From positions 249,509 to 313,508 of the forward strand of contig DYJE01000001.1 in assembly GCA_020723285.1 (NCBI GenBank): a stretch of DNA of 64,000 nt, read 5' to 3'. The notes below the pieces were generated by a model, which was not told the DNA's origin, did no database searches, and worked only from the letters and a program-made list of their open reading frames with translations. Numbering within the stretch: the first letter of the stretch is position 1; the number at the start of each line of letters is the position of its first letter. Both the position numbers and the translations under genes were made by a program. Source of the DNA: Desulforapulum autotrophicum. GTDB taxonomy: Bacteria; Desulfobacterota; Desulfobacteria; Desulfobacterales; Desulfolunaceae. Positions 1 to 64,000 of the stretch are shown here, in pieces.

Positions 1-421
1 CCGGTATGGCGATAGCTCGTAGGTCGGGTTCCAAAACCCGACAAATGATCCGATCCTCAGAACAATCGACCGGTCGTTTCACAGTGATGTTCTTTTTATG
101 ACAGAGATTGCGTGAGCAATGGAAGGGCGTCGCATGACAAGGATGAGGCCAGTTGTCGGCTTTCGTACCGAAAGCCGACCTACGAGAAGGTGTCGGGAAA
201 CTCAAAGCAAACGACACTACGAAACAGCCCGCCGGTATGGCGATAGCTCGTAGGTCGGGTTCCAAAACCCGACAAATGACCCGATCCTCAGAACAATCGA
301 CCGGTCGTTTCACAGTGATGTTCTTTTTATGACGGAGATTGCGTGAGCAATGGAAGGGCGTCGCATGACAAGGATGGGGCCAGTTGTCGGCTTTCGTACC
401 GAGAAGCCGACCTACGAGAGG
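1..421. repeat. Tandem pair of dispersed inverted-repeat elements
   Basis: Two near-identical copies lie at 1-188 and 232-421 (offset 231). Each begins with a hairpin unit reading TCGTAG + GTCGGGTT...AACCCGAC (17-42 and 248-273) and ends with the inverse unit GTCGGCTT...AAGCCGAC + CTACGA (155-185 and 386-416). Each copy is therefore bounded by inverted ends TCGTAGGTCGG / CCGACCTACGA. The core differs from that of the other loci in this window, but the last ~20 bases before the right end are shared. Together with 422-473 this fills the stretch before the first gene; nothing else is seen there. Confidence 0.85.
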
Positions 422-473
422 GTATGGTGCGATCCCGGGCTTCCTGCCCGGGATCGACGGAATTCAATGAAAT

Positions 474-2882
474 TTAAGGAACAAGACTGTCGTTAAAGTA
501 CTTCACCGTCAGCCTGAAATAATAGGGCGCTGTGTAACCCCAGTCCGCGTCGGGATTGGGGTTCAGAACGAAATTCGGACTGGTTCCCGTTCTCAGAAAA
601 TTGAAATCGGAGATCCTGAAGAACACCTTGCCGGACCATATGGAGCCGGTGGAGGATCCTCGGCCCACCCACAGAATCCTGTCACCGCTGCCGCTGACCG
701 GCATGTGGTCGGTGGACATCAGAGAGAGGTTCACAAGTTCCGAAGCCAGACTCGTGTCGCCATCACTGCCCATGATGCCGTTGGGGCAGACATTGCTGCC
801 GGTGGAGCACCACTCGGTGGACACATGGGGCATACCATTTTCGTTACTGGGAATGCCGTTGGAATTGGGCATGTATTCCCAGGTGTATTCCACAGGACTT
901 CCGTTGGCGTACAGCTCGACACTGATGGTGTAATACCAGGTCAGATCACCGTTCACCAGGGGCTGCGACAGATCGAGACTGTACCAGTCTTCGTCGCCCT
1001 GGTAATCGATGTAGCCGGAAACCCAGGGCAATGAAACCACCACGGGGTTTGAACCGGCCTGTGTCGCACTCGCGGAATCCAGGTCGAAAACCGTGTCGTT
1101 ATACTTGAACGTCCCGGTCTGAGTGTTTGGATAGGTGATGACCAGCGAAGAGGTAAAATCATCTTCATCGTTTTCATCGTGGTAGACTGTGGTGGTATTG
1201 TCTTTGGGACAGATCCCCGGCGCGGCAGCCACATCCGTCACATTCCAGCTCAGATGGAATTCCGCGTCTTCCCCGTTATCATCCTGGAAGTCGTACACTT
1301 TCACGTAATACACGCTGTCTGTACTGGACTCGGGAACCAGAAACGACGTTTTGAGATCCACGGTCCTTTGATCCTCACCGCTGTTGAACACGGTTTTCTC
1401 AAAAGAGTTGACCCCCGCTTTCGTGATTTTCATGGCGTACTGAACCAGGTCGGTATCGGGAATATCCAGATTGAACGAAAGAACCTGTTTCCGAGACGCA
1501 TTGGCGGGTACGGTGACCATGTAATAATCCACGTCGGTCCGGTAGGCGATCTTACCGGTATGTTCCGCCGGTTCAGGCTGGGCCGTAAGGTCGATGGCAT
1601 TGTGGTCAACATCGTTTCCGATGTGTCCGTCACCGTGGACAACACTTTCATCGGCATCGGCAATCCCCGTAACGTCAACATCCGCCGTGTAAGGCGCGGA
1701 CTCTGAGACATCCGCACCGGACGCGGCCCGGACCACCAGGAAGTAAAGTCTCGACGTATCCAGCTTCATGGCCACCTGATACGTGCCATCGCCTAAGGGG
1801 CCGCCATCGTAATCATGAGAAAAATCCACGATTTCAGAGGTCAGATCAAGGCCGGTCAGGATTTCCGTGAACGAACGGAGTTCAAGACGGTAGGCGAGAT
1901 CGGAATCGCTTGAAAACGTCAGGTCCAGAATCTTGATGTCGCCGGGAACACTGGAATCGATTTCGTAGATATCCTCATCTTCAAAATAATCGATGGCGGC
2001 GTTCTGGAACATGCCATCGCCCATGGCTGTGGCGTCAAGGGGTGAGTCGTTATCCATGATTTCTGAAGCTACAACCTGATCGACACTGATGGTGTAGAAA
2101 GACGAGGTGTCGAATTCGTCCTTGCCGTCTTCCGTGACCACGGCGATGTATTCACCGGCAGGAAGGTAATGCATCAGATGGCTTTCCGTGAGGGTTCCCA
2201 TTTTCCGGATTTCCACAATATCCCCGTCTCCGTTGTAAAGCGTGATGTTCAGACGAACCGCCGAACCCTGAAGCCGGTCAAAATCGACAAAGATATCGTA
2301 AACCCCGTCAACGGTGGCCGTGACGCGGAAACAGTCCCCGTCGTCTTCGGAGTCGATGGAATCCCTTGCCGCGTCGCCGTTCATCACAAGGTCCACGGCT
2401 GTTGCAAAACTTCCGTTGCCGTCGGGCAGTCCCTTGTAATAGGCCGAAATGTAATACGGCCGGTTTTTCCCCGAATCGTCGTCCATCAGATCACGGACGT
2501 GAACATACAGATCCTTGGGCTCGTCGATGGGCACATCCACCTTGACGGTCACCGAAACCCGGCTGTCCACCGGGGCGTGATCTCCGGCAATCATCACCAG
2601 TTCGCCGTTTTCGTTTTTTTCATAAACATGGACCAAAAGGTCCACATCGGAGCGTGAGGTGTCGCTGGTGCATTTGATTTGTAAGATTCTGTCACGTTCG
2701 TTGGCACGGACATGGTAAAGGTCCACTTCAGCCACTTCAGATATTTCGCCTTGTATACGTTTTGCCGACACGGTATCTCCGCTTCCGATTTCCAGTTCCA
2801 CCACGTTCGACGAAGTCGACGGGCCGTCACTGGAACAGGCGGCGAGCCACAGTGCCATGATCATCACAATTATTTTTTTCAT
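474..2882 (-). CDS. Large lipoprotein with repeated PPC-like domains
   Basis: An 802-residue predicted lipoprotein: residues 1-16 form a lipoprotein signal with lipobox LAAC. The rest holds several blocks of about 100 residues with the D-x-D-x-Y-x-V pattern and all-beta character of bacterial pre-peptidase C-terminal (PPC) domains, for example DVDYYMV and DEDWYSL. No protease or other catalytic domain is visible, so a structural or binding role on the cell surface is inferred. A Shine-Dalgarno AGGTG precedes the ATG. It is the last gene of the 12-gene minus-strand run, 59 bases after the vWA lipoprotein gene, and shares its acidic, calcium-binding-like composition. Specific function unknown. 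Confidence 0.8.
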   Translation of the reverse strand: MKKIIVMIMALWLAACSSDGPSTSSNVVELEIGSGDTVSAKRIQGEISEVAEVDLYHVRANERDRILQIKCTSDTSRSDVDLLVHVYEKNENGELVMIAGDHAPVDSRVSVTVKVDVPIDEPKDLYVHVRDLMDDDSGKNRPYYISAYYKGLPDGNGSFATAVDLVMNGDAARDSIDSEDDGDCFRVTATVDGVYDIFVDFDRLQGSAVRLNITLYNGDGDIVEIRKMGTLTESHLMHYLPAGEYIAVVTEDGKDEFDTSSFYTISVDQVVASEIMDNDSPLDATAMGDGMFQNAAIDYFEDEDIYEIDSSVPGDIKILDLTFSSDSDLAYRLELRSFTEILTGLDLTSEIVDFSHDYDGGPLGDGTYQVAMKLDTSRLYFLVVRAASGADVSESAPYTADVDVTGIADADESVVHGDGHIGNDVDHNAIDLTAQPEPAEHTGKIAYRTDVDYYMVTVPANASRKQVLSFNLDIPDTDLVQYAMKITKAGVNSFEKTVFNSGEDQRTVDLKTSFLVPESSTDSVYYVKVYDFQDDNGEDAEFHLSWNVTDVAAAPGICPKDNTTTVYHDENDEDDFTSSLVITYPNTQTGTFKYNDTVFDLDSASATQAGSNPVVVSLPWVSGYIDYQGDEDWYSLDLSQPLVNGDLTWYYTISVELYANGSPVEYTWEYMPNSNGIPSNENGMPHVSTEWCSTGSNVCPNGIMGSDGDTSLASELVNLSLMSTDHMPVSGSGDRILWVGRGSSTGSIWSGKVFFRISDFNFLRTGTSPNFVLNPNPDADWGYTAPYYFRLTVKYFNDSLVP

Positions 2883-2941
2883 AGGTTCACCTGATCATCG
2901 GTTATTTGGGTTAATCTCATATGTGTATTTTTCATATCGAG

Positions 2942-4552
2942 TCACAGCGCTTCAAAACTGTCCACAATGACAGTCCGGTTCGCCGTATCGTTGAAGTTCA
3001 CCTCGATATCGGCCACCCGGTACACCGGATTGGATTCGGGCATGTCCTCGGGCACTTCCGCAATAAAGAAACGGATCACGTTCACTCCACGGGCCCTTCC
3101 GTCAGCGGCCAGAGTGTTCATGATGTCGATATTGGAAATATCGAAGGAGATCTGACGTCGCCGGGACTGGTTTTCCGTTCCCTGGTTCAGATCGATCAAG
3201 CCCAGATCCCTGATGTCATAATTGTAGCTGTACCGAGCGCGGATTTTCGAATCGTTCACCTTGACGTTGGTATGCCGCTGGACTTCAAGCCAGTCCGGCG
3301 TTCCGTCGTAATCCGAATCGTTGATGTACTGCTGCTCCAGGGGATTGGTGCCCATCATGAACTCGATGCCGTCGGGAATGCCGTCACGGTCCGTGTCCGG
3401 GTTGTTGTACCGTGTGCCTTTGATGACCTCTTCACAGTCCGTCATGCCGTCACGGTCCCTATCGAAAGTCTCGGCACCGTCGGGGCACCCGCTGTCCCTG
3501 GGATCATTTGGATCCAGGGCATTATCGAGGGTGCTCATCTTCCGTTCGAAATAATCGGACAGCCCGTCACCGTCCGTATCCCGCATGGTGGGATCCGTGG
3601 CCTGGCCCACCTCGTCCGGATCGATACGCCCGTTGTGGTTGAAGTCCACGTCCAGTTCCTCTTCATCGGTCAGGCCGTCCCCGTCGCTGTCCACATCCAC
3701 GATTTCGTTACCCGGCCTGACATTCAGGTTGCAGGCGATGATGAACTTCATCTGGTATTCCACCGTGAGACGCATGTCCACGATGTTGATGAAGTCGATG
3801 TCCCTCGCTGAACTGAACTCCGTATAAATACCGTTTCCGGCATTGGCCATGTTGGTCATGAGGTTCACCACGGTGTTGTAGTCCGCCTGGTTTCCCTGAA
3901 GCAAGGTGGACAGGAAGAAGGTGTGGAAATTGAAAAGGGCCACGCCCTGCTCTTCTTCCAGATTCTCCTGCATATCGTCCAGCGCGTTGTAGATCTGGTT
4001 GATCACCACCGAACCGCCGGGATCGGGCATGCCGTCGCTGAAGAAAAGCACGATGCATTTCATCCGGGCGATGTTGGCGCTCTGGGCCGCATCATTCCTC
4101 ATGCTGGCGATTTCAGCGATGAAATGCTGCTCCGCCGTCTGGATGGCGTTCTGGTAGTTGGTAAGGGAGGTGTTGTTGTAACCGTAAAGAACGTTCCGCA
4201 ACGTGTCGAGGTCGCGGGTGAATCCTCCGGTGGTTCCTCTCACGGTGTTGTTCCACAAAAGCACATCGAATTCCACACTTTCGTTGTCGATGTATTCCTG
4301 AATGAAATTCCAGGCCGCGTCGATCCGAATGTGGTTCGGATCCGAACCGGCCATACTGCCTGAGCAGTCGATGGCCAGCACGATGCGGATGGGAAAGTTG
4401 ATCACATCGGGGTTTTCAGTCAGAAAATCCCCTTTGAGTCGCACCTTGCTCCGGCTCTGGGCCCGTTCCAGTTCCGGATTCGAACACCCGGTCACCAGAA
4501 CTGTGGACATCACGAACAAACCTGTGAAGAACACCATCAAGGACTTACGCAT
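2942..4552 (-). CDS. vWA-domain lipoprotein with thrombospondin type 3-like repeats
   Basis: A 536-residue predicted lipoprotein with lipobox VTGC. The von Willebrand A domain starts near residue 55 with an intact MIDAS motif (D-x-S-G-S, in [12 protein letters not shown]). It is followed by a run of D-x-D-x-D-G calcium-binding repeats of the thrombospondin type 3/EF-like kind, then a beta-rich C-terminal region. The start was chosen at the ATG 9 bases after a GGGGAG ribosome site; longer in-frame starts lack one. It overlaps the end of the TSP3 gene upstream by 8 bases, so the two are probably translationally coupled. A metal-dependent adhesion or ligand-binding role at the cell surface is inferred from the domains. 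Confidence 0.85.
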
Positions 4553-5357
4553 CACACGCATCTCCCCTGCCGTCACCGTCGGAATCGGCCTGGCTGTCGT
4601 TATCATCGGACGGGCAGTTGTCGCAGGCATCGCCTATGCCGTCGCCGTCTGCATCGGTGTTGTTTTTGCTCTTACATCTAGGACAGAGGTCGACCTCGTT
4701 ATCGAACCCGTCGCTGTCCGAATCGTTGCAGCCGGCAAGATCCGCGTTGGCCACCAGGGGACAGGGATCGACGCTGTCCGGGGTTCCGTCACCGTCGTCA
4801 TCATCGTCACAGACATCACCCTCCCCGTCGTTATCCGTATCAAGCTGATCGATATTCGGGGCATGAGAGCAATTGTCCGTGGCGTTCACCAGATGGGGCC
4901 TGACCAGTTCGGGGATATTGTCTTCATTCATATCCGCATAGGCATCACCGTCAATATCATCGTCGCAGGCATCACCGATTCCGTCACCATCGGTGTCCGC
5001 CTGATCCACATTGGTGACGGTGGGACAGTTGTCGCAGGCGTTGCCCAGATCGTCCCCGTCACCGTTGCTCTGGTCGTTGGGGATCAGGATGCAGTTGTCA
5101 AGACCGTCCATGGTGCCGTCATCGTCGTTGTCGTCAGACACATAGGCCAGGGGGCCCAGGTTGTAGAAAACAAGGATGACGATCCCTCCGGCACCACCGC
5201 CGCCAGCACCGCCCGAAGGAGGCGCGCCGCAGCCGATCTCGTCGCATTCGTCCCAGTAGGCTCCGGGATCGATATCGGCGGCGTTGATCAGGCTCGCTTT
5301 GTAGCTGACGATGATCCCGGTCAGCATCAACATAAAAACCAGGAATAGTTTTTTCAT
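4545..5357 (-). CDS. Secreted thrombospondin type 3 repeat protein
   Basis: A 270-residue protein with an N-terminal Sec signal ([19 protein letters not shown]...), a short Gly-rich linker and then nine or so aspartate-rich units of the form D-x-D-G-D-G-x-G-D-x-C-D-N-C. This is the calcium-binding thrombospondin type 3 pattern, with the paired cysteines expected for disulfides. The protein ends within a repeat unit. Ribosome site GGAG sits 5 bases before the ATG. It overlaps the vWA lipoprotein gene by 8 bases. Such repeats usually act as rigid calcium-stabilised stalks; a spacer or surface role is inferred. Confidence 0.85.
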
Positions 5358-5428
5358 ATCATCTCCACTCTCTCACGTTATGGTTGTTGTCCCCCCGTTA
5401 TAGCCTCTATATCTGAAATACCTTTCAT

Positions 5429-6997
5429 CTACCGTGAGATGAAAAGGTACAGTTTCCTGCTCACAGTGGAATAGGATCCCACAATGACCCGCCCTCGGGC
5501 GTCGACCCACAAATGGTTGTATTTCCCGATGTAATAGGTGTCGTGAAGACCCGGTTCAATGCCCTGGGGACTGGTGATGTTGCTGAGACCCACATCTTCG
5601 GGAACGATGAGGTCTACGGACCACAATCCGCCGTCATCCCTTCGGGACACTTTCACCCGGCTGAAGAAACGGTTTTCCGTAAAATTCATCTCGTCGAAGT
5701 AAGCGGCCACGGGCCGGTTTCGGGAATCCAGGGCAAAACCCGCGAAACGTCCGCAGATGGTGTTGTAGTTCATGAACTCCGTATGCCATTCCCTTTGGAT
5801 GATGTCGTCGCCGTTTTCATCCACGCCGGTGACCACGTCCACCTGTTCGGCGTACTTGATCACAAAAGGGAGTTCCTCATCGGTGTCGATGAAATCGGGC
5901 AGGTCTTTTACCGCGTACACCACGGCGAGACGTCCGTCGGTCATCACGGCTCCTTTGATGTCCGCCACGTCGATACCGCTTTCGATGTATTCGCTTGGCC
6001 AGGATACCGTGCCGTTTTCGGCCACAACCCGCCGGGCCACCCTGAGCCCCCGGTCCTGAGCCGTGCCGTTGACGCTGTTGTCATGGGAATAGAACACCAC
6101 GGGATTGCCGTCAGCGTCGAGAACCAGATCGTTAAACGCCCCGCTGGCGCTCTGCTGGCCCGAGGCGTTGTTCTGGTAGGCGTTGCCCTGGACCTTCTCC
6201 TCACGGCCGATCATGTCCTGGACGCTGCCGTTCACAAAGGCGTTGACAGGATGGGTGATGAAATTCAGGTCCGGGTACTCGTAGTTGTAGGAATCCACCC
6301 CTTCGTAACAGAACTGGAAACTTAAAAACACGTTGCCGTCATCGTCGCCCCTGACACAGAGGTTGCCCTGGGCCAGACCGTCGACAAACACGGGATTCCG
6401 CTCAACATACCCGTAAGCCCCGATCTCGATACGCCAGGAGTCCGCACCGTCACGGACCGCCACCATCACATCCCCCTGGTTGTTCAGGTCCGCACCGGGA
6501 ACGATGACGGACTGTTTGAAAGCAGAGTAGGCCACCACGGGTTTTCCCCCGGCTATGGCGATGGAAATTTCAGCGATGTTCCGGGGATCTTCTGTTAGAA
6601 GGGTCACGGTTTCATCGGTGGTGTTGGCCGTATTGAGATAATACATGTCGTCCGCCGGGAAGGCCCTGTACATCAGGCAATAGGGATGGATTTCCACCGT
6701 TGCCGGATCGGAGTTCGGCGCGAAATAAGCGATGTGGACGATGCCCTGATCAAAGGTCATGGCGATCCGAGGATCGATGTAGGGGTCTTCCCCCTCTTCC
6801 GTTTCAACGGTCGCAAGATCCAGGACGGAATTGATGTCCCAGCTCACGCTGTCGGGAATGGTGGTGTCCCTGCTGAACGTCTTGCCATTGTCATCGGAGC
6901 AGCCGGAAACAAGAAACATCACAGCGGCAAGAAGAACGAACCCTGTCCGTTTCACGCTGACTGCAAACCTTCTGTTCTTATTTACGGCTGAACCCAT
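5429..6997 (-). CDS. Predicted beta-propeller-like lipoprotein
   Basis: A 522-residue protein with an N-terminal signal ending in lipobox LVSGC. The mature part has recurring strands of the type G-x-P-V-V-A-Y / G-N-V-F-L-S-F / N-R-P-V-A-A-Y about every 60-70 residues, as in sialidase-like or other beta-propellers. No catalytic motif was recognised. The start overlaps the end of the large TPR gene by 20 bases and is preceded by an AGGGA ribosome site, so it belongs to the same transcript as the trans-envelope machine genes. Function unknown; a surface or periplasmic scaffold is a guess. Confidence 0.7.
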   Translation of the reverse strand: MGSAVNKNRRFAVSVKRTGFVLLAAVMFLVSGCSDDNGKTFSRDTTIPDSVSWDINSVLDLATVETEEGEDPYIDPRIAMTFDQGIVHIAYFAPNSDPATVEIHPYCLMYRAFPADDMYYLNTANTTDETVTLLTEDPRNIAEISIAIAGGKPVVAYSAFKQSVIVPGADLNNQGDVMVAVRDGADSWRIEIGAYGYVERNPVFVDGLAQGNLCVRGDDDGNVFLSFQFCYEGVDSYNYEYPDLNFITHPVNAFVNGSVQDMIGREEKVQGNAYQNNASGQQSASGAFNDLVLDADGNPVVFYSHDNSVNGTAQDRGLRVARRVVAENGTVSWPSEYIESGIDVADIKGAVMTDGRLAVVYAVKDLPDFIDTDEELPFVIKYAEQVDVVTGVDENGDDIIQREWHTEFMNYNTICGRFAGFALDSRNRPVAAYFDEMNFTENRFFSRVKVSRRDDGGLWSVDLIVPEDVGLSNITSPQGIEPGLHDTYYIGKYNHLWVDARGRVIVGSYSTVSRKLYLFISR

Positions 6998-9900
6998 GGT
7001 ACATGTCCCTGGCCACCGGATGAATCCGGCGGTTCGATTCCGAAAGATTGAGGTTTCCCGGAAGGGTCTTGTATATCGCGTCCGCTTCCGTGTCGTGATG
7101 GTAATGTTTCAACAATGCCGCAAGGTTGATCAGGGCATCGGTGTCTTCGGGATTTTCCGCGAGAACATCCTTGAAGGCCTGACGCGCCGCGATGTCGTCT
7201 CCGATGTAGAGATCCGCAACGCCGATCAGCTTGTCCGCCCGGATTTTCAGTGATTTGCCCTTGCCAAGCTCCACGGCCTTGAACGCCAGCAGACGGGCCT
7301 GGGGATAGTCGCCCCGTTCGGCATAAAGATCGGCGAGGTTCATCATCAGCTCGGGATTTTTCCTGTCGTGGAACATTGTATAGTGAGCCTGGTTCAATTC
7401 CTCGTCTTTCAGGAACTGCTCTGCGATTTCAGAGCCTTCGGTCTTGCCGCCGAAATTCCCGGCGGTTTTCCGGGTTCCGCTGTAAAGTCCTGCGATTTCC
7501 GAATGGAGGAGGCCCCATTTCTCCGCCTGGGTTTTCCCTGTCGTCAGATATTGCTCCCCTTTGGTCATGTAACTCGCGGCCTGATCGTCCACCAGTTTTC
7601 TGTACTGGTCTTTCTGTTCGTCGGACAGGCCTTCGGGAAGAGGTGAATTTTTAAGAAATACGGAAAACTCCTTGTTGATCTCGTAGGCGAAATAGCAGGC
7701 CTTGAGCACATATTCCGGGCTCTGGCAGGCGATTACCGAGGCGTAGCCGCTTTCCAGGTTTTCCAGGAGCTTCGCTTTTTCCGCCACAACGGCGTCGTCG
7801 ATGACGCCTGAAAGACGGGTTTTCATGTAGGTGTCATAGGACCCCTGAACCGCGTTGAACGTCATGGCCGCATAGGCTTCCGCCATGTCCGGATCCTGCT
7901 TCACATAACCGGGTTTGAATTCCTTGATGGCGTCTTTGCGGTATGACAGGGCTTCCTTGTAATCCCCCTTTTCCCGTGCGTATTCCGCGGCAAGGGATAA
8001 AGCCCTCACACGTTCGGAAGGCTGCATTTCACCCAGTCCCTTTATAAGAACGTCCACGGCCCTTGATACATCCCCTGATTTTTTGGCGCATTCATAGATG
8101 CCGAACATGACCTCGGTCCGTCCCGGTGTTTTTTTCGGGGTTCGGTCAAGCACCATCATGAAATCTTCGGCGGCCAGACGGTTCTGCCCCATGGATTTCC
8201 GGATCTCCGCAGCCTGCCGGATGAACTCGGGCGTTTTGGCGTGTTTGGGAAGTCTGCGAGCGAATTCTTCCAGATACCGTGCCGTCACGCGGTACTGTGA
8301 CGCAGACACCGAGCAGTCGATCATGATGGCCAGAACGTCGGCGGAATGCTCCGATTCGGGATAGTACTTGATCAGCTTGTAACCGGCGGAAAACACGGTA
8401 TCCAGCTTGCCCTTGTCCTTGCTGGACACGATAAGGGCGTGAAGGGCCTGTTCTCCAAGGCCGGTTTCCTTGTTCTTCTCAACCACGTCCTCGATGCTCT
8501 GTTTCCCTAGTTCCCAGTCGTTCATGGCGTCGATGGTGAGGTTTGACACAATGCGTGATTCCGAGGCCTTGATCACATCCGCCACATCTTTCCGCACTTT
8601 TTCAGGGAAACGGGTGTCCTGCACCACTTTGCGCCCGAATTCAACCAGCCCGGAGAAATCCTCTTTCAGATGGTAGGCGTCGAGGGTTAAATGTACGGCG
8701 GATTCGGCGGCTTTGCCCTGGGTGTATTTGGCGATGAAATCCCCGAATTCCTTGATGGCGTCGTCGTATTTTCCGTCGTCATAGGCGATCCAGGCGACGT
8801 TGAACAGAATGTCCGGGACTCTGGGCGAGGTCGGGTTTTCCTTGACAAACAGATTGCCGTTTTCTTTCAGGCCCGACCGGGCATAGGCGACATCGTAGTA
8901 GTTCAGGTCGTCTTTTTTCTTCAAAGCGTTGTAATAGGAGATCACCACACTGTCCAGGAGTTCCTTTCTGTCGGGAACGTCACTGTCCTCTTTCTTGACA
9001 TCTTTGACCGGTATCGCCGCTGTTTTCGTGTCTGTTTCATTGCCTTTTTCCTTGCCGATTTCTTTGGCGGCTTCGACCGGTTCCGGCTTCACAGGCTGGG
9101 CAATTCGGGCGATAAGACGTTCATACTGTTTGCCCGCTTCAAGGAAACGGTTTGAAGCGAACAGCGCTTCAGCGTAGTTTGACAGCATATCCGTATACAC
9201 CGGGCTGTTCTCGAAGAAATCCAGATAGACTTTGTAGGCGTCTGCGGCGATTCGGTAACTGTCCGTGGATTTGTCGTTCCGCGCCCGGGTGTGAAGGTGG
9301 GTCACGATGTTCCGGGCGTAAGCCTCGTAATCCTTGAGATCCGCCGCCTTTTCCTCATCTTTCACATGGATGGTGTATTTTTCCTTCGTGAGAGCCCTGA
9401 CGATGATCTCCACATCCTTGTCTGCGTTTTTGTAGTCCGACAGGGCCTGGACGCATTCCACGATATTTCTTGCATATTCCAGCAACTGATCCTCGTCATG
9501 GCGAAGAGAGGCCAGGGTCCTGAATATTTCCACGCCATGGCGGTATTTTTTCTTGGCCATGTACCGTGACCCCAGTTTTTCGAGAACATAGGCGTACACC
9601 TGCCGCGACCAGCTGTATTTTTTAAAATAGGCCAGCGCCGCTTCGGGCGAATGGTCCTTGTAGACTTCGGGGTAGCAGTAGGCCATGTCCACCAGGGATT
9701 CCAGTTTGATGTCCACCCGTTTGTACGTGTCCACGTCGATTTCCTGGCCCGGTTCGCTGGTGGCCACCGACTGTTCGAACAGGCTGATGGCCTTCTCGAA
9801 ATCCCGGTTGTTCACATGGCTCCAGGCCAGTTTATACCGGGCGATGACAATGGCGGAGCTTGTTGGATAATCCAGCACCTTGGTGTAATGGCGGATGGCC

Positions 9901-10520
9901 ATGGTAAGGTCCTGCTTGCTGATGAAATGATCGCCCAGAAGCAGGTAACTTTCAGGGGTGTACGGGCTCTGGGGGTATTTTTTGATGATGTCCCGGTAAT
10001 GGGACACCATTTCGGGAATCTGGTTCAGTTCACGGTATTCGTGGGCCAGAAAAAAATGAATCTTGTCTCGTGACGGGTAATCTGGAAAATCGTTCAAGAT
10101 CCGGAGATAGGTTTCAATAGCCTGATTTTTGAGGGTGTTGGCTTCCAGACTGTCCAGAGCTTCCGAGCCCTGGCTTACCCCTTCGTTCTTGCGGATGATG
10201 AAGACGATCCGCGCTTTTTCGATGTAGAGTTCGGAGAGTCTCAGATAAAGTTCGGGTAGGTAGGGCATGTTCCTGGACTTGTCGATGAGCATCTTGGTGT
10301 TGCCGATGGCCAGCTCCACCTTGGTTTTATCCTGTTTCAGTTTTTCAACGAGTTTCTGCTGCTCTTTCTTTTTGTCCTTGCGCTCGTATTCGTAGCGCGT
10401 CTCCTTTTTCTGTTCCGTTTTTTCCGGGGCTTTTTCCGTTTCGGCGGCAAAGCACGGGAACGACCACGCGAGAAATATCGCGGCTGTCAACATCAAGGAT
10501 AAGGTCCGTCGTATCTTCAT
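6978..10520 (-). CDS. Giant TPR-repeat periplasmic protein
   Basis: A 1180-residue protein with a Sec signal (MKIRRTLSLMLTAAIFLAWSFPCFAA) followed almost entirely by helical tetratricopeptide-type repeats, a Lys/Glu-rich coiled-coil segment near the N-terminus and a low-complexity linker around residues 490-530. The start was set at the ATG that overlaps the stop of the upstream TPR gene as ATGA. In Myxococcus gliding loci, a giant TPR protein (GltI) accompanies AgmX-type proteins and the AglRQS motor. The same neighbourhood here suggests an equivalent periplasmic scaffold, though homology to GltI cannot be proved by eye. Confidence 0.75.
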   Translation of the reverse strand: MKIRRTLSLMLTAAIFLAWSFPCFAAETEKAPEKTEQKKETRYEYERKDKKKEQQKLVEKLKQDKTKVELAIGNTKMLIDKSRNMPYLPELYLRLSELYIEKARIVFIIRKNEGVSQGSEALDSLEANTLKNQAIETYLRILNDFPDYPSRDKIHFFLAHEYRELNQIPEMVSHYRDIIKKYPQSPYTPESYLLLGDHFISKQDLTMAIRHYTKVLDYPTSSAIVIARYKLAWSHVNNRDFEKAISLFEQSVATSEPGQEIDVDTYKRVDIKLESLVDMAYCYPEVYKDHSPEAALAYFKKYSWSRQVYAYVLEKLGSRYMAKKKYRHGVEIFRTLASLRHDEDQLLEYARNIVECVQALSDYKNADKDVEIIVRALTKEKYTIHVKDEEKAADLKDYEAYARNIVTHLHTRARNDKSTDSYRIAADAYKVYLDFFENSPVYTDMLSNYAEALFASNRFLEAGKQYERLIARIAQPVKPEPVEAAKEIGKEKGNETDTKTAAIPVKDVKKEDSDVPDRKELLDSVVISYYNALKKKDDLNYYDVAYARSGLKENGNLFVKENPTSPRVPDILFNVAWIAYDDGKYDDAIKEFGDFIAKYTQGKAAESAVHLTLDAYHLKEDFSGLVEFGRKVVQDTRFPEKVRKDVADVIKASESRIVSNLTIDAMNDWELGKQSIEDVVEKNKETGLGEQALHALIVSSKDKGKLDTVFSAGYKLIKYYPESEHSADVLAIMIDCSVSASQYRVTARYLEEFARRLPKHAKTPEFIRQAAEIRKSMGQNRLAAEDFMMVLDRTPKKTPGRTEVMFGIYECAKKSGDVSRAVDVLIKGLGEMQPSERVRALSLAAEYAREKGDYKEALSYRKDAIKEFKPGYVKQDPDMAEAYAAMTFNAVQGSYDTYMKTRLSGVIDDAVVAEKAKLLENLESGYASVIACQSPEYVLKACYFAYEINKEFSVFLKNSPLPEGLSDEQKDQYRKLVDDQAASYMTKGEQYLTTGKTQAEKWGLLHSEIAGLYSGTRKTAGNFGGKTEGSEIAEQFLKDEELNQAHYTMFHDRKNPELMMNLADLYAERGDYPQARLLAFKAVELGKGKSLKIRADKLIGVADLYIGDDIAARQAFKDVLAENPEDTDALINLAALLKHYHHDTEADAIYKTLPGNLNLSESNRRIHPVARDMYHGFSRK

Positions 10521-12163
10521 TTGAAAAATATATCCCATTCTTCCATGCACGCGCATTTGTCTTCAAGAACGACCTTGTAGGTGTTCAGCTCGTCGGTCCA
10601 GAATTCGTCCTGAAACGGATAGACGGCGCTGTAATGTTTGGCCGCCTGCCGTCTGGTGCTGGTTTTATCCTCGTCTTTCCTATAATGGTACTGGTACACA
10701 CGCTGGTACATGTCGAGGCCGACTTCATAGGCCATGAGATCGGTTTTCTCCTCGTATTCCAGAAGCTCGTTGGCCAGGATTTCAAAACGGTCGCGCATGA
10801 GCAGCCGGAACTCCCGGTTGGCTTTTTCCATCTCAAGATTGTAGATCCGCTGAAGATAGGCTTTGAGCTGCGGGTCTTTGAGGGTTTCCACCTGTTTTTT
10901 CTCTTTGTCGACCAGGCGGAGGAAACGCCATGCGTCGTCAACCTTCTTCTGGCCCAGAAGCGCCAGAAGCAAGGGTCTGTTTTCCGTGAAATCTTTCCGG
11001 GTGTAGATATTGTCAAGGGCCTCCCTGTAATGCGCCCTGAACTCGTCGATGACGGACAGTGCCCGCTGGTAATGGCAGACGTCTTTGTAAATAAAGGATT
11101 TCAGGAGGAAATATTCCGGGGTGAAATAGTTGCTGTAAACCGGGGCTTTGAACGAATAGAGAAGGCCCATGGCTTTCTCCGGCTGGTTCAGCCGATACTG
11201 AACCCAGGACCGTTCCAGGAGATTTTGCGCCTGATACACGATATTGTCGCTGATCTTCATGTAAAGGTCGTCGGCGGCCTGATACTCCTTCTTTTCATAC
11301 AGCAGCCGGGCCAGGGTTTTCCTCACGTCGTTTTTCAGGTCCTCTCCCTTGAACGACGCGGCTTCGATTATTTTCAGGGTTTCGATGGCCGAATCAATTT
11401 TATCCCGGCTTACATCGTACAGCGCTTTCTGGAACAGGAACTCGTAATGGTAGTACGTGTCTTTCCGGATCTGGTTGAAATGCTGGTTGCCCCAGTCGTC
11501 AAACCCGTTTTCCCAGTCGAACACGCCCTGGTGGAAATGGATGAAATCATTCAGTTTGTCATCCACGAAACCGAATTCCTGGTCACAGATGGATTTCAAA
11601 ACGACCAGATCCCGGTCGTAAGGAAGGGTCCGTGTGATCTCCTCGAAAATCTCCAGGGAATAGTTGACGATCTGGACATCGGGTTTCCGGGTGATCAGAC
11701 GGGACAGGGTGTCCACCGCCGCGTGGGTCAGACCCATCTTCCGGAACGAGACTCCTAAAAAGAACTCGGCCCAGTCGTATTCATCGGCTGTGAATGAATT
11801 TTTGGAGATATAGTCGAAAAACAGGGGGGCCGCTTTCTCAAAATTGTCCCTGGCAAAAGTTTTGTAAGCTTTATCGAAAATTTCCGGATGCACGGTTTCA
11901 AGGGGTTTTTCCGTATCCTCTTTTTTTTCGGACGAAGCTTCGTCAACAAATGGCTGGACCGCTTCTTCGGATTTCGTCTCTTGTGAAGCGGAGTTCACCG
12001 GAGCAGCGGCTTTGCTATCCGCAGCGACAGGAGCCTTGACAACCGCTGTGGTGGCCGGCTTCACAGATTCAACGGCCTTTTCAGCGCAAAACGCGGAAGC
12101 GCCGATAAAGGCGGCTGTGAGAATGGCGATCAGTATGGCGGATATTCTAACGCTCATGGTCAT
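10517..12163 (-). CDS. TPR-like exported protein
   Basis: A 548-residue protein with an N-terminal signal (ILIAILTAAFIGASAFCA), an Ala/Lys/Pro-rich linker of about 70 residues, then degenerate TPR-like helices (for example residues 85-120 and 230-420). It starts with ATGA overlap on the barrel gene upstream and ends with ATGA overlap on the giant TPR gene downstream, so all three are coupled. An internal ATG two codons on is an alternative start. The likely role is a periplasmic adaptor between the inner-membrane motor and the outer membrane, inferred from its neighbours. Confidence 0.75.
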   Translation of the reverse strand: MTMSVRISAILIAILTAAFIGASAFCAEKAVESVKPATTAVVKAPVAADSKAAAPVNSASQETKSEEAVQPFVDEASSEKKEDTEKPLETVHPEIFDKAYKTFARDNFEKAAPLFFDYISKNSFTADEYDWAEFFLGVSFRKMGLTHAAVDTLSRLITRKPDVQIVNYSLEIFEEITRTLPYDRDLVVLKSICDQEFGFVDDKLNDFIHFHQGVFDWENGFDDWGNQHFNQIRKDTYYHYEFLFQKALYDVSRDKIDSAIETLKIIEAASFKGEDLKNDVRKTLARLLYEKKEYQAADDLYMKISDNIVYQAQNLLERSWVQYRLNQPEKAMGLLYSFKAPVYSNYFTPEYFLLKSFIYKDVCHYQRALSVIDEFRAHYREALDNIYTRKDFTENRPLLLALLGQKKVDDAWRFLRLVDKEKKQVETLKDPQLKAYLQRIYNLEMEKANREFRLLMRDRFEILANELLEYEEKTDLMAYEVGLDMYQRVYQYHYRKDEDKTSTRRQAAKHYSAVYPFQDEFWTDELNTYKVVLEDKCACMEEWDIFFK

Positions 12164-12879
12164 TTGTCTTTCAGGTATCCGTTGAGGATGTTCAGGGTTT
12201 CATCCGAATACGAAGGGCGGGCTCCAAGGTTGAAACCGTAACCCACGTTGACGCCGAACCACATGTTGTTCACCACCTCGTCCCCACGGTAGGTGATAAA
12301 ATCGCGCACCTCGAAAGCCAGGTTCATTTTCTGGTTGAGAAAGTACTTGATACCCGCGCCCATGCTTAAAATCAGTGCCGCTTCATCCTTGCCTTCGGTG
12401 ATGCCGTCGGAGTGGTTAACGGTGTAGAAATCAATGCCGCCTCCGGCCAGGAAGTAAGTTTCATGGTTCACCACCGTCTTGTTCAGCACCGCGTCCTTGC
12501 CGTAAAACGGCCGGATCACCAGATGGGTCAGGAGCTGGAACTTGGGTTCGTAATATTTCACCGGGGCTGCGCCAAAGTCTTTGAGGAGATCTTCGAGGAT
12601 GTTTTTTTCCGTGTTGAAATCGGCGTAAATACGCGCCACTTCCCAGGACAGGCGGTCGTCGAAGTGAAAGGTGTAGGCCATGCCGACGGGAAACACATGG
12701 TAAAAATCGTCGCTGGCGATGTAGCCTGTTGAAAACGCCAGTTCATGGTATTTGTGAAACATCTTTTCCTGAACGGCGAAGACGTTTTCCTCGCCTTTCA
12801 CATTGTCCGCCGAAACCACCGGGGCGCATAAAAAGATCAGAATCAGTGCATACAGAAGGACATGGGTTCGTCGCATCAT
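12160..12879 (-). CDS. Outer-membrane beta-barrel protein, Myxococcus-plus type
   Basis: A 239-residue protein with a Sec signal (LLYALILIFLCAPVVSA) and alternating amphipathic strands. It resembles the small outer-membrane beta-barrel family found next to AgmX proteins in Myxococcales and related deltaproteobacteria (the 'OMP_myx_plus' type). Typical elements are the early FAVQEKMFHKYHELAFSTGY segment, the mid-protein KYYEPKFQLLTHLVIRP and a late NMWFGVNVGYGFNLG strand. The ATG was chosen because AAGGAG lies 7 bases upstream; the longer form would need a TTG. It lies 11 bases after the AgmX gene and overlaps the next TPR gene. It probably forms the outer-membrane end of the complex. Confidence 0.75.
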   Translation of the reverse strand: MMRRTHVLLYALILIFLCAPVVSADNVKGEENVFAVQEKMFHKYHELAFSTGYIASDDFYHVFPVGMAYTFHFDDRLSWEVARIYADFNTEKNILEDLLKDFGAAPVKYYEPKFQLLTHLVIRPFYGKDAVLNKTVVNHETYFLAGGGIDFYTVNHSDGITEGKDEAALILSMGAGIKYFLNQKMNLAFEVRDFITYRGDEVVNNMWFGVNVGYGFNLGARPSYSDETLNILNGYLKDK

Positions 12880-12890
12880 CAAAAGGCTCC

Positions 12891-15407
12891 TTAAAAACCG
12901 GTGACGTCGAAAACAAAGGGATAGGAAACAATAACGTCCGCACCCTGGGGTTGAGGGAATTTCCAGCCTTTGATGGCCGAAATGATGCAGGCGTGGATCT
13001 GACTGGATTTCACGGTGGAGGATTTGATTTTCACGTCACCCACACCGCCGCTCTGGAGAATGGTCCATTCGAATTCCACACGACCCATGAGGCTGGGATC
13101 GCTCACCAGGGCCGACTCATAGCACCCGTTGATTTCATCCATATGGTCGTTGATGACCTTGGCCACGGCTTCGCGGCTGATGCCACCGCCACTGGCCCGG
13201 ACTTTTTTGGCCACCGGCGCGGCCACCACGGCCTTTACGGCACGTTTACCGGCTTTACCGGATTCCATGGCCGCCACGGAACCTTTTCCGCCGATGCCTG
13301 CGCTTCTGTAAACACCGGCCCCGCCTTTGTTGTTGATCACGCCGCCCGATGAAATGGCGATCTTGCTGTCTCCCAGGCTGCCCACGATACCGCCCAGTTT
13401 CACGTTGGCTTCATTGCCTCGCCGGCTGGTCACGGCGTCCATGTTGGTCACCGAGGCCAGGGCTTCGTTGGGTGCGATGCTGATGCCGGTTTTCTTGCCC
13501 AGGGCCGCAAGCAGTCCGACCTGGTTCACGTTCTTGTTCACCACGTTCCCGGCTTTGCCTGAACCGGTATCCGCCGGTTCAGAGCTCCGGGTTTCCACCT
13601 TCGGGCTTGACTGCTCTCGGGCCGCCGTTTTCAGGGTTTCTTTGGGTTCTTCTTTTTTCGCGAGTTCCTGTTTCACGGTTTTTTCAGGGTTGATCACAGG
13701 CGAAGGAAGAACGGGTTTGGGTTTCGGCAGGGGTTTCACCGGTTTTTTAATGTCTTCGGTATCCACTTTCACAAAAAAGGTTTCGGGATTCTTGAATTCC
13801 GATTTGTCCGGAAGTTTCACGGAATATGAAAACACGATGAGAAAGATCAGGTGGAAGATAAACGCCCGTGAACCGTACTTGAACGCCTGGGATTTCAATA
13901 CTTTTTGATGCAGGGGAACCACCGGGGCGGCCGGGTCCAGGGTGACCGGGTCCGGAGCCAGTACGCTTTTCCGGATCACGTAATCGTAATACCCGTCGGA
14001 GAGGTTCAATTCACCGCGAACGGGCAGAAGGGATGTGTAAACGGACGATCCGGAACCAAGCCCCTTGGGTTTCGACCCCATGTCCGCCTTGAGTTCCTTG
14101 TCTCCGGCTTTGTTGATGGTTCCAAGGAGCTTTTCGGTGAAGTAAATCCGGGTTCCCTGGGTTTCACTGTGGTGAACTCGGCAGAACGTTTCCTTGCCGT
14201 CCACCATCATGTGGTCCGTTTCGTTCTTCAGATGGGCGATGGAAACCAGGTTCCCGCCTTTGAATTTGATGATCTGGAGCACGTTATCTCCAGCGGTTTT
14301 ATCCTTAGATGCCCCATCGTTCTTGGACAGGATGTCACGAAGGCGGAACCGAGCTTCGCAATCGTCCTCGTCTTCATCCTCATCATCCACCGCCGATGCA
14401 AAAAAACCTGAGGGGAACGAATTCAATTCTTTTTTTGAAGGTTTAGCGGCTTCAACCTCCACCTTTCTTTTGTCAGGTTCGGGTCTTTGGTCCTGGCATT
14501 CTTTTTCAGACGGCTTCACATCGAGCGGCTGCTCGTCTTCCAGGGTTTGAGGCTGAACAACAGGAGTTTCCGGTTTTGTTTCAGAGACAAGCCCATAAGG
14601 CGAAGGGCGTTTGACCGTTTCACCGGGCTCATTCATTCTTACAGGCTCTTCAGGTTTCTGGATCACCGGCTGAACAGCGGGTCTGAACCGGTCGGTCACT
14701 TCATCCCTGGAACGAGACGCAACGTTCGCAGCGGCTGTGACAGACTGAGGCTTCTCTGTTTTCTCTTCAGGCTTTACACCGGTTTGATGGGTGAGAAGTT
14801 CTTCAATGCTGTCGAAATCCAGGTCGTCGTATTGATCCATCAAGGTGAGAAGATTACGGACGATGGCCGGTTGCGGTTCTTCCTTGATCTCCGGTTTCGC
14901 TTTCTCCTGCTGAACTTTGAGCGGTTTTGAAACACTGGCCGTCGGGACCGTTTCAGCGGCTTTTTTGGCCATGGCCGGAACAGTCACCGTGTCCATGGGA
15001 GCAAGCTTCGGAATGATCGGCTCGTCGGTATTCATGGCGGTCATCTTCTTCAGTTTGGCCTTGACGGTGTAACGTCCGATCTTGACCACGTCAAACGATC
15101 CCACGGCGCTTTCCGACACGTCACGGTTGTTGACGGTGAGACCGCCGGGCCGGCCCAGGTTCACCACCCGGATACGGCCGTTATGAATGATGAATTCCGC
15201 CTGGATGTCGTCCAGATCCGGATCGTCCAGAACGAGATCGGCAAAGGCCGAACCGCCCACTTTCACCGATGAGCTGTCAAAACAGTCCCAGCCCAGATAG
15301 GTTTCACCTAAAAAGATGTAAAACTGGGACACAAATCCGGCAACCGCGGGTGTCATGGTCGTTCTGTCCATTTCATTTCGTTCGATCATCATGTCTCTCA
15401 TGGTCAT
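12891..15407 (-). CDS. FHA/AgmX-PglI trans-envelope protein (GltG/GltJ-like)
   Basis: An 838-residue modular protein. An N-terminal FHA-like domain (about 25-120) precedes a long Pro/Glu/Lys-rich region. A single membrane segment near residues 510-530 (FIFHLIFLIVFSYSVKLP) leads to a periplasmic Pro/Lys linker. The C-terminal ~100 residues match the AgmX/PglI TonB-like domain (GGGISREAVAKVI, YESALV, GWKFPQP). This layout is that of Myxococcus GltG/GltJ-class proteins, which couple the AglRQS proton channel to the outer membrane. AGGG lies 9 bases before the third codon (ATG at 15401), so that may be the true start. The adjacent ExbB/ExbD genes supply the presumed energiser. Confidence 0.85.
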   Translation of the reverse strand: MTMRDMMIERNEMDRTTMTPAVAGFVSQFYIFLGETYLGWDCFDSSSVKVGGSAFADLVLDDPDLDDIQAEFIIHNGRIRVVNLGRPGGLTVNNRDVSESAVGSFDVVKIGRYTVKAKLKKMTAMNTDEPIIPKLAPMDTVTVPAMAKKAAETVPTASVSKPLKVQQEKAKPEIKEEPQPAIVRNLLTLMDQYDDLDFDSIEELLTHQTGVKPEEKTEKPQSVTAAANVASRSRDEVTDRFRPAVQPVIQKPEEPVRMNEPGETVKRPSPYGLVSETKPETPVVQPQTLEDEQPLDVKPSEKECQDQRPEPDKRKVEVEAAKPSKKELNSFPSGFFASAVDDEDEDEDDCEARFRLRDILSKNDGASKDKTAGDNVLQIIKFKGGNLVSIAHLKNETDHMMVDGKETFCRVHHSETQGTRIYFTEKLLGTINKAGDKELKADMGSKPKGLGSGSSVYTSLLPVRGELNLSDGYYDYVIRKSVLAPDPVTLDPAAPVVPLHQKVLKSQAFKYGSRAFIFHLIFLIVFSYSVKLPDKSEFKNPETFFVKVDTEDIKKPVKPLPKPKPVLPSPVINPEKTVKQELAKKEEPKETLKTAAREQSSPKVETRSSEPADTGSGKAGNVVNKNVNQVGLLAALGKKTGISIAPNEALASVTNMDAVTSRRGNEANVKLGGIVGSLGDSKIAISSGGVINNKGGAGVYRSAGIGGKGSVAAMESGKAGKRAVKAVVAAPVAKKVRASGGGISREAVAKVINDHMDEINGCYESALVSDPSLMGRVEFEWTILQSGGVGDVKIKSSTVKSSQIHACIISAIKGWKFPQPQGADVIVSYPFVFDVTGF

Positions 15408-15447
15408 TCACCCTAAAATGTATGGGCTGTTCAGCCGTTTAAAGCTT

Positions 15448-15771
15448 TTAGTGTTTCACCGGCCCTTTGACTGCGTCCGGTTTTTCATCGATTTTGCGGA
15501 TGTCATGGGATTCCAGAATCTCTTTTCTGTAGTTTTCCCGGTACGTCAGCATGGATTTGACCTGATTTTTTTTCCTCTGAAGAAGATAAATGGCCCCGGA
15601 TTTCAGGGCCTGTCCCGTCACATAGGAGTTTCCGAAGTCGATGCGGGTCAAGAGTTCGTCCGGCGCTGGTGCTTCCTTGGCTTTGGCGTCTTTGGTTTCA
15701 GCGGCATACGCTGTGGGAGAACCGAAAATCAGTTCGATGAAAAACACGATCAGGCACATTCTTTTCAACAT
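15448..15771 (-). CDS. Small exported protein of the ExbD-AgmX locus
   Basis: A 107-residue protein with a signal peptide (MLKRMCLIVFFIELIFGSPTAYA) and a short, charged, mostly helical mature part. The start was set at an ATG 6 bases after GGAGG; a longer frame would overlap the ExbD gene. It sits between the second ExbD gene and the AgmX gene. No family was recognised. Its fixed position inside the operon suggests a periplasmic accessory of the proton-channel complex; this is inference only. Confidence 0.7.
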   Translation of the reverse strand: MLKRMCLIVFFIELIFGSPTAYAAETKDAKAKEAPAPDELLTRIDFGNSYVTGQALKSGAIYLLQRKKNQVKSMLTYRENYRKEILESHDIRKIDEKPDAVKGPVKH

Positions 15772-15794
15772 CGTCCACCTCCCCGTTTTCACCC

Positions 15795-16268
15795 TCATTC
15801 CGTTTCCACCACACCGAACTGGAAATTGGGATACCCCGCCCGTCCGGCTGTTTTCACGATGGCGTTCACCACCTTGAATGAATGCTCCTTGTCGCAGAGA
15901 AAGAGGATATGCTCTTTTCTTTCCGCGATGTTCACGTCCTTTTTCAAGGTGTCCGCCACATCCCTGTAGTTCTTCAGGGCATCGTACAGTTTGTCGAGTC
16001 CTTCGACGTTTTCCCCTTTCACCGTGGCAATGACGTTGCCGTCCAGCTTCAGTTCATTCCGTGTGAGAACCAGCCGGATGCTGTCTTTGTAATCCAGCTT
16101 GGATGTGGACTGGGGCAGTTTCATATCTCCGTCGAGGCTCATCTGTTCGGGGTTGTTCGAAAAAGAGAAAAGAAGAAAGATCAAAATGATGGTGAACATG
16201 TCCATCATGGATGTCAGCTGAAGTTTCGGAACCTTCGATGAACCTGTCCGTTTACGTCCCAGAGCCAT
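15795..16268 (-). CDS. exbD: ExbD/TolR family protein (second copy, AglS/AglQ-like)
   Basis: A 157-residue protein with a short cytoplasmic N-terminus, one membrane segment (MFTIILIFLLFSF) preceded by the conserved L-T-S-M-M-D-M motif, and a periplasmic domain. The Asp just before the helix is at the position of the proton-carrying residue of ExbD/TolR. ribosome site GGGGGA precedes the ATG. It lies 8 bases after the first ExbD gene. With the ExbB-type protein it should form a proton-driven stator; a pair of TolR-like proteins beside one TolQ-like protein is also the arrangement of Myxococcus AglRQS. Confidence 0.88.
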   Translation of the reverse strand: MALGRKRTGSSKVPKLQLTSMMDMFTIILIFLLFSFSNNPEQMSLDGDMKLPQSTSKLDYKDSIRLVLTRNELKLDGNVIATVKGENVEGLDKLYDALKNYRDVADTLKKDVNIAERKEHILFLCDKEHSFKVVNAIVKTAGRAGYPNFQFGVVETE

Positions 16269-16276
16269 GATTCCCC

Positions 16277-16789
16277 CTATCCCACTTTCCCTGAAAGGAC
16301 GACATTGGGAAAAAGTTCGGCGTTGTTCGCAGAGCGCGCCGTATCCATGGTCCGGATGATGGTGCCGTAAGCCACCTGCTGGGTGGGAACAAGAATCACC
16401 GTGTCACTCTTGGGATACTTGTCTTTGATATACTGGAGATGCTGGGAAATTTTCTCCATGGGGTAAACCTCGGGATTTTTCACCGGCATCTCCGTTTCAA
16501 GCTTCACCAGATCGTTGTACGACAGTTCATCGCATGTAGCGGTGAGCACCACGGCTTTTTCTTTCAGCTCCACGATCACCGTGACTTTGGCGTCGGCTTT
16601 CGAAGGCTTGCCTTTCGTGGTAGCCGATGTGGATGAAAGAACGGGAACGGAGGTGTTGATGGCCTTGATGTGGTAAAACGAGGCGGATAACAATAAAAAG
16701 GGAATGAGCACAAGAAACATGTTCATGACCGGAACGAGTTCCAGTTCGTCATCCCCGATATCTTCACGGCGTCGTGATCGTAAGGCCAT
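16277..16789 (-). CDS. exbD: ExbD/TolR family protein (first copy)
   Basis: A 170-residue ExbD/TolR homologue: charged cytoplasmic start, the motif L-V-P-V-M-N-M-F leading into a single membrane helix (LVLIPFLLLSASFY), then a periplasmic domain. The residue aligned with the usual catalytic Asp is Asn (MNMF, against MDMF in the second copy), so this copy may be structural rather than proton-conducting. AAGGAG lies 7 bases before the ATG. It is 4 bases from the ExbB-type gene. Confidence 0.88.
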   Translation of the reverse strand: MALRSRRREDIGDDELELVPVMNMFLVLIPFLLLSASFYHIKAINTSVPVLSSTSATTKGKPSKADAKVTVIVELKEKAVVLTATCDELSYNDLVKLETEMPVKNPEVYPMEKISQHLQYIKDKYPKSDTVILVPTQQVAYGTIIRTMDTARSANNAELFPNVVLSGKVG

Positions 16790-16793
16790 GATC

Positions 16794-17423
16794 CTACTCC
16801 TTTTCTTCCCGTTTCATGGACGTCAGAAGGTTGTACAGGGCCAGGGCTTTTTCCTCGAACTGGCTGATGATGTGATCGCCCCGGTTGTTCAGGATGTAAT
16901 AGGCGATCAGACAGGGAATGGCCACGATGAGCCCGAAGGCCGTGGTGAGCATGGCCACGGAAATCCCTTTGGCGAGGATTTCCTGCTTCATGGCCGCGTT
17001 GGCGCTGCTCACGCCGTCGAAGGCGGAAATCAGACCCTGGATGGTTCCCAGAAGCCCCAGGAGTGTGGCGATGTTGGCGAACAGCGTCAGGTAGTTGATC
17101 CGGGCCTTGACCACGCCGGTTTCTCGCATGATGTTCTCTTCAAGGACCATTTCGATCTCTTTGTCCCGTTTGTCCGCTTTCATCATGCCGGACTTCAGGA
17201 TGCGGCCCAGGGGATGGTTTTCAATTTTCGAACATTCCTCAAGAGCCCCCCTGTAATTCATTTTTTCAAGAAGCCCGGAAATTCTCAGGTAAGTGCTGTC
17301 CGCGTTCAGTTTGAGTTTAAAAAACAGAAATGCCGCCCGTTCACAGCTGATGGCAAGAGCCGTGATGGATACAGCCAGAATGACATACATAAATGGACCG
17401 CCACTGTTAAAGAATGCAAACAC
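16794..17423 (-). CDS. exbB: MotA/TolQ/ExbB proton channel protein (AglR-like)
   Basis: A 209-residue inner-membrane protein of the MotA/TolQ/ExbB family. One helix lies near the N-terminus (MYVILAVSITALAISCERAAF), a cytoplasmic domain follows, and two C-terminal helices carry the family pattern LLGLLGTIQGLISAF and AMLTTAFGLIVAIPCLIAYY. A GTG start was chosen because GGGGAGG stands 5 bases upstream; the ATG 30 bases earlier has no ribosome site. It is the first gene of the 12-gene operon and lies behind a sigma-54-type promoter. Role: proton-driven energising of the AgmX-containing envelope complex, by analogy with Tol-Pal, TonB and Agl/Glt systems. Confidence 0.88.
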   Translation of the reverse strand: MFAFFNSGGPFMYVILAVSITALAISCERAAFLFFKLKLNADSTYLRISGLLEKMNYRGALEECSKIENHPLGRILKSGMMKADKRDKEIEMVLEENIMRETGVVKARINYLTLFANIATLLGLLGTIQGLISAFDGVSSANAAMKQEILAKGISVAMLTTAFGLIVAIPCLIAYYILNNRGDHIISQFEEKALALYNLLTSMKREEKE

Positions 17424-17777
17424 GTAAACCTCCCCGCTTGCTTTACTGTTCATTATTTTTGTTAGATGAGATCAAACGTTCACGTCTGTCTGAGCGCTCT
17501 GCAACATGCATGCCGCCAGCCAAACCTTGAAAACTTTGGATTTTCAGGTTTCAGACGATTGTAAACGCCCCCGGAGGAGTTCCTGGATGTCAATCCTTGA
17601 TCAGCGCGCAATTCACCGTTTATATTAGTGCGGGAGCGCGCATGCATATGTTCCTTAATCACAGAACATCGCCTGGATCAAGCTGAATTTTTACGGTTTT
17701 TAAAAAAAATAAACACTGATCATATGTAGTGAGCGGTAGCGAAATGTAATCATGGCGATGATGAAATCGTGCCGTTT
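17424..17777. other. Intergenic region upstream of the ExbB-led operon
   Basis: No convincing gene lies here. It contains the sigma-54 element listed separately and, at about 17607-17642, an inverted GCGCGC pair around an AT-rich centre that could be an activator site. The few short frames present are not supported by ribosome sites or recognisable protein sequence. Confidence 0.6.
17500..17515 (-). promoter_or_regulatory. Sigma-54 (-24/-12) promoter
   Basis: The minus strand reads CGGCATGCATGTTGCA. GG and GC are separated by exactly 10 bases, the -12 part TTGCA is perfect, and the -24 part CGGCAT matches TGGCAC at four of six positions. Transcription would start near 17488, about 65 bases before the chosen GTG. 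Such a promoter needs an enhancer-binding activator, which is not encoded in this window. Confidence 0.6.
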
Positions 17778-19067
17778 TTAACGTAAGTCCAGAACAAGAT
17801 CGCCATAGTCATCAAAAAGGAGTTCCTCGGGTTCTCCCATGGACGCACCGGGAATGGCATTCAATTCATCCAGGAGCGCTGAACTGGCAAGAAACTCCGT
17901 CACATGCCGGGTATCACGGATGATGACAGCCCTTACATTCTCGGGATCCGTGATTCCCGTGGTGAAAAATGCCGCCTGGACCGCGCTTAAATCGTTGTCC
18001 AGCCTGACAGGGATGAAGGCTTTTCGAAGGGATGTGCTGGTCAAGGCATTGACCAGGGTTTTTTCGTAATCCAGTTTACTGTAAAGCTTTTCCGTGATGA
18101 TGTCGGCGTTGCCCAGACCGATGGCGTTGCCGAAGCTGTGTTCGGAAAGATCAAGAAGGGCGATTCGTGTGGCGTGAAGATTTACAGAAAAATCATCTTC
18201 CATCAGATCATAGGCCCGGCCGGTGACATTGGGGTCCATGCCCGATCCGCTGATGTCCTTGCCGATGGCCTGAATGATCAGGGCGTCGAGTTTTTTGAAA
18301 GGAAGCCGGGGGAAAAGATGCTTTGCACGGGTCAGAAGCCGTGTTTCCTCCGTGAAAATATCCGCAGCGGCCATGGCTTTGATTTCCGAAGGTTCCTCAC
18401 GGCAGTTTTCAACCACACCCAGCGCAAATCGAATGTTGGTCCGGCGTATCAGACAGTCACCCGCCGCTTTGATCACCGGATAAAACCCGTGCCGCAAGGC
18501 GGCCTGGTGAAGGGCGGCGGCCCCCTGATGCTTGCCCATGCCGATGCACAGCATTTTGTAAATGCCGCTTTCCACCGGCCCTTTGAATTTGGTGTGGGGT
18601 TTGATCCGGTTGACGGCCACGCTGTGATCCATACCCAGAGCGTCTTTAGAAAAGCAGACCGGAACATCGTCCAGAATCGAACCGACGATCTCAACATCCA
18701 GAGTGGACAAGATAGAGGTGCCACAGGTCTCTTCGGTGATTCCGAGACTTTCAAGCACCTTGACCTGCCCTTCGGCCACCGCGCCCCCGTGGCTTCCCAT
18801 GGCCGGGATGATCACCGGAACGGCATCCATGTCTTTCAAACGCCGGCACAGGGTTTTCACCATGACCTTCAGCCCCGCGATGTTCCGGCTGCCCACAGCC
18901 ACTGCCACCCGGTGTCCCGGCTTGATCACCCGGTTATCCAGCACCTGATCGAGCGTATGGTTCACCTCGGTTTCAATGTCGCTGATGCCCGTTTGATCCA
19001 CGTTCATTTTCACACGGTGAAAACGCGGAAGTTTTCTGTTTCCATGCACAAAAAAGGGACATTTCAT
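17778..19067 (-). CDS. DUF2088/LarA-like domain protein
   Basis: A 429-residue cytoplasmic protein with the features of the DUF2088 family, whose best-known member is the nickel-dependent lactate racemase LarA: an N-terminal VAVAVGSRNI segment, a glycine/histidine motif PAMGSHGGA near residue 90, and VNRIKPHTKFKGPVESG mid-protein. The substrate cannot be told from sequence, and no larB, larC or larE partner is nearby, so racemase activity is doubtful. The start is uncertain: the ATG at 19067 was preferred over a TTG at 19112. It stands alone between the ExbB operon and a divergent gene. Confidence 0.7.
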   Translation of the reverse strand: MKCPFFVHGNRKLPRFHRVKMNVDQTGISDIETEVNHTLDQVLDNRVIKPGHRVAVAVGSRNIAGLKVMVKTLCRRLKDMDAVPVIIPAMGSHGGAVAEGQVKVLESLGITEETCGTSILSTLDVEIVGSILDDVPVCFSKDALGMDHSVAVNRIKPHTKFKGPVESGIYKMLCIGMGKHQGAAALHQAALRHGFYPVIKAAGDCLIRRTNIRFALGVVENCREEPSEIKAMAAADIFTEETRLLTRAKHLFPRLPFKKLDALIIQAIGKDISGSGMDPNVTGRAYDLMEDDFSVNLHATRIALLDLSEHSFGNAIGLGNADIITEKLYSKLDYEKTLVNALTSTSLRKAFIPVRLDNDLSAVQAAFFTTGITDPENVRAVIIRDTRHVTEFLASSALLDELNAIPGASMGEPEELLFDDYGDLVLDLR

Positions 19068-19373
19068 GGATATATTCCCACTCTTGTTGAAGGGTTCAAT
19101 GTCATTTTCCAAAGCTATACAGATGCCTGTTCCTCATCGGACGATATAAAATTACGACATATCGCCATACTGATCAAATAGAAACAACTATTTCCGTTCT
19201 TCTGTCGTCACCTGCCCTCATTACGAATTTTTGTTTCGATGCAAAACAGGTTGGAACACCCGGCATGAACCGCGTTCATAATTCCAGACATCACACCGCA
19301 CATTCTGGCATGATTTATGTTAATGATTTGAAAGCAGAATAAAATAAGAAAAGGAGCCGACAAGGAGAAAACC

Positions 19374-20255
19374 ATGGAGAAATACTGCACCAATCACCCG
19401 TTCAGCGAAGCCCACTGGTACTGCAAAAAATGCCAGACTTCTTACTGTTTCCCCTGTGTTGAAAAAAAAGGATTCAAGTTCACGAAAGACGACAAGCACG
19501 TCCACATCTGCCCCACATGCAAGCGCATGGTGGAATGGACCGGCATCGGCCACGTCAGTGACAATGTGGTGATCGCGACAACCAAGGCCCTGTTCTTTCC
19601 CCTTTCTCCCTTTGCCCTCATCGTGGTGGTGACGCTGTACTGCGTGGGCATGCTCTTTTCCAATAACATGTACATCAACGAATGCCTGTTTGCGCTGATC
19701 TGGGCGGCCATCGGAAGTTACGCCATGACCGTTCTCGACCACACGATCCAGGGCCGGAACGTCACGCCGCCTTTTACCGCCGTGCCGGTCCCAGATCTGT
19801 TCAACCACGTGCTCAGCGTGTTCAAGCAGTCCATGATCTATCTGTTCACCGCCGTACTGTTCTTCGGCGCCATGAGCATCAACAATCCACCCCTTGCTTA
19901 CGCCATCCTGTTCATCGCCGCCCTGATTTTCCCCCTGGGCATCATGAAAAGCCTGGCGTCCGGTTCGTACCGATCGTTTTTCGATCTGTCCTCGTTCAAT
20001 AAAATATTCATGAAAACCGGCCTTGAATACCTGGTGATCATGATTCTTTTCGTCCCGGTCATCGCCATTTTTCACCTGATGACCGTCATACAGCCCGCCC
20101 TGGCCGTCTCCCTTGCGTGTTATCTGATGATCGCCATATACCGGCTGATGGGACAGATGATCCTCAAATGCCATGTGGAACTGAACTACCCTCTGAACTA
20201 CGAGAACTTCAAAGCCCGGTATTCCCTTGAAACCATGCACGGGTTCAAGGCTTGA
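19374..20255 (+). CDS. B-box-like zinc-binding polytopic membrane protein
   Basis: A 293-residue protein. The first 60 residues carry cysteines and histidines spaced like a B-box or rubredoxin-type zinc knuckle (CTNH, CKKC, CFPC, CPTC). Five or so hydrophobic helices follow between residues 65 and 275. AAGGAG lies 7-8 bases upstream of the ATG. A strong bidirectional terminator follows the stop. The layout (N-terminal zinc motif plus membrane bundle) is common among uncharacterised proteobacterial membrane proteins; no function can be assigned. Confidence 0.75.
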   Translation: MEKYCTNHPFSEAHWYCKKCQTSYCFPCVEKKGFKFTKDDKHVHICPTCKRMVEWTGIGHVSDNVVIATTKALFFPLSPFALIVVVTLYCVGMLFSNNMYINECLFALIWAAIGSYAMTVLDHTIQGRNVTPPFTAVPVPDLFNHVLSVFKQSMIYLFTAVLFFGAMSINNPPLAYAILFIAALIFPLGIMKSLASGSYRSFFDLSSFNKIFMKTGLEYLVIMILFVPVIAIFHLMTVIQPALAVSLACYLMIAIYRLMGQMILKCHVELNYPLNYENFKARYSLETMHGFKA

Positions 20256-20273
20256 CATTCTAACGCACAAACG

Positions 20274-20311
20274 AAAAAGACGTTGCCGGGCATTTCCTGC
20301 AACGTCTTTTT
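20274..20311. terminator. Bidirectional intrinsic terminator
   Basis: A perfect 13-base-pair stem, AAAAAGACGTTGC / GCAACGTCTTTTT, with a 12-base loop. It lies between two convergent genes and has A/T tracts on both sides, so it can serve both. Confidence 0.85.
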
Positions 20312-20332
20312 AATTGGATCAAACACCAGAGA

Positions 20333-21160
20333 TCAGGCGTTCAACAACTTGTAAAGTTCATCCAGATTGGGTGAAAGGATGATTTCCGTCCGCCTGTTTT
20401 TGGCCCGGCCTTCGTCGGTGGCGTTATCGGCCTTGGGCGAGAATTCCCCTCGTCCCGAGGGAATGAGTTTGGTCCGGTCAAGGTTGAATTCATCGGTCAG
20501 AATCCGAACGACTTCCGTGGCCCTGAACACGCTGAGATCCCAGTTATCCTTGAACACGGGGCTTTTGATGGGAACGTTGTCCGTATGGCCTTCCACCAGG
20601 ATATCGATGTCCGTCTGTTTGGCCAGAACCTCGGCCAGCTGTTTCAGGGCACCTTTGCCGTTTTCGTCGATTTTCGTGCTTCCGGACTGGAACATCAGTT
20701 TGTCCGACATGGCCACGTAAACCTTGCCGTTTTTCACTTCCACGGACAGCTGGCTGCTGTCATATTTCACCAGGGCACCTTTGATTTTATTCAAAAGCTT
20801 GCTGACCACCTCTTTCTGCTTGTCGATCAGCTCGTTCAGGTCCTTGATGGTTTTTTCACGTTCGCTGATCCGGGCGATCTTTTCTTTCAGCTCTTTGTCC
20901 AGCTTGGCCCTGGCCATGCCGGTGTCATCCAGAAGGGCTTTGGTTTCGGTCAGTTCGTTTCTGGCTTCCTTCACATCCTTTTCAAGTTCCGCACTTTTGG
21001 CTTCCGATTCGGACAACTGCTTTTTCAAATCGCTTTCCCGCTGTTCACAGGCCAGTCGTGTGGCATCCAGTTCTTTGTATTTCCCTTTGGAAACACAGGC
21101 CGACATCAGCACGCAGGAAAAAAAAGCCATCATTAAAAAAAGGTTCGCTTTTCGAATCAT
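20333..21160 (-). CDS. OmpA-family peptidoglycan-binding lipoprotein with coiled coil
   Basis: A 275-residue protein: signal with lipobox MSAC, a long coiled coil at about residues 30-130 (heptad-rich Glu/Lys/Leu), then a C-terminal OmpA domain from about 150 to 265 with the expected motifs VEGHTDNVPI and GRGEFSPKADNATDEGRAKNRRTEI. The Asp and Arg that bind diaminopimelate are both present. The ATG was chosen because AGGAG lies 6-7 bases upstream. It probably tethers the outer membrane to peptidoglycan, or acts as a MotB-like anchor; no motor gene adjoins it. Confidence 0.88.
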   Translation of the reverse strand: MIRKANLFLMMAFFSCVLMSACVSKGKYKELDATRLACEQRESDLKKQLSESEAKSAELEKDVKEARNELTETKALLDDTGMARAKLDKELKEKIARISEREKTIKDLNELIDKQKEVVSKLLNKIKGALVKYDSSQLSVEVKNGKVYVAMSDKLMFQSGSTKIDENGKGALKQLAEVLAKQTDIDILVEGHTDNVPIKSPVFKDNWDLSVFRATEVVRILTDEFNLDRTKLIPSGRGEFSPKADNATDEGRAKNRRTEIILSPNLDELYKLLNA

Positions 21161-21389
21161 CGTCATCTCCTTGAGCATGAATAGATTTTAAAAACTATGG
21201 ATAAAAACTGAGGAGACCGAAAGAACCATACGAACCATGTCAGGACGGGATGATTCCTTGGTCGTTTATGCTCTTAACACGGTGAACGTTGAAGGATCAA
21301 CCCCAAACTTGATCATGCGCTGCCTGGACGGGTGACACTTGTTTCAGTTTTTAGCAATCTCCCGACCCTTCTTCGAGAGGGTGCCTAAG

Positions 21390-21415
21390 GCTTGCCGTAA
21401 CATGTCACGGCAAGC
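21390..21415. terminator. Hairpin downstream of the rhodanese lipoprotein gene
   Basis: Perfect 9-bp stem GCTTGCCGT / ACGGCAAGC with an 8-base loop, 28 bases beyond the stop of the minus-strand rhodanese gene. There is no clear T-tract on either side, so it may be a Rho-type or processing signal. Confidence 0.35.
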
Positions 21416-21442
21416 CCTGGTGGTGTAAAGAATGATACCTAT

Positions 21443-22558
21443 TTATGGTTCAATATCTCTTCCAGAAGGTTTCTGGCAATAATCCGAAGGCCATGCCCCG
21501 TGTTTTGCGCCGTTAAGCCCTTCACTGCAATCGTCGGACAAATCGTATGTATAGGTTGTGCTCCATCCCTCCCATCCGTCTGAAAGGTTCCTGATATTTT
21601 GATAACCCATCACATAGGCATAGAAAAAAGCCGCTGAAGACCTGTATCCGCCACCGCAGTAAAAAATAATTTCTTTGTTGAACGTACTGGACGACGCTCC
21701 ATCGGCCACACCCAGGTTTTTCCACATGGCCAGGATGTCGCTCAAGGATTTAAACGTATTGTCCGCGTTGAAATACTGGTCATTTGAACCGCCGACCGGA
21801 TTGAACCATATCGCGTTCGGGATTCTTCCTTTTTCGATCAGATAATCGTAACCGGATGTGATTCCGTCATATTCATCTTTTTCCCTGACATCGGCCAGGA
21901 TGTAGTTGTCGGTATCGGTGTAGTGGGCGGCGACATAATCAATCGTGGCGATAAAACCCGGGTTAACCGGTCCTGTATACTCTGAGGTTGCAGCGGTCGG
22001 ATTGTTCACTGCCGTTTCACCGGCAAATCCGTCAGCCACCCATTTTTCATACCCCCCGTCCATGATTCTGACATCCTGAAGGCCCGCGTATTTCAATATC
22101 CACCAGAGACGCGCTGCAAACGAGGGATCGGCACTGTATACAATAACCGTTGTATCCTCTGTAATACCCATACTTTCCATGGCATCGAATATGTCCGAAT
22201 CCGGCAGGAGGAACCATCTGGGATCGCCATTTTCATAGATATCCGAATCCGAATGAATGGCACCCGGCACATGACCGGCATTGTATTTAGTCGCTCCGGC
22301 AACCGGACCCCAGGATGTTTCAAAGATGAGATACTTGTGTGTCCTGCCATAGGTGTAATCAACAGGGGCCGCGCTTGTACTGCCGGTTTCATGATATTTG
22401 ACGAGTTTGGCAACCCATGCGGGGGATACCAGGTTGTCGCCGATGCAATACACTTCGGGTGGCTTTACCGTTGATGATGAATCGCTGCACCCCGATAAAG
22501 CGGCAACCATGAAAACAAGTGCTAAAAAAGATCCTATCCATGACATCTTTTTTTTCAT
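21443..22558 (-). CDS. Rhodanese-domain lipoprotein (sulfurtransferase)
   Basis: A 371-residue predicted lipoprotein (lipobox LSGC) with two rhodanese domains, about residues 50-190 and 210-350. The C-terminal domain has an active-site loop with the catalytic cysteine, CGGGYRS; the N-terminal domain lacks a matching cysteine, as is usual in tandem rhodaneses. It should act on thiosulfate or persulfide sulfur in the periplasm. GGAG lies about 9 bases before the chosen ATG. It is divergent from the GT-C glycosyltransferase gene. Loop length and the G-G-Y content favour a sulfurtransferase over a CDC25-like enzyme. Confidence 0.85.
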   Translation of the reverse strand: MKKKMSWIGSFLALVFMVAALSGCSDSSSTVKPPEVYCIGDNLVSPAWVAKLVKYHETGSTSAAPVDYTYGRTHKYLIFETSWGPVAGATKYNAGHVPGAIHSDSDIYENGDPRWFLLPDSDIFDAMESMGITEDTTVIVYSADPSFAARLWWILKYAGLQDVRIMDGGYEKWVADGFAGETAVNNPTAATSEYTGPVNPGFIATIDYVAAHYTDTDNYILADVREKDEYDGITSGYDYLIEKGRIPNAIWFNPVGGSNDQYFNADNTFKSLSDILAMWKNLGVADGASSSTFNKEIIFYCGGGYRSSAAFFYAYVMGYQNIRNLSDGWEGWSTTYTYDLSDDCSEGLNGAKHGAWPSDYCQKPSGRDIEP

Positions 22559-22712
22559 AAAAAAATTCTCCAATGGTGTAATGTTTCAAATTAAAAAAAC
22601 GGCCATGGGCTTCCCTGCTGACAAGGAAGCCACGACAAACGAGAAAGACGACCTGGCCCCTCCAAGTCGCTTTCATATCCATCATCACATCAATAACCAG
22701 ACGGAAACGGGC

Positions 22713-24035
22713 ATGAACAACCGGACACTGTCATGGGGGATACCCCCGATCATCCTGTCGATCTATTTTCTGCTCTCACGGGCGGGGGATATCGGTTTTC
22801 AGATTCCCCTTGTCCTTATGATCGCCGCCGTTCTCACGGTGATTCTGAGTTTGGTTTTATACTTTGAAAAACCGCTTCCCCGATGGTCACGGGCCACCGT
22901 TCTTCTGACGGCTCTGGTCATTCGGCTTTTTTTTGTGGGGTCTTCCCCCACCCTTTCCGACGACATGTACCGATACGTGGTGGACGGTCGGCAAATTCTG
23001 TCAGGTCATAACCCCTACGCTCTGGCTCCGTCAGATATCCAAACCGCTGATCCGGCCGTTCAGCGGGTCCTTGGCCATGTGAATCATCCGGATCTCGTCA
23101 CCATTTACCCGCCTGCGGCCCAGATCGTTTTTGCCCTTGCGGCGGTCCCGGGAAACGTCGTCCTGTTCAAAGCGGTTCTTGTTCTTTTCGATCTTGGGGT
23201 GTGCGCCCTCATCATGCTGATCCTGGACCGCATGAAAACCAACAGGGACCGGGCCGTGCTTTACGCCTGGCATCCCTTGAGCGTTCTTGAAACCGCCTCA
23301 TCGGGCCACATTGACACAGCGGCCCTTTTCTTCCTGTTTCTTGCGGTTTTTTTTATCCACAGAACATCGGTTATGCGAAATGCCACATCAGGCTCCATGC
23401 TGGCACTGTCCGGCCTGGTCAAACTCTTTCCCTTTGCCCTTGTCCCGGCATTTTTTCTCGTCCATGAGCGAAACCGGCGCGTTATCCCAGGGTTTTCATT
23501 CACGTTCACGACATTCTGCCTTTGCCTGGCCTTCATGCCGAACCTGATGAACGGCATTGAAACCCTCGGCCTTTACGTCAGAGAATGGGAATTCTCGGGT
23601 TTCCTGTTCCGGCTTTCAGGTCTTGCGGGGTTGCCCCAGCCCCTGATCCGACCGGGTCTTGCTCTGGCATTTGTCCTATTCGTCATGCATGACGCTGTCA
23701 AAAACAAACGGTCCTTTTGCTCCGAACCGGATCATGCCGTGACCCGTCATGCTTACATCACAGCCTTCGCGTACCTGATGCTCACACCGACCCTCCATCC
23801 CTGGTACGCCCTGTACCTCGTGGCGTTTCTTCCGTTCCATCCCGGTGTTTCAGGGCTCTGTCTCAGCTGGGCCGTGTTTCTCACCTATTATGTGCTGATC
23901 GGCTTCAAAACCGTCGGAGTCTGGCAGGAATCGGGCATCATGGCGTTCATGGTGTTCGCCACTCCGGTTTCCGCCTGGGTCGTCCGCAAGATCACCCTGA
24001 GTATCAGTCCGCTATCAATACATGCAGATCACTGA
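22713..24035 (+). CDS. GT-C type polyprenyl-linked glycosyltransferase (GT87/DUF2029-like)
   Basis: A 440-residue polytopic membrane protein with around ten hydrophobic helices. The first loop holds an acidic pair typical of GT-C enzymes (SPTLSDDMYRYVVDG), and later loops have HPDLVTIYPPAAQ and the conserved WHPL, the pattern of mannosyltransferase-like GT87 proteins. These transfer a sugar from a polyprenyl phosphate donor to an extracytoplasmic acceptor. The in-frame region upstream (22398-22712) overlaps the divergent rhodanese gene and was excluded. The 3' end overlaps the convergent barrel gene by 21 bases. Acceptor unknown; a GT2 gene lies 1 kb downstream. Confidence 0.75.
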   Translation: MNNRTLSWGIPPIILSIYFLLSRAGDIGFQIPLVLMIAAVLTVILSLVLYFEKPLPRWSRATVLLTALVIRLFFVGSSPTLSDDMYRYVVDGRQILSGHNPYALAPSDIQTADPAVQRVLGHVNHPDLVTIYPPAAQIVFALAAVPGNVVLFKAVLVLFDLGVCALIMLILDRMKTNRDRAVLYAWHPLSVLETASSGHIDTAALFFLFLAVFFIHRTSVMRNATSGSMLALSGLVKLFPFALVPAFFLVHERNRRVIPGFSFTFTTFCLCLAFMPNLMNGIETLGLYVREWEFSGFLFRLSGLAGLPQPLIRPGLALAFVLFVMHDAVKNKRSFCSEPDHAVTRHAYITAFAYLMLTPTLHPWYALYLVAFLPFHPGVSGLCLSWAVFLTYYVLIGFKTVGVWQESGIMAFMVFATPVSAWVVRKITLSISPLSIHADH

Positions 24036-24863
24036 AGCCGAATAGGTGTTTCCCTTGGACACGTTTTCACCTTCGACTTCCCGGATCGTTTCGATTTCAA
24101 TGCCTAAGATGTCGGTGACACGGCATCCCAGGGTCATGGACAGTTTCACCAGGTCAAAATCCGCCGACAGATTGGGGTTGGCGGTGTTCGTTACTTTGTC
24201 CGCGTTATCCATGCCCAGAATCGTTTCCACCTTGAAACGGGCGTAACCTTTTTTCAGAAAATCCATGCCGAATTCCCCGAGAAAACGCATTTCATCCGCC
24301 GGTTCCCTGTCGCGCAGCCTGTAAGCCCCTTCCACATTGACATAACCCGGAATGACCGGATAAAGCGAACGTCCGGCCATCAGCCGGATTTCATAATCGT
24401 ACTGGGCATTACCCGGCAACAGGACTTCATCGTCATCGTAGGCTTCGGGGACTTTCACCAGGGCCTGAACACTTACCACACCCAGCCGGTTGTTCATCAG
24501 GCGGTATTTCACAGCCAGGTCCATATCCGAAAACCCGTCAAATTTCTGGGTCACATGGTCGTTTTTTTTCTCAAGAGACTTGTATGAACCGGAGTAAACA
24601 AGACCCACCGTGTCTGTCAGTCCATATTCCGCGTAAATACCCAGATTCCTGTCCTTAAAACTTCCGTTGTCTGAAAAATCTTTCTCTTTCCCTTCACCGT
24701 CGAATTGTTCATCACTTTCATAGGCATTGACGGACAGTTTGACATAGGCCTTTCCTTTGGGCATGGTCCAGGCCCCGGCAAAACAGGAAGTACCAATCAC
24801 CTGTACTGATGCGAAAGCCAGGAATGACAGAACTGCGATTGGTGAAATATTTAATGATTTCAA
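24015..24863 (-). CDS. Outer-membrane beta-barrel protein
   Basis: A 282-residue protein with an N-terminal signal ending at SCFAG, followed by alternating beta strands with aromatic girdles and a C-terminal aromatic residue (Tyr) as in barrel-assembly signals. It begins with TTG, supported by GGGGGG 7 bases upstream. No specific porin family was recognised. It overlaps the 3' end of the GT-C gene tail to tail by 21 bases. Confidence 0.65.
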   Translation of the reverse strand: MKSLNISPIAVLSFLAFASVQVIGTSCFAGAWTMPKGKAYVKLSVNAYESDEQFDGEGKEKDFSDNGSFKDRNLGIYAEYGLTDTVGLVYSGSYKSLEKKNDHVTQKFDGFSDMDLAVKYRLMNNRLGVVSVQALVKVPEAYDDDEVLLPGNAQYDYEIRLMAGRSLYPVIPGYVNVEGAYRLRDREPADEMRFLGEFGMDFLKKGYARFKVETILGMDNADKVTNTANPNLSADFDLVKLSMTLGCRVTDILGIEIETIREVEGENVSKGNTYSASVICMY

Positions 24864-25109
24864 TAAAAATCCCCCCTTGTTTGAATGATTGAAACCCGTT
24901 TATAAAAAAAGAGGTGCGCAAAGATCAAATTGATTGTTCTGATACAGAAGATGCGGGTTATCGAAACAAAAAATAATGAAAATAATAATAGTTATGCGGG
25001 CCATTTTCCTCTGTTCAGAAAAAGGGAAACATACTATGAACGACAAAACCAATGACTACAACAAGGGAATGATTCACGAAGAAGCCCATGAAACCCGATA
25101 GTAAAACCC

Positions 25110-26588
25110 ATGAAACCTGAATCATTGACCTTGTTTTTAGCCTTTCTTCATTTTTTCTCCCTGGGCTGCCTTGCGTTATACGGAATTCACCGGATCCTCT
25201 TCATTTTCAAATGGATACGTCTTGAAAAAACCGACTCGTCAAACCAGATCGAACCTCTACCCTCCCCCCTGCCTTTTGTCACGGTCCAGCTCCCCTTGTA
25301 CAACGAACGATATGTGGCAGGTCGTCTCATGGATGCCGCCGCAAATCTGGAATGGCCGAAAAACAGGATTGAAATCCAGGTTCTGGATGATTCCGATGAT
25401 GACACACGGCTGATGGTGCATGAAAAAGCGGGGCGTCTCAAAAAAAGGGGGGTGAACATCCGGGTTTTCAACCGGATTGACCGAACGGGATTCAAGGCCG
25501 GAGCCCTTACGGAAGGACTGAGACATGCAAAAGGTGAGTTTATCGCCATCTTCGACGCGGATTTTATCCCAGGGCCTGATTTTCTGATGAAAACCATGGG
25601 ATCGTTCAGCGACCCCCAGACCGGAATGGTTCAGGCGCGTTGGACGTTCCTTAATGAAGGTAATTCGTGGCTGACCGGTGTCCAGGCCATTCTTATCGGT
25701 CATCATTTCGACATTGAGCACCGGGTGAGACACGCCATGGGATGCTGGTTCAATTTCAACGGAACAGCCGGAATATTCAGGAAAAGCTGCATTCTTTCAT
25801 CGGGTTCCTGGCAGAGCGACACCGTCACAGAAGATCTTGATCTGAGTTACAGAGCCCAGATCAACCACTGGAAATTCGTATACAACCCAGACGTTTCCGT
25901 ACCCTCTGAACTTCCGGCCACCATGGGGGCCTTTCTTCGTCAGCAGCAGCGCTGGGCCGCAGGCTCGACACAGACCGCCGTCAAACTCGTTCCTTCAATT
26001 ATCAGAAGCCCCTACAGCTTAGCCGTCAAACGGGAAGCGTTGTTCCACCTTCTTTCTAACCTCTGCTGGATCATGGCGTTCATATACATCCTGACCCTTT
26101 ATCCCGCATTGCGTTTCCGGATTGGCATTGGTCCCCACCAGATCATCCTCTGCGATCTGCCGTTGTTCATGGCATCCTGCGGTGCCGTTCTTTTTTACTT
26201 CTTCGTATACACCTGGAAAAACAAGACCCACAAACTAAAATGTCTGCCCCTTGTTCCCCTTCTGTGTATCGGCCTCACCCCGTCCATCGCCGTGCATATC
26301 CTCATCCACGGCTTCCGAAAAGGAGGTACGTTTCATCGGACCCCCAAGTTTGGATTTTTGAAAGAGACGATTTCCATCGACCGACATAAAACCTACCGTT
26401 GGACCCATCCTCTCCCCTGCCTCATCAACCTGGGTTTCATCGTTTACACTCTGTTTCCCGTCATTTTCGCCTGGCAGAGAAAGACATGGCCGGCCCTTCC
26501 TTTCCTGATGATTTTCCCGTTGAGTTTTTTCCTTGTGATCATGCATGATATCGGACTCACCTCGAAATGCCCCAAAAAAAACGAATGA
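25110..26588 (+). CDS. Processive-type GT2 glycosyltransferase
   Basis: A 492-residue membrane-bound family 2 glycosyltransferase. An N-terminal helix is followed by the catalytic domain with VTVQLPLYNE, the first Asp in VLDDSDDD, the D-x-D equivalent FDADFIPG, TEDLDLSYR and the Q-x-x-R-W motif as QQQRWAAGS near residue 275. At least four C-terminal helices follow. All motifs of cellulose synthase or ceramide glucosyltransferase-like enzymes are present, so it should be active in polysaccharide or glycolipid synthesis. No ribosome site is obvious before the ATG. No PilZ or cyclic-di-GMP domain is seen. Confidence 0.85.
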   Translation: MKPESLTLFLAFLHFFSLGCLALYGIHRILFIFKWIRLEKTDSSNQIEPLPSPLPFVTVQLPLYNERYVAGRLMDAAANLEWPKNRIEIQVLDDSDDDTRLMVHEKAGRLKKRGVNIRVFNRIDRTGFKAGALTEGLRHAKGEFIAIFDADFIPGPDFLMKTMGSFSDPQTGMVQARWTFLNEGNSWLTGVQAILIGHHFDIEHRVRHAMGCWFNFNGTAGIFRKSCILSSGSWQSDTVTEDLDLSYRAQINHWKFVYNPDVSVPSELPATMGAFLRQQQRWAAGSTQTAVKLVPSIIRSPYSLAVKREALFHLLSNLCWIMAFIYILTLYPALRFRIGIGPHQIILCDLPLFMASCGAVLFYFFVYTWKNKTHKLKCLPLVPLLCIGLTPSIAVHILIHGFRKGGTFHRTPKFGFLKETISIDRHKTYRWTHPLPCLINLGFIVYTLFPVIFAWQRKTWPALPFLMIFPLSFFLVIMHDIGLTSKCPKKNE

Positions 26589-26636
26589 CCGGCCATTCCG
26601 GATTCGATATTCCAGCTTCTGACAGGGCCGGTCATT
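26584..26636 (+). terminator. Terminator-like hairpin after the GT2 gene
   Basis: Stem AATGACCGGCC / GGCCGGTCATT (11 bp, perfect) with a 31-base loop, starting at the stop codon. The following T-tract is weak. Confidence 0.4.
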
Positions 26637-26668
26637 TATGGATCGAACAATATTCGATTTCGTCGGTT

Positions 26669-26694
26669 TAGAAAAATCTGCCTGTTGACGATAA
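26669..26694 (+). promoter_or_regulatory. Possible sigma-28 (FliA) promoter of the chemoreceptor gene
   Basis: TAGA, 14 bases, then GACGATAA, against the consensus TAAA-N15-GCCGATAA. The -10 part matches at seven of eight positions. Transcription would start about 40 bases before the chemoreceptor ATG. Chemoreceptor genes are commonly FliA-dependent, which agrees; spacing is one base short. Confidence 0.4.
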
Positions 26695-26741
26695 ATGTTT
26701 CAATATGAATCCTGACCATCGCGACCCCATGGAGAATTACC

Positions 26742-28448
26742 ATGTTTTTGAACCCTTTGAATCTGAACAATATCAAAATTTCGAAAAGGATAACCCTCGT
26801 CCTTGTGCTTCTGTGGTTGATCGGTGCCTCGCTGCTGATGACACTGACCTACAGGAACGAAAAAGAACAGCTCATGGACAACATTCGAACACGGGTTCGT
26901 GATTACGTGGCCCTTGGAGTGTTGAGCCTTTCAGCACAGGATCATGCCACCATTCGGGGTGCCGATGATGAAAACTCCGAAGCATACGTGAAACTTGTCT
27001 CTGAACTTCGTCATATCAGAAACAGCTGTACTGGACTGCGCTATGTATACACCATGAGAAAAAACGAAGAGGGGAAAGAGATCTTTGTCGCCGATGCCGA
27101 AGAAGACGACAATGAAAGGTCCCGGCCCGGTGACGTTTACGAAGACACCAGCCCTGCACTCCTGAAAGCCCTTAACGGAATGGAAACCCCGGTGGTGGAA
27201 AAGGAATTTTTCTCTGATCGTTGGGGGACTTTTCTGAGCGCCTATGCTCCGATCAGGACGGCTGACGGGACTTTCGACGGAATTCTCTGTGTTGACATCA
27301 CCCTTGAAAGCGTCCAGATCATGTTGAAAAATCTGATCGTGAGAATGATGGTGTTCCTTGCCGTCAGTACGGTGCTGGTCATTCCCCTGGCCATGTTTCT
27401 TTCACGAAGTATCGTCAGCGCCATCAACGATTGTGTAAGGTTCACAGGCTTACTGGCCCAAGGTGATTTTTCAAAGGATGTCCCTGAAATATTCCGCCAA
27501 CGCGGAGATGAAATCGGCGAGTTGGCCCGGGCGTACCACACCATGGTCAGTCATGTCAGAACTCTGCTGCAAAATATCACGAAAGGCGTTGAAACCGTCG
27601 CGTCATCCGCTTCGAAACTGTCAAACGTCAACGCCCACACTGCCGCGAGTCTGAATGATTTGTCCGCAAGAACATCCGCCATGGCATCCGCCGCTGAAGA
27701 TTCCAGCCGAAACGCCATTTCCGTAGCTCACAGCATGGAGGAGACCACACGTAATATGGGTGTTGTCAGCGATGCGGTGGAGGAACTCAGCGCCACCATG
27801 GTTGACATCGCCGCCAATTCCGTCAAAGCCCGGACGATCACCGGAACCACCCAGATCCAGGCCGCATCGGTATCCGAACTGATGCAGAAACTCGGTGACG
27901 CTGCACGGGAAATCAGTCAGGTTACGGAAACCATCACGGACATTTCGTCACAGACCGATCTCCTTGCCCTCAACGCCACCATCGAAGCTGCAAGGGCCGG
28001 TGAAAGCGGCAAGGGTTTCGCCGTTGTGGCCAATGAGATCAAGGAACTCGCCAAACAGACCTCAAACGCCACGGTGGACATCAAAGCCAGAATTGCCGGG
28101 GTTCAGCAACTCAGCACCTCAGCCATCACCGATATCGCAAAGATCACCGGTGTCATCGGAGACGTGGGGGAGCTTGTGAATCAGATCACTTTCGCCATCG
28201 AAGAACAGGCTCAGGTGATGAAAAGCATTGCCGGAAACATCTCCCAAAGCACAGCAGGCGTCATGGAAGCCAGCGCAAAAGTCAATCAGAGTGCTTCGGC
28301 GTCACGGTCCATGGCCGGAGATATCGCCGGTGTGGACGAATCCGCCGCCGGTCTCAAGTCGGACGGAGAGCTCGTTCGCTCCAGCGCCATGGAACTTTCC
28401 GGTCTTGTTCTGAAAATCAGAGAGATGACCGGGCATTTTACCGTGTAA
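26742..28448 (+). CDS. Methyl-accepting chemotaxis protein
   Basis: A 568-residue transmembrane chemoreceptor. Membrane helix 1 lies at about 16-38, a periplasmic ligand domain of roughly 150 residues follows, helix 2 is at about 195-222, then HAMP and the cytoplasmic signalling domain. The hairpin tip is the standard [24 protein letters not shown]-type sequence, with methylation helices on either side. There is no C-terminal pentapeptide for CheR/CheB. The ligand domain has the single-Cache-like motif [20 protein letters not shown], suggesting a small organic ligand. GGAG lies 7 bases before the ATG. It overlaps the convergent peptidase gene by 11 bases. Confidence 0.92.
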
Positions 28449-29556
28449 CGCACAGAAGCCTTTTTGACAGTTCCGATAAAACGCCCCATCCCTTTTCAAT
28501 GGAATCCATAACCACGAATTCCTCGGATGTGTGAAACCGTCCGCAGGTGCAAAGCCCCATGCAGATCGACGGCCATCCCGAGGCCAGGGTGGCGTTGATG
28601 TTTGTGCTCCGGACTCGTTCGGTTGTTTTTTCGCCGATGCTCCTAAGAACATCCCTGACCAGAGGTTCAATCCGCTCAGGGTTTACCGGCAGGGCCGCAG
28701 GTCTCCGTCCTGTGATGGTGCAGCAAAGCGCAACGTCGTTCATTTTATCCATGTTCACACGGATGTTCTCGATCTCAGACTCAAGGATGGCAAGAGGTTC
28801 CGGAGAAACGGCCCTGAATTCAAAAGTGGCTTTGGCGTTTCCGGCAATGGAATTGATACCCTCCCCTCCGTGAACCGAACCAATATTAAAGGACAGGGAT
28901 CCGGGATGCTTCGCTGACTGTTCTTCGAAAACACGGGATACGGAAGCAAGAAAATGCATCATCACATCGATGGCCCCCGGTGTTCCGTAATCGTCCCAGC
29001 TGTGGCCTCCGGGACATCGCACGGTCAGTTCATACCGGCTGGACCCCAGACCGCTGATGGAATACGTGTCGAACCCCAGATCGAAGCAAAGGAACAGGTA
29101 AGGAGAACCGCCGAAATCATCGATAAACTGTTTCACCCCGTTGAGATTTCCATGCCCTTCCTCACCCGTGGAAAAAAGGATGGTCAACGGGCGTTTCAGC
29201 GCATGAACATGGTCCTTCTGAATCACCGCCGCAAACAAGGCCAGAAGGGTCACGGCCGTGAGGTTGTCCGCCAGTCCCAGCCCCTTCATCCGGCCATGTT
29301 CATAAACCACGGTGTCTGTAAAGCCCTCCTGAACCACATCCATGTGGGCGTCGAAAACCACCGTTTCTTCAACCGGCCCTTTTCCCAGTTTCACCAGAAG
29401 ATTTCCGGCCCGGTCCGTCTCACACGGCACACCCGAATCATGAAAAAAATCTTCAAGCACTTCACGGCGGGGGCCCTCGCCAAGACTCGGCCCCTTGACC
29501 TTCGCCAGTTTTCCAATCAACGCCAGAAAATCCTGTCTGCTCCAAGATCCGATCAT
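28438..29556 (-). CDS. M20-family metallopeptidase
   Basis: A 372-residue M20/M25/M40-type enzyme (peptidase T, carboxypeptidase G2 or acetylornithine deacetylase relatives). Metal-binding motifs are visible: DAHMDVV near residue 80, the Asp in [11 protein letters not shown], and the catalytic/metal pair EEG in STGEEGHGN. The dimerisation domain lies mid-protein. It probably hydrolyses a small peptide or an N-acyl amino acid in the cytoplasm, since no signal peptide is seen. The ATG at 29556 was chosen because AAGGAG precedes it by 9 bases. Confidence 0.82.
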
Positions 29557-29685
29557 ATGCCCATTCTCCTTTAAATAACAATGCAACCTCATCAGCTATA
29601 ATCCATAGCAGAAAACATCACAAGACACGACCCGTACAGAAAGCGTGGAAGACAAACGATTCAAGATAGAATACTATAATTTTAT

Positions 29686-29716
29686 TTGACATCGTGAATT
29701 TTATTCTTAATTTAAT
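29686..29716 (+). promoter_or_regulatory. Sigma-70-like promoter of a possible non-coding RNA
   Basis: A perfect -35 TTGACA at 29686-29691 in an A/T-rich setting. The -10 is less certain: TAATTT with a 16-base spacer, or TTTAAT with a 19-base spacer. Confidence 0.4.
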
Positions 29717-29719
29717 ATC

Positions 29720-30007
29720 AAGGATTGAGGGACAATCGACTGCCCTCACGGTGGAATATCCGTTAAATACGTTGGATCGTCCGCCGGGTTCTTCACAGAT
29801 CAACATCTAAATCCACATGGAGGTATCTTAATCATCACCGACAAAAAATCGGATTTAAGACGAGAAGAGAGAGTTAATCCAGTTAGATGTAAATATCCTT
29901 GATCAAGGTGGAAAAATTGGTCCGACCGGTGACGGGCCTTTGACACCGCCTGCACCAACGAGAGGATGCGCGACGTGCACAGCAGATTTCTGCTGTGCAC
30001 TTTTTTT
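29720..30007 (+). ncRNA. Candidate structured non-coding RNA or leader, unknown class
   Basis: The stretch between the promoter-like site and the terminator has no reading frame but several possible stems: TGAGGG/CCCTCA (29726-29748), ACATCTAA/TTAGATGT (about 29803 with 29882), CCGA/TCGG around an A-rich loop near 29840, the palindrome CCTTGATCAAGG near 29897, and the terminator itself. It does not match 6S, SRP, RNase P, tmRNA or any riboswitch consensus that I can recognise. It could be a free transcript of about 280 bases or an attenuator leader of the downstream enoyl-CoA hydratase-bioA pair. Confidence 0.4.
29975..30007 (+). terminator. Strong intrinsic terminator
   Basis: Perfect 12-bp stem GTGCACAGCAGA / TCTGCTGTGCAC with a 2-base loop, followed directly by seven T residues. 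It lies about 107 bases before the enoyl-CoA hydratase ATG and has no protein gene upstream on this strand. Confidence 0.88.
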
Positions 30008-30113
30008 GATTATGGCTCAATGAATCACCTTGAGAACGGAACGCCATGATGGTAAAGTGCTTTTTTGTTTTTTATTCATGCAGAAGAGGTTTAACAGACA
30101 AAGGGGACACATC

Positions 30114-30875
30114 ATGAGCAGCCTGATTTACAGAAACGAAAACGGCATCGGTTATCTCACATTCAACAGACCGGACAAGTACAACGCCCTTGACGAACCC
30201 ATGGTTCTCGAACTGGAGCAGTTCTTCCGGGAACGCATGTACGACGACGACACCCGGGTGATCATCCTGGACGGCGGAAACGCCAAGGGTTTCTGCGCCG
30301 GGCTTGACATGAGGTCCTTCGGCCCCGAGATCTTCAGCATGAAACCTGTGAAGGCCTACAACGCCCAGGCACGGATGAGCCGGCTTCTTTTGGCCATGCG
30401 CCAGATTCCCCAGCCGGTCATCGCCTGCGTCCACGGCTCGGCTGCGGGCCTGGGGTTTTCCATGACCATGGCGTCGGACTTGAGGATCATCAGCGACGAC
30501 GCCCGTTTTTCAGCGGCCTACATCAACATCGACCTCGGCGGAGCCGACATGGCTTCCAGCTATTTTCTGCCCCGGCTCATCGGATCGGGCCGTGCCAACG
30601 AATACCTGCTCACCGGCAACTGGATGGACGCGGACACCGCCATGGCCCTGGGTTTCGCCAGCCGGAAAGTCCCACGGGAAAAACTGATGGAAACCGCCGA
30701 AGAATTTGCCAAGACCATGCTGCAAAAAAATCCCATGGGCATCCGAATGACCAAGGAAGCCATTTCCATCAGCATCGATGCGGGCGGCCTCGAAGCCTGT
30801 CTTCACATGGAAGACAGAAACCAGATGATGATCGCCTACGCCAACAAACTGTCCTCCATCGAAGGACAGGCTTGA
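30114..30875 (+). CDS. Enoyl-CoA hydratase/isomerase (crotonase family)
   Basis: A 253-residue crotonase-fold protein. Near residues 62-72 is the oxyanion-hole segment [11 protein letters not shown], and near 105-120 the second oxyanion motif [11 protein letters not shown]. The residues that align with the catalytic glutamates are not both obvious (D in [11 protein letters not shown]), so it may be a hydratase, isomerase or hydrolase. The ATG after AAAGGGG was chosen over a longer frame. Its stop overlaps the bioA start (TGATG), so the two are translated together. This pairing suggests a part in making or trimming the pimeloyl precursor of biotin, or may be chance. Confidence 0.85.
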
Positions 30876-32149
30876 TGCTGCCGACCCTCCTTGATTTTGA
30901 CAGGGACCATATCTGGCACCCCTACACGTCGATGATCAATCCGCTTCCGGTTTACGAAGTGGTTTCAGCAAAAGGTGTCCGGCTGACACTGAAAGACGGC
31001 CGGACGCTCATCGACGGCATGTCGTCCTGGTGGGCCGCCATCCACGGATACAACCACCCCGTTCTGAACAAGGCCGTGACCGATCAGCTCGGACGGATGG
31101 CCCATGTGATGTTCGGCGGCATCACCCATGAACCGGCAGTAAACCTTGCCGCCCTTCTGGTGGACCTGACCCCGCCCCTGCTTTCCCAAGTGTTTTTATG
31201 CGATTCGGGTTCGGTGGCCGTGGAAGTGGCCATGAAAATGGCGGTGCAGTACTGGCACGCCGCCGGAAAACCGGACAAAAAGAAATTCATAACGGTCCGG
31301 AACGGATACCATGGCGACACCACCGGAGCCATGAGCGTCTGTGATCCCGATACCGGGATGCACAGCCTGTTCAAGGGCTTTGTCCCAGAGCAGGTTTTTG
31401 CCGATGCCCCACGCTGCGGTTTTCATGACACCCTGACCGGCGAAGATACGAAAAGCCTTGAGCGCCTCATGGAAACAAACCATGACACGCTGGCGGCCCT
31501 GATCCTGGAACCTGTGGTTCAAGGCGCGGGCGGCATGCGTTTTTATTCGCCGGACTACCTGAAAAAAGCACGGGAACTCTGCGACATTTTCGGGGTTCTC
31601 CTGATTTTCGACGAAATCGCAACGGGTTTCGGGCGGACGGGAAAGATGTTCGCCTGTGAACACGCCGGAGTTTCACCCGATATTCTCTGTGTGGGCAAAG
31701 CCCTCACCGGCGGTTACATGACCCTTGCCGCCACCCTGACCACTGTTGAGGTCAGTCATACGATTTCCTCAGGCTATCCCGGAGCGTTCATGCACGGCCC
31801 CACGTTCATGGGAAATCCCCTGGCCTGCTCCGTGGCCTGCGCCAGTATCCGGCTGCTGCTTTCAAGTGACTGGGAAAAAAAGGTGGGCCGCATCGAAAAC
31901 ATGCTTGTTGAAGGGCTCTCACCCGCAAAAACTTTTGATCATGTGGCGGATGTCCGATGCCTTGGAGCCATCGGAGTGATTGAAATGAAAAAGCCCGTGG
32001 ACATGGCCCGGATTCAGAAACGATTCGTGGAAAAAGGGGTGTGGGTCCGGCCTTTCGGGAAGCTGGTTTACGTCATGCCGCCGTTTATCATGTCTGATGA
32101 AGATCTTGAAACTTTGACGACTGCTTTGGTGGATGTGGTTTCAGAATAA
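30875..32149 (+). CDS. bioA: Adenosylmethionine-8-amino-7-oxononanoate aminotransferase
   Basis: A 424-residue class III aminotransferase with BioA hallmarks: HIWHPYTSM at the N-terminus, [13 protein letters not shown], the cofactor segment [15 protein letters not shown], the metal/phosphate loop [14 protein letters not shown] and the PLP lysine in [11 protein letters not shown]. It converts 7-keto-8-aminopelargonate to 7,8-diaminopelargonate using S-adenosylmethionine in biotin synthesis. No other bio gene lies in the window. A 1-base TGATG overlap couples it to the crotonase gene. Confidence 0.93.
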
Positions 32150-32171
32150 CACTCATGGAATGACACTCTCA

Positions 32172-32419
32172 TCGTAGGTCGGATTGAGGCACGAAATCCG
32201 ACACATGCCCCCCATCCTTATCAAGCGGCGGCTTACCATGTGTTATTCAATCTCTGTCATATAAAGGGCTTCACGGTTGTGCAGCCGTTCGATTGTTCTG
32301 TGGATCGGGCCAGTTGTCGGGTTTTTGAACCCGACCTACGATGTGCCGGTTCCCCGATCATCGAAACCGTTGATCCCCATCACTCTCATCGTAGACTGGA
32401 TTGAGGCACGAAATCCGAC
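32172..32419. repeat. Dispersed inverted-repeat element plus an extra left end
   Basis: Left hairpin unit at 32172-32202 (TCGTAG + GTCGGATT...AATCCGAC), right inverse unit at 32316-32341, then a second left unit at 32389-32419 with a mutated stem (GTAGACTGG). The core lacks the long conserved block of the 42 and 47 kb copies. It fills the space between bioA and the convergent barrel gene. Confidence 0.8.
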
Positions 32420-32441
32420 ACATCCCCCCCATCTTTTTTTT

Positions 32442-33629
32442 TTACATGTCAAACGACCATTCCAGGCGGAAACTGTCTTCCACATAATCATCATCGTCAG
32501 GTTCCTCTTCGTCGGTCCTCCGGTATTCACCGGATACTGACCAGCGTTTGGAAATATCCCATGACATCCCGGCCTTGATCTGATTTTTTTGTACTTTCTT
32601 GCGGTAATGATCCACGTCAAGGGCATTGTCCGATGAATAATCGGATGTCCGCCATTCGTATCCCGCGAACACGGCAAAATCGTCCGTCACGTTGAAAGAC
32701 GGGGCTATGGAAAACCCGTGCCGGGTGCATGAGCGGTCGATGTTCGTGGTCAGGGCCGCATTCTCCCTGATCTCACCGTCTCCGTTCACATCGACGGATC
32801 TAACCGTTTCATCGTAAAGCACGAGTTCCTCATCGCCGGGAGACGAAAGACGGTCGTATTGCCATGCAAGATCCAGCTGGATGCGTGAAAGGAATCCCAG
32901 CCTGACGACAAGTCCGCATGTGGCTGTTTTTCGGTCCCTGTTATCGAACACAGGCTCGTAAGTACGGAATGACGATCCGCCGAAAGGTTCAATATCAAGC
33001 TTTGAAAGAACATTCCCCTTTTCTTTGATCAACGTATGCCGGTAGGACAGACTGCCTTCGAATTCATCGTACCGTGCGGCGGAATAAGTCCGCTCGTCTC
33101 TTGCGATATTCCCGTTTCCATTGTCGTCATCAGCGTCGCTCAGATAATTCTTCCTGAAGGCATCGTGAAGGTATGTCCATTTAAACTGAACCTTTCCGCG
33201 CTCACCCACATCCTGGGCCACGGAACCCCCGGCCTCGAAATCGTTCTTTTCATGGTTTTCCCTGAAACAGCGGTATTGTCCCCAGATACCCGTCCGGATT
33301 CTGCCCCCCGCGAAACCCAGGGCATCCAGGGACAAACCGATCCTCGGCGTGACGATCACATCGGAAACGTTTTCCATGCCGTCATATCGTCCGCTTAGCA
33401 CATCCGCCTGCTCAGGATTTTCCATGCTGTCTTTCTGATCTTCACTGAGCTGAAACACATTGTCATTGTATTCCACGGCGGTTTCAAAGAAAAAAGAGAC
33501 ATCGCTCCCGCCCGCTTTTCCTTGCCCGTCCATACTGACAGTCCCGGCGGATGACGCCGAAGATGCAGCCATGATCATCAGGGCGGCCCAACCCATGATC
33601 TGTTTCTGATAAAGAAAATGAATTCTCAT
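32442..33629 (-). CDS. Outer-membrane beta-barrel protein of the VTC operon
   Basis: A 395-residue protein with a signal peptide (ALMIMAASSASSAG) and some 14-16 predicted amphipathic strands. Acidic loops include DADDDNGNG and DVNGDGEI, which look calcium-binding, and the end FRLEWSFDM resembles a barrel C-terminal strand. It starts with ATGA overlap on the DUF4956 gene. The family looks like the uncharacterised outer-membrane proteins that accompany VTC/DUF4956 pairs. A porin or exporter role for the product of the operon is inferred. Confidence 0.7.
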   Translation of the reverse strand: MRIHFLYQKQIMGWAALMIMAASSASSAGTVSMDGQGKAGGSDVSFFFETAVEYNDNVFQLSEDQKDSMENPEQADVLSGRYDGMENVSDVIVTPRIGLSLDALGFAGGRIRTGIWGQYRCFRENHEKNDFEAGGSVAQDVGERGKVQFKWTYLHDAFRKNYLSDADDDNGNGNIARDERTYSAARYDEFEGSLSYRHTLIKEKGNVLSKLDIEPFGGSSFRTYEPVFDNRDRKTATCGLVVRLGFLSRIQLDLAWQYDRLSSPGDEELVLYDETVRSVDVNGDGEIRENAALTTNIDRSCTRHGFSIAPSFNVTDDFAVFAGYEWRTSDYSSDNALDVDHYRKKVQKNQIKAGMSWDISKRWSVSGEYRRTDEEEPDDDDYVEDSFRLEWSFDM

Positions 33630-34294
33630 GCGTCCATTCCTTCATGATCCGCAAGATTCACATAATCACGGGGAAGGTCGGGCCGCCGGTATAGTATCTT
33701 CAGCCTGGCCGTATCGTTCAGAAAATTGAGGGTGTCGATCTCGGCCCGTTTGACCTGAAGGCCGGTCCGTTCTCTCAGGTCTTCGATCAGAAGCCTGTAG
33801 TTTTCCGGTTTGATCAGATCGATTTTTTCATACGTGATCAGCCGCACCGTATCGTCATCGTGAAACACGTCGCTTTCCAGGAAATAGATGATCAGTGTGA
33901 GGGTGATGTTGGCGAGTAACAGCTCCGCATAACTGATCTTGTCGTCGCTCAGGGCGTTCAGAACGGCGATGATGATCACGGCGAACATGTATGTCATCTC
34001 CCGGATGGGAATCTGCTCGGTTCTGTACCTTAAAATGGCAAACACGGCGAACAGTCCGAAAGCGAAACCGATTTTCAGCTTGATGCTTTCCATGAGGAAG
34101 CAGATGAAGAAAATGGCGATGTTGATCACCATGGCGGTGAACACGTAATCCCGCTGTTTGTAAATGGGATAGAAAATTCCCCGGATAATGATCAGCGTAA
34201 ACACCAGATCGATGATCAGTTTGAAAAGCAAGCAGTTGAAATCCTGGGAATTGACAAGCTGTATACCGAACAGCGTATGGCTTTCAAAATAGGT
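33626..34294 (-). CDS. DUF4956 membrane protein
   Basis: A 222-residue inner-membrane protein with about four helices and the conserved DUF4956 block FGLFAVFAILRYRTEQIPIREMTY-like region near residue 85, then a soluble C-terminal domain. DUF4956 genes are regularly next to VTC-domain genes, as here. Role unknown. The start at 34294 was chosen because AAAGG lies 5-6 bases upstream; an ATG at 34312 is also in frame. It overlaps the barrel gene by ATGA. Confidence 0.8.
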   Translation of the reverse strand, partial: TYFESHTLFGIQLVNSQDFNCLLFKLIIDLVFTLIIIRGIFYPIYKQRDYVFTAMVINIAIFFICFLMESIKLKIGFAFGLFAVFAILRYRTEQIPIREMTYMFAVIIIAVLNALSDDKISYAELLLANITLTLIIYFLESDVFHDDDTVRLITYEKIDLIKPENYRLLIEDLRERTGLQVKRAEIDTLNFLNDTARLKILYRRPDLPRDYVNLADHEGMDA

Positions 34295-34305
34295 CATAAA
34301 CACCT

Positions 34306-35145
34306 TTAACATCCTTTTGTGTGTCCATTTGGAAGAGGAATCCTGTTTTTTTCAAGAAAAAGCATCGATTCCTTGAAACGGTTGTATCGGTCATTTTTCC
34401 CAAGAAAGATGACACCCATGCAATATTTGCTGAACTGTGCGGGCAGGATGCCCATGGCTTTCATGGTCAGGGAAAAATGGGACGACATGAGAACCCGGGG
34501 CTGTTTCAGCTCCGCCACCACCAGGCTGTCCATGGCCAGGTCCCTTTGTTCATCGGAAAACGTGAGATCCAGATCAAATGTGATCCGCTCATGGGTTTCC
34601 GGATGAGTCAGGGCGATGCGGCGGTAATTCACCCAGACCACCGGTTTGAGACGATCGATCCTGATCTCCGAATCCCGGTCCGTGATATGGTCCCGGATAA
34701 AGGCCAGGGTGTCATTCCGCAGACATTCCGATTCCGGGACCTCATCGATCAGCAATCTGTCCTTGATTGTTTTCCGTTTGTTTGTCTTGCATTTCACCTC
34801 GAAATAGCTTTTCCCGGTTTCCCTGTATGTCCGGCAACGGATCTTGTAACGGCTGAGCTTCTTGTTGTGATGCTGGCGGTAAAAGAAGTAATCGTCCGTA
34901 TCGAAATAAAGGGTGTTGTATGTCGAAATGCGTTTTTTCCTGATTTCAACAATCCCGTAATCATCCATCATGCCGCTTAAAACGGACTTCAGCATATCGG
35001 CGTGAAAAACGTATTTCGTGTCGTATCTCTTCATCAGTCCCATGGCATCCGCTTTTTCAAGATCCACGGCGTTAAAGCGTTCAATGTCACGTTCAATGGA
35101 ATGCATCATGCAATCACCGGTTTTCATACCTGGGTTACTGTTCAC
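34306..35145 (-). CDS. VTC-domain (polyphosphate polymerase-like) protein
   Basis: A 279-residue VTC-domain protein of the triphosphate tunnel fold. Motifs are RYDTKYVF, TLYFDTDDYFFY, KLSRYKIRCRTYRETGKSYFEVKCKTNKR (basic substrate tunnel) and late VVWVNYRRIAL. In yeast Vtc4 this domain makes polyphosphate from ATP; bacterial relatives are less well known. The frame opens with GTG overlapping the upstream stop as GTGA; ATGs at 35127, 35109 and 35106 are possible alternatives. It forms an operon with the EF-hand, DUF4956 and barrel genes. Confidence 0.85.
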   Translation of the reverse strand: MNSNPGMKTGDCMMHSIERDIERFNAVDLEKADAMGLMKRYDTKYVFHADMLKSVLSGMMDDYGIVEIRKKRISTYNTLYFDTDDYFFYRQHHNKKLSRYKIRCRTYRETGKSYFEVKCKTNKRKTIKDRLLIDEVPESECLRNDTLAFIRDHITDRDSEIRIDRLKPVVWVNYRRIALTHPETHERITFDLDLTFSDEQRDLAMDSLVVAELKQPRVLMSSHFSLTMKAMGILPAQFSKYCMGVIFLGKNDRYNRFKESMLFLEKNRIPLPNGHTKGC

Positions 35146-35528
35146 TCTAAAGTTTCCGATCCGTTTTCATCCGGCTCACCGGGAAAAGGGGGCGGAGTGA
35201 ATCCGGCTGGCCCTTTGATTCCATGCCCATCGGGCGGTCCTGCCGGACGTTCAAAACCTTTCTCGCTCATGCAGGTTTCAATGGCTTCCCGGTCAGGGCG
35301 GCCGTTTTCATCCACATCCACGGTTTCCATGCACTCTTCCATGGCCTGCCTGAAAGCTTCGTGCTCTGACGCTGTCGGCCTTTTCCGTTCCATGGACTGG
35401 GCATTGTCCTCTGAAAAAAACACGCGCATCAGCGCAAGGACCCCAAAAATCAAGATCATCCCGGAGATCCCCAGGGATTTCATGGCTTTCATGGCTTTTC
35501 GCTCTCTGTTCTCATTCTCGTCTTTCAT
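35142..35528 (-). CDS. Membrane-anchored protein with EF-hand-like motif
   Basis: A 128-residue protein with one N-terminal membrane helix (ISGMILIFGVLALMRVFF), a helix with paired cysteines, an EF-hand-like loop (DVDENGRPDREAIE) and a Pro/Gly-rich tail. The sequence C-x-E-T-V-D-V-D-x-N-G-R is close to calcium-binding EF-hands. AGGTG precedes the ATG. It is the first gene of the VTC operon and may sense calcium or stabilise the complex. No known family was recognised. Confidence 0.65.
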   Translation of the reverse strand: MKDENENRERKAMKAMKSLGISGMILIFGVLALMRVFFSEDNAQSMERKRPTASEHEAFRQAMEECMETVDVDENGRPDREAIETCMSEKGFERPAGPPDGHGIKGPAGFTPPPFPGEPDENGSETLE

Positions 35529-35769
35529 GATGGTTCACCTCATGTTTTTCTGTTTTTTTTATGACTCAGCATAATGCATACGCATAGTGTTTCCTTAAAA
35601 AGGACTATGCCATGGAAATATGGAAAAAATATGAAGGGAATATGTGTATAAAATGGAGAATGAGGACAAAGCCGGGCTTGACACAAAAAGGAAAGTCACG
35701 CATTCTGTGGTCCTTGACGCACGAATCTGTTAACCCGCGCAAGGCCATACTTTTAGTTGGAGGACACCC

Positions 35770-36204
35770 ATGAACGATATTTTGAAGCCATACCCCGTCG
35801 TCATCAGCATTCCTGTGGCCTGGGGAGAAATGGATGCTTTTCAGCATGTCAACAACGTGATCTATTTCAAGTATTTTGAAAGCGTCAGAATCGCCTATTT
35901 TGAACGACTGGACATGATGAACCTCATGGAGAAGACGGGAATCGGTCCGATCCTGGCGTCCACCCAGTGCCGTTATAAAATCCCCCTCACCTATCCGGAT
36001 ACGGTTTCCATCGGGACACGGGTTTCAGATATGAAAGACGACAGGTTCGTCATGGACTATATCGTGTACAGCCCGAAGCTCCGGACCGTGGCGGCCGAAG
36101 GCGAGGGACTGATTGTGGCCTACGACTACCGGAAAGGTTCGAAAGCCCATCTGCCCGAAGAGTTGAAGCAGCGGATCAAGACCCTTGAAGGGATTGCGGA
36201 ATAG
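35770..36204 (+). CDS. 4HBT/YbgC-type acyl-CoA thioesterase
   Basis: A 144-residue hot-dog-fold thioesterase. The catalytic Asp lies in GEMDAFQHVNN near residue 22, the usual place for YbgC/FadM-like 4-hydroxybenzoyl-CoA thioesterases, followed by YFKYFESVRIAYFE. It hydrolyses an acyl-CoA in the cytoplasm; chain preference cannot be told. GGAGG lies 6-7 bases before the ATG. The alpha/beta hydrolase gene follows 47 bases on, in the same direction. Confidence 0.88.
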   Translation: MNDILKPYPVVISIPVAWGEMDAFQHVNNVIYFKYFESVRIAYFERLDMMNLMEKTGIGPILASTQCRYKIPLTYPDTVSIGTRVSDMKDDRFVMDYIVYSPKLRTVAAEGEGLIVAYDYRKGSKAHLPEELKQRIKTLEGIAE

Positions 36205-36251
36205 CGGTTGCATCGTTTATTGATACCGATCTGAACGGAGAATCATTCCCT

Positions 36252-37136
36252 GTGCTTGAAACACCTTTTCATTGCGACTCGCATCCTGTGGACGGAGCGC
36301 TTCTGAGTTATCTGGACAGCGGCGGAACAAAACCGCCTCTGCATTTTTATCACGCCAACGGCTTTCCCGTCAGTGTCTACCTGCCGTTCATGACCCGCCT
36401 TGCCGATGATTTCCGGGTGATGGGCATGGGCCTCAGGGGCCAGGATGCCCAGGCCGACGGCAACACGTCCTGGCATCATGTGGCCGATGACCTGATCCAT
36501 TTCCTCGACGCACGACAGGCGGGACCGGTCATCGGAGTCGGCCACAGCGTGGGCGGCGTGGCCACCCTGATAGCCTCCGTGAAACGCCCGGACCTGTTCT
36601 CGAAAATGATTCTCATCGACCCGGCGATTCTTCCCTACCGGTATGTTGCGGGCATGGCCCTGATCCGGTCCATTGGCCGGAAAGACCGATTTTTTCTTGC
36701 CAAAAGAGCCAGAGGACGATTGAACGGCTGGCCTGACCGACAGACAGCCTACGATTACCTGAAAGCCAAAACCCTTTTCAGGAATTTCGAGGAACCTTAT
36801 CTTCGGTCCTATGTCACTTACGGTATGAAAGAATCGGCACAAGGCGGCGTGGAACTTTTATGCCCACCGGAAGCGGAAGCCCGTATTTTCGAAAACTATC
36901 CACTGGACGTCTGGATGTGGCCGAAACGTGTAACCGTTCCAACCCTGATCATCCGGGGCGATCACTCGGACGTTCTTTTTCACCGTTCCGTCCGTCGTTT
37001 CTGTGCCCATTGCAGGCATGCGGAATATACAACGATCAAACACGCGGGTCACCTCGTCCCCATGGAAAAATCCGATGAAGTCCTTTCAGCGATCTCTCAG
37101 TTCGCCCTAAAGGACCATCATCGATTTTTAAGTTAA
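36252..37136 (+). CDS. Alpha/beta hydrolase
   Basis: A 294-residue alpha/beta-fold hydrolase. The nucleophile Ser sits in the elbow GVGHSVGGVAT near residue 97, an acid in GDHSDV near 238, and the His in KHAGHLVPME near 266, giving a complete triad. There is no signal peptide. A GTG start is used with GGAG 11 bases upstream. It shares an operon-like arrangement with the thioesterase gene, so a role in acyl ester or CoA-ester turnover is plausible. It overlaps the convergent iron-sulfur gene by 4 bases at the 3' ends. Confidence 0.8.
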   Translation: MLETPFHCDSHPVDGALLSYLDSGGTKPPLHFYHANGFPVSVYLPFMTRLADDFRVMGMGLRGQDAQADGNTSWHHVADDLIHFLDARQAGPVIGVGHSVGGVATLIASVKRPDLFSKMILIDPAILPYRYVAGMALIRSIGRKDRFFLAKRARGRLNGWPDRQTAYDYLKAKTLFRNFEEPYLRSYVTYGMKESAQGGVELLCPPEAEARIFENYPLDVWMWPKRVTVPTLIIRGDHSDVLFHRSVRRFCAHCRHAEYTTIKHAGHLVPMEKSDEVLSAISQFALKDHHRFLS

Positions 37137-37870
37137 ATGGAATTTACAAGCGTTCCACGAATGCCCACCACCACTTCCTGAATGGGGATGTTCATGCCGG
37201 AGCGTTCCATGGCCCTTCGGATCACGGTCAGCATGGCCGAGCAGCAGGGCACTTCCATCACAGCCACGGTAACGCTGCGGATGCCGGATTGCTGAAAAAC
37301 CTGGACAAACTTTTCGATGTATTCTTCGGCGTTGTCGAATTTGGGACAGCCGATCATCACGGTTCTGCCTTTCAACAGTTCGCTGTGCATGGCCGGATAG
37401 GCCACGGGCACGCAGTCCGCGGCCACAAGAAGGTCTGCACCCTTGAGGAACGGGGCCGTGGGCGGAACCAGTTTGATCTGCACCGGCCAGTGACTCAGGG
37501 CGGAGGTTTCCTGGGACACGGCCCTCGGGGCATTGGCCGTCTGACAGGATCCCTGGGGCATGAAAGACTGGATATGGGATGACGGACATCCGCAGGCCAT
37601 GGGTTTGGCAGAAGCCTTGGCGTCACGCTGGGTCAGGTGCTCGTGAACCGCGTGTTCATCGAACTCGTCGGCTTCCCGCTCAATGATTTTAAGGGCGTCT
37701 TCCGGGCATTCCCCGATGCAGGCCCCAAGGCCGTCACACAGAAGGTCACGGATGATTTTCGCTTTGCCGTCCCTGATTTCTATGGCCCCTTCGGCGCAGG
37801 CCACCACGCACTGACCGCAGCCCGTGCATTTCTCTTCGTTGATTTCGATGATTTTTCTCATGACTTTCAT
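37133..37870 (-). CDS. Ferredoxin-domain iron-sulfur protein
   Basis: A 245-residue protein. An N-terminal ferredoxin domain has one complete [4Fe-4S] motif (C15, C18, C21, C25) and a second motif, CDGLGACIGEC, in which Leu48 stands where a cysteine is expected. The C-terminal half has CGCPSS and a Cys pair in EVPCCSAML, in an otherwise unassigned domain. Proteins of this kind often stand next to hybrid cluster protein genes, as here, where they may donate electrons. AAGGA lies 7 bases before the ATG. The HD gene upstream is 98 bases away with a repeat half-element between. Confidence 0.75.
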   Translation of the reverse strand: MKVMRKIIEINEEKCTGCGQCVVACAEGAIEIRDGKAKIIRDLLCDGLGACIGECPEDALKIIEREADEFDEHAVHEHLTQRDAKASAKPMACGCPSSHIQSFMPQGSCQTANAPRAVSQETSALSHWPVQIKLVPPTAPFLKGADLLVAADCVPVAYPAMHSELLKGRTVMIGCPKFDNAEEYIEKFVQVFQQSGIRSVTVAVMEVPCCSAMLTVIRRAMERSGMNIPIQEVVVGIRGTLVNSI

Positions 37871-37909
37871 GGCTATATCCTTCTGATTATTCTATTGATC
37901 TTGCCATTT

Positions 37910-37935
37910 GTCGGGTCTTGTGACCCGACCTACGA
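37910..37935 (-). repeat. Solo half-element of the dispersed repeat family
   Basis: Read on the minus strand: TCGTAG + GTCGGGTC, 4-base loop, GACCCGAC. It is one hairpin end without its partner, in the 98-base gap between two minus-strand genes, where it could act on the shared transcript. Confidence 0.75.
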
Positions 37936-37968
37936 CGGGTTGTCGTGATATTCGTGATCGGTTTTTCA

Positions 37969-38700
37969 TTAACTCAACAGAACCTTCCTTGCCACATCTC
38001 CGCCGTTTGAGGTGAGAAAGGATTTCTCGATGATCCGGTCCAGCTTGTCTGCCGACAATGGGTTTTCAGGTGCCCTGTCGTCTTCCAGGTTGGCGATGAG
38101 ATCCGCGTCGTAAAGAACCTTGAAGTTCACAGTCTCGTTTTCCCTGGGATGGTGGTGGTGGCCCACCATGTCGCAGACCTCGGCGATGAGTTCGGCTGTG
38201 GCCCCCAGTTTCTTTAAAATCGCTTCGGCAATGGGCGGCCCCAGTTCTTCCTGATACCTGGCCGCAGTGCTGTTGTATTGCCGCTCGGCTTCGTGAATCC
38301 CGATGTCGTGAAGGTACGCGGCACAGAGAATCACTGAAAGATTACCGTTTTCCTCTTTTCCTATGCGTTCGGCATAACGGGCCACGCGGGTGGCGTGCCC
38401 GATCCGTTTGAAATCACTTTTAAAATAACGTTTCATTTCAATGGCCACCCTGTCTTTCAACAGATCCCCCCGCTGGGCCAGAAGCTCGGGAGGCAGGGTT
38501 CCCAGACACTGTTCGGCGTACTGGCAGTATGAGGCGCAACCGAAATCCATTTTCGGATTGGCAAACCGGTGTCCGCAGGAGCCGCATTTCCGTGCCGTGT
38601 CGTCCTTGAAAAACTCAACCACAGTCCCGCATTTGGGACAGTTCGCTTCGAATATGGAGCCTTCGCTCCAGTACTGGGTGTCCTGACCTGGGCATCTCAT
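37969..38700 (-). CDS. Zinc-ribbon/HD-domain phosphohydrolase-like protein
   Basis: A 243-residue protein. A zinc ribbon (CPKC...CGSC, residues about 21-42) and further cysteines (CASYC) precede an HD domain: H of HATRVARYAE, HD in AAYLHDIGIHE, and H-H-H-H in MVGHHHHPREN. HD proteins hydrolyse nucleotides or phosphodiesters, or act as regulators. No GYP motif is present, so it is not a typical cyclic-di-GMP phosphodiesterase. Strong GGAGG ribosome site. It follows hcp in the same direction behind a hairpin. Confidence 0.8.
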   Translation of the reverse strand: MRCPGQDTQYWSEGSIFEANCPKCGTVVEFFKDDTARKCGSCGHRFANPKMDFGCASYCQYAEQCLGTLPPELLAQRGDLLKDRVAIEMKRYFKSDFKRIGHATRVARYAERIGKEENGNLSVILCAAYLHDIGIHEAERQYNSTAARYQEELGPPIAEAILKKLGATAELIAEVCDMVGHHHHPRENETVNFKVLYDADLIANLEDDRAPENPLSADKLDRIIEKSFLTSNGGDVARKVLLS

Positions 38701-38773
38701 AATGGGCTCCTCCTTATTATTTTCGGGTTTTCCCCTCCGCGATTGGTGGGGAAAACCGTTCCATTCCTGTTTT

Positions 38774-38809
38774 AAGCACCCCGTGTTCCGACAGGTCGCC
38801 GGGGTGCTT
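38774..38809. terminator. Hairpin terminator after hcp
   Basis: Stem AAGCACCCCG / CGGGGTGCTT, 10 bp, with a 16-base loop, between the stop of hcp and the HD gene. The flanking T-tract is short, so termination may be partial and allow read-through. Confidence 0.5.
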
Positions 38810-38822
38810 CGTTCGTCTCGTG

Positions 38823-40436
38823 TTATCCGAGGCAGGCTTTCATGTCTGCTTCCACGGTGCTGATGGGCGCGATGTTGAAGTTTTCAACAAGCACGTTCAG
38901 TACATTGGGCGAAATGAAGGCCGGAAGCGACGGACCCAGTTTGATGTTCCTGATGCCCAGGTGAAGCAGACTCAAGAGGATGACGCAGGCTTTCTGTTCA
39001 TACCAGGACAGGATGAACGACAGGGGCAGATCGTTCACACCGCAGTTGAAAGCACCGGCAAGGGCCACGGCGATCTGAACCGCCGAGTAGGCGTCGTTGC
39101 ACTGGCCGATGTCGAGCAGTCTGGGGATGCCGCCAATGTTGCCCAGATCCTTGTCAAAGAAACGGAACTTGCCGCAGGCCAGTGTCAGGACCATGCAGTC
39201 CTTGGGCACGTTTTCCACGAAATCGGTGTAGTAGTTCCGGCCGGGTTTCGCGCCGTCGCAGCCGCCCACCAGGAAGAAATGGCGGATGGCTTTGGATTTC
39301 ACCGCGTCGATCACCTTGTCGGCGACACCTAAAACCGCGTTCCGTGCGAAACCGGTCATGACGCTCACACCGGGTTTGTCTTCGGTAAAACCGGGAAGGG
39401 CCAGAGCCTTGTCGATGACGGCTTTGAAATCCTTGTCCGCGATATGGGTGACGCCAGGCCATCCCACCAGGCCCGTGGTGAAGATGTTGTCCTTGTAAGT
39501 TTCCCTGGGTTTCTGGATGCAGTTGGTCGTCATCAGGATCGCGCCGGGGAATTCGTCGAATTCTTTGGCCTGATTCTGCCACGCCGTTCCGTAATGTCCG
39601 TAAAAATGATCGTATTTCTTCAGTTCCGGGTAACCGTGGCAGGGCAGCATTTCACCGTGGGTGTAAATGTTGATGCCTTTGCCCTGGGTCTGCTCCAGCA
39701 GCATGGCCAGGTCTTTCAGGTCATGGCCGGAGACGAGAATGGCCTTTCCTTTTTTCGCACCCAGGGGCACGGAGGTGGGCACCGGATGACCGTAAGTTCC
39801 GGTGTTCCCGGCGTCCAGAAGTTCCATGGCCCTGATGTTCACTTCACCGCATTTCAGACAGAGTCCCACCAGCTCGTTCACACCCAGGCTGTTGTCCACG
39901 GTGGCCGCCATGGCTTCATAGATGAAGTCGTATATCACGGTGTCTTTCTGGCCCAGGATCGCCGCGTGATCCGCGTAGGCCGCAAGGCCTTTCACGCCGT
40001 AGGTCAGCAGTTCGCGCAGCGAACGGATATCTTCGTTAAGGTTGGGATCGGCCTTGATGCCGACTTTCTCTCCTGCGGCCACAAGCTGTTCCATGGTTTT
40101 TCCGGCGCAGTCGCATTCGGGGCAGGTTTTGGCTTCAACACCGGCTTTGGCGGCCAGGGTTTTTGTATAACCGGAACATGTTTCAATAAGTTTCACGAAA
40201 CGGTCCGGATCGAAATCCACATTGGTCAGGGTTGAAAAGATGGCTTCACAGACGAAAACATCCATTTTCTCATCGCGATACCCTTTTTTCACCGCTTCTT
40301 TCGCCACCGTGGAAAGACCGCGCACGCCGTGAATGAGAAGATCCTGAAGGGCCGCGACATCGGGCTGTTTTCCGCATACTCCGATTTTATCGCATCCTGT
40401 GCCTTTTGACGTTTGCTCGCATTGAAAACAGAACAT
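38823..40436 (-). CDS. hcp: Hybrid cluster protein (hydroxylamine reductase), class I
   Basis: A 537-residue Hcp. The N-terminal cubane cysteines are C3, C6, C15 and C21 (CFQCEQTSKGTGC...C), the short spacing of class I proteins from strict anaerobes. Hybrid-cluster ligands are seen in SGHDLKDL, EMLPCHGYPELKK, NCIQKP, GGCDGAKPGRNYYT, LACGKFRF and DIGQCNDAYSA. It protects against nitric oxide or reduces hydroxylamine in the cytoplasm. GGAGG precedes the ATG, and an FNR/HcpR-like operator-promoter lies about 60-110 bases upstream. Downstream are the HD and ferredoxin-domain genes. Confidence 0.95.
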   Translation of the reverse strand: MFCFQCEQTSKGTGCDKIGVCGKQPDVAALQDLLIHGVRGLSTVAKEAVKKGYRDEKMDVFVCEAIFSTLTNVDFDPDRFVKLIETCSGYTKTLAAKAGVEAKTCPECDCAGKTMEQLVAAGEKVGIKADPNLNEDIRSLRELLTYGVKGLAAYADHAAILGQKDTVIYDFIYEAMAATVDNSLGVNELVGLCLKCGEVNIRAMELLDAGNTGTYGHPVPTSVPLGAKKGKAILVSGHDLKDLAMLLEQTQGKGINIYTHGEMLPCHGYPELKKYDHFYGHYGTAWQNQAKEFDEFPGAILMTTNCIQKPRETYKDNIFTTGLVGWPGVTHIADKDFKAVIDKALALPGFTEDKPGVSVMTGFARNAVLGVADKVIDAVKSKAIRHFFLVGGCDGAKPGRNYYTDFVENVPKDCMVLTLACGKFRFFDKDLGNIGGIPRLLDIGQCNDAYSAVQIAVALAGAFNCGVNDLPLSFILSWYEQKACVILLSLLHLGIRNIKLGPSLPAFISPNVLNVLVENFNIAPISTVEADMKACLG

Positions 40437-40503
40437 GGTGCCTCCTTGTTTGTTGTGATGTTTTTATTATGTACATTCGTTGTTCGTGTCGTTTTTTGAT
40501 TAC

Positions 40504-40545
40504 ACTATACGGAAAAGGCTGTGACAGTTCCTTGACTTAGATCAA
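40504..40545 (-). promoter_or_regulatory. FNR/HcpR-type class II promoter of hcp
   Basis: A palindromic box TTGAC-TTAG-ATCAA at 40532-40545 resembles the CRP/FNR-family operator TTGAT-N4-ATCAA. On the minus strand a -10 hexamer TATAGT lies at 40504-40509. The two centres are 32 bases apart, the geometry expected when an activator is centred at -41.5. Transcription would start near 40497, about 60 bases before hcp. In Desulfovibrio and relatives, hcp is controlled by HcpR, of the same family. Confidence 0.6.
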
Positions 40546-40721
40546 GAAGGAATTTTTTTTAAAAAAAAATTTTAAAGCTGAAAAAAACCGGATGGTATAA
40601 TCGAAAAAACACTGCGAACACGACGGGGCGTTTCGCCCGCTGTCATTCATTTGTGGTATTATAAGGAAAATAAACGTGAGTTGCCAGATTTTTTATTATG
40701 CCATAGCAGTTATGACATTCG

Positions 40722-41489
40722 TCATTCGATGTGGAGAGAGTCCTTGATTTTCATGTTCAGCTGGCGTTTGTGGACAATGGGGAAAAGCCGGTACAGCACT
40801 TCAATCCCTTTGAATGCCAGGTCGTTGGCTTCGTGGACGTTCACCGAACCGTTCAAAATCCTGACCAGGAAGTATTTGAACTGTTTTTCAACCGCATCCC
40901 TGATCATTTCGTTGTGCATGGTGATAAAATCGAAGGAGAATCCTTTTTCTTCGGTAAGATAGCTCCGGACTTCCGAGATCAGCATGGCGATTTTCACATC
41001 CTGAACATTGAAGCATTTGTTTTCATCTTCGAAAATCAATCCGGCCTCGATGGAGGCTTCCAGATCACTTTCAGTGATTTTCGCCATGTCAAGCAGTTCC
41101 TCACGGGTCATGGCCTGGACCAGTTTGTTCACCGAAGCCGGTTCCATCCAGTCCATCTGCTTGGCCTGAACCAGCTTGTCCACCAGCTCGTTGGCCATGA
41201 ACGGCACTTTGTCATGCCCCAGCTCTTCAATGGCGTTCTTGATCACATCAAGGGGAAGAAAGTACTCTTTCTGGAACTTCTTGATCAGCATGATGGTTTC
41301 AACATAGCTTTCATCATAATAAGCCATGTTTTTGTGGGTTTTGTACGGTTTGGGCAAAAGCCCCTGGGTGATGTAATACCTGATGGTGGGGCCGTTGACT
41401 CCGGTTACGTCCGACAACTCCTTCATTTTCATCTGACGCTTCGGCCTGTCCTCACCTTTGCCATCGACCTTCATATCTTTATACATCAA
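40722..41489 (-). CDS. MerR-family transcriptional regulator
   Basis: A 255-residue protein whose residues 20-90 form a MerR winged helix-turn-helix (MKMKELSDVTGVNGPTIRYYITQGLLPKPYKT...AYYDESYVETI). The rest is a mostly helical effector domain without the cysteine pair of metal sensors. It may respond to a metabolite. It is upstream of hcp on the same strand, with 285 bases between, but hcp has its own promoter, so a direct link is unproven. GGAG lies 13 bases before the start; a second ATG follows at once. Confidence 0.85.
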   Translation of the reverse strand: MMYKDMKVDGKGEDRPKRQMKMKELSDVTGVNGPTIRYYITQGLLPKPYKTHKNMAYYDESYVETIMLIKKFQKEYFLPLDVIKNAIEELGHDKVPFMANELVDKLVQAKQMDWMEPASVNKLVQAMTREELLDMAKITESDLEASIEAGLIFEDENKCFNVQDVKIAMLISEVRSYLTEEKGFSFDFITMHNEMIRDAVEKQFKYFLVRILNGSVNVHEANDLAFKGIEVLYRLFPIVHKRQLNMKIKDSLHIE

Positions 41490-41803
41490 AATCTTTTAAC
41501 TCCCGCATCCGTTCAACGTTTCCTGAATCCCTGTGGTTCGGATATTTATAACAGCAAAAAGTGCGAATGTCATCTTTTAACTACGTGAGATCGACAGAAC
41601 ACCCTGCTGTTCATCCTGATCGTGTTCATGGTCATGGATCATCGATCAGACAAGGATTCCATGGTTCATCTCCATGATATTGTTTTTCTATTTTGTATTT
41701 TTTTATCTTCATTAGCGATTGACAGGATTCCATCTGGACAGATCGTGTCGGATAACCGGATTGGTATTGATAGTGATCAGTTTCACGTATTACTTTTTTT
41801 TGA
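41490..41803. other. Intergenic region upstream of the MerR gene
   Basis: A 314-base, A/T-rich gap between the SDR stop and the MerR start. It should hold the MerR promoter, but no confident -10/-35 pair, hairpin or small gene was found. Confidence 0.5.
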
Positions 41804-42616
41804 TCAGGCCCCCTTGACCATGAATTCCGATATCCGGTTCACCACGATCCTGGGCGAAAACCGGTTCAGGACTGAAAAAAGAAACCAGAGGTGGGGCTCG
41901 GGAATATACACTCGCTTTCCTGTCTTGAAGGCCTCGATCCCTTTGGAGGCCACGGTGGCCGGACTGCTTTTTCCGCCGAACATGTAAAACCTCAGTTTTT
42001 TCGGAAAGTTCCCTTTTTTCAGCAAGGGGGTGTCGGTATAGCCGGGGTTTAAGGTAAACAGACGGACGCCGCTGTCTTTCAGTTCTTCGGACACCGCTTC
42101 CGTCAGGCTCTGGACAAAGGCCTTGGTGGCCCCGTAAACAGCGTGCCGGGGTGTGGGCACAAAGGCGGACACGGAACTGACGTTGAAAATTGAGCCTGAT
42201 CGCCGCGTCACCATGTCAGGAATGGCGAGCCGCATCAGAACCATGTATGCCCGGAGGTTGACGGCCACGATCCGTTCCTGTTCCGAAAGACCGAGCTGGT
42301 GAAACAGGCCGAATGAAAGAACCCCGGCGTTGTTCACCAGGATGTCGATGTGGGGCACCGATTCCATGACCTTGCGATAGAGACTGGCGGGTCCCTCGGC
42401 TTCGGCCAGGTCTTCCGTTACGGTTGTGACCCGGACATGATAAGCCCGCCGCAACTCATCGGCCCAGGATTCAAGCACACTGTTTTCAGACGGCAGCGAA
42501 GCGATCACAAGGCGGCATTTCTCCAGCGCGAACTGCCGGGACAATTCCTTTCCGATTCCCGATGAAGCTCCGGTGATGAGAACGGTTTTGTCTGCAAGGG
42601 CTGAGGTGTTTTCCAT
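41804..42616 (-). CDS. Short-chain dehydrogenase/reductase
   Basis: A 270-residue SDR. Cofactor motif TGASSGIG lies near residue 17, followed by NNAG near 95, the catalytic Ser (VSSVS) and the YGATK active site near 160. The glycine-rich loop and the following sequence do not clearly tell NADH from NADPH. The C-terminal region has a hydrophobic stretch as in membrane-associated, lipid-active SDRs. The ATG with AGGAG 9 bases upstream was chosen over two closer ATGs. It is flanked upstream by tandem repeat elements. Substrate unknown. Confidence 0.88.
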   Translation of the reverse strand: MENTSALADKTVLITGASSGIGKELSRQFALEKCRLVIASLPSENSVLESWADELRRAYHVRVTTVTEDLAEAEGPASLYRKVMESVPHIDILVNNAGVLSFGLFHQLGLSEQERIVAVNLRAYMVLMRLAIPDMVTRRSGSIFNVSSVSAFVPTPRHAVYGATKAFVQSLTEAVSEELKDSGVRLFTLNPGYTDTPLLKKGNFPKKLRFYMFGGKSSPATVASKGIEAFKTGKRVYIPEPHLWFLFSVLNRFSPRIVVNRISEFMVKGA

Positions 42617-42669
42617 GGGCATCATCTCCTTTCATTCTATCGTTTTACCTGACATTATCAAGAGTCCAA

Positions 42670-42882
42670 TCGTAGGTCGGCTTGAGGCACGAAAGCCGAC
42701 ACATGGCACCATCCTCCTTATCATGCGGAGATCTCGGATAAACCGCGCCCCCGCGATGCGCTCATTGTGGCGGTGTGCGCCGGACCCTGGGTGTCCGATG
42801 CGTTTAAGGATCGGGCCATTTGTCGGGTTTGAAGAACCCGACCTACGATGGTTCGCTGGTTTAAGGAGGCCCATCGTAAAAC
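42670..42882. repeat. Dispersed inverted-repeat element, copy A of tandem pair
   Basis: Left hairpin unit at 42670-42701, right inverse unit at 42822-42848, then a 34-base tail. It is nearly identical (one clear difference) to the copy 290 bases on. The core includes the block CTTATCATGCGG and the end TTTAAGGATCGGGCCATT, both also found in the 47 kb copies. It lies between SDR and moeA, which face the same way; no gene is present in this 560-base space. Confidence 0.9.
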
Positions 42883-42959
42883 TTTCATCCTCGCGTTTGC
42901 TTTCATTTTCAGGTTTTAAGAACGTAGTCGACCCCAGCTCACCGATTTATGGCGGCCCC

Positions 42960-43172
42960 TCGTAGGTCGGCTTGAGGCACGAAAGCCGACACATGGCACC
43001 ATCATCCTTATCATGCGGAGATCTCGGATAAACCGCGCCCCCGCGATGCGCTCATTGTGGCGGTGTGCGCCGGACCCTGGGTGTCCGATGCGTTTAAGGA
43101 TCGGGCCATTTGTCGGGTTTGAAGAACCCGACCTACGATGGTTCGCTGGTTTAAGGAGGCCCATCGTAAAAC
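42960..43172. repeat. Dispersed inverted-repeat element, copy B of tandem pair
   Basis: Left unit 42960-42991, right unit 43112-43138, ending 5 bases before the moeA stop. The 77 bases between copies A and B are unique. The near-perfect match of the two copies indicates a recent duplication. Confidence 0.9.
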
Positions 43173-43177
43173 CTGAC

Positions 43178-44482
43178 CTACAGATAAAGAACGCGAACCT
43201 TTTCGTTTTCCTTCAGCCATCTGGTGTTTTCAGGAACATCCACCAAAACGTCGGTATCCATCATGGGGCTGAAAGCACCGGCCCGCTGTTCTGCGGGAAT
43301 GTCGACCCAGAGACCGGCGTCACACTCCTTGAGTTTGGCGCGAAGAAAAGACCGGGGACCCGGCCTCAGAATGCGCCCGGCCAGGATTTTCGCCTGACCG
43401 TTTCTGAGTCCGCACCTGGATTTCCCGGCCAGCCGAGCGATGACCGGACGGACAAACAGGTGGAAATTGACAAACGACGACACGGGGTTCCCCGGAAGAC
43501 CGAAAACAAGGGTTCTGTCTTTTTTTCCGAAAAAAAGAGGTTTGCCGGGCTTGACGTTCACTCGCGGTAAAAGATCCGTCACTCCGGCCTGTTTCAATGT
43601 TTCGCGGACGATATCGTAAGCCCCCGACGAAACGCCGCCGGATAAAAGAAGAATGTCCATGCCCAGGGCGGCGTCCACACGCTTACGAAGCGATTCCTGA
43701 CTGTCCATGACCGACCCGAAATTCACGGTCACGGCCCCTGCCGCATTGGCCAGGGCGAAAAGGGCGTACCCGTTGACATTGTGGATACCGCTTTGGGGCT
43801 GTGCCGAACCGGCATCGATCAGTTCACTGCCCGTTGAGATGATGCCCACCCGGAGGCTCCGGGAAACCGGAACCCGCGACGCGCCGCCTGCGGCCAGAAT
43901 GCCCACCATCGCGGGCGTCACCGTCTCCCCTGCCCTGACCATGACCTGGCCCGGCTGCAGATCCCGGCCTTTGGAGACAATATGGTCGTTATCCCCCACC
44001 TTGCTGTAAAACATCACGGTCTGTACGTCCCAACAGGAGGTGACTTCCATTTTCACCACAGCGTCGGCCCCCTTCGGCACAGGCGCTCCGGCCATAATCC
44101 GAAGGGTTTCACCCGGAGACAGCGCACGTTTCGCCATAAACCCCGCGGGGATGGCCCCAGCCAGTTCAAGTTTCACCGGCCTCACAGACGCTGCGTTCCT
44201 GAGATCGATGGACCTGACGGCGTATCCGTCCACGGTGGCCCGGTCAAAGGGCGGAACGAAAACATCGCAGACCATGTCCTTTCTTAAAACACGCCCTAAA
44301 CTTTGCTCCAGGGCGACAGTTTCCGTTTCCACCGGGCTCCCAGCCGATTCAAGGCAGACACTGAGCGCCGTTTCGTAGTCCAAGGTTCTTTTTTTGACGT
44401 CGGCACCGACAGGTCCTTTTTCCCGTCCGATGGCCGGTCGCACTGTTTTCTGTTCAACCACGCATAACCGATGAATGGGCAC
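43178..44482 (-). CDS. moeA: Molybdopterin molybdenumtransferase
   Basis: A 434-residue MoeA. Family motifs are seen: DVFVPPFDRATVDGYAVR near residue 75, AGAIPAG, the phosphate loop IMAGAPVPKGADAVVKME, ISTGSEL, and GGVSSGAYD near 280. It inserts molybdate into adenylated molybdopterin in the cytoplasm, the last step of cofactor synthesis. About 30 unassigned residues precede the domain. A GTG with GGAGG 5 bases upstream was chosen; an ATG four codons earlier is possible. It follows the beta-helix lipoprotein gene on the same strand. The nearby molybdoenzyme genes fit its role. Confidence 0.92.
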   Translation of the reverse strand: MPIHRLCVVEQKTVRPAIGREKGPVGADVKKRTLDYETALSVCLESAGSPVETETVALEQSLGRVLRKDMVCDVFVPPFDRATVDGYAVRSIDLRNAASVRPVKLELAGAIPAGFMAKRALSPGETLRIMAGAPVPKGADAVVKMEVTSCWDVQTVMFYSKVGDNDHIVSKGRDLQPGQVMVRAGETVTPAMVGILAAGGASRVPVSRSLRVGIISTGSELIDAGSAQPQSGIHNVNGYALFALANAAGAVTVNFGSVMDSQESLRKRVDAALGMDILLLSGGVSSGAYDIVRETLKQAGVTDLLPRVNVKPGKPLFFGKKDRTLVFGLPGNPVSSFVNFHLFVRPVIARLAGKSRCGLRNGQAKILAGRILRPGPRSFLRAKLKECDAGLWVDIPAEQRAGAFSPMMDTDVLVDVPENTRWLKENEKVRVLYL

Positions 44483-44504
44483 AGTCGCCTCCATGTTTTC
44501 AGCA

Positions 44505-47195
44505 TCAATATTCCTCCACGGCCTCGTCCTTGTCCGAAACTTCCCGGGCCTGTGAAAGAGCCTCCCCGGCGTTTTTAGCCATGGGTTCGTAAATCACCTG
44601 GGACAGGGCCGGATCATCTTTTCCGTCAAAAATCATGGCATCAATAACGCTCACGTCCGTGCTGCCCCAGAAACACAAGGACGCCGTGGTTTTTACCACA
44701 TCGGAAAACGGATTGAGGTTGTAAAGCTGGATGCCGGTGTTCCTGGATATGGCGTTGTTTTTGAAATCCATTTCACCGGACACGCAGATTCCCCCTGTTC
44801 CATCCTTGTCCTCGGATGTGTTGCCCTCGATCAGGTTGTTCATGAAATGTTTGTTGTGCAGACTCAAACCCCAGTAGTTCAGATACACCGCTCCGCCGTT
44901 CTTGTCCCTGCATGTATTGCCCGTGATGTCGTTTCCGATGAACGAGCTGTTGGATTCCCCGTAAACGCCGCTGCCTTCGGGACTTTTGTTCGCCGTGATC
45001 CGGTTGTCGTGAACCAACGCGAAACTGGCGTAGATGCCTCCTCCCTTGGAATCGGCCGTGTTGCCGGACACGGTATTGTCCACCACGGCGGATCGAGAAA
45101 CCCAGATACCGCCTCCCGATCCGTCGGTGCTGTTGTTCTCGATACGGTTTCTGCGGATGTCCACCGCCACGTTGGATTGCTGGCCGTAGGCAAAGATACC
45201 GCCACCGTCTCCGGCCCTGTTGTTCACAATGCGGTTGTCATGAATCAGAATGGTCCGGCTTCCGTAAGCGTATATGCCGCCGCCGTCGGATTCGCTGATG
45301 TTGCCGCTGATGGTGTTCTTAATAATGGACGCCTCGGCTTCCTTGATCCTCAATCCCGTCCCCTTGTGGTTTCTGATCACCGAATCCGTGACATCGGCCC
45401 CTTTGCCGTCCATGACGATACCGCTGCCGTTTTCGATGACGCAGTGACGGATCAGGCTTTTATCAGCCTCTGTTTCTGAAACACCCCCGTCTGAAAGGCT
45501 CCTGTTTTCAAACAGCAAAGAGCCCCAGGGTTTTTCAGGATCGCCGGTCACTGTGATGATCCGGTTTTTTTCTCCCTGAGCCACGAATTTACCCCGAACC
45601 CGGATGGACGCGCCGGGTGCCATGGATAAGACAGTACCCGGGGCAAGGGTGAGCGTTTTCCCCTCACGAACCAGGAGATTCGCCGTCACCTGGATCTGTC
45701 TGATATCGTCGCCGCCTAACACCCTGTCATTTTCAACGACGCCCCGAATGGTTGAGCGTTCGGCCTTGCGATCCCAGGCCGGAAGAACCGCGACGGCCCC
45801 GTCCGGAATGGCGGGAGCTTCGGCCACCTTTATTTTATCAAAGGCTTTCCAGCCCACGATCCCCACATCCGAATGTTCCAGCCAGTCGCAGACCTTGTTC
45901 TCGATGACCTGTTCATCGTCCGTACCCCAGTAGTTTCCATTGGCGTCCAGATCCGGCGAAAGGCTATGGGCGAGAAAGCTCAAGGCATAGCCTTTTTCCG
46001 CGATGATGTTGTTTCGGGTCACCCTGGGGTTTCCCATGACGGCGATGGCCGTGTCTTCAGCAGCCCCCGGCCCCTTATTGTCCACAAAGGTGTTTTTCTC
46101 CACCGAACCGGCGTTCATGTGAAATAGCCCGGACCCCTTGGGTGCCCAGTTTCCCCGGATCAGGTTGCCGCTGACCGTGGAGGCATCGGAAAATACCCCC
46201 CCGCCCTCGTCGCTGGAATTTCCTGTCACCACATTGTTCTCGACCCTGGACTGAATGGCGAAAATCCCCCCGCCGGTCATGTCCGAATGGTTGTCAATCA
46301 CCGTGTTGTCCCTGATCTGCGCGTCATAGGCAAAAATCCCCCCGCCTTTCCGGTCGCTGCGGTTGTTTTTCACCGTATTGCCGGAAACAAGCACCTGACC
46401 CTTGTCGTAAGCGAAGGCGTAAATTCCGCCGCCGCCGTCACGCCCTCCGATGCTGATGTTGTCGTAAACCTCGTTGTTCAGCACCTGAACATTGAGATTG
46501 GTGTACACCTTGATTCCCCCGGCGTTTCCGCTTTCCGTTTCACGTTCCGTGGAATTGCCGTAAACCAGGTTATCGGACACAATGCCCGAGCTGTACTCGA
46601 TTTTGAGAGCCGACGACACGTTGTGCCTGAACGTGCAATGCGAAATATCCACATTGGAACAGATGGTTTTAAGACCCTTGCCGTGCTCCACGATGCAGTA
46701 CCTGAAAACCACGGTTCCACGGTCCTTTTTTGTTTTTTTGATGGAACTGACACACTCGATGGTGTCCCAGTACTTGCCCTCGTCCTTCCAGGTAAAAGTG
46801 ATGGGGGCGTCTTCCGTGCCCTCCGCGATCATCAGGCCCTGGCAGGTGATAAGGGTGTCTTCGCCCAGAAGCACCTTCACGCCGGGGTCCACGGTGATGG
46901 TGACGCCGGGCAGGACGTAGACTTTTCCAGTGATAACGATGGGACTGTCTTTCTTTTTCCAGTGCTCGTCCTTGAAGATCACCCGGTCATAACCCAGCAT
47001 CTGCACTTCGTTGAAGGTCAGGTAAAGATTGGTCCAGAAGGTGTTGGACACTTCGGCGAATTCATCATAAGACGTGACGTTCAACGCTTTGTGAATGCCG
47101 CAGGATGTGAGCCCCGATGCGGAGAAAAAAAGAAGAACGACAACAGAGAATTGTAAAATACACGCCGTAACCCTGCGATTGTTGATACGTCTCAT
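44505..47195 (-). CDS. Right-handed parallel beta-helix lipoprotein
   Basis: An 896-residue predicted lipoprotein (lipobox LTSC). Most of it is made of short repeats of the type I-x-x-N-x-I-x-G-N-x-S-x-x-x-G-G-G-I-x-A, the pattern of right-handed parallel beta-helices (PbH1/NosD-like), in two arrays of about 250-300 residues separated near residues 430-560. Such folds bind or cleave polysaccharides or act as surface adhesins; no catalytic acid cluster was recognised. The ATG with GGAGG 5 bases upstream was chosen. It adjoins moeA but has no evident link to cofactor synthesis. Confidence 0.82.
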   Translation of the reverse strand: MRRINNRRVTACILQFSVVVLLFFSASGLTSCGIHKALNVTSYDEFAEVSNTFWTNLYLTFNEVQMLGYDRVIFKDEHWKKKDSPIVITGKVYVLPGVTITVDPGVKVLLGEDTLITCQGLMIAEGTEDAPITFTWKDEGKYWDTIECVSSIKKTKKDRGTVVFRYCIVEHGKGLKTICSNVDISHCTFRHNVSSALKIEYSSGIVSDNLVYGNSTERETESGNAGGIKVYTNLNVQVLNNEVYDNISIGGRDGGGGIYAFAYDKGQVLVSGNTVKNNRSDRKGGGIFAYDAQIRDNTVIDNHSDMTGGGIFAIQSRVENNVVTGNSSDEGGGVFSDASTVSGNLIRGNWAPKGSGLFHMNAGSVEKNTFVDNKGPGAAEDTAIAVMGNPRVTRNNIIAEKGYALSFLAHSLSPDLDANGNYWGTDDEQVIENKVCDWLEHSDVGIVGWKAFDKIKVAEAPAIPDGAVAVLPAWDRKAERSTIRGVVENDRVLGGDDIRQIQVTANLLVREGKTLTLAPGTVLSMAPGASIRVRGKFVAQGEKNRIITVTGDPEKPWGSLLFENRSLSDGGVSETEADKSLIRHCVIENGSGIVMDGKGADVTDSVIRNHKGTGLRIKEAEASIIKNTISGNISESDGGGIYAYGSRTILIHDNRIVNNRAGDGGGIFAYGQQSNVAVDIRRNRIENNSTDGSGGGIWVSRSAVVDNTVSGNTADSKGGGIYASFALVHDNRITANKSPEGSGVYGESNSSFIGNDITGNTCRDKNGGAVYLNYWGLSLHNKHFMNNLIEGNTSEDKDGTGGICVSGEMDFKNNAISRNTGIQLYNLNPFSDVVKTTASLCFWGSTDVSVIDAMIFDGKDDPALSQVIYEPMAKNAGEALSQAREVSDKDEAVEEY

Positions 47196-47299
47196 ATTCT
47201 CCTCCATTAAAAGATTATATCCGTCGTTCCTTTATTGAAGGTCCATTTCAGCTTATGAACTTCCATTTCGGCTTTGAACCTCCATTTCGGCTTTGGACA

Positions 47300-47560
47300 T
47301 CGTAGGTCGGCTTGAGGCACGAAAGCCGACAACTGCCCCCCATCCTTATCATGCGGCGACCCTGGATAAACCGCACCCACGATACGTTCATTGTGGCGGC
47401 GTGTGCCGGGCCTCGGGTGTCCGATTCATTTAAGGATCGGGCCATTTGTCGGGTTTGATAACCCGACCTACGATAGCTCGCCGGTTTATGGTCGCATTCA
47501 TTCGCAGCGTCGCCGGGTTTCATACCGGAAACCCGACCCACGATAGCTCGCCGGTTTATG
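47300..47560. repeat. Dispersed inverted-repeat element, copy A of tandem pair
   Basis: Left unit 47300-47330, right unit 47448-47473, plus an additional inverse unit near 47512-47542 (GCCGGGTTTC...GAAACCCGAC). The core shares CTTATCATGCGG and TTTAAGGATCGGGCCATTT with the 42 kb copies. No gene is present between the beta-helix gene and the octaheme gene. Confidence 0.88.
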
Positions 47561-47593
47561 ACCGCATTCATTCGCCGCCTTTATGGAGGACCC

Positions 47594-47875
47594 TCGTAGG
47601 TCGGCTTGAGGCACGAAAGCCGACAACTGGCCCCATCCTTATCATGCGGCGACCCTGGAAAACCGCACCCACGATACGTTCACTGTGGCGGCGTGTGCCG
47701 GGCCTCGGGCGTCTGATTCATTTAAGGATCGGGCCATTTGTCGGGTTTGATAACCCGACCTACGATAGCTCGCCGGTTTATGGTCGCATTCATTCGCCGC
47801 GACGCCGGGTTTCATGCCGGAAACCCGACCCACGATAGCTCGCCGGTTTTTATGGCCCCATCCATTCACCACGGG
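47594..47875. repeat. Dispersed inverted-repeat element, copy B of tandem pair
   Basis: Left unit 47594-47624, right unit about 47741-47767, extra inverse unit about 47806-47834, at an offset of 294 from copy A. It ends 3 bases before the stop codon of the octaheme cytochrome gene. Confidence 0.88.
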
Positions 47876-47877
47876 AA

Positions 47878-50109
47878 TCAATACTCCTCGAAATCAAAGG
47901 TTTCCACTTTCCGAGTGGTTTCCTCCTCTTTCATGGGTTCAGGGACTTTGTCCATGAACATCACGAAAAGGGCGGTGCGCTCGATCCAGTCTTCGGGATC
48001 GGGAATGCGGGGGGCTTTGTCCGGCGTGTAGAAGACAAAGGGCATCTTGGTTCCTGCCCCAGCGTATTTATCCGGATTTCTTAAAAAATCCTTGACCCAT
48101 GGATAGCGGAGCCGGGATTTGGCGATCATCAGATCGATGGACATGTCCTCCAGGTTCTTGCCTTCGGGCAGAACGCCGGTAAAGGACACGGGATGGCACT
48201 GCATGCACTTGTCGCTTCGGAACCTGTACTCGCCCATGTCCAGGTTTTCCTTCGTGTAATCGGATTTCACCAGTCCGTATTCGTAAGGCACGGGACAGGC
48301 GATCTGTTTTTCTTTGGGCATGAGGCTGTGAAGATGGCGGATCAGGGTCTCCTTGTCCGGCGACGTCAAGTTGAACGACGGCATGCGGATGGCCAGCCAG
48401 GGCCGCATGGCCGTGGGACGGTTCAGGTAGCTGAAAAGCCAGTCCGGCCTCACTTTTTCCAGTTCATCCACAATCCGGGGCGGCACCATGGATTTCTTTT
48501 CAAGGTAGGCGTCGATCCGTGGTATATCCTTGTCCAGCACGGCATGGCAGCCCTTGCAGTTGAAGTGGCCCAGCATCCACTCCCCTTTTTCCTTTTCCGC
48601 CTGGCCCGGTTTTTCCCTGACAATGTAAGGTTCCGGAAGATTCTTGAGACGATTGAACAGGTAAAATACCGTAAGGTTCTGGACTTCCTCTGTTTTCAAA
48701 TCAAAGTCCGGCATGGCCATGGGCATGTCCACTGTTTTATAAATGGCCGGGGTGGCGATTTTGTTGAATATCCAGTCCCATTTGGTATGGGGCACGGAGG
48801 AATTGCCAAAGGGGAGTTCCTCCAGCCGTTTGCCGGCCACGTCCCACACACCCACCCCGATTTTAGCTGGATCGGTACTACCCTGGACCGGATGACAGCC
48901 CAGGCAGCCCTGTCTCTGGACAAGAATCCGGCCCTTGGCCTGATCGCCTCGCCCGACTTTGAACGAAAGGAGCGACCGGACCGAGGGCGCTGACAGGGAC
49001 CGGAGATAAGCGGTCAGGTGTTTCATGTCGTCGGCGGTAAGTTCGAGTCTGGGCATCCAGGTGTCCGGGTTGATGGCCCGGGGATCTTTCACCCAGTTGT
49101 AAAGCCAGTTCCCGTTCATTTTAAGGCCCGCGTCGGTCAAAAGGGGAATTCGCCGGGTCAGGCCGTTTTTACCCGAAACGTCGCTGTGACAGGCCGCACA
49201 GGCTTTTTCGGCAAAAATCTTCCGGCCAAGGCTCGATGAACCGGAAAGATCGGCGGGATAGAGTGCCAGTCCTTTGGGATCTTTCATGGCGAACAGATAA
49301 GCCGCCAGGTCTTCCCGCTGGGCTTTATCCAGCCGGAATGCGGGCATCAGGGTTTCCGGCCGGATTTTTCTGGGGTTTTCGATCCATTTCACCACCCAGG
49401 CTTTACCGGAAATCTTCTTTGAAAGCGCGTTGAACGGCGTTGAAAACTTCGGCAACCCTTTCATCACCTGGGCGTCATGGCATCCGTAACAGCCTTTTTC
49501 CATGAAAAGGGCCCGCCCTGCCGCCGCCTGTTCCGCCCCTTTGAGGCCGTAGACGTTTTCATGGCATTCAAGACAGGTGCTCTGGGCGTATTTCAAGGGA
49601 ATCCGGGGAGTCTCCCAGTTGGCCTCATAACCGTGTGCTTTGTCAGGCGTCAGTCCCACACCCTGGCCGTGATGGCAGAGGGTGCAGCCGTATCGGCTGA
49701 CCGGATGATTCCGTATGATCTCCGGCGGATGACTTTTCAGGGGATTATTCTGGTCTTTGAACAGAGGATTTTCCATGGACAGGTGACAGGTGGTACAAAG
49801 ATCCCGGCTCTGTGTATCGGGGAGGTACACCACTTTCATTCCGGCGTCGGTCAAGCGGATCTCACGGGACAGAGTGCTCCATTTTTCAAGATCGTCTTTC
49901 TGACCGGCGGCCTCTGCGTCCTTGATCTTCACCGACAGCAGGGTGTCGTAGGTTTTTTTATAGACATCCTGGAATACTTTCCACTGGTCGGTCTTTTTCT
50001 TTTCAAGAGCTCCGGTGTAAAAAAGGGTCGCACCCAGCGCCATGGCGCACAGCACAAAAAGAACCCGGATCCCGAACGTTGCCCTGATTTTTGTCTTATT
50101 CTTTTTCAT
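47878..50109 (-). CDS. Octaheme membrane-anchored cytochrome c
   Basis: A 743-residue protein with an N-terminal membrane anchor (VLFVLCAMALGATLFYTG) and eight CxxCH heme sites: CTTCH, CTLCH, CLECH, CYGCH, CAACH, CLGCH, CKGCH and CMQCH. The first three are close together, with extra His residues, as in bis-His multiheme modules. The last five each precede a Met-Pro motif (LMPAF, WMPRL, AMPDF, RMPSF, KMPFV), so they look like class I domains with His/Met, higher-potential hemes. It starts with ATGA overlap on the cytochrome b C-terminal gene. It likely passes electrons between the cytochrome b/Rieske complex and the molybdoenzyme. Confidence 0.9.
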   Translation of the reverse strand: MKKNKTKIRATFGIRVLFVLCAMALGATLFYTGALEKKKTDQWKVFQDVYKKTYDTLLSVKIKDAEAAGQKDDLEKWSTLSREIRLTDAGMKVVYLPDTQSRDLCTTCHLSMENPLFKDQNNPLKSHPPEIIRNHPVSRYGCTLCHHGQGVGLTPDKAHGYEANWETPRIPLKYAQSTCLECHENVYGLKGAEQAAAGRALFMEKGCYGCHDAQVMKGLPKFSTPFNALSKKISGKAWVVKWIENPRKIRPETLMPAFRLDKAQREDLAAYLFAMKDPKGLALYPADLSGSSSLGRKIFAEKACAACHSDVSGKNGLTRRIPLLTDAGLKMNGNWLYNWVKDPRAINPDTWMPRLELTADDMKHLTAYLRSLSAPSVRSLLSFKVGRGDQAKGRILVQRQGCLGCHPVQGSTDPAKIGVGVWDVAGKRLEELPFGNSSVPHTKWDWIFNKIATPAIYKTVDMPMAMPDFDLKTEEVQNLTVFYLFNRLKNLPEPYIVREKPGQAEKEKGEWMLGHFNCKGCHAVLDKDIPRIDAYLEKKSMVPPRIVDELEKVRPDWLFSYLNRPTAMRPWLAIRMPSFNLTSPDKETLIRHLHSLMPKEKQIACPVPYEYGLVKSDYTKENLDMGEYRFRSDKCMQCHPVSFTGVLPEGKNLEDMSIDLMIAKSRLRYPWVKDFLRNPDKYAGAGTKMPFVFYTPDKAPRIPDPEDWIERTALFVMFMDKVPEPMKEEETTRKVETFDFEEY

Positions 50110-50858
50110 ATCGAAAACCATGGGGTTACAAGAATATATTTGATGTTGAAAAAAATCCTCGCCGCCATTTTGATGATCACCGAAAACATCAGAAGAATGA
50201 GTGTCCAGGTGATCACATGTTTGACAAAACCCAGCTTCCTGTAAAACGACCGGGCCAGAACGCCCGGAAGGACAAGCCCCGCTCCGAAATAGGCCAGCGT
50301 CACAGAAAGACCTGTGGCGAAAGGCAGATTCACCAGTTTTTCATCGGCTTCCTTGTGGACGGCCCAGTCCTCCCAGGGCCAGTAGAACTGCCAGTTGGGT
50401 CCCCTTAAAAACTGTCCGTAAAGAATGAGGGCGAACCAGAGAATGTAACCCACCATGAACAGGGATATGGAAAAGGGCCGTTCCCTCAGCGTGTAAATCC
50501 CCACGGCTTTGGGATTGGGGTCCAGATAGGGTATGGCCATGAGACCGACGATGATGAGCACGGGGATTCCCACCCCGGCGATCCATGGGTCGAAATACAC
50601 CAGCACTTCCTGAAGCCCCACAAAATACCAGGGGGCTTTGGCCGGATTTTCGGTCCAGTTGGGATCGGCGATGGCCTTGAGCGGGGCATCCACGGCAAGA
50701 GACCAGATGCAGAGCACGATAAAGGTCACGATCACGGCCAGAAATTCCCGGGCCACCAGATCGGGAAAAGTGAACACCAGCGGGTCTTCTTTCTGGCGGG
50801 GCCGGTTTTCATCCGGTGTTTCCCCGCTGCCGGCGCTGTATATCAGAGGCGCTTCCAT
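50106..50858 (-). CDS. Cytochrome b C-terminal domain protein (subunit IV-like)
   Basis: A 250-residue inner-membrane protein matching the C-terminal part of cytochrome b (subunit IV of b6f). It has ADPNWTENPAKAPWYFVGLQE, the quinol-site loop (APWY here in place of the PEWY of mitochondrial cytochrome b), followed by YFDPW and about four helices. The ATG with AAGGA 9 bases upstream was chosen. Genes for the two halves of cytochrome b lie side by side, 28 bases apart, and the octaheme gene overlaps the 3' end. Confidence 0.9.
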   Translation of the reverse strand: MEAPLIYSAGSGETPDENRPRQKEDPLVFTFPDLVAREFLAVIVTFIVLCIWSLAVDAPLKAIADPNWTENPAKAPWYFVGLQEVLVYFDPWIAGVGIPVLIIVGLMAIPYLDPNPKAVGIYTLRERPFSISLFMVGYILWFALILYGQFLRGPNWQFYWPWEDWAVHKEADEKLVNLPFATGLSVTLAYFGAGLVLPGVLARSFYRKLGFVKHVITWTLILLMFSVIIKMAARIFFNIKYILVTPWFSI

Positions 50859-50886
50859 ACGCTCACTTCCTTTCATAGCTTAATTG

Positions 50887-51642
50887 TCAAAGGGGCCGGG
50901 AAATACCCCCATCCTTCCGTATCCTCCAGAAATGAATCACCATGAACAGGGTGCAGACCAGGGGAAGGAGAACGCAGTGAAGCACGTAAAACCTCAAAAG
51001 CGCGTTGTTCCAGACCTTGTTGTCCCCCAGAAGCAGGTACTGCATGTCGTTGAACTCATTGATTCTGAATATCTCGTGAAATGGCCCTTCGTTCCCCAAA
51101 AAAGGCGTGGCCGCCGCCATTTTAGACCCCACGGTGATGGCCCAGAACGCGATCTGATCCCAAGGCAGAAGATAGCCGGTGAAGCTTAAAAGCAGCGTCA
51201 CCGTGAGGAGCATCACCCCCACCACCCAGTTGAACTGCCGGGGCGGCTTGTACGAACCGGTGAGAAACACCCGGAGCATGTGGAGCATCACCAGGATCAC
51301 CATGGCATGGGCCGCCCACCTGTGCATGTTTCGCAAGAACATTCCGTAATGGACCGTGTGTTCGATGAGCTTCATGTCGGTGTACGCGTATTCAGGCACC
51401 GGCCGGTAATAGAACATCAGAAGAACGCCCGTCACCACCTCGATGACGAACATCAGGAAGGCAAGCCCCCCCATGCAGAACGTAAACCGGATGTTCAGGG
51501 CCGAGGCTTTGACCTGAACTGGATGGACATGGAGAAACACGTTGGACGTGACGGCAAGGGCCCTGTTTCTCGGCTTGTCTTCCAAATCGTGCCGGAACAC
51601 CGACCGGTAAATCGCGCTTTGTGTGATCCAGTTCGCATTCAT
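50887..51642 (-). CDS. Cytochrome b N-terminal domain protein (b6-like)
   Basis: A 251-residue inner-membrane protein matching cytochrome b6. Four helices are visible, with the two heme-b histidine pairs in [18 protein letters not shown] and in [18 protein letters not shown], and [13 protein letters not shown] between. It binds two hemes b and forms the quinone-binding core with the subunit IV-like protein. The TorD-like chaperone gene ends 7 bases upstream, so both belong to one transcript. Confidence 0.93.
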
Positions 51643-51649
51643 AGGCCGT

Positions 51650-52408
51650 TCAATTCCCGGAAATAAGGGTGATATGCTGGAAGTCGAATGTCACGAACCG
51701 GTGAAGAAGTTTGACGATGTTTCTGTAGAACTCGATGACTTCCCGGTTCACGTCGTCCTTCAACCCCGCCGAAATATCGTCCATCCTTGCCGCCATGCTC
51801 TTTGTCCACCGTGTGGGATGGCGTTCGAGAAAATCCTTCTGGGCCAGGAGGAAGCTGTGGGTTTCGCGGTTCTCCTGCATGGCCTTGAGGTACAGAAAGG
51901 CCAGATAATGAAGGAACTCCAGCTCGTAGGTGATATGGTCCGGCCGGTCTTCCGAGGACCCTTCGGCGTAACTCAGACCGAAATGATTGTAGAAAAGGAT
52001 AAGGTCCTTGAACACCGTCATCCGGCCATCCTCCTCCCCCACGTGAAATCCCTCGATCAGCGGGCATGGCGGATCTCCGGGCCCGGCTTCGAAAAGGCGG
52101 ATAAATTCCACCTCAACGTCCTCGTCGGAGAGGTCGTCGGTGAACGTCAGCCGTTTCAGTTCCTCTTCGGAAAAGTCCATGACATACGGAAGATTGCTGC
52201 ACAGCCTGGTAAAGATGTCCCTGAACTCCCCATTCCGGATAAAATCCCTGAAAAGCGGGTCCGGGTATCTGAAGGTGTCGGCAAAAAGGGCGTACATATC
52301 GATCCTTGCCGCGCACTCGACCTGCTCTTTCGTCGTGAGGTTGCTTGAATAAAACACGTCGGGGATTTCGTCCGAAACACCCCTGTCTTGCATTTCAATG
52401 TCGTTCAT
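51650..52408 (-). CDS. TorD/NarJ-family molybdoenzyme chaperone
   Basis: A 252-residue helical protein of the TorD/DmsD/NarJ superfamily. Markers are [15 protein letters not shown] near residue 43, the mid motif PPCPLIEG near 115 and [20 protein letters not shown] near 160. Such proteins bind the Tat signal of the catalytic subunit and hold it until cofactor and clusters are inserted. The Tat-exported alpha subunit downstream is the obvious client. GAGGA precedes the ATG. It is separated from the beta subunit gene by a 478-base gap with repeats. Confidence 0.88.
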
Positions 52409-52533
52409 CGTTTGTCCTCGTTTCGCATTTTTTTGGTGATGAATCCCTCCGGGGAGATCCCCGGAAAGATTCGTTACAGTGGTTGTGATTCACGTCTCCG
52501 ACGGCCCTGAAGGGAAATGCTGTCGGCTTAAGA

Positions 52534-52623
52534 GATGGGCACGGCTTCGCCTTTGCCCATCCTACGGGCTACGGTCAACCAACCGGAATCATGTAGGATG
52601 GGCAAAGCGTCAGCGTGCCCATC
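52534..52623. repeat. Imperfect inverted repeat of the GATGGGC...GCCCATC type
   Basis: Left arm GATGGGCACGGCTTCGCC followed by TTTGCCCATCCTACGG; the right arm reads back as TGTAGGATGGGCAAAGCG and ends GCGTGCCCATC. The whole forms a long hairpin of about 90 bases. This is a different family from the TCGTAGGTCGG elements. Similar hairpins with GGATGGGCAAAG are common as dispersed repeats in proteobacteria. Confidence 0.75.
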
Positions 52624-52769
52624 AGGCCCTGCCGGGGGCCATACTTTTTGTAAAAGTTTGACAAAACAGGTCTTAAAATCTCACGTTTCATAAAACATTT
52701 GATTTTCGATATATTCCGCTGGGCCAGTCTGCCCCTTTTATCTGAGGCAGACTCTCCCAACCCGTTTGT

Positions 52770-52788
52770 CCAGCTTTTCAAAAGCTGG
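52770..52788. repeat. Short perfect palindrome after the beta-subunit gene
   Basis: CCAGCTTTT C AAAAGCTGG. It lies 99 bases beyond the minus-strand beta-subunit stop and may act as a weak terminator or be part of a repeat with the following CCGCCGGAGGC. Confidence 0.5.
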
Positions 52789-52886
52789 CCGCCGGAGGCA
52801 AACCCATCGAAACTCCATTTGAATAACCACTATATGCCCCCCTTCTCCCCCAACAGGAAAATGAAAAGAAATGAATCATGGCCTCG

Positions 52887-54059
52887 TCAGGAGTTCAGAA
52901 GATTCGTCAGATCCTGCCGGGTGTAGTTCACGTTTCCCGACGGCCTCTGAAGCAGGGCCGGATCTTTCGTGTACTTGTTGAACATGGTTTTCCACTCCCT
53001 GGCGATGAGGATTTCCATCAACTCCGATTTCCCGCCGTTTCTCACCTTCTGAAGTTCCTTGTCCAGCGTTGCGATGGCCTTGTCCACTTCCGGCCCAAAA
53101 AGGAACCGCATGTATTCCCTGGGGATCCGGGGTTTCTTGGGATCGATTTTCCCCCCTTCGTCCAGGCGGAACGGTGCTAAAGGCGGAACATAAAACACGT
53201 TGGGGTTGGTTCCGTATTCGGCGTGAAGGGGCAGAGCCACTTTCCAGACCTTCACCAGCTTGTAGATCAGGCTTTTGGGCTCGTCCACCGGGCCGACCCA
53301 GCGCACACGGCCGGTGCACTGTCGTGCGCAGGCGTTGGCCACGCCCTGTTCCAGCCGGGGATAGCAGAAGATGCACTTCATGCTCACGTCTTTGATAAAA
53401 TTGAAATAGATGACCTTGTACGGACAGGCTTCAAGGCAGAACCGGTAGCCTTTGCAGCGGTCCTGATCGATGACCACAGCCCCGTCCTCCTCCCGTTTGT
53501 AGATGGCGTTTCTCGGACAGGCGTCCAGACACGCCGGATAGGCGCAGTGGTTACAGATCCTGGGCAGGTAGAAATAAAACGAGTTGGGGTATTTTCCGGC
53601 GCCCTGATCCTCGTCCCAGTTCATGCCCCATTCCGGTGTGGACCCGTCGGGGTTTTTCGCCTGGAGATGGACGGATCCGGCCTTGTTGTTCACCACCTCG
53701 TTGAAGTTGAACTTCCACATGTCGCCGAATTCTTTTCGCGTGGGATGCTTTCCCCGGATAGGCTCCATGACCTTTCCGCCGAATTTCACTTTGTATCCGC
53801 CCCCCATCTTTTCCCAGTCTTTGGGCGACCCTTTGCCGGGCATGGTGTTCACCTTGTTCCACCACATGTACTCCCGGCCTTCCATGGTGGTCCAAAGGGT
53901 CTTGCACGCCATGGAGCAGAGTTGGCAGCCGACGCACTTGTTCAGATCCATGACCATGCCCACCTGGGTTTTGCATTTTCTCAGGTTGTCCTTGGCGGCC
54001 TGAAAGCTTTTCGCCAGTTCTTTCTCCCTGTCGGAGAGTTTCTTTTCTTCGCCAGCCAT
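52887..54059 (-). CDS. Type II DMSO-reductase-family beta (iron-sulfur) subunit
   Basis: A 390-residue four-cluster ferredoxin subunit of the NarH/EbdB/SerB/DdhB type. Cluster cysteines: C42, C45, C48, C52; C169, C172, C177, C181; C202, C208, C212 with Tyr205 in the fourth position (C-x2-Y-x2-C), the usual sign of a [3Fe-4S] cluster in this group; and C229, C232, C244, C248. It carries electrons between the molybdenum subunit and the heme-b gamma subunit. There is no signal peptide, so it is probably exported with alpha by the Tat system. The ATG with AAGGAG 6 bases upstream was chosen. Confidence 0.93.
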   Translation of the reverse strand: MAGEEKKLSDREKELAKSFQAAKDNLRKCKTQVGMVMDLNKCVGCQLCSMACKTLWTTMEGREYMWWNKVNTMPGKGSPKDWEKMGGGYKVKFGGKVMEPIRGKHPTRKEFGDMWKFNFNEVVNNKAGSVHLQAKNPDGSTPEWGMNWDEDQGAGKYPNSFYFYLPRICNHCAYPACLDACPRNAIYKREEDGAVVIDQDRCKGYRFCLEACPYKVIYFNFIKDVSMKCIFCYPRLEQGVANACARQCTGRVRWVGPVDEPKSLIYKLVKVWKVALPLHAEYGTNPNVFYVPPLAPFRLDEGGKIDPKKPRIPREYMRFLFGPEVDKAIATLDKELQKVRNGGKSELMEILIAREWKTMFNKYTKDPALLQRPSGNVNYTRQDLTNLLNS

Positions 54060-54141
54060 TTTCATCTCCTTTATCTTATAAAGCCGTTATCCGGCTGTTT
54101 TTCGGACACACATTCCAATTCCGGGCAGATGGCATAAGCCA

Positions 54142-54807
54142 TCATCCGATCACCAGTTCCCGCCATTCCTTGCTGAAGGCTTTCACGCCGCCCCTTTCGC
54201 CGTTTCCGCCCTCCCAGACGGCAAAGGCGACGCCTGTTTTCTGACCGGCGCTGAAATTCACCGCCTCTTCATCGGGTCCTGCAACCCTCAAGGTTCTGGC
54301 CATCACCACGCGCCACTTTTTATTGTCCCAGGCCGCGCTGGATTCCACCGAGCTTTTGCGGGTGTAGATGGAAGTGGAAAGACCGTGGGCCACCTGGTTT
54401 TTGGGTTTGTTCTTGAAATCCGGCCGCCAGTACCAGGAATTGGTGGGGAAATCCTTGGAGCCCATCTCTTTCACCTGGGTCTGGTCCATGGATTTAAACG
54501 GAAACAGGACACCCACACCGTCGGGAAACACATGGATGTCGCCGATTTCCTGATTGGGCTTGTCGCTGGCCCATTCGAAATAGAAAAAGATGTGGTCCCT
54601 GGTGTGCACGGCGGCGACGGAAAGCTCTTTCACCGCGCCGATTTTATTTTCGTCGTAAACACCTTTGATGTACGGAGACGGCTGATTGGCCAGGGGCGTG
54701 GCCGTGGTCTGAACGTTCACCTTCGCCGCGCTTTTCCAGAACGGGCTGTTGCAGTTCAGAAGTTCGGCTTTTGAATTGGAAACACTTCTGCATATGATTT
54801 TTTCCAT
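54142..54807 (-). CDS. Type II DMSO-reductase-family gamma (heme b) subunit
   Basis: A 221-residue protein of the ethylbenzene-dehydrogenase-related heme-b domain. Key elements are DGVGVLFPFK, MGSKDFPTNSWYWRPDFKN and VWEGGNGERGGVKAFSKEW. By analogy with EbdC (Met and Lys ligands), Met115 and Lys209 are the likely axial ligands. No signal peptide is visible, so export would have to be as a complex with alpha. It takes electrons from beta and passes them to a periplasmic cytochrome. GAGG lies 6 bases before the ATG; it sits 82 bases before the beta gene. Confidence 0.88.
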   Translation of the reverse strand: MEKIICRSVSNSKAELLNCNSPFWKSAAKVNVQTTATPLANQPSPYIKGVYDENKIGAVKELSVAAVHTRDHIFFYFEWASDKPNQEIGDIHVFPDGVGVLFPFKSMDQTQVKEMGSKDFPTNSWYWRPDFKNKPKNQVAHGLSTSIYTRKSSVESSAAWDNKKWRVVMARTLRVAGPDEEAVNFSAGQKTGVAFAVWEGGNGERGGVKAFSKEWRELVIG

Positions 54808-54854
54808 CTGAAACCTCTTTCGTCATAGGGTTTTGTCAAGTCCGGATCACGTTT

Positions 54855-57830
54855 CTACGCCTTTTCAACCTGTACGGAAATCGCCCGGTCAATGGGCTGG
54901 GCGCACCAGTTCCAGCGCCAGTACTTGAGGTGGCCGTAGTTGTTCACCAGGTCCAGCCACTTGATGTTTCCGGGAATGGACGCGTCGTAGCTTTTCCAGT
55001 CCTTGAACATGAAAGGCTCCCAGGCGTGGTAGACGATGACCTGACCGGGAGATGCCGCACCTTTGTTGGGCCGTGCCGACGGCGTCACCTTCACGTGGAT
55101 CTTGAATGTGTCGAAATCATTGTAAACCCTGACCAGATCTCCGTCCTTGATGCCGCGTTTCCCGGCATCCTCCGGGCTCATGAACATGAACGGACGTCCC
55201 TGGTGGGTTCTCAAAAGCTGGACACTGGACACCCAGATGGAGTGGATACTCCACCTTTGATGGCCGCTGGTCATGCGCAAGGGATAGTTGCCGCCGATCT
55301 TGGGGTTGTCCTTGTGAACAGGAAGCTGCTCTTTGGCTTCCAGAAACCAGTCGTGATCGATGTAGAACTGAATACGGCGGTTGTACGTGGGATAGGGAAT
55401 CTTCTTGGTTCCCGTATGCCATGTGAGGGGGACGATGGGCTCGTCGGGCTTGATGTCCGTGGACAGGTTCATGGACACAGCGTCGAAGATAGACACATTG
55501 GTAAAACGGACGATCCCTTCTTTTCTCATGTACTTGAGATCCGTGCCCGGCGGCAGGTTGCCCAGGAACACGCTGGTCATCAGAGCGTCCTCGAACACCT
55601 CCTCGTAATTTTTCGCACCCATGGTCTGCCATTCGTGGAGCCTGCTGATGTCCACGTTCCGTTCCTTGGTGCGGCAGATCATCTGATCGGCGGCCCAGAG
55701 GTACTCTTCCTGAAATTTCTCCCGGGGTTTGAACACGGTTTTCCCGCGTTTTTTCGCCGCCGCCTCGATTTTCTTGCTGAGCATCAGGGCGATTTCGTAT
55801 TCCGGTTTCGTTTCCGCGATGGGTTTCACCGCCTGGTCGGTGAGCGTGAGCCAGGGCACATGGGGCGTGGGGAAACGGGTGTCCAGCTTCTCGTAGAAAC
55901 CGGCGCAGGGCAGAACGTAATCCCCGTATAAAAGTGTGGTGGTCCAGCGGGTTTCAAACCCGAAAATGGTTTTGTACTTGTTCCACAACGAAGGGTAGAT
56001 GTTCTTGGTCCATCCCCTGTTCTTCCTTGCGGGGTTGGTTCCCATCCAGCAGTACACCGTGGGCGTCTGGTCTTTGGCAGGTTTTACATACCCTTCCCAC
56101 CAGCCTTTGGACACCGCCTCGTTCATGTATTCGGAAAATTCCCGCTTCATGGTGGGGCAGTGCCATTTCTTGTTGTCCCAGGTCTTCTTGTAATCCGAAT
56201 GGTTGTAGTACAGGAAGGCCGGCACGGTCATGTTGATCAGATTCCGGTCGATGACCCGCATCAGCTTGATGGACGCCATTTCATCGGATGCCGTAGGATC
56301 GTCACGTTTCATCATGTTCAGCACTTTTTTCATCAGGGGAAGCTGCTTGGTGGTGGAAAGAAGGCCGCAGCCGCCTTTGAAGATCTGGGCCAGCGCCCCT
56401 TCGAACAGCGACTCGTTCCAGCCCCTTATTCCGCTGCCCTTGTTGCCGAGGCTTCCCGTGAGGGCCAAGATCAGACACATGGTCCGTTCGATAAGGTCGC
56501 CGTGGTAGTATTTGGCCGAGTTCCAGCCAACCATGATCTGGATGTGTCCCCGGGCCTTGTGGCATTTCGCGGCCAGACGGCGGATGGTGTCGGGGTTTGT
56601 CTTGCAGATGAGGCTGGCTTTTTCCGGGGTGTAGTCTTTGTTCAGCATGGTTTTCATTTCATTGAACACCGGCTGGACCTGCACAGCCTTGCCGTTTAAC
56701 AGTTTCACGGTGAAAACACCCTCAAGAGCCGGATCACAAGGGAGTTTCAGGGTTTCAAGAGGGGCTTTCACCGGCTTCTGGTTCGCCGAATCCCAGTAAT
56801 AGAACTGGTCGGTTCTTCCGCCTTTTTCCATCTGGTCCACGGTGAGGAATTTTTTCGTGTCCAGGCGGACCAGAAGGGGAAGATCGCTCTGTTCCTTCAC
56901 GAATTTGTAGTTCACCCAGCCTTTTTCAATGAGCACCTGGCACACGGCGTTGCCCAGGGCTGCGTCGCCTCCCATTTCAACAGGGATGTACTCGTCGGCG
57001 TGCATGGCCGAAGGGCTGTAGTCCGGGGCGATGGTGACGATTTCGCTGCCGGCGTACCGCGCTTCTGAAATGAAATGGTAGCAGGGTATCCGGGTATACA
57101 CGGGGTTCATGTGCCAGATCAGATGGAGCTTGCCGAAATACCAGCCGTCCACGGAGTCCATGAACATGAATTTCCCGAAGGTTTCGTATATGCCACGGTT
57201 GAAATCGCCGATGGTGGAGTCCAGGTCCAGAATCGTCGCACCCATGCCCACGAACAGCCTGTGGAGGGCCATGACGTGAATGTAACCGCCGTTGCCCGGC
57301 CCGTTTTCAAAAATCAGGGATTCCGGGCCCTGGGATGCAAGACCGTCAACGACACCTTCGGCGATTTCCGAAAGGCACTGGTCCCAGCTGATTCGTTTCC
57401 ATTTGCCGCTTCCCCGGGGGCCTACACGTTTCATCGGGTATTTCAGGCGATCCGGGTTGTACATGTTCAGACTGTAAGACGCTCCTTTCTGACAGCCCCT
57501 GGGGTTGAAGTCCGGGCCGGAAGGGTCGATGACCGGATACTTCGCCGCCTGCTCCTCTCTGAAAACGATGCCGTCCTTGGAGTAGACCCGCCACAGGCAG
57601 TTTCCAGGGTAGCAGTCCACCAGATGGGTTCCCCACGTCACCTTGTCCCAGGTCCACTCTTTTCTGTGCAGGTTTTCCCATCCGGCGTACTTCCATTCAT
57701 TGATCAACTTTTCCGTGGCGTTCGCGACGGAGTTACCTCCGAGAAACCCCAGCGAGTTCAACGAGAGAATGGTTACAGCAGCACCGGTCCCTTTCAGGAA
57801 AGTTCTCCGGGAGATCTTGATTTCTGTCAT
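54855..57830 (-). CDS. Type II DMSO-reductase-family catalytic alpha subunit (EbdA-like), Tat-exported
   Basis: A 991-residue molybdopterin enzyme. A twin-arginine signal (SRRTFLK, residues 7-13) with hydrophobic stretch precedes the FS0 cluster motif with a histidine ligand (His69, Cys73, Cys78, Cys113), the hallmark of type II enzymes. Asp209 (IGDFNRGIYETFG) is the likely molybdenum ligand. WHMNPVYTRIP, GWNSAKYYHGD and the C-terminal dinucleotide-binding domain are complete. The look is closest to ethylbenzene dehydrogenase and related anaerobic C-H hydroxylases, though selenate, chlorate or dimethylsulfide enzymes of the same group cannot be excluded. The ATG behind AGAGG at 57830 was chosen. 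First of alpha-gamma-beta. Confidence 0.9.
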   Translation of the reverse strand: MTEIKISRRTFLKGTGAAVTILSLNSLGFLGGNSVANATEKLINEWKYAGWENLHRKEWTWDKVTWGTHLVDCYPGNCLWRVYSKDGIVFREEQAAKYPVIDPSGPDFNPRGCQKGASYSLNMYNPDRLKYPMKRVGPRGSGKWKRISWDQCLSEIAEGVVDGLASQGPESLIFENGPGNGGYIHVMALHRLFVGMGATILDLDSTIGDFNRGIYETFGKFMFMDSVDGWYFGKLHLIWHMNPVYTRIPCYHFISEARYAGSEIVTIAPDYSPSAMHADEYIPVEMGGDAALGNAVCQVLIEKGWVNYKFVKEQSDLPLLVRLDTKKFLTVDQMEKGGRTDQFYYWDSANQKPVKAPLETLKLPCDPALEGVFTVKLLNGKAVQVQPVFNEMKTMLNKDYTPEKASLICKTNPDTIRRLAAKCHKARGHIQIMVGWNSAKYYHGDLIERTMCLILALTGSLGNKGSGIRGWNESLFEGALAQIFKGGCGLLSTTKQLPLMKKVLNMMKRDDPTASDEMASIKLMRVIDRNLINMTVPAFLYYNHSDYKKTWDNKKWHCPTMKREFSEYMNEAVSKGWWEGYVKPAKDQTPTVYCWMGTNPARKNRGWTKNIYPSLWNKYKTIFGFETRWTTTLLYGDYVLPCAGFYEKLDTRFPTPHVPWLTLTDQAVKPIAETKPEYEIALMLSKKIEAAAKKRGKTVFKPREKFQEEYLWAADQMICRTKERNVDISRLHEWQTMGAKNYEEVFEDALMTSVFLGNLPPGTDLKYMRKEGIVRFTNVSIFDAVSMNLSTDIKPDEPIVPLTWHTGTKKIPYPTYNRRIQFYIDHDWFLEAKEQLPVHKDNPKIGGNYPLRMTSGHQRWSIHSIWVSSVQLLRTHQGRPFMFMSPEDAGKRGIKDGDLVRVYNDFDTFKIHVKVTPSARPNKGAASPGQVIVYHAWEPFMFKDWKSYDASIPGNIKWLDLVNNYGHLKYWRWNWCAQPIDRAISVQVEKA

Positions 57831-57848
57831 GTTTTCCTCTCTTTTCAT

Positions 57849-58209
57849 GCTTGACGTTGTTGAAAAAATGGATCCAGTTTCATCGAAAAAATGTTACGGA
57901 ACGGCAAAACCCATCATCATTATAATCAAGCCCCCTCCTTTCCCCTTCGTCAGGAGGGGGAGAGGGGGGCCTGGAAGGAAGGGAACTTCTACGGGGTTGT
58001 CCTCCCTGGCCGGGTCCCTCTCCCAAAAGAGGAGAATAGGGATGGGTGTTATAAAAACCGGAAATCACTATGTTACCAACATCACCTCAACACTGGCCAT
58101 TTTCGGCGCAATTGTACCCAGAGCGTTGCAGCATAAGGGTTTATCCGGATTTTATCTGATGAACACGGTTGATCGTTTAATTAATTAAGCCATGGGCGGC
58201 CTCTTGGTA
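57849..58209. other. Gap between the ferredoxin and alpha-subunit genes
   Basis: A 361-base stretch with the C-rich repeat listed separately. On the minus strand a TATAAT lies at 57919-57924, about 95 bases before the alpha ATG, but no good -35 is seen at the right spacing. It could be a promoter of the alpha-gamma-beta genes that depends on an activator. Confidence 0.4.
57931..58050. repeat. C/G-rich dispersed-type repeat
   Basis: CCCCCTCC / GGAGGGGG pair at 57931-57938 and 57953-57960, then a second imperfect pair around CCCTCTCCC...GAGGAGAATAGGG at about 58015-58041. The reverse strand would read like the common intergenic repeat encoding 'SPLLGEG...PPSPPPDEGE'-like peptide in translated frames, a known artefact of a widespread repeat. 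Confidence 0.6.
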
Positions 58210-58506
58210 TCACTGGGTGAGGACCTTTTTTGTCGCCGCTGAAGGAATCATGATGATGGCGTTCCATGGGCATCCTGAAAGATACAATCCCTTGTCTCCA
58301 CCGGTCACGCATGCCCCGCATCCGATACAGAGCGATTCGTCAACGGTCATGACACGAAAGGGATAATGGTCTGAATCCGCCCTTGGAATAAGGGCATTTT
58401 TCCGGCAGTACACAAGACAGACCGGCGCTCCGCCACAACCCGTACACCAGGGCTGCACCCTGGCGATCTGCCGTTTTCCAGTCTGTCCGACCGTTGAAGA
58501 GTCCAT
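58210..58506 (-). CDS. Two-cluster ferredoxin-like protein
   Basis: A 98-residue small iron-sulfur protein. The first cysteines are C21, C24 with Cys30 and Cys34 (CTGCGGAPVCLVYC); the second group is CIGCGACVTGGDKGLYLSGCP, with an 11-residue insertion before the last cysteine. Two [4Fe-4S] clusters are likely. There is no signal peptide. It lies directly after the Rieske gene (2-base spacing) and upstream of the alpha subunit, so it may serve in maturation of the molybdoenzyme or as a cytoplasmic electron carrier. AAGG precedes the ATG. Confidence 0.82.
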   Translation of the reverse strand: MDSSTVGQTGKRQIARVQPWCTGCGGAPVCLVYCRKNALIPRADSDHYPFRVMTVDESLCIGCGACVTGGDKGLYLSGCPWNAIIMIPSAATKKVLTQ

Positions 58507-58508
58507 GA

Positions 58509-59093
58509 CTATACCTTGATATACATTTTCTGTTCTTCAAATACCGTGTGGTTGTAAACCAGGGCCGTATCCACAACGATATTGTCATCGCTGTCCAGAG
58601 CGATGTGATGCCTGTCAAGGGGCCTTGGTGCCGGACCTGCGAACTCTTTGCCATTGGAATGAAACTCGCTTCCGTGGCAGGGACATTTGAAAATGGTCAG
58701 GTCTTCGAACCAGTTGACTGTGCATCCCAGATGGGTACACCTTGCGTAAAGCGCGAAAATTCTCTCCTTTTCGCGGATGACGAAAAAACGGTGATCTTTC
58801 TTGAACCGGGTATCCACGGTGATCACGCCGAAGGCGTCGGGTTTCTTGTCCGTCATGAAATCGTCGACACGCCCAATGGTGTATTTGCTGGGAGGATGAA
58901 AAACAACTTTCGGATACAGAAACCTAAGATTTTCGAACAATCCGGCTCCCAGACTGATGGCGACAATTCCCCAGCCCACAACCGATATGCCCTGATTCAG
59001 GAACTGTCTGCGGCTGAGCCCCTCAGGCTCTGCTGACCCATGTGTTCCCGAACCACTTATAACTTCTCCGGAATCTGATAGTGTTGTATTCAT
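58509..59093 (-). CDS. Rieske iron-sulfur protein
   Basis: A 194-residue Rieske protein. The N-terminal part has a twin-arginine SRRQF followed by a membrane helix (about residues 36-52). The cluster motifs are CTHLGC (Cys119, His121, Cys124) and CPCHGSEF (Cys137, Cys139, His140), complete with the disulfide pair. It belongs with the split cytochrome b genes 7 kb downstream to form a bc/b6f-type quinol:cytochrome c oxidoreductase. The ATG after GGGG was chosen over a frame seven codons longer. GPAPRPL after the cluster is typical. Confidence 0.93.
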   Translation of the reverse strand: MNTTLSDSGEVISGSGTHGSAEPEGLSRRQFLNQGISVVGWGIVAISLGAGLFENLRFLYPKVVFHPPSKYTIGRVDDFMTDKKPDAFGVITVDTRFKKDHRFFVIREKERIFALYARCTHLGCTVNWFEDLTIFKCPCHGSEFHSNGKEFAGPAPRPLDRHHIALDSDDNIVVDTALVYNHTVFEEQKMYIKV

Positions 59094-59213
59094 AATCAAA
59101 GCCCCAATTCCCATTCAATTAGACTTTTCCTTTAGAAAATCAAGGATCCTATAGGTTTTCACCGGTCGCATCATCCCAGGCTTGTTTCAATCACCACCGG
59201 TTGCGAATGACCG

Positions 59214-59432
59214 TCACACAGCCCTCATCCGCCGGGCACGGATCATTTCAACGGCAAATACGCTGACCAGCATGATTCCCGCCACAACCAGATATTCCAC
59301 CCATTCATAAAAATAGATATCCTTGAACATGGTCTGCCCGTTGAAGACATAGTACATGATGTTTGATGCAATGAGATATATGACGGTGGTCAGTAAAGCG
59401 AAAAAGGCAGACTGCTTTATATCAGGTATCAT
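59214..59432 (-). CDS. Small two-helix membrane protein
   Basis: A 72-residue protein with two hydrophobic helices (about 9-29 and 44-62) and a positively charged C-terminus (RARRMRAV), which points to the cytoplasm. GGGGG lies 5-6 bases before the ATG. It is the first of the Rieske-ferredoxin genes. No family was recognised; it may be a small subunit of the cytochrome b complex. Confidence 0.7.
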   Translation of the reverse strand: MIPDIKQSAFFALLTTVIYLIASNIMYYVFNGQTMFKDIYFYEWVEYLVVAGIMLVSVFAVEMIRARRMRAV

Positions 59433-59797
59433 GATGCCCCCTGGTTAGAATAGAAACGGTGTATTAAAAAAAAATATATCAAGACAAGTGAAGCAGAAGT
59501 GTGATGATTATACGAAGTTGCACTTTGTACTTTTAAATATTAGTCCACCCCACCTTTGTCAAGAATTTTTTTTACAATCATCAAATTTATTTCATCCGCC
59601 GCTTGATCCAGACCGGATGATTAATAATTATAACCTTATTTATCAGCTTGTTATCACCATAGCCTTTCCGTCAATGCCACAATCTTTAACATATGTTTAA
59701 TTTAAAGTTGACCTTTTCACTTTCTATAAATAAAGTAGCATATCTTCATCACAAGACCCTTAACCTAAAACCCCTTTTTTAACCCAAGGAGGTCGTT
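59433..59797. other. Divergent intergenic promoter region
   Basis: A 365-base A/T-rich region between divergent genes. It holds the FmdE-side promoter listed separately and a hairpin CATCCG / CGGATG at 59593-59619 that might be an operator. No protein gene with a ribosome site was found. Confidence 0.55.
59708..59736 (+). promoter_or_regulatory. Sigma-70-like promoter of the FmdE-like gene
   Basis: TTGACC at 59708-59713, a 17-base spacer, TAAAGT at 59731-59736. It gives an mRNA leader of about 55 bases before the ATG at 59798. Confidence 0.4.
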
Positions 59798-60370
59798 ATG
59801 ATTTGTGGTCGTACCCCCGAAGAACTGATTCGTGACATTCAGAATTTCCACGGGTTCTCGGCACCGGGCCTTCTGATCGGTGCCTTCATGATCGATCTGG
59901 CGTATCAGCACCTGGAAAAAAACGTGGACATCTGTGCCGTTGTTGAAACCCTGCACGGGCTTCCCGATGCAGTGCAACTTTTCACCCCCTGCACCATCGG
60001 AAACGGACGCCTTAAAATCCTCGACCATGGCAAATTCGCCATGACAATCTACGACAGGTCCAGTTCCATCGGGTCTCGGATCTGGCTGGATCTTTCCAAA
60101 ACCGAATCATACCCCCTGATTTACAGATGGTTCATGGCCTCTGCATTCCAGCGGCGACAATCCGACGAACAGGTTGTCCGCGACATCATCACATCAGGCC
60201 ACACCCTGTTGTCATTCCGGAGCGTCAAGGTGACACGAGGCAAAAACCGTAAAAAAAACAAAGGGATTTTTGTGTGCGTTAAATGCAGGGAACCTTACTG
60301 TACTGCGCAGGGCGACCTGTGCATCTCATGCCAGGGCAAAGGATATTATCAGCCATCGCAAACCATCTGA
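59798..60370 (+). CDS. FmdE-like protein with C-terminal zinc ribbon
   Basis: A 190-residue protein. Residues 10-110 match the FmdE family, with FHGFSAPGLLIGAFMIDLA (in FmdE H-G-H-x-x-P-G) and Cys65 in LFTPCTIGNGR. The C-terminal 45 residues have a zinc ribbon (CVKC...CISC). FmdE is named from a formylmethanofuran dehydrogenase operon, but it is widespread in anaerobes with molybdenum or tungsten enzymes and its role is not settled; a part in cofactor handling is suspected. A perfect AAGGAGG lies 5 bases before the ATG. moaA and tatA follow on the same strand. Confidence 0.82.
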   Translation: MICGRTPEELIRDIQNFHGFSAPGLLIGAFMIDLAYQHLEKNVDICAVVETLHGLPDAVQLFTPCTIGNGRLKILDHGKFAMTIYDRSSSIGSRIWLDLSKTESYPLIYRWFMASAFQRRQSDEQVVRDIITSGHTLLSFRSVKVTRGKNRKKNKGIFVCVKCREPYCTAQGDLCISCQGKGYYQPSQTI

Positions 60371-60390
60371 GGGTGGACATAAAAAAACTC

Positions 60391-60419
60391 TTGACAAACA
60401 TTCCTCCGCTATTTATTTA
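60391..60419 (+). promoter_or_regulatory. Sigma-70-like promoter of moaA
   Basis: TTGACA at 60391-60396 with a 17-base spacer to TATTTA at 60414-60419. A start near 60427 would give a leader of about 85 bases before the TTG of moaA. Confidence 0.45.
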
Positions 60420-60512
60420 AAGTTCAAAGTTCTGCTTTTCATTTATTCTTTTCGTCTTGCCCGATGTCTGAGATGTGATTCTTACACGATTTTTGACCCA
60501 AAGAGGTTTTCG

Positions 60513-61505
60513 TTGATAAAAGATGCTTTGACAGATCCCTATGGCAGGGTTTTGAATTACATGCGCGTCTCGGTCACCGACCGCTGCAACCTGAGCTGCA
60601 TGTATTGCCGGAAAAAAGGGATACACCGATACCTCCCCTCGTCAGCCATTCTGAGCTACGAGGAGATTCTTCGGATCATCAAAGCAGGGTGCGCTCTTGG
60701 TATTGACAAAATTAGAATTACAGGCGGGGAGCCGCTTGAAAGACGTGGCCTTCTCTCCTTTCTTGAAAAGCTGGTTGTGATCCGGGGAATCCGCGATGTT
60801 TCCTTGACCACCAACGGAATCAAACTCCGGGAAAACCTGAGACCCTTGAAAGACTTAGGCATCCGCCGGCTCAACGTCAGCCTCGATTCCCTTGAAAGAA
60901 ACACCTTTCGGCACATCACCGGACAGGACGGGCTTGGGGTTGTCCTTGAAAGCATCGAAGAGGCCTTGGCCCTGGGCTTTTCCCCTCTTAAACTGAACAT
61001 GGTGGTCCTTGGTGGTATCAACGATGGAGAAATACCGGTTTTTGCCGAATTGACACGACAATTGCCCATCCATGTCCGTTTTATCGAATACATGCCCTCG
61101 CCTCACGTCACCCTGGACATGCGAAACAGAATTCTGACACCGGTCATCAAACGACGGGCTCAAAAAACTTCGCTGCTTATACCCATACACGATAAGGACG
61201 GCAGCGGCATATCGGAACGATTCAGATTTACCGACGGGGTGGGTGAAATCGGTTTCATCAGCCCAGTGAGCCGTCATTTCTGCCAGGCCTGCAACCGCTT
61301 GCGGCTCACAGCCGATGGTTCCTTGAAACCCTGTCTCCTTTCCGACCGTTTAATTGATGTCAGAACATGTCTGCGAGACAGCAGCAACGGCCTTGATCTT
61401 CAGACGTGCTTCAAAAAAGCGGCAGATACCAAACCGGGTTTTTGCCATACAAAAAACAACATGGGGCTTTCCCTTCCGGTCATCATGTCGGCCATCGGCG
61501 GCTAA
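60513..61505 (+). CDS. moaA: GTP 3',8-cyclase
   Basis: A 330-residue radical-SAM enzyme, the first step of molybdenum cofactor synthesis from GTP. N-terminal cluster cysteines are C25, C29, C32 (TDRCNLSCMYC); SAM-binding motif ITGGEPL; the second cluster at CQACNRLRLTADGSLKPC; and the C-terminal Gly-Gly (SAIGG) needed for activity. The start is the TTG with AGAGG 6 bases upstream: it gives the usual N-terminus (DPYGRVLNYMRVSVTDR). A longer frame overlaps fmdE and lacks support. It sits just before tatA, with moeA on the far side of the molybdoenzyme genes. Confidence 0.93.
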   Translation: MIKDALTDPYGRVLNYMRVSVTDRCNLSCMYCRKKGIHRYLPSSAILSYEEILRIIKAGCALGIDKIRITGGEPLERRGLLSFLEKLVVIRGIRDVSLTTNGIKLRENLRPLKDLGIRRLNVSLDSLERNTFRHITGQDGLGVVLESIEEALALGFSPLKLNMVVLGGINDGEIPVFAELTRQLPIHVRFIEYMPSPHVTLDMRNRILTPVIKRRAQKTSLLIPIHDKDGSGISERFRFTDGVGEIGFISPVSRHFCQACNRLRLTADGSLKPCLLSDRLIDVRTCLRDSSNGLDLQTCFKKAADTKPGFCHTKNNMGLSLPVIMSAIGG

Positions 61506-61565
61506 TGCATCCGCGACACCCCGGCCATGGCATGGGGTACGGCGTCCGTTAACAGGAGGTGTAAA

Positions 61566-61733
61566 ATGTTTGGTCTCGGTCTTCCGGAGCTTGTGATCAT
61601 TCTTGTTCTCGTGCTTATCGTCTTCGGTGCCGGAAAACTTCCGGAGATCGGAGCAGGTTTCGGGAAAGGCATTCGTAATTTTAAAAAAGGGATCTCAGAC
61701 GATCAAAAGGAACCGGAAAAACTGTCCGATTAG
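61566..61733 (+). CDS. tatA: Sec-independent translocase protein TatA
   Basis: A 55-residue TatA-type pore subunit: short periplasmic start, a membrane helix ([14 protein letters not shown]), the hinge AGKLPEIG and an amphipathic helix ([13 protein letters not shown]), then a short acidic tail. AGGAGG lies 7 bases before the ATG. No tatB or tatC is in the window. It stands after moaA, near a Tat-dependent molybdoenzyme and a Tat-like Rieske protein, so it may serve this export route. Confidence 0.93.
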
Positions 61734-61810
61734 GCTAAATACGCGACACTGACCCGGTCATCCAAAGGGTTATTCAGCCAACTTCGTAACGACAATGAAA
61801 GGACATCTTC

Positions 61811-63322
61811 ATGATTACACGCTCGGAACTCAACAGGGTTATGGAAAAAGAACCCAAATTTGACGACATTATGTTAAGTCTTCGCGCCACAGGCAAACAG
61901 CCCAAAGGTATCATCGGTGAAGTCCGGGAGGTCATCGCCGTTGCCAGGCAGTTCAATGAGGAAGTCGTCCGGCCGTCCACGTTAAAACTGGACAGAATTA
62001 TGCACGAAGACCCTGACCATCTGGCGTGGGATCTTGCGAAAAAAGCCAATGACCGCGGACTCTACACCCTGTTTCTTCCCAAGATCTTCGGCGGGAAAGG
62101 TTATAATCTGTCCTGCGTGGGTTATTTCTGCGAAGAACTGGCGTCTGCCTGCGGTGCCGTGGCAAATATCGTGGGGGTTCACTACCTGGGTGTCACCATG
62201 CTTTTTTCATCCTGGAACCTGAAAATCATATCCGGAATATGCAAGGATATCGTGGACGGTGAAAAAAATGGTGAACCCTGCCTCCTTTCGCTGGCCATGA
62301 CCGAACCCAACGCGGGAACCGATTCCCAGAATGTCGAATTCATGGACACGGGAACTCTTGCCTGCCATGCCCATAAAACGGTGGGAGGATACAGAATCAG
62401 CGGAACGAAAATCTTCATCTCCATGGGCCACATGTCCACCTGGCATCTTGTTCATGTGTACACCGATCTGAAACGCGCCTCGGAAAACACGGTGATGCTG
62501 GCGGTCAAAACCGGAACCCAGGGTTTTTCCTTCGGTAAAAAAGAAAAAAAAATGGGCCAGAAAGCCTGTCCTGCCAGTGAACTTATCTTCAACGACTGTT
62601 TTGTTCCCGACGACCAGGTGTGCATCGACAACCGCGATGCATCCAAACTGCGGCGCAGCATCAAGGAAACCAATGAGCAGATTTTTGCGTACATCTGGGG
62701 GGCGTCGCGAATGGGTGTGGGCGCTTTCGGTGCGGGAACGGCGCGGGCCGCTTTTGAAGAGGCTTTGAAGTTTGCAAAGGAAAATGAACTGGACGGCTCG
62801 GCCATGATCAACCAGGAATGGTGCCAGAGTCTTCTTGCTGAAATGTACAAAAACGTTCTTGTGGCTCGCATTGCATACGCCGAAGCCACATATGCCAACG
62901 GCATGCACGGCCTCTGGCGCGTCATCAATTTCAAACCCATGTACTATTTTGTCAAACACACCCCCAGGGCCGTTCTTTCCTTTATCTTTCCCAAATTATC
63001 CCAGCTTGGCCTCATGACGACCCTTTTCAGAAAGATATGCTTCGATTACCAGAGCAAAGATGAAATGGATCGTGTGGACGGATGGGGATCTTTCGCGAAA
63101 GTCGTGGGAACGGACGCGGGAATCGCCAACGCCCGGCTGGCCCTTGAAATCATGGGTCATGCCGGTGTCCGCCAGGATCACCGCGCTGAAAAAATTCTTA
63201 GGGATTCCAAGCTTTTCCAGATTTACGAAGGTACGAACCAGATCAATCGTCTGAATCTTTTCAAACGGCTGATCATGCGTCAGACTCCCCAGGCCAGCGT
63301 CTTTTCGCCGGTGAATGTGTGA
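61811..63322 (+). CDS. Acyl-CoA dehydrogenase
   Basis: A 503-residue flavoprotein of the acyl-CoA dehydrogenase family. Seen are MTEPNAGTDS and HKTVGGYRISGTKIFIS (FAD/substrate region) and IYEGTNQINRLNLFKRL, where Glu of Y-E-G-T is the catalytic base; GHAGVRQDHRAEKILRD is also present. It is about 110 residues longer than the ~390 usual for short- and medium-chain enzymes, with extra segments at the N-terminus and in the middle (FKPMYYFVKHTPRAVLSFIFPK). Substrate is not clear. A related gene follows 67 bases downstream, so the two may form a heteromer. Confidence 0.88.
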   Translation: MITRSELNRVMEKEPKFDDIMLSLRATGKQPKGIIGEVREVIAVARQFNEEVVRPSTLKLDRIMHEDPDHLAWDLAKKANDRGLYTLFLPKIFGGKGYNLSCVGYFCEELASACGAVANIVGVHYLGVTMLFSSWNLKIISGICKDIVDGEKNGEPCLLSLAMTEPNAGTDSQNVEFMDTGTLACHAHKTVGGYRISGTKIFISMGHMSTWHLVHVYTDLKRASENTVMLAVKTGTQGFSFGKKEKKMGQKACPASELIFNDCFVPDDQVCIDNRDASKLRRSIKETNEQIFAYIWGASRMGVGAFGAGTARAAFEEALKFAKENELDGSAMINQEWCQSLLAEMYKNVLVARIAYAEATYANGMHGLWRVINFKPMYYFVKHTPRAVLSFIFPKLSQLGLMTTLFRKICFDYQSKDEMDRVDGWGSFAKVVGTDAGIANARLALEIMGHAGVRQDHRAEKILRDSKLFQIYEGTNQINRLNLFKRLIMRQTPQASVFSPVNV

Positions 63323-63389
63323 CAGCCGTTTTCATGATTACAAGCCGTCAATATACCCTTTATATAAACAAAACATCGGGAGGGCCCGT

Positions 63390-64000
63390 ATGACCGAATC
63401 GAACCTCAAAGAACTCCTGCTTCTCGAAAAAGCGTCCAGTGAATTTTCAAAAAAGGTCCTCGCGCCGGAACGGGAAGAAAACGACCGTTACCCCTTTGGT
63501 CCCTATTTCAATCATGTGGTTGAAAAAGCGTTCAGACTCGATTTTTTTCACATCACCCTTCCACAGAACGCCGGAGGCATGGATCACACCATCGGAGCCA
63601 TCTGCATTGTTCTGGACCAGATCTGCCGTGAAGACAGCAGCCTAGGAGGCATCATCCTCACCAACGCCATGGCACAAGGTATCATTCTTGCGTCAGGAGG
63701 TGCCGGCCTAATGAAAGAGATTGCCGCTTCAGCCAAAGAACCGTTTCAGCTTCTCATCGCCTTCCCTGCCCTTATGAATCCTTCAGAACATTCAAAACTT
63801 CCTTCGGCAAGACGAAAAGGCGGGGGGTACTTATTGTCGGGACACTTGAATTACCTCGTGCTGGGTGGCCTGACCGAAAAAGCCGTCGTCCCTGCCGTGA
63901 TCCCCGGGGATAAGACCTACTCCTTTTTTCTGGTTTCCCTCAAAAATCCAGGAGTAACTGTGGGGGAACCTGTGATGAGCCATGGTTTTCACGCCTGTCC
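63390..64000 (+). CDS. Acyl-CoA dehydrogenase-like protein, cut by window end
   Basis: The first 203 codons of a second acyl-CoA dehydrogenase homologue, open to the window edge without a stop. An N-terminal helical domain (LLLLEKASSEFSKKVLAPEREENDRYPFGPYF), then GGMDHTIGAICIVLDQI, a segment typical of the family's N-terminal domain, and a beta domain starting near residue 145. The usual FAD/substrate motif (T-E-P-x-A-G-S) is replaced by FPALMNPSEHSK, so this partner may be catalytically changed. GGGAGGG lies 3-4 bases before the ATG. Confidence 0.75.
   Translation, partial: MTESNLKELLLLEKASSEFSKKVLAPEREENDRYPFGPYFNHVVEKAFRLDFFHITLPQNAGGMDHTIGAICIVLDQICREDSSLGGIILTNAMAQGIILASGGAGLMKEIAASAKEPFQLLIAFPALMNPSEHSKLPSARRKGGGYLLSGHLNYLVLGGLTEKAVVPAVIPGDKTYSFFLVSLKNPGVTVGEPVMSHGFHAC

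What the first reader, a model, noticed from the sequence alone, without database searches (positions are those of the whole stretch)
474..17423. Agl/Glt-like trans-envelope machine in a 12-gene operon with surface lipoproteins
An ExbB-ExbD-ExbD proton channel, an FHA/TonB-like AgmX protein, a Myxococcus-plus barrel and giant TPR proteins are in one tight run (many ATGA overlaps), followed by propeller-like, TSP3, vWA and PPC-like secreted proteins. The first part recalls the AglRQS-GltG/I/J motor used in gliding and sporulation in Myxococcus. The second part, with calcium-binding and adhesion-type domains, could be the surface cargo that the machine moves or exposes. I do not know of a described system with this composition outside gliding bacteria.
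Basis: partly seen in the sequence, partly recalled or inferred. Interest (0 to 1): 0.8.

Follow-up and report, generated by a model that had tools for sequence, protein, structure and literature searches.

The report
Proton-powered surface-adhesin machine operon
In one tight set of twelve genes this bacterium carries a relative of the engine that lets Myxococcus glide together with sticky-looking surface proteins, and the same set in the same order turns up in distantly related bacteria, so it may show what this engine did before it drove gliding.

Summary
Twelve genes (474-17423, minus strand) encode an AglR/AglQ/AglS-like proton motor, a CglF-like protein, GltG, one outer-membrane barrel, GltC, a 1192-residue TPR protein, then a propeller lipoprotein, a TSP3 protein, a vWA+TSP3 lipoprotein with complete MIDAS, and a PPC-like lipoprotein. 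It is a conserved unit: of 30 loci from a genome scan, 15 carry all 12 in this order, 11 are cut by contig or locus ends but collinear, 3 belong to a rearranged clade, 1 is an exception. By title they are Desulfobacterota, Nitrospirota and Gammaproteobacteria. In 394 genomes of the phylum, strong GltC and vWA matches occur in the same 8. The Glt, Cgl and Mts equivalog models match, but below their cut-offs: relatives, not certified members. No GltJ-type tail beyond GltG's exists in this genome. TSP3 and vWA proteins resemble Myxococcus MtsC/MtsD, which NCBIfam names cell-cell cohesion proteins. One ExbD has Asn where proton-carrying ExbDs have Asp (25 of 25 rows); its partner keeps Asp (27 of 27). 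Best reading: a proton-driven trans-envelope machine dedicated to a surface adhesin complex, for attachment or cohesion rather than gliding, though gliding is not excluded. New variant of a known kind.

The parts
16794..17423 (-). AglR-like ExbB/TolQ-type proton-channel subunit (GTG start 17423; alternative ATG 17453)
   Evidence: PF01618 3.3e-28; below TolQ/ExbB equivalog cut-offs; own clade
16277..16789 (-). AglQ-position ExbD-like protein; Asn replaces the membrane Asp
   Evidence: PF02472 3.5e-14; Asn in 25 of 25 rows that cover the site, 2 of 27 rows cut short
15795..16268 (-). AglS-position ExbD-like protein; membrane Asp kept
   Evidence: PF02472 1.3e-10; Asp in 27 of 27 rows
15448..15798 (-). 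CglF-like small protein, apparently exported (that CglF is GltF is recalled)
   Evidence: NF033764 4.9e-6, 26.5 bits, cut-off 90; 17 of 17 aligned members match
12891..15407 (-). GltG-like: FHA domain, a membrane helix (by eye), long linker, AgmX/PglI C-terminal domain
   Evidence: NF033760 5.8e-32, NF033768 107 bits (cut-off 40), FHA 1.6e-4; FHA chains in PDB
12160..12879 (-). outer-membrane beta-barrel, TIGR04565 family
   Evidence: 62.7 bits, cut-off 60
10517..12163 (-). GltC-like protein
   Evidence: NF033756 1.9e-27, 96 bits, cut-off 450; 10 of 10 aligned members match
6978..10520 (-). GltD-like large TPR protein, apparently exported (likely start 10520, ATGA overlap with GltC)
   Evidence: TPR families; size close to M. 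xanthus GltD, 1191 aa; no GltD model was hit
5429..6997 (-). lipoprotein with beta-propeller, PLL-lectin-like fold (start 6997 or GTG 6955)
   Evidence: lipobox Cys 18 of 18; model pLDDT 80, pTM 0.83; Z 27.8
4545..5357 (-). TSP3-repeat protein with apparent signal peptide, MtsC-like
   Evidence: PF02412 1.7e-23; NF047638 178.7 bits, cut-off 350; 14 of 14 members match
2942..4561 (-). lipoprotein with vWA domain (complete MIDAS) and TSP3 calcium loops, MtsD-like (likely start 4561)
   Evidence: VWA_2 5.9e-8; NF047639 108 bits, cut-off 800; MIDAS residues invariant 17 of 17
474..2882 (-). lipoprotein of tandem beta-sandwich domains, PPC/collagen-binding-domain-like
   Evidence: lipobox Cys 14 of 14; Z 15.2 to ColG CBD; PF04151 in 1 of 14 members

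Best explanation
A self-contained, proton-driven trans-envelope machine of the Agl-Glt kind that carries its own surface adhesin complex. AglR with a mixed AglQ/AglS axle forms the inner-membrane motor; only the AglS-position subunit has the proton-accepting Asp. GltG couples motor to envelope: its FHA domain faces the cytoplasm, its TonB-like tail reaches through the periplasm to the outer-membrane part (CglF-like protein, barrel, GltC, large TPR protein). That part holds, exposes or drags the surface set: a propeller lectin-like lipoprotein, a vWA-MIDAS lipoprotein, a TSP3 protein and a PPC-like lipoprotein. The likeliest output is force-assisted attachment to neighbouring cells or to a polysaccharide or solid surface. 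Shown here: gene content, order, conservation, co-occurrence, predicted folds, invariant motor and MIDAS residues. Inferred: localisation, assembly into one complex, energisation of the surface set, and the role in adhesion or cohesion.
For: Twelve-gene order kept in 15 of 30 scanned loci, the window and three further genomes of the Bs31 family; 11 truncated loci collinear. GltC at E 1e-59 or better and vWA at E 1e-20 or better in the same 8 of 394 genomes, own included, in 4 families. Relatives: CglF 17/17, GltC 10/10, MtsC 14/14, MtsD 17/17 aligned members. MtsD similarity remains without the TSP3 repeats (8e-8; MtsC part only 0.002). In Myxococcus, AglR contacts GltG (PMC3169522, PMC3858216), GltC binds the barrels GltA and GltB (PMC4488436, abstract and passages), the Glt complex retains the vWA surface protein CglB (PMC13104615, PMC12288465, passages), and 'MstC' (so printed) is tied to cell-cell cohesion (PMC11980579, passage). 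Full MIDAS 17/17. Lectin-type propeller fold.
Against: No experiment. All Glt/Cgl/Mts equivalog scores are below the curated cut-offs. Part of the MtsC/MtsD signal comes from generic TSP3 repeats (the CglD match lies only there). A shared fold does not prove sugar binding. No Myxococcus sequence could be fetched, so orthology to a given Myxococcus cluster is untested. The Nitrospirota records are MAGs and could be misbinned. Core-surface distance correlation (r 0.78) is expected from common descent too. One locus (L053) has GltC and the TPR gene without the rest. The scan finds only loci with its two GltC peptide patterns, so motor loci without surface genes could have been missed.
Confidence: 0.56

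Rival explanations
1. It is a full gliding-motility machine: the motor moves the surface adhesins along the cell and the cell advances, as Agl-Glt/CglB does in Myxococcus.
For: Same motor and transducer relatives; vWA adhesin with MIDAS. Luciano et al. speculate that any bacterium with AglR,Q,S and GltD,E,F,G,C,A,B is a potential glider, and Bdellovibrio glides without GltH, I, J, K (PMC3169522). Stand-alone PF00025 frames of about 200-240 aa, the MglA size, in 10 of 11 carriers, with an MglB-like neighbour in this genome. Some Desulfobacterota glide (Desulfonema, cable bacteria: recalled, no call).
Against: No GltI, GltJ or GltK seen among the 12 genes, and no second AgmX-type tail in this genome. 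In carrier Bs31 (G446) the PF00025 hits lie only in 911- and 455-aa frames, so no MglA-sized one was found (the first looks IF-2-like by eye). PF00025 rings in 12 of 14 controls. The same paper holds it unlikely that the core alone drives motility.
Confidence: 0.22
2. An Nfs-like system: the motor drags and packs a surface polysaccharide (coat or capsule) that the propeller and PPC proteins bind.
For: Agl-Nfs moves spore-coat polymer in Myxococcus (PMC3858216, passages); lectin-type propeller; in G020 genes that look by eye like sugar-nucleotide genes start about 3.4 kb past the PPC gene (L020).
Against: vWA-MIDAS and TSP3 fit adhesion better. Flanking genes of the loci were not annotated, so recurrence of polysaccharide genes is untested.
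Confidence: 0.13
3. An ordinary Tol- or Ton-like energiser for envelope stability or uptake, with unrelated lipoproteins downstream.
For: TonB_C-type tail (weak); ExbB/ExbD folds are shared.
Against: TolQ and ExbB equivalog cut-offs missed by far; separate paralogues in the genome; no TonB-dependent receptor or Pal among the 12 by Pfam; linked lipoproteins.
Confidence: 0.05
4. The surface genes are only co-transcribed with the motor and work on their own.
For: No physical coupling has been shown.
Against: Same-genome co-occurrence, 8 and the same 8 of 394; linkage kept in the rearranged clade.
Confidence: 0.04

Closest known systems
Agl-Glt gliding machinery of Myxococcus xanthus (AglRQS, GltA-K, CglB)
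   Same: ExbB-ExbD-ExbD motor, GltG relative with FHA and TonB-like tail, GltC and CglF relatives, an outer-membrane barrel, large TPR protein, vWA surface lipoprotein
   Different: One 12-gene operon instead of the G1, G2 and M1 clusters; one barrel; no GltI/J/K seen; Asn in the AglQ-position subunit, whereas the aglQ D28N mutation stops the Myxococcus machine (PMC3858216); the vWA protein is MtsD-like and no CglB model was hit
Core complex of Luciano et al. 2011 (AglRQS + GltC, D, E, G) in gammaproteobacteria, Geobacter and others, function unknown
   Same: Same core in a single region, patchy distribution with likely transfer (PMC3169522, sections 6, 7, 11, 12, 13 read)
   Different: Here the unit includes a CglF-like gene and a barrel (that paper gives gltF, gltA, gltB and gltH only for Myxococcales and Bdellovibrionales; which of the barrels ours resembles was not tested) and four surface-protein genes; the paper's main text has no 'von Willebrand' or 'thrombospondin'
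mts cohesion locus of Myxococcus (MtsC, MtsD; Zhang 2007)
   Same: TSP3 protein and vWA/TSP3 protein; profile matches
   Different: Scores below cut-offs; no MYXO-CTERM-type tail on the window's TSP3 protein; the paper itself is not held
Inner-membrane-tethered vWA force transducers beside tolQ-like and two tolR-like genes (PMC12204202, passages)
   Same: vWA gene with TPR, tolQ-like and paired unlike tolR-like genes; proposed motor-driven, function unknown
   Different: Those vWA proteins are inner-membrane tethered transducers; here the vWA protein has a lipobox and TSP3 loops, and GltG is the transducer-type protein
Agl-Nfs spore-coat machine
   Same: Same motor class working on a surface polymer
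   Different: Uses the AglRQS motor of the gliding system and acts in sporulation (PMC3858216); here the motor is in the operon

Membership tests
Agl-Glt gliding machinery | AglR/AglQ/AglS-type motor: one ExbB, two ExbD in a row | tested here: met
Agl-Glt gliding machinery | GltG relative with FHA and AgmX/PglI tail | tested here: met
   NF033760 5.8e-32; NF033768 107 bits, cut-off 40; FHA 22.5 bits, cut-off 20.7
Agl-Glt gliding machinery | GltC and CglF relatives | tested here: met
   NF033756 1.9e-27, 10/10; NF033764 4.9e-6, 17/17
Agl-Glt gliding machinery | Scores above curated equivalog cut-offs (GltC 450, GltG 650, CglF 90 bits) | tested here: not met
   96, 111 and 26.5 bits
Agl-Glt gliding machinery | GltJ, an MglA effector (PMC12288465), looked for by its AgmX-type tail | tested here: not met
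   One such tail in the genome, that of GltG
Agl-Glt gliding machinery | GltI, GltK, GltE, CglB | not tested
   Not seen among the 12 genes; no dedicated genome search was run
Agl-Glt gliding machinery | Asp in the membrane helix of both AglQ and AglS (as stated in PMC9389320) | tested here: not met
   Asn 25/25 in the AglQ position, Asp 27/27 in the AglS position
Agl-Glt gliding machinery | Drives gliding | not testable with these tools
   Needs a live strain
[quoted passage not shown]
   R, Q, S, C and G met; GltD by size and TPR only; no separate GltE seen in the operon
Mts cohesion proteins | MtsC and MtsD relatives side by side | tested here: met
   14/14 and 17/17 aligned members; neighbours in all 15 complete scanned loci
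Mts cohesion proteins | Scores above equivalog cut-offs (350 and 800 bits) | tested here: not met
   178.7 and 108 bits
Mts cohesion proteins | MYXO-CTERM tail on MtsC | tested here: not met
   By eye: the window's protein ends after the TSP3 repeats; a Cys-hydrophobic-basic tail only in the two f57 rows
Tol-Pal / Ton energiser | TolQ (221 bits) or ExbB (206 bits) equivalog score | tested here: not met
   72 and 44 bits

The most novel reading that the evidence does not exclude
The 12-gene unit is the stand-alone, perhaps ancestral, form of the Agl-Glt machine: a proton-powered adhesin machine for cell-cell or cell-surface cohesion that predates gliding and spore-coat winding, runs on a stator axle with a single proton site, and has spread between phyla as one block; the Myxococcus mts genes and one of its unexplained Glt-like clusters would be its descendants.
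Probability: 0.32. Interest if true: 0.87.

Novelty: new variant of a known kind. Interest (0 to 1): 0.7.

Why it matters
In 2011 the AglRQS-GltCDEG core was found in bacteria where gliding is mostly not documented, with no known function (PMC3169522). Here that core (GltE not seen) is shown tied, in order, to four surface proteins with adhesion-type folds and to relatives of Myxococcus cohesion proteins, in loci titled as three phyla and in 4 of 144 genomes of one gammaproteobacterial family. This turns 'what did the engine do before gliding?' into a test on one operon. The natural Asn/Asp pair also offers a clean test of whether such motors need one or two proton sites; the aglQ D28N change stops the Myxococcus machine.

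Tried and rejected
Rejected: ordinary Tol or Ton system; chance gene neighbours; GltJ/AgmX identity of the FHA protein. MglA-type GTPases were dropped as a mark of gliding: family PF00025 rings in 11 of 11 carriers but also in 12 of 14 control genomes. CglD similarity of the vWA protein was set aside: it lies only in the TSP3 repeats.

Led nowhere: PDB sequence searches with the two ExbD-like proteins found no ExbD, and the vWA profile found nothing at E 0.001; plasmids and viral contigs gave no relative; the genome-contig scan returned no locus titled as Myxococcota, so no Myxococcus locus could be compared. Paper searches gave no held text on the Myxococcus mts genes. Samples of Bs31's phylum (1 of 299) and of G447's phylum (1 of 198) found only the query genomes. 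Fold results for the PPC model (pLDDT 72, pTM 0.55) are used only for residues 153-269.

Mended on re-check: the tree used one paralogue (C30) picked without a frame check; one search repeats it with frames checked and all eight paralogues, and replaces it. The Asn/Asp counts (20+3 and 21+3) left out some loci, and the AglS pattern itself contained the Asp; one search counts by alignment.

Dropped rows: two AglQ rows cut before the site; hits under 30 bits in the gene maps; family alignments used E below 1e-10 only. L037/L038 are near-duplicates, and several loci were fetched twice under two ids (L023/L046, L021/L053, L004/L041, L017/L050 and others). In one search GltG and PPC of L048 and vWA of L051 are split over frames, and PPC of L035 and L051 is cut.
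Full report
What is there. On the minus strand, 17423 down to 474, twelve genes lie with gaps of 71 nt or less; three of eleven junctions are exact ATGA overlaps. In order: AglR-like, AglQ-position ExbD, AglS-position ExbD, CglF-like, GltG-like, outer-membrane barrel, GltC-like, GltD-like TPR protein, propeller lipoprotein, TSP3 protein, vWA+TSP3 lipoprotein, PPC-like lipoprotein. Of the NCBIfam models two pass their cut-offs (TIGR04565 62.7 of 60; NF033768 107 of 40); the equivalog models for GltC, GltG, CglF, CglD, MtsC and MtsD match with E-values from 5e-6 to 2e-52 but below their cut-offs. So the proteins are relatives of the Myxococcus parts, not certified members. That CglF is GltF is recalled; the model's length (88) fits GltF's 89 aa.

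Where it comes from. The window lies in an unnamed 5.44-Mb genome. A genome told to be in the same order (G052) holds a 3,890-base contig that matches in length a record titled Desulfobacterales bacterium; I take the window to be from Desulfobacterota. This is inference.

Is the unit real? GltC was found in 5 of 58 relatives, own included, and strongly (E 1e-59 or better) in 8 of 394 genomes of the phylum; 4 more hits at E 3e-6 to 2e-4 are short matches. The vWA profile at E 1e-20 or better hits 8 of 394, the same eight genomes. If genomes were independent the chance would be 7e-17, but the eight fall in only four families, so this number overstates the case. The propeller profile is strong and near full-length in 5 of the eight; two of the three genomes of family f57 match at about 1e-28, the third has no listed match (its contig ends inside the TPR gene); 19 further genomes match only over part of the profile.

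A scan of genome contigs with the GltC alignment, which looks for two peptide patterns, gave 30 loci. Gene maps: 15 have all twelve genes in the window's order; 11 are cut by contig or locus ends but collinear; 3 belong to a divergent clade (f57), in two of whose genomes TSP3-vWA-PPC or vWA-PPC were seen before AglR (L096, L057); 1 (L053) has only GltC and the TPR protein. Titles name Desulfobacteraceae, Desulfosarcina, Desulfosudis, Desulfatitalea, Deferrisomatales, Thermodesulfovibrionia and Nitrospirae MAGs and Alteromonadaceae bacterium Bs31. In the Bs31 family 4 of 144 genomes, Bs31 included, match strongly (a fifth, 7e-11, is short); the three others also have the complete order. In a tree of the joined proteins the gammaproteobacterial loci form one clade with full support; the two Nitrospirota loci group with Desulfobacterota loci (support 1.00 in the joined tree; one of the two groupings has only 0.11 in the core-only tree), which points to transfer or misbinned MAGs. 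Core and surface distances correlate (r 0.78; 0 of 5000 permutations), which common descent alone could give.

The motor. The ExbB-like protein scores 72 bits on TolQ (cut-off 221) and 44 on ExbB (cut-off 206). In a tree, 18 such proteins form a clade apart from the eight other MotA/ExbB-family proteins found in this genome (split support 0.99). The AglQ-position subunit has Asn in the membrane motif where the five other ExbD/TolR-family proteins of this genome have Asp (by eye): 25 of 25 rows that cover the site. The AglS-position subunit has Asp in 27 of 27. In Myxococcus both AglQ and AglS are said to carry the Asp (PMC9389320, passages), and aglQ D28N is reported to abolish proton conductance and paralyse the machine (PMC3858216, passages). 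The matching of 'AglQ' and 'AglS' here is by gene order only.

The surface set. All three lipoproteins keep the lipobox cysteine in the aligned rows (18/18, 17/17, 14/14). The vWA domain has a complete metal-binding MIDAS (D88, S90, S92, T138 or T157, D199; 17/17). The propeller model (pLDDT 80, pTM 0.83) matches Photorhabdus PLL/PHL lectins at Z 26-28 with about 304 residues and rmsd 2.6-2.9, above the other listed propellers, integrins included, at Z 21-25.5; that these lectins are seven-bladed and mostly fucose-binding is recalled. One PPC domain matches collagen-binding domains of ColG/ColH at Z 15.2. A shared fold does not show binding.

Link to cohesion. NCBIfam names the nearest models MtsC and MtsD, cell-cell cohesion. 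With TSP3 repeats cut away, the vWA part still matches MtsD (8e-8) and the N-terminal part MtsC only weakly (0.002). The primary paper (Zhang 2007) is not held; I saw only a citing sentence in PMC11980579 that prints 'MstC' and ties it to cohesion, social motility and development. Luciano 2011 lists a gltD homologue MXAN_1327 in a cluster (G5) without known function. That mts and G5 are one locus is my recollection, not tested.

How it likely works. By analogy: proton flow through AglR turns or strokes the AglQ/AglS axle; GltG passes force to the outer-membrane assembly, as AglR-GltG contact is shown in Myxococcus (PMC3169522, PMC3858216); the outer-membrane assembly, in which Myxococcus GltC binds barrels (PMC4488436), holds the vWA adhesin, as the Glt complex holds CglB (PMC13104615, PMC12288465, passages). 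Gliding is less likely but open. Against it: no GltJ-type tail besides GltG's in this genome, no GltI or GltK among the twelve genes, no MglA-sized PF00025 frame in Bs31. For it: Bdellovibrio glides without GltH, I, J, K, and Luciano et al. speculate that a set close to this one marks potential gliders; some Desulfobacterota are gliders (recalled). On re-checking these facts I raised gliding from 0.17 to 0.22 and lowered the best explanation from 0.60 to 0.56, the Tol/Ton rival from 0.06 to 0.05 (the repeated tree) and the novel case from 0.33 to 0.32.

What is known and what is new. The core outside myxobacteria is known (Luciano 2011; sections 6, 7, 11, 12, 13 read, main text searched). vWA proteins beside tolQ-like and paired tolR-like genes are known too, as inner-membrane transducers (PMC12204202, passages). 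The listings and passages of my full-text searches showed no paper that describes the core together with this surface set; this covers only the open-licence library, and supplements were not read. New here, as far as these searches reach: the CglF-like and barrel genes in non-myxobacterial cores, the fixed four-gene surface module, its likeness to Mts proteins, and the Asn/Asp axle. I file it as a new variant of the Agl-Glt kind.

Noticed in passing
window 1-422: Two tandem copies (231-base spacing) of a dispersed repeat of about 170-190 bases just past the operon's end; 60 matches listed in the own genome.
   Followed up: partly
window 17778-19112 (-): LarA-like nickel-pincer isomerase, group 22 (NF052515, 461.5 bits, cut-off 400), directly upstream of the operon; a relative sits at the same place in the same-family genome G001.
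   Followed up: no
window 20333-21178 (-) and 21443-22573 (-): OmpA/MotB-like protein next to a rhodanese-domain protein.
   Followed up: no
L088 2958-4008 and 7521-8135 (own genome C68, about 325-330 kb, past the window's right end): Two MglA-like small GTPases (by eye and small_GTP model) and an MglB-like protein (NF052242 4e-15, below its cut-off) close together.
   Followed up: partly
L096 3996-4928, L097 9457-10392: In the f57 clade the TSP3 protein ends in a Cys-hydrophobic-basic tail that looks like a sorting signal of the MYXO-CTERM type (by eye).
   Followed up: no
G446, G878, G879, G881: Each of the four gammaproteobacterial carriers holds three further AgmX-type tails above the cut-off, in frames of about 320-350 aa, outside the operon.
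   Followed up: no
L018 3298-5370 and L017 18941-19591 (G001): Downstream of the operon in the same-family genome lie a lipoprotein-like gene and a gene with a weak match (1e-4) to the TSP3 protein.
   Followed up: no
L020 6459-12490 (G020): Genes that look by eye like sugar-nucleotide genes start about 3.4 kb downstream of the PPC gene in G020.
   Followed up: no
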